DNA of 22,043 nucleotides from a virus, in IMG/VR virus record IMGVR_UViG_3300037189_014790, positions 1 through 22,043 of that record; one strand, given 5' to 3'. Made by a program: the position numbers and the translations under genes. The notes under the pieces are model-generated. The model was not told the origin of the DNA, searched no databases, and was given only the letters and a program-made list of their open reading frames with translations. Of this stretch, positions 1 to 22,043 are shown piece by piece. How positions within the stretch are numbered: position 1 is the first letter of the stretch; each line of letters begins with the position of its first letter.

Positions 1-499
1 AAATCCTTCTGGTGCTGCTGGTGGTGGTGGTGGTGGAGGTGTAGGTGGTGGACATTCAAGAAAAGTTATAGTGTTTACTGGTTCTGATTGGGGATTAACA
101 GTAAATTATGTTTCCAATTCTTCTGGTTCTTTTATTACTTCTGGAACTTATACTATTTCAACCATGTCTGCTTTTGTTGGTTCTAATGGTATTGATGGGA
201 ATGCTGGTGGTACTGGTGGTTCCGGTGGATCAGCTTCTGGTGGCGATACTAATGTAACAGGAACAGCAGGATCAAACAATGTTGGTCCCACTGGTGGTTC
301 CGGTGGTGGTTGTGATACAGGAGGAACTGATCCCGGTGGTGCTGGCCGTGAAGGTGGTGCTACTGGTGAAAATGGTGTGGGTGGTGATGCTCCCGGTGGT
401 GGTGGTGGTGGGGGCGGAAGAAATAATACTGCTTGTTGTCTTCCTAATGGTACTGGTGGTACTGGTGGTTCTCAGCGAGGTACATTTGCATTCACTTAA
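1..499 (+). CDS. glycine-rich tail-fibre/adhesin-like protein, C-terminal part (5' end outside window)
   Basis: The reading frame is open from the first bases of the window (frame beginning at base 2) and ends at TAA 497-499, so the start lies upstream; the GTG at 71 is internal. About 165 residues are visible. They are dominated by Gly with Thr, Ser, Asn and Asp, with runs of Gly-Gly-X that could form stacked polyglycine-II helices, as in the receptor-binding adhesins of some T4-like phages. A short less repetitive stretch (around VIVFTGSDWG and the following Ser/Thr-rich strands) separates two glycine-rich blocks. There is a single Cys in one block and a CC pair near the C-terminus. Its position at the edge of the virion gene cluster fits a tail fibre or tip protein. 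Composition, not homology, drives the call, so another glycine-rich structural protein is possible. Confidence 0.6.
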   Translation, partial: NPSGAAGGGGGGGVGGGHSRKVIVFTGSDWGLTVNYVSNSSGSFITSGTYTISTMSAFVGSNGIDGNAGGTGGSGGSASGGDTNVTGTAGSNNVGPTGGSGGGCDTGGTDPGGAGREGGATGENGVGGDAPGGGGGGGGRNNTACCLPNGTGGTGGSQRGTFAFT

Positions 500-502
500 A
501 CT

Positions 503-919
503 ATGTTAAAAAACAAAGAACTGCCTATTAAAGAAATGAATGTGGTTCAAATAACTCTGGAATATGCAGGAGATAAACTTCCCATGCATACTCATGTTCA
601 CGGAAACATTCATATAACAATTCTTTTAAAAGGAAAATTAAGAATTCATGGTCCTGATTTTGAAACCTTTATTTCTGAAGGTGAAGTTTATGATTTTAAG
701 GAAAATGAATACACTCATGAATTGGTCGCTTTGGTAGATAATACTGTCTTCCTAAATATATCTAAGAAGTATCAATCTAATGAAATGACAGAAGAAGAAT
801 TGAAACTTATGGAAGAACAAAGAAAGCTTGGAGAAATAAGAAATCAAGAATTTCGTCAAATGCAATTGGATATGATAAAAAGAATAGAAGAAGAAGACAG
901 GGCAAAAGGAATCATTTAA
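503..919 (+). CDS. small cupin-fold protein with charged helical tail
   Basis: The product is 138 aa. Residues about 14-88 read as a single cupin barrel: G23, then the histidine cluster MHTHVHG (H29, H31, H33), a Gly at 44 in LLKGKL, a second conserved stretch starting near G60, and H72 in THEL. This matches the cupin metal-binding pattern of His-X-His in motif 1 and His in motif 2. Residues 90-138 are Glu/Lys/Arg-rich and probably form a long helix or coiled coil. It starts 3 bases after the fibre-like gene and its stop abuts the next start, so the three are probably co-transcribed. The nearest GAGG lies about 24 bases upstream, so translation may depend on coupling. Cupins can be enzymes or purely structural, and I cannot tell which this is. 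A virion or fibre-assembly role is inferred from position only. Confidence 0.65.
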   Translation: MLKNKELPIKEMNVVQITLEYAGDKLPMHTHVHGNIHITILLKGKLRIHGPDFETFISEGEVYDFKENEYTHELVALVDNTVFLNISKKYQSNEMTEEELKLMEEQRKLGEIRNQEFRQMQLDMIKRIEEEDRAKGII

Positions 920-1699
920 ATGTATAAAGTTGTAAGGATTGTTATTGGTAAAGGTGATCAAAAAGTAATCCATGAACATTCTAGTCATTATGATTTTCAT
1001 GTAGCCAAAAGAGAATGTTTGAAAGAAACAAATAAATTCAAACAGCACTCTTTTGCAGCATTCAAATCTGGAAGAGTGAGTTTTGATGTTATTTCAGAAG
1101 AAGAATTGCATGAAATTTTTACATCTGATTCTAGAAGATCATTATCAAGAGGTGTTGAAATTGCTAGATCATATGGCAGACAAGCTGCTGATACTGGTAT
1201 GGGAGTAATGTCTGGTGCTCTAGCAGGTGCAGGTGCAGGTGCAATTGCAGGAATTCCTGTTGGTGCTCCCGGTCCAGTTGCTGCTGTTGGTGCTGCTGTT
1301 GGTGCTATTAAAGGTGGACATTGGTTTTCTGATATAGAACATAATTATAGGAAAGATACAAGAAAAAATTGGAAAATTGATGATCATATTAGAAAAAAAT
1401 ATGGAGTGGACGGTATACATGGTCTAAAACTTTTAGATCAAAAAGAAATTGCTTCAAGATATCCTGTTGGTTCAAAAGTAAAAGTAGATACAGGTGATAA
1501 TTTTCCTTCAAGAGTAACTGCTAGAGTTATGGGTTGGGATCATTCAAGAGAACACGGGTTATCCCTAAAAGCTGATGGTGATGATCAAGTTTATACTGGG
1601 TTTCATTCTCATAGAATCATAGGTCATGGATCAAGATATTTTGATCATGATAAGAGTTATGATGATTATAAATCTTTAAAACCTGAAGTTTTGACATAA
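920..1699 (+). CDS. glycine-zipper protein of unknown function
   Basis: The product is 259 aa. I do not recognise a named family. Residues 2-60 look like a small beta-alpha-beta domain ending in DVISEEE. Residues about 95-133 form a Gly/Ala-rich hydrophobic segment with small residues at regular spacing (GALAGAGAGAIAG and on to VGAAVGAIKGG), typical of a glycine-zipper membrane hairpin. Residues about 183-235 read as a beta-rich, possibly SH3-like domain, followed by an Asp/Tyr/Lys tail. The ATG directly follows the stop of the cupin gene, with AAGGA about 10 bases upstream. The order 'small domain then glycine zipper' recurs in the 506-aa protein at 13042-14562. The zipper suggests membrane insertion, perhaps in DNA entry, but this is inference. 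Confidence 0.75.
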   Translation: MYKVVRIVIGKGDQKVIHEHSSHYDFHVAKRECLKETNKFKQHSFAAFKSGRVSFDVISEEELHEIFTSDSRRSLSRGVEIARSYGRQAADTGMGVMSGALAGAGAGAIAGIPVGAPGPVAAVGAAVGAIKGGHWFSDIEHNYRKDTRKNWKIDDHIRKKYGVDGIHGLKLLDQKEIASRYPVGSKVKVDTGDNFPSRVTARVMGWDHSREHGLSLKADGDDQVYTGFHSHRIIGHGSRYFDHDKSYDDYKSLKPEVLT

Positions 1700-1711
1700 G
1701 GACTATGAACA

Positions 1712-2455
1712 ATGGTAACACCAACAACAAGGGCTGAATTCAAAGCATATATTCTTAGACGTTTAGGTGCTCCAGTATTAGAAATCAACATTGATGAAGA
1801 TCAGTTGGATGATCGTATTGATGATGCTCTTAAATATTATGCTGATTATCATTTTGATGGGGTAGAAGAAACTTACTACAAATATCAAGTAACTCCTACA
1901 GACGTAACCAACAAATATATAACTCTTCCAGATAATATTTTAGGTGCAGTTGATGTTTTCAATGCTGGTGATCCTTCCATCCGTACAGGTGATCTTTTCA
2001 ACATCAGATATCAAATTGCTTTGAATGATCTTTACACTCTTACTTCAGTTTCAGTCATTCCTTATTATATGACAAGAATGCATCTTTCTCTTTTGGCTGA
2101 AATTCTAGTTGGTAAATATCCTTTAAGATTTAATAGACACAACCATAAACTTTACATTGACACTGATTGGTCTGCAATTTCTGCAGGAAACTATTTGATT
2201 GTAAAAGCATATCAAGTTATTGATCCTGACACATATTATGGTATTTGGCAAGATCAATGGTTTAAGAAATATGCTACTGCATTAGTCAAAAAACAATGGG
2301 GTGAAAATCTTAAGAAGTTTACTGGAATGACTTTACCCGGAGGTATTCAATTCAATGGTCAAACAATATGGCAAGAAGCTGAAAACGAAATTCAGCAATT
2401 AGAACATGAAATGATTCATTCATATTCACTGCCTGTGCATGACCTAGTGGGATAA
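1712..2455 (+). CDS. 13: neck protein gp13
   Basis: The product is 247 aa. It is recognised as the T4 gp13 family by the N-terminus (LRRLGAPVLEINIDEDQLDD followed by a helix ending in YYADYHFDG), which is very like the gp13 of marine T4-like phages. T4 gp13 is about 309 aa, so this is a shorter form. gp13 and gp14 make the neck that seals the portal after DNA packaging and presents the docking surface for the tail. The ATG at 1712 has TAAGGA ten bases upstream; an ATG at 1705 is out of frame. The late promoter box for gp14 begins inside its last codons. The assignment is supported by gp14 and gp15 following in the T4 order. Confidence 0.9.
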   Translation: MVTPTTRAEFKAYILRRLGAPVLEINIDEDQLDDRIDDALKYYADYHFDGVEETYYKYQVTPTDVTNKYITLPDNILGAVDVFNAGDPSIRTGDLFNIRYQIALNDLYTLTSVSVIPYYMTRMHLSLLAEILVGKYPLRFNRHNHKLYIDTDWSAISAGNYLIVKAYQVIDPDTYYGIWQDQWFKKYATALVKKQWGENLKKFTGMTLPGGIQFNGQTIWQEAENEIQQLEHEMIHSYSLPVHDLVG

Positions 2456-2458
2456 ATA
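2451..2458 (+). promoter_or_regulatory. T4-type late promoter box upstream of gp14
   Basis: GATAAATA has one mismatch at the first base to the T4 late promoter octamer TATAAATA. It overlaps the stop codon of gp13 and lies 30 bases before the gp14 start. T4-like phages read such boxes with a phage sigma (gp55 type) and a sliding-clamp coactivator. A perfect palindrome (2460-2472) follows two bases later, about where the transcript would begin. Confidence 0.5.
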
Positions 2459-2459
2459 T

Positions 2460-2472
2460 GTCACACTGTGAC
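2460..2472 (+). repeat. 13-base perfect palindrome between gp13 and gp14
   Basis: GTCACACTGTGAC reads as GTCACA-C-TGTGAC and is followed by TTTT. As RNA it would form a 5-bp stem with a 3-base loop. It sits immediately downstream of the gp14 late box and upstream of the gp14 Shine-Dalgarno. It could be a weak attenuator, a 5' stabilising hairpin or an operator. The stem is too short for a confident terminator call. Confidence 0.35.
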
Positions 2473-2487
2473 TTTTAGGAAACAATA

Positions 2488-3222
2488 ATGGGCAAATCTA
2501 ATTTAAATGTTTACTTCAATAACTTTAATAGTAGCGGTGAGCAAGATTTAATTGAATCGCTCATTATTGAAAGTATTGGTATATACGGCATGGAATGCTA
2601 CTACTGCCCAAGAACACTTATTAATTATGATAAAGTATATGGAGAAGATTCTATTTCTCAATATTTGTCTTCTTACTATATTCCAATGTACATCAAAAAT
2701 GTACAGGGGTTTGGTGGAGATGGAGATTTTCTTTCCAAGTTCAATCTTCAAATCAGAGATTCAATGATCTTTACAGTAGCAAGAAGATCATTTGCAGATG
2801 AAATTGGATCAGTTGCAAATCTTGACAGACCACAAGAAGGAGATTTGGTTTACTTTCCTTTAAACAACAAAATTTTTGTTATTAAATTTGTTGAGCATGA
2901 ATCAATTTTTTATCAGATGGGCGCTTTACAGGTTTGGGATTTGTCTTGTGAACTTTGGGAATACTCAAATGAAACTCTTTCTACAGGTATTCAGAAAATT
3001 GATCAACTTCAAAAAACATTTGCTTATGATCTAACTTCTTTCTCTATTCTGGCAGAAAATGGTGAAAGAGTATATGCTGAAAGTGGTCACAGCATTGTTT
3101 TGGAAGAATATGATTATGATACTCAAGTTGGACAATATCTAAATGAAAACGATAAATTACAAGAAGAAGTTAACACTTTTCTAGACTTTTCAGAAACCAA
3201 TCCATTTGGTGAGAACGTATAA
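2488..3222 (+). CDS. 14: neck protein gp14
   Basis: The product is 244 aa, close to T4 gp14 (about 256 aa). Family features are the N-terminal segment with NVYFNNF, the conserved ESIGIYGMECYYCPR motif (T4-like gp14 has the same Tyr/Cys-rich motif), the DSMIFTVARR strand and the GDLVYFPLNNKIF strand. gp14 joins gp13 in the neck at the head vertex. It has its own late promoter box at 2451-2458 and a TAGGAAA ribosome-binding site. The final base of its stop is the first base of the gp15 ATG, so gp14 and gp15 are translationally coupled. Confidence 0.9.
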   Translation: MGKSNLNVYFNNFNSSGEQDLIESLIIESIGIYGMECYYCPRTLINYDKVYGEDSISQYLSSYYIPMYIKNVQGFGGDGDFLSKFNLQIRDSMIFTVARRSFADEIGSVANLDRPQEGDLVYFPLNNKIFVIKFVEHESIFYQMGALQVWDLSCELWEYSNETLSTGIQKIDQLQKTFAYDLTSFSILAENGERVYAESGHSIVLEEYDYDTQVGQYLNENDKLQEEVNTFLDFSETNPFGENV

Positions 3223-4268
3223 TGCTCACACATCATTTCTATCACTCAACTATAAGGAAATATGTGGTTCTTTTTGGATCAATGTTCAATGATATTTTCA
3301 TTGATCGTGTAGATTCATCAAACAATGCTGTTACCACAATGAAGGTTCCTATTTCTTATGGACCAAAAGAAAAGTTTCTAGCCAGACTTAATAATGATCC
3401 AACTCTATCCAGACCATTTGCTATGGTTCTTCCAAGAATAGCATTTCAAATAGATTCCATGTATTATGATGGTTCCAGAAAATTAACATCAACTAACAAG
3501 ATTAGGAACACATCAGCAACATCAGAAGATAAATTTAATTACGTTTATAATCCTGTTCCTTATAATTTTAATATCAAATTATATGTGATGGTTAAAAATC
3601 AAGAAGATGGTACAAGAATTCTAGAACAGATTCTACCATTCTTTACTCCTGCATGGACTTCTTCAGTTAACTTAATACCATCCATGAATACCTACATGGA
3701 TATTCCTATAAATCTTGACTCTGTTGAAATGATGGATACTTATGAAAACAATTTTGAAACAAGACGTGCAATCATTTGGACTTTGAACTTCACATTGAAA
3801 GGTTATTTGTTTGGTCCAGTTCATGATACTTCAGTAATCAAAAAGGTTATTGTTAATTTCTATACTCCTGTTGACAACTTCTTTACCTTTAAAGGTGATG
3901 GTAAACTTATAACAAACTCCAATACCAATATAGTAACAGGTATTCAAACAGATTTCACTGTAAAAAACATGGGTGTTGGTGCAAAGCTTTACTATTCAAA
4001 TGGTGTTTATATTGGTGCAGTCAATTCTATTCCAAACACTTCAACCTTATATTTGGTTGCCAATTCACCTTCTCATGCTGTTGAGACGGAATATAGATAT
4101 ACACCAAACACTGTTGTAAATGCAGCTAGAGTAGAAAGAATACAAATCACTCCCGGTTTGACTGCAAATGGTCAACCAACAACCAATTCTTCTCTTTCTA
4201 TAGATTATAATAATATTTCTGCCAATGATAACTATGGATTTATTGTAGAGTTTTTATCTGATGACTAA
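3222..4268 (+). CDS. 15: tail terminator / sheath stabiliser gp15 with extra beta module
   Basis: The product is 348 aa; T4 gp15 is about 272 aa. The N-terminus (THHFYHSTIRKYVVLFGSMF) and the IPINLDSVEMMDTYE and RRAIIWTLNFTLKGYLFGP stretches identify the gp15 family, which caps the tail tube and sheath and joins the tail to the neck. The extra length is largely a block at residues about 222-292, inserted before the usual C-terminal strands (VERIQITPGL onward). That block contains GVGAKLYYSNGVYIGAVNSI, a short beta module that recurs in gp18 of this phage. The start overlaps the gp14 stop by one base and the end overlaps gp16 by 8 bases. The sequence shows no frameshift. Confidence 0.9.
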   Translation: MLTHHFYHSTIRKYVVLFGSMFNDIFIDRVDSSNNAVTTMKVPISYGPKEKFLARLNNDPTLSRPFAMVLPRIAFQIDSMYYDGSRKLTSTNKIRNTSATSEDKFNYVYNPVPYNFNIKLYVMVKNQEDGTRILEQILPFFTPAWTSSVNLIPSMNTYMDIPINLDSVEMMDTYENNFETRRAIIWTLNFTLKGYLFGPVHDTSVIKKVIVNFYTPVDNFFTFKGDGKLITNSNTNIVTGIQTDFTVKNMGVGAKLYYSNGVYIGAVNSIPNTSTLYLVANSPSHAVETEYRYTPNTVVNAARVERIQITPGLTANGQPTTNSSLSIDYNNISANDNYGFIVEFLSDD

Positions 4269-4680
4269 TGATGTAGTGCCTGTTCATAATCAAATTGAAG
4301 AAGTAAATGATAAATTAAAAAAACTTCTTAAGTTTGATTCTGATTTTGAAAAGTCAAGAGAAAATATTATGACTGCTATAGAAACAGGTCAAACTGCTTT
4401 GAATGAAGTTTCTGTGCTTGCAAGTCAATCAGGAAGCTTTAAAGATTATGAAGCACTTTCTCATCTTATAAAAACTTTAATTGATGCCAACAGAACTCTA
4501 CTTGATTTGCATCAAATATCTTCAAAAATAGAAAGTGCCACAGGTTTAGGTAAAAAAGATAAAGATGGTGTTGAACAAATTAAAAATTATGGAAACACCA
4601 ACATCATCATGGTAGGTTCCAGTAAAGATATTTTGTCTTTATTGAACAATAAAAATATCACATTGGAAAATGAAGAATGA
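4261..4680 (+). CDS. 16: small terminase subunit gp16
   Basis: The product is 139 aa; T4 gp16 is about 164 aa. It is mostly helical, with a central helix pair and a C-terminal region containing GLGKKDKDGVEQIKNYGNTN, as in small terminases of marine T4-like phages. It overlaps gp15 by 8 bases and gp17 by 4 bases, the usual coupled arrangement. The small subunit forms a ring that recognises phage DNA and regulates the gp17 motor. The position directly before an unmistakable gp17 is the strongest evidence; the sequence itself is weakly conserved. Confidence 0.82.
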   Translation: MTNDVVPVHNQIEEVNDKLKKLLKFDSDFEKSRENIMTAIETGQTALNEVSVLASQSGSFKDYEALSHLIKTLIDANRTLLDLHQISSKIESATGLGKKDKDGVEQIKNYGNTNIIMVGSSKDILSLLNNKNITLENEE

Positions 4681-6305
4681 CCTACAATGGCAATCTAAAC
4701 CTAAAAAGAACAAATGTCAATCATGAATGGACTGCAGATCAATTAAAAGAATATAAAAAATGTCAAAAATCTGCAAAATATTTTATTGAAACATATGTAA
4801 AAATCATTCATGTTGATCATGGATGGGTTAATTTTAATTTAAGACCTTTTCAAAATAGAATGTTAAAATCTATTGTTGAAAATAGATTTACTATTTGTAA
4901 AGTACCTAGGCAGCAGGGAAAATCAATTCTTGTTGTAGGTATGCTTTTATGGTATATTCTTTTTCATGAAAACTGTGCTGTTGCACTTTTGGCACAGAAA
5001 GGTGAACAGGCTCAAGACTTGTTGTCCCGTTTACAGTTATCATATGAAGCTGTTCCTCATTGGATGCAACAAGGTATCAAGGAATGGAACAAACGTTCTA
5101 TCATTCTTGAAAATGGATCAAAGATTGTTGCATCATCAACTTCTTCTGGTTCAATCCGTGGTAAATCACAAAACATCATTTATCTTGACGAATTTGCTCA
5201 CATTCCTGCACATATTCAAGAAGAATTCTTTACTTCAGTTTATCCAACAATTTCATCTGGTGAATCAACCAAACTAATTATCACATCCACTCCACGTGGT
5301 TTGGACATGTTCTATAAAATTTGGGTTGATTCAGAAAATGGTAGAAACTCATATAACAGAGTTGAAGCACATTGGTCTGAAATTCCCGGTAGAGATGAAA
5401 AGTGGAAACAAGAAACAATCAAGAACACTTCTGAAAGACAGTTCAAACAAGAATTTGAAGTGGAATTCCTTGGTTCTTCTGATACTCTTATTGATGGATC
5501 AACTTTGAGAAGACTTGCTCACAATGATCCTATATCTCTTTCTGCACACCTTAAAGTCTACAATAAACCAGAGCAAGGCAAACCTTATGTGGTCACTGTA
5601 GACGTTGCTGAAGGCACCAACCATGACTGTTCAGCATTTATTGTGTTTGATATGTCTTCCATTCCTTATACTGTTGCTGCAGTTTACAAAAACAATTTAA
5701 TATCTCCTTTAGTGTTTCCTCATATCATTGAAGAAGTGGCTAAAAGATATAATGAAGCCTATGTTCTTGTGGAAACAAACAACATAGGACAACAAGTAGC
5801 AGATATTCTTTTCAGAGATATTGAATATGAATATGTTTTGATGACTGCACCTTCTGGTAAAAACGGTATTCAGATATCCACAGGATTTGGTTCTGGTGCA
5901 AAGGTTGGTGTTAAAACTACAAAACAAACAAAAAGAATTGGATGTTCCAATTTAAAATCTTTGGTTGAAAATGATAAATTATTGGTAAATGATTTTGATA
6001 TCATCTATGAACTGTCAAGATTTACCCTACAAGCAGGGTCTTATAAAGCAGAAGGTGATGGATATGATGATTTGGCTATGTGTTGTGTCATGTTTGGCTG
6101 GTTTCAGCAACAACAATTTGCAAAAGACTTAACAAACACTGATTTAAGAGCAAATCTATATAATAGTAATGCTGATAGTATAGAATCTGATCTTATACCT
6201 GTAGGAGAATACAATTCTGGAAAAGACACAAGAGAAACTGATTTGGTAGTAGACTTAGTAAATGATGATTTTGATAAATGGTTCAGAGATGATGTACCTG
6301 CATAG
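4677..6305 (+). CDS. 17: large terminase subunit gp17 (packaging ATPase and nuclease)
   Basis: The product is 542 aa; T4 gp17 is about 610 aa. The N-terminal ATPase has Walker A PRQQGKS at 77-83, Walker B IIYLDE at 167-172 and the coupling motif TSTPRG at 203-208. The C-terminal RNase H-like nuclease has its expected acidic residues: D309 in VTVDVAEG, E366 in LVETNN, and D464/D465 in DGYDDLA. All key catalytic positions appear intact. The protein docks on portal gp20, translocates DNA into the prohead and cuts at headful. It overlaps gp16 by 4 bases. The reading frame is uninterrupted and has no intron or intein, although gp17 is a common intron or intein target in other phages. Confidence 0.97.
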   Translation: MTYNGNLNLKRTNVNHEWTADQLKEYKKCQKSAKYFIETYVKIIHVDHGWVNFNLRPFQNRMLKSIVENRFTICKVPRQQGKSILVVGMLLWYILFHENCAVALLAQKGEQAQDLLSRLQLSYEAVPHWMQQGIKEWNKRSIILENGSKIVASSTSSGSIRGKSQNIIYLDEFAHIPAHIQEEFFTSVYPTISSGESTKLIITSTPRGLDMFYKIWVDSENGRNSYNRVEAHWSEIPGRDEKWKQETIKNTSERQFKQEFEVEFLGSSDTLIDGSTLRRLAHNDPISLSAHLKVYNKPEQGKPYVVTVDVAEGTNHDCSAFIVFDMSSIPYTVAAVYKNNLISPLVFPHIIEEVAKRYNEAYVLVETNNIGQQVADILFRDIEYEYVLMTAPSGKNGIQISTGFGSGAKVGVKTTKQTKRIGCSNLKSLVENDKLLVNDFDIIYELSRFTLQAGSYKAEGDGYDDLAMCCVMFGWFQQQQFAKDLTNTDLRANLYNSNADSIESDLIPVGEYNSGKDTRETDLVVDLVNDDFDKWFRDDVPA

Positions 6306-6319
6306 GAAAATCTGAAATC

Positions 6320-6327
6320 AATAAATA
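6320..6327 (+). promoter_or_regulatory. T4-type late promoter box upstream of gp18
   Basis: AATAAATA has one mismatch (first base) to TATAAATA. It lies in the 66-base gp17-gp18 gap, 45 bases before the gp18 start. A perfect 12-base palindrome TTAGTATACTAA (6346-6357) lies between this box and the strong Shine-Dalgarno. Confidence 0.5.
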
Positions 6328-6345
6328 TAAAGATAATTCTTTTAT

Positions 6346-6357
6346 TTAGTATACTAA
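6346..6357 (+). repeat. 12-base perfect palindrome in the gp18 leader
   Basis: TTAGTATACTAA is a perfect inverted repeat with no spacer. It lies in the predicted 5' untranslated region of gp18, two bases before GGAGG. It is AT-rich, so a weak operator, an mRNA feature or chance are all possible. Confidence 0.3.
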
Positions 6358-6359
6358 TC

Positions 6360-6371
6360 GGAGGTTTTTAA
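6360..6371 (+). promoter_or_regulatory. strong ribosome-binding site of gp18
   Basis: GGAGG at 6360-6364 is followed by an AT-only spacer (TTTTTAA) and then ATG at 6372. This resembles the leaders of gp22 and gp23 and fixes the gp18 start. It is consistent with the high expression expected for the sheath. Confidence 0.7.
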
Positions 6372-8711
6372 ATGGTTTTCCAAGTTTCACCCGGAATTAA
6401 TGTAAGTGAGTATGACCAACCAACAAGCATTCAGGTTGCATCTACAAGCGTAGGGGGCATTGGTGGTGTTTTTAGATGGGGTCCAGTAAGCAAATTAAAG
6501 CTTATTACAACAGAAAATGAATTGGTATCTTTCTACGGAAAACCAACAAATTTTAATGCTGAAACATGGTTTACAGCAGCAAACTTCCTATCTTATGGTT
6601 CTTCTTTGCAGGTTTCAAGAGGTGCCAATACCACAGGTAGTTCAAACACTGTAGAAGCAAACACTTTTTCAAACACAACAAGCTTTACTGTAGTAAACTC
6701 TGCTGCTGCTGGTGTTGGTCAAACAGCAATTTCTGTTGGTGATCTTGTTTATGGTCCCGGAGTTCCTGTAGGCACAGTTGTCACAGTAGCAAACATTGCA
6801 AACGCTACTACCACAAACACAATCTTTACACTTAGTAAAACGGTAACTACCACTAATGGTAGCTTCTTAATTTTCTCATCACCAAATACAGTGTTTACTG
6901 CTATTGCCAATAACGGAACATTTACTGGTAAACTTAGCACTTACATTGTAAAAAACGATGAAACATATGATTCTACACAGCAAAACTTTGCTGCAGTAGT
7001 TCCTTATGTTGCAAAATATCCCGGTGCTATTGGAAACACATTGAGAATTTCAGTTTGTGATACAGCCAATCAGTACTCAGCAAACATTGATCTTAAAAAC
7101 TTTTATACGAATACATCAGCCAATGCTACAAATACAGCATTAAGTGTTGGTGTTGGTTCAAATACCCTAACAATCACAGTTGCAAACACATCAGGCGCAA
7201 ATGATCTTCAGACAACAGGTTTAGCTAATAATATTGCTGCACTATTGGCTGTTGGTGATTATCTCTATGTTGGTAACAGCACAATTGGTTTTCAGTATCT
7301 ACAAGTCAATTCAACACCAACAGTAGTTACAGGAAACAATGCTGGCACAAATACTGGTATTGCTACTATCACAGTAAATCTTACAAATCAATATGTTCTT
7401 TCTGCAAACATCTCAATGACAAACTTTGCAAGATATTGGCAGTATTATAATGTTGTAAGCAAATCACCATCACAGACACAGTATCAAATCAATAACGGTA
7501 ACACATCTGCAAACGATGAACTTCATGTTGTTGTAGTTGATCGTCTAGGTCTTTTCTCAGGTGTTCCTGAAACAGTTCTTGAAGTCTATGATAGTGTTTC
7601 ACGTGCAACAGACGCAAAAACAGATACTGGTGCAGATAATTATTATAAAAACGTAATTAACAGAAATTCAAGATTTGTTTGGTGGGGTAATGATAGATCA
7701 ACAGCAGTTTCAAATACTGCATTGTATTTAACTTCTGGTTCTTCTTCAACACCACTAACACTGAATTTCAATTATGGTGCTGATGGTGCTGGAGAAAGCA
7801 CAGTTGGCTTTGGTCCAATTGCTTCTTCATATGACCAATTTGCAGATGCTAACTTTGTGGATGTAAATCTACTTCTTGGTGGTAAATCTGTTGGTGGTAC
7901 TTATGGAGAACAGTCTGGTAACTATATCATTGACAATGTTGCTTCAGTAAGAAGAGATTGTATGGTATTCCTTTCAACACCAGCAAACACTGTTGTTGCA
8001 AATTCAGGTGCAACTATTGGTAATGAATATGCTGCAGTGACTACTTGGGGAAATGCTATAAGACGTTCTACCTATGCTTTCTTAACCACAGGTTATAAGT
8101 ATCAGTATGACAAGTACAATGACATGTATCGTTGGATTCCAGACAATGGTGACATTGCAGGTACTTGTGTAAGAACTGACTATGAACGTGACCCTTGGTG
8201 GTCACCTGCTGGTTATAATAGAGGACAAATCAAAAATCTTGTTAAATTGGCTTATAACCCAAAGAAACAGGAAAGAGATATTCTTTATCAGGCATTCATT
8301 AATCCTGTAACCACAACTCCCGGTCTAGGAACAGTTCTTTTTGGTGACAAAACCCATTCAATTCTACCATCTTCTTTTGATAGAATTAACGTTAGAAGGT
8401 TGTTCATTGTTCTTGAAAAAGCTATTGCAAGCTATGCAAAAACTCTTCTCTTTGAATTCAATGATGATTTCACAAGAGCACAGTTTGTTTCACTTGTAAC
8501 TCCATTCTTGAGAGATATTCAGGGTAGACGTGGTATTTTTGACTTCAGAGTTGTTTGTGATGAAACAAATAACACTCCTGTTGTTATTGATAGAAACGAG
8601 TTTATTGGTGATATCTATGTTAAACCTGCACGTTCAATTAATTATATTCAGCTTAACTTTGTGGCTGTTAGAACAGGTGTTGCCTTTGAAGAAATTGTTG
8701 GTCAGTTTTAA
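6372..8711 (+). CDS. 18: contractile tail sheath protein gp18
   Basis: The product is 779 aa; T4 gp18 is about 659 aa. The N-terminus (SPGINVSEYDQ, then GGIGGVFRWGPV) and the C-terminal region (DRINVRRLFIVLEKAI, and a final domain ending near FVAVRTGVAFEEIVGQF) are those of gp18. The sheath polymerises around the gp19 tube and contracts on infection. The extra length is in Thr/Asn/Ser-rich surface modules: residues about 95-175 with ISVGDLVYGPGVPVGTVVTV, and about 260-345 with LAVGDYLYVGNSTIG. These resemble each other and the insert in gp15. The core folds at both ends that make the sheath lattice look complete. A late box and a strong ribosome-binding site precede it. Confidence 0.96.
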   Translation: MVFQVSPGINVSEYDQPTSIQVASTSVGGIGGVFRWGPVSKLKLITTENELVSFYGKPTNFNAETWFTAANFLSYGSSLQVSRGANTTGSSNTVEANTFSNTTSFTVVNSAAAGVGQTAISVGDLVYGPGVPVGTVVTVANIANATTTNTIFTLSKTVTTTNGSFLIFSSPNTVFTAIANNGTFTGKLSTYIVKNDETYDSTQQNFAAVVPYVAKYPGAIGNTLRISVCDTANQYSANIDLKNFYTNTSANATNTALSVGVGSNTLTITVANTSGANDLQTTGLANNIAALLAVGDYLYVGNSTIGFQYLQVNSTPTVVTGNNAGTNTGIATITVNLTNQYVLSANISMTNFARYWQYYNVVSKSPSQTQYQINNGNTSANDELHVVVVDRLGLFSGVPETVLEVYDSVSRATDAKTDTGADNYYKNVINRNSRFVWWGNDRSTAVSNTALYLTSGSSSTPLTLNFNYGADGAGESTVGFGPIASSYDQFADANFVDVNLLLGGKSVGGTYGEQSGNYIIDNVASVRRDCMVFLSTPANTVVANSGATIGNEYAAVTTWGNAIRRSTYAFLTTGYKYQYDKYNDMYRWIPDNGDIAGTCVRTDYERDPWWSPAGYNRGQIKNLVKLAYNPKKQERDILYQAFINPVTTTPGLGTVLFGDKTHSILPSSFDRINVRRLFIVLEKAIASYAKTLLFEFNDDFTRAQFVSLVTPFLRDIQGRRGIFDFRVVCDETNNTPVVIDRNEFIGDIYVKPARSINYIQLNFVAVRTGVAFEEIVGQF

Positions 8712-8713
8712 TG

Positions 8714-8721
8714 TATAAATA
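8714..8721 (+). promoter_or_regulatory. T4-type late promoter box upstream of gp19
   Basis: An exact TATAAATA octamer begins three bases after the gp18 stop, in the 43-base gap before gp19. The gp19 ATG is 33 bases downstream, with an AAGGAT ribosome-binding site between. It gives the tube gene its own transcript in addition to read-through from gp18. Confidence 0.65.
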
Positions 8722-8754
8722 CAAAAAGATAATAAATAAAAAGGATTAAAGTAA

Positions 8755-9309
8755 ATGGCTTTTTCAGTCAATGAAATTCGTTCAGGTCTAACTCTAGGTG
8801 GCGCTAGACCTACACTATTTAATATTCAATTTGTGAACCCTGCAAATTCTTCAGCAGATATCAAAGTTCCAATTTTATGTCAAGCTGCTTCTTTACCTTC
8901 TTCAAATTTTGGACAAATCACAATTCCATATTTTGGTAGAATGGTAAAACTTGCTGGTGATAGATCATTTGAAGCTTGGACAGTTTCAATCATGAATGAT
9001 GAAGACTTTCTCATAAGAAATGCTCTTGAACAGTGGTGTAACTCAATCAATTCACTTCAGGGTAACTTGAGAGGATATGGTACATCAGCATCTTCAGCTT
9101 ATAAATCAAATGCTATTGTAACACAGTATGGTAAAACAGGTACTGTTCTTAGACAGTATACGCTAAATGGAATTTTCCCTAGGTCAGTTTCTAACATTGA
9201 ACTTAATTGGGGTGACGTTGATAGAATTGAACAGTTCTCTGTAACATTTGAATATGATTGGTGGGAAGTTTCTGGTGGTAATACAGGTAATGCAGGTGGT
9301 GTGGGTTAA
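8755..9309 (+). CDS. 19: tail tube protein gp19
   Basis: The product is 184 aa; T4 gp19 is about 163 aa. Family signatures are the N-terminal MAFSVNEIRSGLTLGGARP, the CQAASLPSS motif, the strand pair IPYFGRMVKLAGDR and FEAWTVSIMNDEDF, and the end NWGDVDRIEQFSVTFEYDWW, all of which match the gp19 family. The protein forms the inner tube through which DNA passes. A short Gly/Asn tail follows the last strand. It is preceded by an exact late promoter octamer. In T4 the portal gene follows directly; here an endonuclease gene lies between. Confidence 0.96.
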   Translation: MAFSVNEIRSGLTLGGARPTLFNIQFVNPANSSADIKVPILCQAASLPSSNFGQITIPYFGRMVKLAGDRSFEAWTVSIMNDEDFLIRNALEQWCNSINSLQGNLRGYGTSASSAYKSNAIVTQYGKTGTVLRQYTLNGIFPRSVSNIELNWGDVDRIEQFSVTFEYDWWEVSGGNTGNAGGVG

Positions 9310-9356
9310 GACTATATACAATGAACTTTAACATGATGAAAAGGGATAATTGATAA

Positions 9357-9965
9357 ATGTCTATGCCGTATACCTATTTAATTGGATGGTCTAAATTAAA
9401 TATTTTTTATTATGGTGTACGATATGCAAAAAATTGTTCACCAAACGATTTGTGGAATCCTTATAAAACATCTTCTAAGCATGTAAAAACATTTATTGAA
9501 AAAAATGGAGAACCTGATATCATTAAAATTAGAAAAACATTTAATGATAAAAATAAAGCTAGGATGTGGGAAGAAAAAGTATTAAAAAAATTAAATGTCA
9601 CCAATAATGATAAATGGTTAAACAAAATTGTTGGCAATTCTACTTTTGTAAATTTAGGGCATTCAGAAGAAACTAGAAAAATATTATCAGAAAGAAAAAT
9701 TGGAAAAAGAAGATCACTTTCTTCTTGTAAAAAACAATCAGAAACAATGAAAATATCTCAACTTGGAAGCAAAAACAATTCTTGTAAAAAAATTAGAGTA
9801 ATAGATAAATTTGGAGATAATGTTTTTGGCTCCATAAGTGAATACTGTGATTTTAGAAAAGATATACCAAAAAAAATGTATATATATGATAGATTTAATG
9901 CTTTCAAAAAAAATATTAAACAAAGAACAAACAAAGACATAATTTTAATGGAAAAGGTGATTTAA
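9357..9965 (+). CDS. GIY-YIG-like homing endonuclease between gp19 and gp20
   Basis: The product is 202 aa. The N-terminus carries a divergent GIY-YIG core: YLIGW at 7-11 and YYGVRYA at 18-24, then a conserved LW..YKTSSKHVKTFI stretch and WEEKVL at 71-76, which supplies the likely catalytic Glu. Residues 101-120 (GHSEETRKILSERKIGKRRS) are a NUMOD3 DNA-binding motif, and the Lys-rich C-terminus may be a helical DNA-binding domain of the NUMOD1 kind. It is Lys/Asn-rich and more AT-rich than its neighbours, as expected of a mobile gene. It ends one base before the gp20 ATG and its last codons contain the gp20 Shine-Dalgarno. There is no intron here, so it is free-standing. An alternative start is Met3 (9363). 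Confidence 0.8.
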   Translation: MSMPYTYLIGWSKLNIFYYGVRYAKNCSPNDLWNPYKTSSKHVKTFIEKNGEPDIIKIRKTFNDKNKARMWEEKVLKKLNVTNNDKWLNKIVGNSTFVNLGHSEETRKILSERKIGKRRSLSSCKKQSETMKISQLGSKNNSCKKIRVIDKFGDNVFGSISEYCDFRKDIPKKMYIYDRFNAFKKNIKQRTNKDIILMEKVI

Positions 9966-9966
9966 T

Positions 9967-11544
9967 ATGCGACTTTTTGGATTTGAATTAGCCAGAGAAA
10001 AGAAACCGGAATTACCTACCTTTGTTGCTCCACAGACAGATGATGGTGCAGTTACTCTAGCAGCAGGTGCCTCTTATGGTCAATATGTTGACCTTGATGG
10101 CTCTGTCAGATCAGAAGCAGAATTAATCAACAAATATCGTCAAATGGCAGAACATCCAGAAGTGGAAACTGCCATTGACGATATTATTAATGAAATGATT
10201 GTTCTTGAAGATAGTAATGAAATCATTAAAGTTATTCTTGATGGTTTAAAAGAACTTCCTCCAAAAATTAAAGAAGCAGTAACCTCAGAATTTGAAGAAG
10301 CTAAAAGACTTCTACAATTTAATTCAAATGCTTATGAAATTGTAAAAAGATGGTATATTGACGGTAGATTATACTTCAATGTAATGATTGATCCAAAAAC
10401 ACCTGAAGCAGGTATTCAGGAATTAAGATATATTGATCCAAGAAAAATCAGAAAAATTAGAGAAATCAAAAAGAAAAGACATCAAGAAACAAACATAGCT
10501 GTTATGGATGATCCTTCTCTTGAATATTATATCTATAATGATAAAGGGTTTTTTGTTCCAACATACGGTTCTGTTGCTGCAGGAACATCTTCAGGTATTT
10601 CTTCTGGTGTAAGAATTGCCAAAGATACTGTTATTCAGGTAACTTCAGGTCAATCATCAGTTAAAGGAGATATGATTCTATCTTATCTTCATAAAGCAAT
10701 CAAGCCTTTAAACATGTTGAGAACGATGGAAGATTCACTTGTAATCTATCGTATTTCAAGAGCACCAGAAAGACGTATTTTCTATATTGACGTTGGTAAT
10801 CTTCCAAAACTTAAAGCTGAACAATATCTCCGTGATGTTATGGCTAAATTTAAAAACAAAGTTGTTTATGATTCATCAACAGGTGAAATCAGAGACGATA
10901 GAAAATTCATGACCATGTTGGAAGATTTCTGGCTACCACGTAGAGAAAACGGTAGAGGTACAGAAATCACAACTCTTCCCGGTGGTCAAAATCTAGGTCA
11001 GATTGAAGATATCGTATATTTTCAAAAGAAACTTTTCAATTCTTTGAATGTTCCTGTAACAAGATTGGAACCAGAACAAGGTTTTGGTATTGGTAGAGCC
11101 ACTGAAGTTTCAAGAGATGAAGTAAAATTTTCAAAGTTTGTAAGACGTTTGAGAATGAAGTTCTCAACACTGTTCACAAAAATCATTGGTAAAAATCTTG
11201 TTCTTAAAGGTGTCATGACTATTGAACAATGGGAACAGATTGCACAGTACATTAAGTTTCAGTTTGCCAAAGACAATTATTATGATGAATTGAAGAATGC
11301 AGAAGTTCTAAACAACAGAATGCAACTTCTTGGAACAGTGCAACCATTTGTTGGAGTTTATTTTTCATCATTATGGGTTAAGAAAAATATTCTTAGACAA
11401 GATGATAGTGAAATTGAAGAGATGGAAGAAGAAATGATTGAAGATACTCAGAATCCACTTATACAAAGAGCAAACATGATGAATGGTATGGAACCTGCTG
11501 GTGGACCGTTGGCTTCCCAACCAACTCAAATGGGCAAAAAATAA
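9967..11544 (+). CDS. 20: portal vertex protein gp20
   Basis: The product is 525 aa, almost the length of T4 gp20 (about 524). Typical features are the N-terminal MRLFGFELAREKK, the VETAIDDIINEMIVLE helix, the LRYIDPRKIRKIREIKKKR stretch, RTMEDSLVIYRISRAPERR, the conserved DFWLPRRENGRGTEITTLPG, and RLEPEQGFGIGRATEVSRDE. The C-terminus is acidic, then Gly/Pro/Gln-rich. The dodecameric portal nucleates head assembly, binds gp17 during packaging and then the neck. Its ribosome-binding site (AAGGTGA) lies inside the end of the upstream endonuclease gene, so expression depends on transcripts crossing that gene, for example from the gp19 promoter. Confidence 0.97.
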   Translation: MRLFGFELAREKKPELPTFVAPQTDDGAVTLAAGASYGQYVDLDGSVRSEAELINKYRQMAEHPEVETAIDDIINEMIVLEDSNEIIKVILDGLKELPPKIKEAVTSEFEEAKRLLQFNSNAYEIVKRWYIDGRLYFNVMIDPKTPEAGIQELRYIDPRKIRKIREIKKKRHQETNIAVMDDPSLEYYIYNDKGFFVPTYGSVAAGTSSGISSGVRIAKDTVIQVTSGQSSVKGDMILSYLHKAIKPLNMLRTMEDSLVIYRISRAPERRIFYIDVGNLPKLKAEQYLRDVMAKFKNKVVYDSSTGEIRDDRKFMTMLEDFWLPRRENGRGTEITTLPGGQNLGQIEDIVYFQKKLFNSLNVPVTRLEPEQGFGIGRATEVSRDEVKFSKFVRRLRMKFSTLFTKIIGKNLVLKGVMTIEQWEQIAQYIKFQFAKDNYYDELKNAEVLNNRMQLLGTVQPFVGVYFSSLWVKKNILRQDDSEIEEMEEEMIEDTQNPLIQRANMMNGMEPAGGPLASQPTQMGKK

Positions 11545-11548
11545 AACA

Positions 11549-11556
11549 AATAAATA
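11549..11556 (+). promoter_or_regulatory. T4-type late promoter box upstream of the 475-aa core gene
   Basis: AATAAATA (one mismatch to TATAAATA) lies in the 48-base gap after gp20 and 37 bases before the next start, followed by a CAGGAG ribosome-binding site at about 11577-11582. Confidence 0.45.
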
Positions 11557-11592
11557 AGAGATGAACCAAACAAAATCAGGAGAACTACTATA

Positions 11593-13020
11593 ATGGTTAG
11601 ATATATTGACGAAAGAAATGTTGTAGACGCTGCAGACCATGTTGGTGCAGACACAATGCCTATTGATATTGAAACAGAATCTCCTGCTGCACCTAGGGTA
11701 AAAAGAAGCAAATTTTCAAGAAATCTTGGAAAACTTGGTTCAAGTTTATATGGTTTAACTGTTGGTCCTGCTGCTTCTCTTGGTAACTCAGCGTTTAAAG
11801 GTGCAAGAAAAGATTTTAGACGAATGGGTAAATCCTTTACCAGAGGTGGTAAAGTTGCTGCACAAGGCTCAAAACTAAGATCAAGAGCATGGGATATGAA
11901 AGCTAAAGCTGATGACCGTTACAATGCAGCTATTGGTAAATCTAATGCTACTTGGGGCAAAGGAATTCGTAAATCTCTATATGGTAGAGGTAAACAAATA
12001 TTATCTCCTATCATATCTGAACATGAACTTCTTGAATATGGTATCACAAATTACGATCTTGACAACTATGATTATTTCCTTGTTGAAAAGAAAACAAAGA
12101 AATCAAGATTGGGTAAAAAATTAGGTAAAGCATTTGGTGGTGCTGTTGGTGGTGCTGGTGATGCTGTTTTAAATACTTTTAATTCTGCTGGCGATGCTGT
12201 AGACAATACTGTTGCAGGTGGCGCAAAAATTGTCAGAAGGGCTAAAAAAGCAGGTTCTAGAGCATTGAAAAGTACTGGTAGAGAACTAAAAAGAACAGGT
12301 AAAGCTATTGGTAAAGCTGCTGGTGAACATAGAAAAAACCTTGGAAAAAGCTTTAGACAAGCTGGAAAAAATATTTCTAAATTTGGCAAAAGAACAGCAA
12401 AAACCTACAAGAATGTTGAAAAAGCTTTAGACAAAGCTTCAGATAAAGTTCATGATTTTGTTGATGATGCTATGGATGATGCCAGAAAAGAAATTAATGC
12501 TATCACTAAAACAGCAACATCAATGAGCAAATCTGCTGCAAGAACAAGACAACTTTCTGGTCTTTCAAAAGAAGACAAAGCCAAAGCTTCTGAAGGTAGA
12601 AAAGCACTTGCTGCAAGCAGAAAAGCAAGAAAAGATAATTCAAGAAGCGTTAAAAATGCAGAAAAAGAAAGACAGAGTGAACTTTCTGAATCACTTCTAG
12701 CAGAACTTGGTTCACTTTATAATTCAATCAACATGATTCCTCTTGTTGAATCAATCATGAATGGTGAACCAGCATCTACACAGGATATCTTTGGAGATAT
12801 CATGAATGACAAACTTGCTGCAGCTATTGAAATCTACAGAAACGCTTCTGCAAGTGATCTTTTCAATGGACCATCAGAATTTGATGATGAAGACTATGAA
12901 GATGGTTTTGAAGATGCAGAAATAATTGCTGAATGGGTTGATGGTCCTGAAGATGAAGACGATGAAGAAGAAGAGTTTGAATTTGATGAAGATGATTTTG
13001 AAGAGGAAGATGAAGAGTAA
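11593..13020 (+). CDS. prohead core protein: gp67-like acidic C-terminus on a long basic N-terminal region
   Basis: The product is 475 aa. Residues 384-416 (LVESIMNGEPASTQ..., IFGDIMNDKL...) align without gaps to the start of T4 gp67 (LIEAIKSNDL..., LFAEAM...). Like gp67, this segment leads into a strongly acidic tail (430-475, almost all Asp/Glu). T4 gp67 is only 80 aa, so the remaining roughly 370 residues are an extension. That extension is very rich in Lys, Arg, Ala and Gly with a histone H1-like texture, and it includes a Gly-rich patch at 180-213. Leu-X-Glu sites that the gp21 protease could cut occur at 146-148, 163-165, 369-371 and 384-386. It lies directly after gp20, where T4 has gene 67. 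Inferred role: scaffold core protein whose basic part may remain with the DNA. Confidence 0.75.
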   Translation: MVRYIDERNVVDAADHVGADTMPIDIETESPAAPRVKRSKFSRNLGKLGSSLYGLTVGPAASLGNSAFKGARKDFRRMGKSFTRGGKVAAQGSKLRSRAWDMKAKADDRYNAAIGKSNATWGKGIRKSLYGRGKQILSPIISEHELLEYGITNYDLDNYDYFLVEKKTKKSRLGKKLGKAFGGAVGGAGDAVLNTFNSAGDAVDNTVAGGAKIVRRAKKAGSRALKSTGRELKRTGKAIGKAAGEHRKNLGKSFRQAGKNISKFGKRTAKTYKNVEKALDKASDKVHDFVDDAMDDARKEINAITKTATSMSKSAARTRQLSGLSKEDKAKASEGRKALAASRKARKDNSRSVKNAEKERQSELSESLLAELGSLYNSINMIPLVESIMNGEPASTQDIFGDIMNDKLAAAIEIYRNASASDLFNGPSEFDDEDYEDGFEDAEIIAEWVDGPEDEDDEEEEFEFDEDDFEEEDEE

Positions 13021-13041
13021 TTGTAAAAACGGATAATTAAA

Positions 13042-14562
13042 ATGTCAAAAAAAGATATTGTAAACATGATTGTGGAAACCTATTCCGCCCATTCAAAGGC
13101 GGATCAGGATTTTCTTGATCTTCATGCTCCTATCATCACTACACATTATTCTCCAGATTATCCAGAAATGGATGATATTCTTACAGCAAGACATTTCAAC
13201 ACTTATGTTAGAAGAGAACATGGTAGGAACCATCCTGTAGCTGGTGAAGCTTTCTCAAAAGCCAATCAGACAAGACAAGCTATGTATAATCAGGATCATG
13301 GTTACATGCCAGATGAAGATTCTAATTATTCATTTCCTCACCCACATTCTTTGGGAGAAGGTGCTAGATGGAACGCTTTCAAAAAAAGAGCATCTTCTGA
13401 TTTTGGTAAGCTTAGAAGTGATTATAAAGCTGCTTCTGCCAGAGACAAAGAAGCACATTCAGCAAAGCTTTTAAAACATGGTAAAATTTCTGCTGATAAA
13501 CATTGGGAAAATACCAGACATGGCACATACCATGCAGCAGATGGTAATCATTATGATTATAAAAGAACTGTAGTTGATGGTCAACATCAGCTACAAATAA
13601 GAAAACAAGGATCAAAAAGCAATTCTCATGAAACTGTTCACATCAATAAAGATTGGTCTTCAGAACAAGGAATGAGACACCATAAAGGTCCATCACATAT
13701 TGAACATCTTTATTCAAGTCCAGAAAATAAACCAAAAGTTGATATGAATGAAATGATTATGCTTAGACCACATCCATATCCTGAATTGATAGATAATTTT
13801 CCTCATATAAATCCTTTCAGCAATAAAAGAAAAAAACCATCTCTGAAAACACCATTTTTACCAGATGATGTTCGCAATGCAGTAAAAGCTGTTGCACATC
13901 ATTTAAAAACTGATGCAAGAATTGTTGCTGAAACTATGGTTGATAGACCTAATACAGGTAATGATTTTCCTATGCAAGGTTCTTCAAAACAGAAACCAAA
14001 AGATAATTCTGGTAAAGTTTGGAAACCAAAAGTAACAGATACTACAACAAAACCACCTACTTCTACTCTAAAACCAATGACAGAAGAAAGATTTGTTATC
14101 AAGTATGTCCTAAAAGGCACACTTGAAGAAGGCGAAACAAAACCTTGGAGTGATCCAGACAAAGCTGTTGCATATGCTCACAAGATGTTTGCTTCACAAC
14201 TTTATGAAGAAGTAGAAGTTATTGAAGAATCTGTTTGGAGACATGTTCATGCTGTAACTGGAGCGGCAAAAGGTTTTACTACTGGTCTTGGTAAAGGTAT
14301 TATTGGTGGTGGTCTTGCTGGTGCTGCTATTGGACTTACGACTGCTAACCCAGTTGGTGGTGCTATTGGTGGTGCTGCACTTGGTGGAATAATTGGTTCT
14401 TCACAAGACGCAACAAAAGGTTTCATGAAAGGATATGATAAAGGTCGTGAAATGGATTTTCATAATGCAAAGAAAAAGTATGAAAACAGTAGAGATACAT
14501 ATGGAAAAGATCATCCAGTAACACTGAAACATTTAGACCATATGCGTAAATTATCAGGTTAA
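13042..14562 (+). CDS. large unknown protein with C-terminal glycine zipper (probable head-interior protein)
   Basis: The product is 506 aa. I do not recognise a family for the whole protein. The N-terminal half is rich in His, Lys, Asp and Ser, with few hydrophobic blocks. Residues about 315-348 form a Lys/Thr/Pro linker. Residues 350-396 look like a compact beta-alpha-beta domain (FVIKYVLKG, a helix with AVAYAHKMF, then EEVEVIEE). Residues about 405-455 are a Gly/Ala-rich hydrophobic hairpin (GIIGGGLAGAAIGL and GGAIGGAALGGIIG) of the glycine-zipper type. The tail is Lys/His-rich. It lies between the gp67-like gene and gp21, in the place of T4 gene 68, but does not resemble gp68. The same 'small domain plus zipper' order occurs in the 259-aa protein at 920-1699. 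A packaged and ejected membrane-active protein is possible but unproven. Confidence 0.75.
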   Translation: MSKKDIVNMIVETYSAHSKADQDFLDLHAPIITTHYSPDYPEMDDILTARHFNTYVRREHGRNHPVAGEAFSKANQTRQAMYNQDHGYMPDEDSNYSFPHPHSLGEGARWNAFKKRASSDFGKLRSDYKAASARDKEAHSAKLLKHGKISADKHWENTRHGTYHAADGNHYDYKRTVVDGQHQLQIRKQGSKSNSHETVHINKDWSSEQGMRHHKGPSHIEHLYSSPENKPKVDMNEMIMLRPHPYPELIDNFPHINPFSNKRKKPSLKTPFLPDDVRNAVKAVAHHLKTDARIVAETMVDRPNTGNDFPMQGSSKQKPKDNSGKVWKPKVTDTTTKPPTSTLKPMTEERFVIKYVLKGTLEEGETKPWSDPDKAVAYAHKMFASQLYEEVEVIEESVWRHVHAVTGAAKGFTTGLGKGIIGGGLAGAAIGLTTANPVGGAIGGAALGGIIGSSQDATKGFMKGYDKGREMDFHNAKKKYENSRDTYGKDHPVTLKHLDHMRKLSG

Positions 14563-14567
14563 AAATA

Positions 14568-15389
14568 ATGACAGAAGATTTATTCAAAAATCCATATAAA
14601 ACATATTTGTTTGAAAACGATAACCCTTATAATTTACCACAGCTTTCTGATGGTACATATGTTGCGCCTGAAGTATTTAAACAAGGAGCAATAAGAAAAC
14701 ATTATCCCGGTCAAAAAGTATTATTTCATACAATAATACACAATCGTCTCCAGCAACAAAGACGTGCTGAAGCTAGGCAAATGCATGAATCTAATCTTAA
14801 AAGTTGGAATATTTCTTTAGAAGAAAATCTAATAACACCATTATCACAATTACCAAACGGTCTTTATGTAGCACCACATATGTCTTTGAGAAAAGGCAAT
14901 CTTTTAAAAAGAATGATAAACGATAATGGGGATCATGTAGTTTTTGTACATCCTCATATTTACAGACAAATTGCTCAAGACCATTCATTGGCAGAAGCCA
15001 GAATAAGAGATTGGAATGGTAGACTTGTTGATACAGATATTGGAGGTTATTATCATCCAGAAACAGGAAATTGGGTTCCTCATAAACCAGCATCTGGTGG
15101 TTGGACAAGACATGATTCAGGTATGCGTCCATCACGTTCTCCAGTAAACAAATCAAAATGGACTAAAGCAGCAGACCATTATGGTCCTATTAATAAAGCA
15201 GCACATGAAGCCAGAATGGAAGAAGCTAGAAAAAAAGCAGAAGCAAAAGAACTAAAAAGACTTGCTGATGAACAGTTATTAGTTAGAAGACAACAGTTAA
15301 TTAATAAAAGACAATCTGAAATAGACAATCCAACAGAACCAAAACCAAGAGGCAGACCACCAAAGAATAAAAATACTAAATGGTGGTAG
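14568..15389 (+). CDS. protein with two internal repeats and a C-terminal AT-hook, function unknown
   Basis: The product is 273 aa. Residues 23-80 and 92-149 are tandem copies of one domain. Each has LxQLx(D/N)GxYVAP, then a Gly, a strand with V(L/V)F, an (I/H)-rich segment, AEAR and a closing WN. A partial third copy may begin at GGYYHPETGNWVPHKP (159-174). Residues about 205-250 are a charged helix rich in Ala, Glu, Lys and Arg. The C-terminus carries PKPRGRPPKNK (258-268), a canonical AT-hook that binds the minor groove of AT-rich DNA. The gene begins 5 bases after the previous one and is co-transcribed with the core genes. A DNA-binding head-interior protein is a reasonable inference from the motif and the location. 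Confidence 0.75.
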   Translation: MTEDLFKNPYKTYLFENDNPYNLPQLSDGTYVAPEVFKQGAIRKHYPGQKVLFHTIIHNRLQQQRRAEARQMHESNLKSWNISLEENLITPLSQLPNGLYVAPHMSLRKGNLLKRMINDNGDHVVFVHPHIYRQIAQDHSLAEARIRDWNGRLVDTDIGGYYHPETGNWVPHKPASGGWTRHDSGMRPSRSPVNKSKWTKAADHYGPINKAAHEARMEEARKKAEAKELKRLADEQLLVRRQQLINKRQSEIDNPTEPKPRGRPPKNKNTKWW

Positions 15390-15392
15390 TTA

Positions 15393-15400
15393 TATAAATA
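15393..15400 (+). promoter_or_regulatory. T4-type late promoter box upstream of the 115-aa gene and gp21
   Basis: An exact TATAAATA octamer lies just after the stop of the 273-aa gene, 26 bases before the next ribosome-binding site and start (AAGGA at about 15416-15420, ATG at 15427). Confidence 0.65.
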
Positions 15401-15426
15401 TATAATAATACAAGTAAGGAATAAAA

Positions 15427-15774
15427 ATGGCTGAAAGTGCAATTTTCAATAATATCTTTGCAAAAACACTTTGTGCAAGGCAACAGGGTGCAGGGACATT
15501 AACAGTACAGCTTTCAACAGCAAACGTTTCTGCAGCAGAAACTGTCACTGAAATGTATATTGAAAAAATTGGTTGGTCAGGAAATACCACAATTACCAGA
15601 GGTGCCAATACTATTTTCACTTCTGCAACAGGTACAGCAGGGTTTCTAGACCTTTATGGAAACGGTATGACCAACAAAGAATATCCTACCAGAAACGTTG
15701 CTATCACAGTTGCTGATGGTGGTTCTGCTTTTGTTTTGATTGGTAAAAGAACATCTTCTAATACGGTTTACTAA
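15427..15774 (+). CDS. small beta-rich protein, possible head decoration or structural protein
   Basis: The product is 115 aa. I do not recognise the family. The sequence alternates short strands rich in Thr, Val, Ser and Gly (TLTVQLSTANV, TTITRGANTIF, NVAITVADGGSAFVLIGKR) with few charged residues, suggesting a small beta-sandwich. It begins with a helical-looking segment (AESAIFNNIFAKTL) and has no signal peptide. It has its own exact late promoter and a good AAGGA ribosome-binding site, both typical of abundant virion proteins, and it directly precedes the protease gene. A decoration protein or small capsid-associated protein would fit the location, but this is inference. Confidence 0.7.
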   Translation: MAESAIFNNIFAKTLCARQQGAGTLTVQLSTANVSAAETVTEMYIEKIGWSGNTTITRGANTIFTSATGTAGFLDLYGNGMTNKEYPTRNVAITVADGGSAFVLIGKRTSSNTVY

Positions 15775-15784
15775 GGAAATTAAA

Positions 15785-16441
15785 ATGAAGTTAATCACAG
15801 AATTAAATGAAGATGTTCAAGTTCTAGTAGAAGCTAAGGACGGCAAGAAAAAATATTTTATTGAAGGTGTGTTTCTTCAGTCAGGCATTCCTAACAAAAA
15901 TCATAGAATTTATCCATCAAATATCATGGAAAAAGAAGTTAATCGTTATATCAAAGAAAGTGTTGACAAAAATAAGGCATGGGGTGAACTTAACCATCCT
16001 CAAGGTCCACAAATCAATCTAGAAAGAGCCTCCCATCTTATCAAAAGCCTTGTAAGAGAAGGTAAAAATTACATTGGTAGGGCTGAAGTTCTAGATACCA
16101 ACATGGGTAATATTGTTAAAGGTCTTTTGGAAGCTGGTGGTTCTGTAGGTGTTTCATCAAGAGGATTAGGTTCTCTGAAACCCCTTAATAACGGTATCAA
16201 TGAAGTCATGGATGATTTTAAGCTTGCTACAGCAGCAGATATTGTTTCTGACCCATCAGCACCTGATGCTTTCGTTAAGGGTATTATGGAAGGTGTGGAA
16301 TGGTTCTATAATGGCAGTTCTTATGTATCAGAAAAAGTTCATAATATTAAATCAAATTTTCATAGAATGTCCAAAAGACAACTTGAAGAAAATAAACTTA
16401 TAGCATTCGATAAATTTATGAAAATCATTTCAGAAATTTAA
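15785..16441 (+). CDS. 21: prohead maturation protease gp21
   Basis: The product is 218 aa; T4 gp21 is about 212 aa. I chose the ATG at 15785 because TAAGGA lies seven bases upstream and the N-terminus then reads MKLITEL. A longer frame from 15740 would overlap the preceding gene. Conserved blocks are FIEGVFLQ, NHRIYPSNIMEKEV, ELNHP with the catalytic His71, GVSSRGLGS with the nucleophilic Ser (124 or 125), and DPSAPDAF. The enzyme is a serine protease that cleaves scaffold and capsid proteins after Glu in Leu/Ile-X-Glu contexts, then destroys itself. Likely substrates here are gp22, gp23, the gp67-like protein and the 193-aa protein. Confidence 0.96.
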   Translation: MKLITELNEDVQVLVEAKDGKKKYFIEGVFLQSGIPNKNHRIYPSNIMEKEVNRYIKESVDKNKAWGELNHPQGPQINLERASHLIKSLVREGKNYIGRAEVLDTNMGNIVKGLLEAGGSVGVSSRGLGSLKPLNNGINEVMDDFKLATAADIVSDPSAPDAFVKGIMEGVEWFYNGSSYVSEKVHNIKSNFHRMSKRQLEENKLIAFDKFMKIISEI

Positions 16442-16445
16442 GTAA

Positions 16446-16453
16446 TATAAATA
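16446..16453 (+). promoter_or_regulatory. T4-type late promoter box upstream of gp22
   Basis: An exact TATAAATA octamer in the 39-base gp21-gp22 gap, 27 bases before the gp22 start. Confidence 0.65.
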
Positions 16454-16464
16454 TTAAAGAATTA

Positions 16465-16480
16465 AAGGGAGTTTTATTAA
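16465..16480 (+). promoter_or_regulatory. strong ribosome-binding leader of gp22
   Basis: AAGGGAGTTTTA (16465-16476) followed by an AT-only spacer to ATG 16481. The identical 12-base leader occurs before gp23 at 17553-17564, with a close relative before gp18. It sets the gp22 start. Confidence 0.7.
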
Positions 16481-17512
16481 ATGTCAATGATTAATGAAGA
16501 AGATAACACACCAGCAGCAGCATCACTACATGCAGGTGCTAGACCAGCAGAAGGTATGAATGATTTTGATCCAACAAAATCAGAAATGCTTGCGTATGCT
16601 CTACAGGTTATGGGTGGAATGACAAAAGACGATCTTAATGGTTTCCTTGCTTCCATGCAGAACTCACAGCATTATGCAGACTCAATTCCCTCTGGTGCTG
16701 CAGCACAGAATCTAGGTTCTATTGCAGCTAAACCATCTGCAGCACTCTCAGAAGAAGATATCACTTCACTTTTTGAAGGTCAAGACATTTCAGAAGAATT
16801 TGTGATCATGGCAAAAACCATTATGGAATCAGCCATTGATGCAAGACTTACTTTGGAAGCTGCACATCTTCAGGAACAGTATGAAGAACTTGTAGAACAG
16901 GCTTATGAAGAAATTTCAGAAACCATGTCAGACAAAATTGACCAATATCTCAATTATGTTATTTCTGAATGGATGGAAGAAAACAGACTTGTACTTGACC
17001 AAGGTGTAAAAACAGAAATCACAGAATCATTTATTGAAGGTATGAAAAATCTATTTTCTGAACACTATGTTGATATTCCAGAAGATCAGGTTGATGCAGT
17101 AGAAGAACTTGCAGATAGAATTGAAGATTTGGAAGCAAGGCTTAACGATGCTCTTGAATACAACATGGAACTTGAATCTGGCATTGAAGATGCAGAAAGG
17201 GACCATGTTCTAGGGACAGCCATTTCAGACCTTTCAGATGATGAAGCAGAAAAACTTTTGTCTCTTTCAGAAAATCTTGAATATAGAGACGTAGAATCTT
17301 TTGCAACATCAGTATCCATTTTGAAAGAACAGATTGAAGCATCTAATTCTTTTAGAAATTCTTCAGTACCAAGACTTTCAAGAAACACAGGTCTTATCAC
17401 TGAGGATGTATTCCTAACATCAGATGAATACACAAGCAATGAAAGACCATCAAGCGGAAATCCTATCTCTGCTTATGCAAACCATATCGCTAGAACAAGC
17501 AAAAAAGTTTAA
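16481..17512 (+). CDS. 22: prohead core scaffolding protein gp22
   Basis: The product is 343 aa; T4 gp22 is about 269 aa. It is acidic and mostly helical. Long coiled-coil stretches occur at about 110-150 (ARLTLEAAHLQEQYEELVEQ) and 205-240 (VEELADRIEDLEARLNDALE), and the end is the characteristic Ser/Thr/Arg-rich region with PRLSRNTGLITEDVF. gp22 fills the prohead as the main scaffold and is degraded by gp21 before packaging. Several Leu/Ile-X-Glu sites, including LITE, are candidate cuts. It has its own late promoter and strong leader, consistent with the high copy number needed, and lies between gp21 and gp23 as in T4. Confidence 0.95.
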   Translation: MSMINEEDNTPAAASLHAGARPAEGMNDFDPTKSEMLAYALQVMGGMTKDDLNGFLASMQNSQHYADSIPSGAAAQNLGSIAAKPSAALSEEDITSLFEGQDISEEFVIMAKTIMESAIDARLTLEAAHLQEQYEELVEQAYEEISETMSDKIDQYLNYVISEWMEENRLVLDQGVKTEITESFIEGMKNLFSEHYVDIPEDQVDAVEELADRIEDLEARLNDALEYNMELESGIEDAERDHVLGTAISDLSDDEAEKLLSLSENLEYRDVESFATSVSILKEQIEASNSFRNSSVPRLSRNTGLITEDVFLTSDEYTSNERPSSGNPISAYANHIARTSKKV

Positions 17513-17514
17513 AT

Positions 17515-17522
17515 TATAAATA
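17515..17522 (+). promoter_or_regulatory. T4-type late promoter box upstream of gp23
   Basis: An exact TATAAATA octamer begins three bases after the gp22 stop and 54 bases before the gp23 ATG. It is expected to be one of the strongest late promoters because it drives the major capsid protein. Confidence 0.65.
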
Positions 17523-17552
17523 ACATTAAGTCCTAATAAAATTAAAAAGGAA

Positions 17553-17568
17553 AAGGGAGTTTTAAAAA
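17553..17568 (+). promoter_or_regulatory. strong ribosome-binding leader of gp23
   Basis: AAGGGAGTTTTA at 17553-17564 is identical to the gp22 leader and lies four bases before the ATG at 17569. A second purine-rich AAAAGGAA lies just upstream. Confidence 0.7.
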
Positions 17569-18945
17569 ATGTATCTTGCAGAACAAGTAATCAATAAGTG
17601 GGCACCAATTCTAGACCATGAAGACCTTGAACCAATTCGCGATGCTCATAAAAGAGCAACTGTAGCCACAATTCTGGAAAATACAGAAAAGGCTCTTGGT
17701 GAAGCTGGTTCTTATTCTCCAAGATCACTTCTTGAAGATGCTCCAGTTAACCAGACAGGTTCAAACATTTCAAACTTTGATCCAGTTCTAATTTCTTTAG
17801 TTAGACGTGCTCTACCAAACCTCATGGCATATGATGTCTGTGGCGTACAGCCAATGACAGGTCCAACAGGACTTATCTTTGCTATGCGTGCAAGATACAG
17901 CAACCAGACAGGTGGTGAAGCTTTCTACTCAGAAGCAAACTCAAGTTTTTCAACTCTAACTGCTGGCACTAACACTGCTGGTCAGCAGCAGGTTGGTAAT
18001 ATTCCCGGTAATACTACACAGACCATTAACTTGGCTTCTACCAACACCTATAACTGGGGTTCAGGTATGGCTACAGCTAACGGTGAAGCACTTGGTACTG
18101 CTAACTCAACTGGTGGTTATCCTTCTGCACAGAACATTCCAGAAATGGCTTTCTCAATTGAGAAAGTAACTGTTACTGCAAAAACACGTGCTCTCAAAGC
18201 TGAATACACACTAGAACTTGCACAGGATTTGAAAGCCATTCATGGTCTTGATGCAGAAACTGAACTCAGCAACATTCTTTCAACAGAAATTCTTGCTGAA
18301 ATCAACCGTGAAGTCATTCGTACAATCAACTTTACAGCCACACAGGGTGCTACAGAAGGTACAGTAACTGCTGGTGTATTTGACCTTGATACAGACTCAA
18401 ATGGTCGTTGGTCAGTTGAAAAGTTCAAAGGTCTAATGTTCCAGATTGAACGTGAATGTAACCAGATTTCAAAGGCTACAAGACGTGGTAAAGGCAATAT
18501 TCTAGTCTGTTCTTCAGACGTTGCTTCAGCACTACAGATGGCAGGTGTTCTTGATTATACACCAGCACTCAACAGCAACAATCTACAGGTTGATGATACT
18601 GGTAATACTTTTGCTGGTGTTCTTAATGGTAGAATTAGAGTTTATATTGACCCATATGCTGGTGGTCAGAACTCTGCTTCAGGACAGTACATGACAATTG
18701 GTTATAAGGGCGCATCAGCATTTGATGCTGGTCTATTCTATTGCCCATATGTTCCACTCCAGATGGTACGTGCAGTTGATCCCGGTTCATTCCAGCCAAA
18801 GATTGGTTTCAAGACACGTTATGGTATGGTAGCCAATCCATTTGCACAGGGTGCTACAGCATCTGCTTCATGGACAGCATCATCTGGTATTGATAAAGAT
18901 GCAAATGTTTATTATCGCCGCGTAATTATCAGCAACTTATTTTGA
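17569..18945 (+). CDS. 23: major capsid protein gp23 precursor
   Basis: The product is 458 aa; T4 gp23 is 521, and cyanophage forms are nearer this length. The N-terminal roughly 56 residues are the scaffold-like propeptide. A Leu-Leu-Glu at 54-56 followed by DAPVNQTG is the likely gp21 cut. The mature protein begins with the family motif region LVRRALPNLMAYDVCGVQPM and TGPTGLIFAMRARY. Other gp23 motifs are KTRALKAEYTLELAQDLKAIHGLDAE, GKGNILVCSSDVASALQ, and the C-terminal FKTRYGMVANPFAQG. Its codons use more C-ending forms than the neighbours, as expected for the most highly expressed gene. A late promoter, a strong leader and a downstream terminator make it an independent transcription unit. 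Confidence 0.98.
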   Translation: MYLAEQVINKWAPILDHEDLEPIRDAHKRATVATILENTEKALGEAGSYSPRSLLEDAPVNQTGSNISNFDPVLISLVRRALPNLMAYDVCGVQPMTGPTGLIFAMRARYSNQTGGEAFYSEANSSFSTLTAGTNTAGQQQVGNIPGNTTQTINLASTNTYNWGSGMATANGEALGTANSTGGYPSAQNIPEMAFSIEKVTVTAKTRALKAEYTLELAQDLKAIHGLDAETELSNILSTEILAEINREVIRTINFTATQGATEGTVTAGVFDLDTDSNGRWSVEKFKGLMFQIERECNQISKATRRGKGNILVCSSDVASALQMAGVLDYTPALNSNNLQVDDTGNTFAGVLNGRIRVYIDPYAGGQNSASGQYMTIGYKGASAFDAGLFYCPYVPLQMVRAVDPGSFQPKIGFKTRYGMVANPFAQGATASASWTASSGIDKDANVYYRRVIISNLF

Positions 18946-18973
18946 CAAACCTGTTCTAATATTTATCTTAAAA

Positions 18974-18997
18974 AGAGACTTACAAGTCTCTTTTTTT
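18974..18997 (+). terminator. intrinsic terminator after gp23
   Basis: AGAGACT-TACA-AGTCTCT forms a 7-bp stem with a 4-base loop, followed by an uninterrupted T run to 18997. The stem can extend by A-T pairs using the As before it. It lies 28 bases after the gp23 stop and isolates the capsid transcript from the endonuclease gene downstream. Confidence 0.85.
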
Positions 18998-19039
18998 GTG
19001 CTATATATAGAAGAGATTGAAAAAAAGAAAGGTTCTATC

Positions 19040-19891
19040 ATGGCTATAATTTATAAATTCACATCTCCTTCTGGTAAACATTATATTGGATTGACTTCTT
19101 CCACTATGGAAAGACGTTGGAGACAACATGTAACTCTTTACAATAAACTTTCACGTAAAGGTGTTGACTATCGTGGCAATTCAGCCACACCAATTCTATT
19201 CTATGCCTTTGATAAGTATAATCCAAACCTATGGGAACGTAAGATTCTTTTTGAAACGGATAATCTTGAGGAAGCAAAATCAAAAGAAATTGAATTTATT
19301 GCTGAATACAAAACTACAAATCCAAACTATGGTTACAATGTTCTTGTTGGTGGACAAACAGGTTGGGCAGGTAAAAATCTCTCTGAAAATCATAAAGAAA
19401 AACAATCAAAATCACGTATTTCTTGGTATGACACAGAAGAAGGAAAACTTTGGAAAGAACAACTCTCACAACGTTGGTCTAATACAGAAAACAATCCATC
19501 AACACTGCGTATTGGTCAGCCCGGATTTGCTCATACAGAAGAAAGTAAAGCTAAAATTTCTGCTGCCAATAAAGGTAGAAATTTAGGTGTATCAAGAGAT
19601 TTTACTGAAGAACATTGTAAAAATATTTCTAAAGCCAAAAAAGGTAAAAAGCTTTCTCCAGAACATAAAGAAAAGGTTGTAAATGCTCTTGTTGGAAGAA
19701 AACAACCAAAATCACAAAAACAAAAAGTAGCAGATGCCAATTCTATGGATTGGTTGGTCACAACTCCTGATGGTAAAGAAATAAAAATAACAAACCTTAG
19801 ACAGTTCTGTAAAGAAAACAATCTTTCTCAAGGAAGTTTAACTACTTATGGAAAATCAAAAGGTTTCAAAGTTCAAAAGCTTGAAATATAA
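19040..19891 (+). CDS. GIY-YIG homing endonuclease downstream of gp23
   Basis: The product is 283 aa. I chose ATG 19040 because GAAAGG lies 7-8 bases upstream. A GTG at 18998 in the same frame overlaps the terminator T run and is unlikely. The catalytic core reads IIYKFTSPSGKHYIGLT (3-19), RRWRQH (25-30) with the conserved Arg, a Glu at about 83 in KEIEFI, and the closing YGYNVL. Three NUMOD3 repeats follow (about 114-128, 164-180, 188-220), and a C-terminal DNA-binding domain spans 237-283 (TPDGKEIKITNLRQFCKENNLS...). It is free-standing, with gp23 apparently uninterrupted. A TATATATA (19002-19009), one mismatch from the late octamer, may be its promoter. It resembles the endonucleases that spread through T4-like genomes by cutting near conserved genes. 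Confidence 0.9.
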   Translation: MAIIYKFTSPSGKHYIGLTSSTMERRWRQHVTLYNKLSRKGVDYRGNSATPILFYAFDKYNPNLWERKILFETDNLEEAKSKEIEFIAEYKTTNPNYGYNVLVGGQTGWAGKNLSENHKEKQSKSRISWYDTEEGKLWKEQLSQRWSNTENNPSTLRIGQPGFAHTEESKAKISAANKGRNLGVSRDFTEEHCKNISKAKKGKKLSPEHKEKVVNALVGRKQPKSQKQKVADANSMDWLVTTPDGKEIKITNLRQFCKENNLSQGSLTTYGKSKGFKVQKLEI

Positions 19892-19894
19892 ATA
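19887..19894 (+). promoter_or_regulatory. T4-type late promoter box overlapping the endonuclease stop codon
   Basis: An exact TATAAATA octamer whose TAA (19889-19891) is also the stop codon of the GIY-YIG gene. It lies 30 bases before the start of the capsid-targeted 193-aa gene. Confidence 0.6.
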
Positions 19895-19923
19895 TTAAAT
19901 AAACAAAAAATAGAGATAAAGTC

Positions 19924-20505
19924 ATGAAAACCTTTAAAGAATTATTAAATGAAATGATTATAAAAGATTTTCCTCCACATTTTCGTGAAAGACCAATTAT
20001 AGGACCAAGACCAAGATTTCCTCATGATGGACCCCATTGCCCACATCCTGATTGTCCTCATGAAAAAGATCATTGGTTTTTAGACCCTAGAAGGCCAATA
20101 ATACCATATAACACGTATAAAAATAAACTTGAAGAATCATCTTCCCATGATGAGATTGTTGATAATTTAACTGGTGGCTCTATTGATGATGGAATAACTG
20201 GTCATGGATTTAGACAAGCTTTAAAAGCAGGATATTCAAAAGATAAAATTATTGATATTTTGAAGAAAGGTTGGGGTCATGGTGAGGAACGTTTTAGACG
20301 TGGCGGAACTGCACATGAAGTATATGATTATTTGGATAGAGATGAAAGACCCATTAAAAGTATGTTTGGTGGTCAATATCTTAAAAGAAGTTTAAATATT
20401 GGTATTAGAACTCGTAAATTAAACCCTGAAGATCATTTACCAGATCATCATTTACAAACTGAAAAAGAATGGAAACAAAAATATGACAAAGAATATGGTA
20501 GCTAA
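19924..20505 (+). CDS. putative capsid-targeted internal head protein
   Basis: The product is 193 aa. The N-terminus MKTFKELLNE matches the capsid-targeting sequence of T4 internal proteins II and III (MKTYQEFIAE) at five of ten residues, with conservative changes at Phe/Tyr, Leu/Phe and Leu/Ile. It ends in Glu at the place where gp21 cuts in T4. After it come a Pro/Arg/His-rich stretch with PHCPHPDCPH (37-46), a possible zinc knuckle, a helical middle (DEIVDNLTGG and GFRQALKAGYSKDKIIDILKKGW) and a charged His/Lys-rich C-terminus. I recognise no enzymatic domain. An exact late promoter precedes it and a hairpin terminator follows. Inference: scaffold-incorporated, gp21-trimmed and injected with the DNA, like T4 IPI-III. 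Confidence 0.7.
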   Translation: MKTFKELLNEMIIKDFPPHFRERPIIGPRPRFPHDGPHCPHPDCPHEKDHWFLDPRRPIIPYNTYKNKLEESSSHDEIVDNLTGGSIDDGITGHGFRQALKAGYSKDKIIDILKKGWGHGEERFRRGGTAHEVYDYLDRDERPIKSMFGGQYLKRSLNIGIRTRKLNPEDHLPDHHLQTEKEWKQKYDKEYGS

Positions 20506-20512
20506 ATAAAAT

Positions 20513-20525
20513 TGGGTCTAACCCA
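20513..20525 (+). repeat. short GC-rich hairpin after the internal-protein gene
   Basis: TGGGT-CTA-ACCCA forms a 5-bp stem with a 3-base loop just after the stop at 20505. It is the first element of an unusually GC-rich, gene-free 90-base spacer. Confidence 0.4.
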
Positions 20526-20563
20526 CGAAGGTCTACAAAGAGGCCGCGCTTAACAAACTTTTT

Positions 20564-20593
20564 GAGGAGGTTTCACGTGAAACCTCCTCTTTT
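20564..20593 (+). terminator. 13-bp perfect inverted repeat, probable + strand terminator
   Basis: GAGGAGGTTTCAC (20564-20576) is directly followed by its exact reverse complement (20577-20589), then TTTT. This gives a very stable hairpin with an effective ACGT loop. It lies between the convergent ends of the 193-aa gene and the minus-strand Hsp20-like gene. The T run is short and present only on the + side, because the minus-strand side ends in A. It therefore best fits termination of the rightward transcript, perhaps also protecting 3' ends or blocking the convergent polymerase. Confidence 0.65.
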
Positions 20594-20595
20594 CA

Positions 20596-20925
20596 TTATT
20601 GCTTCAGATCAATATCATATGGTTTATTTTTATTTTCATCTGGTTCAATTGTAACCACAACTTGACCGTATTGATATTTGGCATTAATTTCACTCTTATC
20701 TATCTGATCATATGTTGAAATATAGCCAAAAACTCTGTTTTCAGGAACAAGAACTATAAGAATCTTTCGTTCTTTATTTGAAATTTTAATATTTACAGGA
20801 GAAATGCCCGGCAAATTAAATATATAAGTCTTTTTTCCTGATGTATGACTATGCTTTGCAGGAACAAAAACTTCCTTCTTTGGAGTAAGATCAATAACTC
20901 CCTTAAAAATATCTGCAAGTTTCAT
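20596..20925 (-). CDS. Hsp20-like small heat-shock protein (alpha-crystallin domain)
   Basis: The product is 109 aa. I chose the start at 20925 (MKLADIFKGVID), which has CGGAGA a few bases upstream; a longer frame to 21126 runs through the promoter region of the next gene. The alpha-crystallin core is seen in YIFNLPGISPVNIKISN, KERKILIVLVPENR, and the closing YQYGQVVVTIEPDEN, matching the Hsp20 strand pattern (the usual NLPG and G-V-hydrophobic-T-I-hydrophobic-P positions). It is short and lacks an obvious long N-terminal arm or an IXI tail. Hsp20-like genes are a known feature of marine T4-like phages and may help fold virion proteins. It is the only minus-strand gene in the window. I see no good late promoter on its strand, so it may be transcribed at another time. 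Confidence 0.75.
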   Translation of the reverse strand: MKLADIFKGVIDLTPKKEVFVPAKHSHTSGKKTYIFNLPGISPVNIKISNKERKILIVLVPENRVFGYISTYDQIDKSEINAKYQYGQVVVTIEPDENKNKPYDIDLKQ

Positions 20926-21013
20926 AACCGTCTCCGTTTTATAATTAACCACAAAATGAGGATATACCTCTTTAGAGAATGTATCAACTAAAAAAAGTTT
21001 AATGATAAGGATA

Positions 21014-21021
21014 GATAAATA
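21014..21021 (+). promoter_or_regulatory. T4-type late promoter box upstream of the peptidase gene
   Basis: GATAAATA (one mismatch to TATAAATA) lies 28 bases before the ATG at 21050 in the divergent gap between the Hsp20-like gene and the peptidase gene. Confidence 0.5.
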
Positions 21022-21049
21022 ATTAAATGATTTGAACAAGGAGATATTT

Positions 21050-21562
21050 ATGACTAAAGACCCTAAGTGGATTGAATTAGCCAAAAAAGAAGTTGGAACA
21101 AAAGAAGGTGTTGGTTCAGCAAACAACCCTAAAGTAGTTTCATACTGGAAAGATGCTCAACTATCATGGATTACAGATGATGCAACTCCTTGGTGTGCAG
21201 GATTTGTTAATGCTATGTTGGAACGTGCAGGTATCAAAGGTACACGTAAAGCCAATGCCAGAAGCTTTCTGACTTGGGGTATCAATGTAACCAATGGTTT
21301 CAGGTCTACCCCTTACTATGGCTCTATTGTAGTGTTTTCACGACCACCTTCCCTTTGGAATGGTCATGTAGGCTTTCTGATAGCACATGACAAGAATAAC
21401 GTTTTGGTCATTGGTGGAAATCAGGGAGATAAAGTTTCCTATGCAGTATTTCCAAAATCAAGAGTCATTGGTGTGAGATATCCAACTCTACCAACTAATG
21501 ACATGCTTCTACAAGAAGTTTCCAATTTAAATGGTTATAAACCATCACCTTCTGAGGCTTAA
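21050..21562 (+). CDS. CHAP/NlpC-P60-type cysteine peptidase, probable peptidoglycan hydrolase
   Basis: The product is 170 aa. The ATG at 21050 is set by AAGGAG at 21038-21043; a TTG at 21032 is upstream of that site and unlikely. The catalytic triad is visible: Cys49 in TPWCAGFVNAML, His106 in NGHVGFLI, and a polar residue at GGNQ (N124). This is the pattern of TIGR02594-like/CHAP hydrolases. An N-terminal helix (WIELAKKEVGTKEGVG) with NNPKVVSYW is typical of this group. There is no signal peptide or separate wall-binding domain. It could be the endolysin (needing a holin outside this window) or a tail-associated wall hydrolase. It has its own late box, and the following gene uses a ribosome-binding site inside its end. 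Confidence 0.8.
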   Translation: MTKDPKWIELAKKEVGTKEGVGSANNPKVVSYWKDAQLSWITDDATPWCAGFVNAMLERAGIKGTRKANARSFLTWGINVTNGFRSTPYYGSIVVFSRPPSLWNGHVGFLIAHDKNNVLVIGGNQGDKVSYAVFPKSRVIGVRYPTLPTNDMLLQEVSNLNGYKPSPSEA

Positions 21563-21566
21563 GTGA

Positions 21567-22043
21567 ATGTTAAAAACTTTTATAGATTATTATAGAGATT
21601 TACGTGATGAACACCAATCTAGAAAAAAAACTAGACAATTTGAAAAAGATAAACAAAATTATTCACATGTTTATGATAAAGCTATGACAACATATAGACA
21701 ATACAAAAATAAAAAAACTTCTCCTCACGAAAAGGAAAGTTTAGTGAGAGTATTACAACACCATCAATCAGAATTGAAAAGAATGGGAAGTTTACACCAT
21801 CCAGATATAAAAATTAAAGATCATTATGGTTTCATTCATAATGAAGGAAGAAAATCTCCTTTAAAATATTGGAACATCAACAAATTACATAGATTTTCAA
21901 AAGAATTTTCTTATTCATATCCTGAAATGGAAAAACTTTCACATGAAAAAGGTGGTGATCTTCCTGAAGAATTTTATTCAAACAGTTTCGTTTTACATCC
22001 CTCTGATAGAAAACTTATTAAAAATGAAATAGATAGGAGAGAG
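21567..22043 (+). CDS. His/Lys-rich unknown protein, N-terminal part (runs off window)
   Basis: An open frame starts at ATG 21567 and continues with no stop for 159 codons to the end of the window. GAGG at 21553-21556, inside the end of the peptidase gene, serves as the ribosome-binding site, and the gap between the genes is 4 bases. The product begins MLKTFIDYYRDLRDE and is rich in Lys, His, Tyr and Ser. It has a charged, probably helical stretch (about residues 18-70), then aromatic-rich segments such as HPDIKIKDHYGFIHNEG. I recognise no family. In composition it resembles the 506-aa, 273-aa and 193-aa proteins, so it may belong to the same presumed head-interior group. The N-terminus is only weakly like a capsid-targeting sequence. 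Confidence 0.65.
   Translation, partial: MLKTFIDYYRDLRDEHQSRKKTRQFEKDKQNYSHVYDKAMTTYRQYKNKKTSPHEKESLVRVLQHHQSELKRMGSLHHPDIKIKDHYGFIHNEGRKSPLKYWNINKLHRFSKEFSYSYPEMEKLSHEKGGDLPEEFYSNSFVLHPSDRKLIKNEIDRRE

Follow-up and report, generated by a model that had tools for sequence, protein, structure and literature searches.

Complete loss of CCWGG sites from several T4-like phages, probably under restriction by their hosts

According to our analysis, a 22,043-nt fragment of a T4-like phage genome (an entire viral record, examined over its full length and called the window below) contains not a single CCWGG site, and the same absolute lack is found in several related contigs. Summed over those contigs, the window and its extension, there are 0 CCWGG in about 254 kb, against about 260 expected from synonymous codon shuffling, which makes these phages a very clean example of restriction pressure recorded in nature. 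We propose that they have been under strong and lasting selection against every CCWGG, exerted by type II restriction-modification of hosts that cut the unmodified site, and we give this reading a probability of about 0.87; a host restriction enzyme is, judging from sequence, probably the selecting agent. The reading is favoured by the repeated origin of the loss, by second lost palindromes that differ between lineages, and by the restriction of such losses to palindromes.

By exact count, CCAGG, CCTGG and CCGGG are each absent from the plus strand of the window, and, as CCWGG is its own reverse complement, the count on one strand covers both. CCCGG occurs 16 times on the plus strand, and every occurrence lies in frame on a Pro-Gly pair, 15 of them as CCC-GG and one as CCG-GGC in a minus-strand gene. 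A first-pass annotation, made by eye, had listed no CCWGG and 16 CCCGG, all on Pro-Gly and including one in a homing endonuclease gene and one on the minus strand; our recount returned the same zero and the same 16 coordinates and reading frames. The features are as follows, with the proline codons of relatives where these could be compared.

1..22043, no strand: whole window, part of a T4-like virion and packaging module; 0 CCWGG, 0 RGATCY, 0 GAGCT
332..336, plus strand: CCCGG on Pro-Gly, Gly-rich ORF 2-499, no assigned function
392..396, plus strand: CCCGG on Pro-Gly, same Gly-rich ORF 2-499, no assigned function
1268..1272, plus strand: CCCGG on Pro-Gly, ORF 920-1699, no assigned function
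2336..2340, plus strand: CCCGG on Pro-Gly, head-tail adaptor ORF 1712-2455; relatives CCA 37, CCT 48, CCC 8, CCG 1
4152..4156, plus strand: CCCGG on Pro-Gly, tail sheath stabilizer ORF 3222-4268
5385..5389, plus strand: CCCGG on Pro-Gly, terminase large subunit ORF 4677-6305; relatives CCW 212, CCS 18
6390..6394, plus strand: CCCGG on Pro-Gly, tail sheath ORF 6372-8711; relatives CCW 57, CCS 9
6756..6760, plus strand: CCCGG on Pro-Gly, tail sheath ORF 6372-8711
7020..7024, plus strand: CCCGG on Pro-Gly, tail sheath ORF 6372-8711; relatives CCW 155, CCS 9
8319..8323, plus strand: CCCGG on Pro-Gly, tail sheath ORF 6372-8711; relatives CCW 236, CCS 15
10978..10982, plus strand: CCCGG on Pro-Gly, portal ORF 9967-11544; relatives CCW 167, CCS 22
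14706..14710, plus strand: CCCGG on Pro-Gly, ORF 14568-15389, no assigned function
18004..18008, plus strand: CCCGG on Pro-Gly, major capsid protein ORF 17569-18945; relatives CCW 51, CCS 3
18781..18785, plus strand: CCCGG on Pro-Gly, major capsid protein ORF 17569-18945; relatives CCW 16, CCS 0
19520..19524, plus strand: CCCGG on Pro-Gly, GIY-YIG/NUMOD3 homing endonuclease ORF 18998-19891
20807..20811, minus strand: CCG-GGC on Pro-Gly, weakly Hsp20-like ORF 20596-21126 (PF00011, E=0.005, below cut-off)

No Pro-Gly pair in the window is written in any way other than CCC-GG or CCG-GG. Ahead of GG the proline codons are CCA 0, CCT 0, CCC 15 and CCG 1, and in other contexts CCA 136, CCT 107, CCC 7 and CCG 3; the share of CCA and CCT is thus 0/16 against 243/253, just as the annotation had it in saying that proline elsewhere is nearly always CCA or CCT. 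A maximum-order Markov model predicts 21.7 CCWGG in the window and a synonymous codon shuffle 19.0 +/- 2.4 (lowest value 12 in 2000 shuffles), whereas CCSGG, with 16 copies, greatly exceeds the 2.1 given by the shuffle; among the palindromes tested in the window CCWGG is the most strongly avoided. About 4.6 of the shuffle-expected sites fall in the two frames other than that of Pro-Gly, and these are missing as well, so the effect is more than a habit of Pro-Gly codons. A lineage-wide preference for the CCC-GG codon pair, with no DNA enzyme involved, would account for the bias being clearest at Pro-Gly, yet it leaves the other two frames unexplained, and relatives write CCW-GG at the very same positions: at ten conserved Pro-Gly positions where the window has CCC, 983 of 1068 comparisons with them show CCA or CCT (the comparisons being non-independent, as the relatives share ancestry), and it follows that the sites were removed by synonymous swaps. 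Moreover, the same zero recurs in lineages whose GC content ranges from 31 to 43% and whose codon usage differs, so no one codon usage can account for it. We regard a codon-pair habit as refuted by the zero in all frames together with the normal counts in relatives, and its probability as negligible.

The window carries PHROG matches, in order, to terminase, sheath, tube, portal, protease, scaffold and major head protein, which keeps the order of the T4-like superfamily (gp17, gp18, gp19, gp20, prohead protease, scaffold and gp23 families). Head, portal, sheath and terminase families are held in common with the T4-like phages Melnitz, Mosig, HTVC008M and S-SRM01, and the virion genes resemble those of T4-like phages of cyanobacteria, Pelagibacter and Methylophilales; amino-acid identity to cultured T4-likes is about 52-68% in capsid and terminase, the CCWGG counts below being those of metagenomic relatives only. 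There are two homing-type endonuclease genes, at 9357-9965 and 18998-19891. The former, on the plus strand, sits between tail tube and portal and has a 49% relative (L265:7750-8382) in the more distant contig G004, while in two closer contigs, G001 and G002, the same junction has no insertion. A second metagenomic contig of the window phage (G008), 99.93% identical over 13,000 bases, extends it by 18,778 bases with UvsW-like, gp46-like and RNA ligase genes, and CCWGG is again absent; in the 18.8 kb of the same phage that can be read beyond the window, therefore, the site does not reappear. The 3' extension also encodes an ADP-ribosyltransferase exoenzyme domain (PF03496, E=8e-17; L409:53-727, plus strand), the product of which is, by sequence, probably a T4 Alt/Mod-like protein acting on the bacterial host.

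Relatives were gathered via terminase, capsid, sheath and portal. Among 136 of at least 9 kb, taken with no choice based on the site, the median ratio of observed to expected CCWGG is 0.99 and five have none; 184 control loci, picked for holding at least two CCWGG, have 3336 against 3278 expected. A compositional habit shared by the whole phage group is not what these counts describe, since CCWGG is normal in most relatives and its loss is atypical of the group, and the relatives that keep CCWGG show no CCC-GG bias. With zero against 19-22 expected in the window and normal counts in most relatives, the claim of strong selection against CCWGG stands.

Exactly zero CCWGG is found in the contigs G001 (9.4 kb), G002 (15.7 kb), G004 (93.1 kb), G005 (79.7 kb) and G009 (16.5 kb); a further contig of 31.9 kb, G003, was left out of the sum as near-identical to G005 over their shared stretch. 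Sisters of the window phage are G001, G002 and G009 (terminase 83%, DNA identity about 76-80% in aligned parts), and G004 and G005 stand farther off (terminase 44%, capsid 65%). CCWGG is likewise missing from the short loci L097, L107 and L383, where the expected numbers are too low to count.

On a tree of portal sequences the zero-CCWGG phages require three changes, and their placement in one clade is rejected (AU p=0.0012). We accordingly rejected a single ancestral purge, although long branches weaken this rejection somewhat. The closest portal relative of G004 is G006, which has 4 CCWGG. On this tree, with the long branches as a caution, the loss arose more than once in the T4-like group.

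The contig G006 (L402-L403, 21.6 kb) deserves a mention of its own. Its portal is 88% identical to that of G004, and it holds 4 CCWGG against 15.9 expected and 0 RGATCY against 10.2 expected; it looks like an intermediate, part-way in losing, or regaining, CCWGG. Other loci near G006 and G004 have normal CCWGG counts.

As to the way in which the sites were lost, methylated CCWGG is an established mutation hot spot, as known from Dcm and Vsr, and deamination under a Dcm-like methylase of host or phage could in principle turn CCWGG into CTWGG/CCWAG with no selection at all. The deamination products are, however, at expectation in the window lineage (86 observed, 82.0 expected), in G004 (206/198.6) and in G002 (39/36.6), and only slightly up in G005 (292/253.1), and the retained Pro-Gly codons, CCC and CCG, are not products of CCWGG deamination. 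Other one-base neighbours of CCWGG are mostly near expectation in the window lineage, with TCWGG/CCWGA mildly raised (181/154.9), and CAWGG/CCWTG is mildly raised in G004 and G005. A Dcm-like methylase had also been proposed as something to look for in the phage: PF00145 has no match in the window or the contigs, which are genome fragments, and PF01555 none in the contigs other than the window, likewise partial genomes. The counts of neighbouring words led us to reject deamination, and we consider mutational decay very improbable. CCSGG, in turn, exceeds its expectation in all genomes that have no CCWGG, in agreement with the earlier view that CCSGG is tolerated and that the specificity is for the W centre. 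The loss thus reads, from these word counts, as selection with synonymous escape rather than decay. Under host restriction, phages with the site would be counter-selected in hosts that cut unmodified CCWGG; most sites would disappear silently, CCA or CCT before glycine changing to CCC or CCG and giving CCSGG that the enzyme does not read, and CCWGG in other frames would be removed through ordinary substitutions.

CCWGG, the word that the annotation had singled out, proves to be just one of several avoided words. The window phage has lost RGATCY (0/12.0) and kept CTGCAG (11/14.9), while G002 and G009 have kept RGATCY (24/29.0) and lost CTGCAG (0/8.2); in G004 and G005 about a dozen palindromes are missing. 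Total loss of single palindromes (CCGG, ACGT, CATG, GATC, TTSAA and others) is found in 35 of 162 distinct loci, a number that includes the zero-CCWGG contigs and counts long contigs in pieces. Non-palindromic 5-mers of equal expectation reach zero in 7 of 65,995 cases, and most of these 5-mers are one half of a palindrome that was itself lost, from which it follows that the loss is specific to palindromes.

A number of further absences were noted in the same material. TTSAA, CASTG, GGWCC/ACGT or CATG are entirely absent from the T4-like loci L338, L335; L326; L090; L342, L349, L053, and each of these words is plausibly a type II recognition word. Among non-palindromic words, GAGCT/AGCTC is avoided in the window (0/12.1), G008 (0/13.6), G009 (1/10.1) and G002 (0/8.9), with no such avoidance in G004 and G005; GACATC/GATGTC is avoided in G004 (1/35.4) and G005 (0/33.1), where CTCCAG/CTGGAG is almost missing too (1/13 and 0/15). 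It is unusual for asymmetric words to be lost, and the avoidance of GAGCT and GACATC is beyond what simple type II restriction explains. In G005 (L270-L273, 79.7 kb) CGNNCG in all its forms numbers 0 against 58.2 expected; its median ratio is 1.03 in 135 long loci with enough expected sites, zero being found only in the four G005 pieces, and a restriction specificity for CGNNCG is possibly the reason. G005 also encodes, at L271:7106-8251 on the plus strand, PfkB-like and cytidylyltransferase domains in a single protein similar to an enzyme of ADP-heptose synthesis; sugar epimerase and glycosyltransferase genes lie close by.

The nuclease might instead belong to the phage: an endonuclease specific for CCWGG, carried with no methylase and directed at host or rival DNA, against which the phage is immune through the loss of its own sites. 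Such an enzyme would suit a loss that is total and maintained across large divergence, and the window does carry two homing-type endonuclease genes. We nevertheless find it unlikely, as the portal tree spreads the zero-CCWGG phages over more than one clade, relatives of the gene at 9357 lie in loci where CCWGG is retained, G001 and G002 lack the site with no space for that gene between tail tube and portal, and one phage enzyme does not explain why second lost palindromes differ between sisters. The EcoRII-C and MvaI_BcnI nuclease domains found no match in the contigs, all of them genome fragments, a point of little weight as the controls of both searches gave no signal either. Also quite improbable is a self-inflicted loss in which a mobile, methylase-free CCWGG nuclease lies beyond the sequenced parts and each lineage that gains it purges its own genome.

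Returning to restriction by hosts, the proposal of an EcoRII/Dcm-type system in the host range is supported as regards selection on CCWGG and less so as regards the enzymes named: Dcm does not itself restrict, and EcoRII acts poorly on lone sites. A search of bacterial genome contigs (GTDB) for the host gave three distant phage-like hits, all of which keep CCWGG, and the tRNA genes and Pfam domains of the long contigs gave no pointer to a host. Lost words could reveal restriction enzymes of hosts directly from phage genomes, and matching them to the enzyme repertoires of hosts may aid in linking uncultured phages to their hosts.

Among known enzymes, EcoRII (type IIE), MvaI, BstNI and PspGI recognize exactly the avoided word and spare CCSGG, as would the enzyme that we infer here. 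EcoRII cleaves efficiently when it is bound to two or three sites (PMC4081073) and so fits the removal of the last site worse than a single-site cutter does; since the last site is gone over tens of kb, the enzyme probably needs just one CCWGG to cut, MvaI/BstNI/PspGI-like rather than EcoRII-like. According to Rusinov et al. 2018 (PMC6286503), about one in ten viral genomes have lost restriction sites entirely or almost entirely, and the sites concerned are almost solely those of orthodox type II systems; our literature search on phages that avoid CCWGG turned up no closer case. As in those lytic dsDNA phages, one type II palindrome is wholly lost here from a large phage of non-temperate type and most other words keep their normal frequency. 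What differs is that the loss recurs here in separate T4-like lineages, some relatives having the site and others lacking it, and that G006 appears to be an intermediate. The strategy of eliminating restriction sites is a known one, and in these phages it is unusually complete, clean and convergent.
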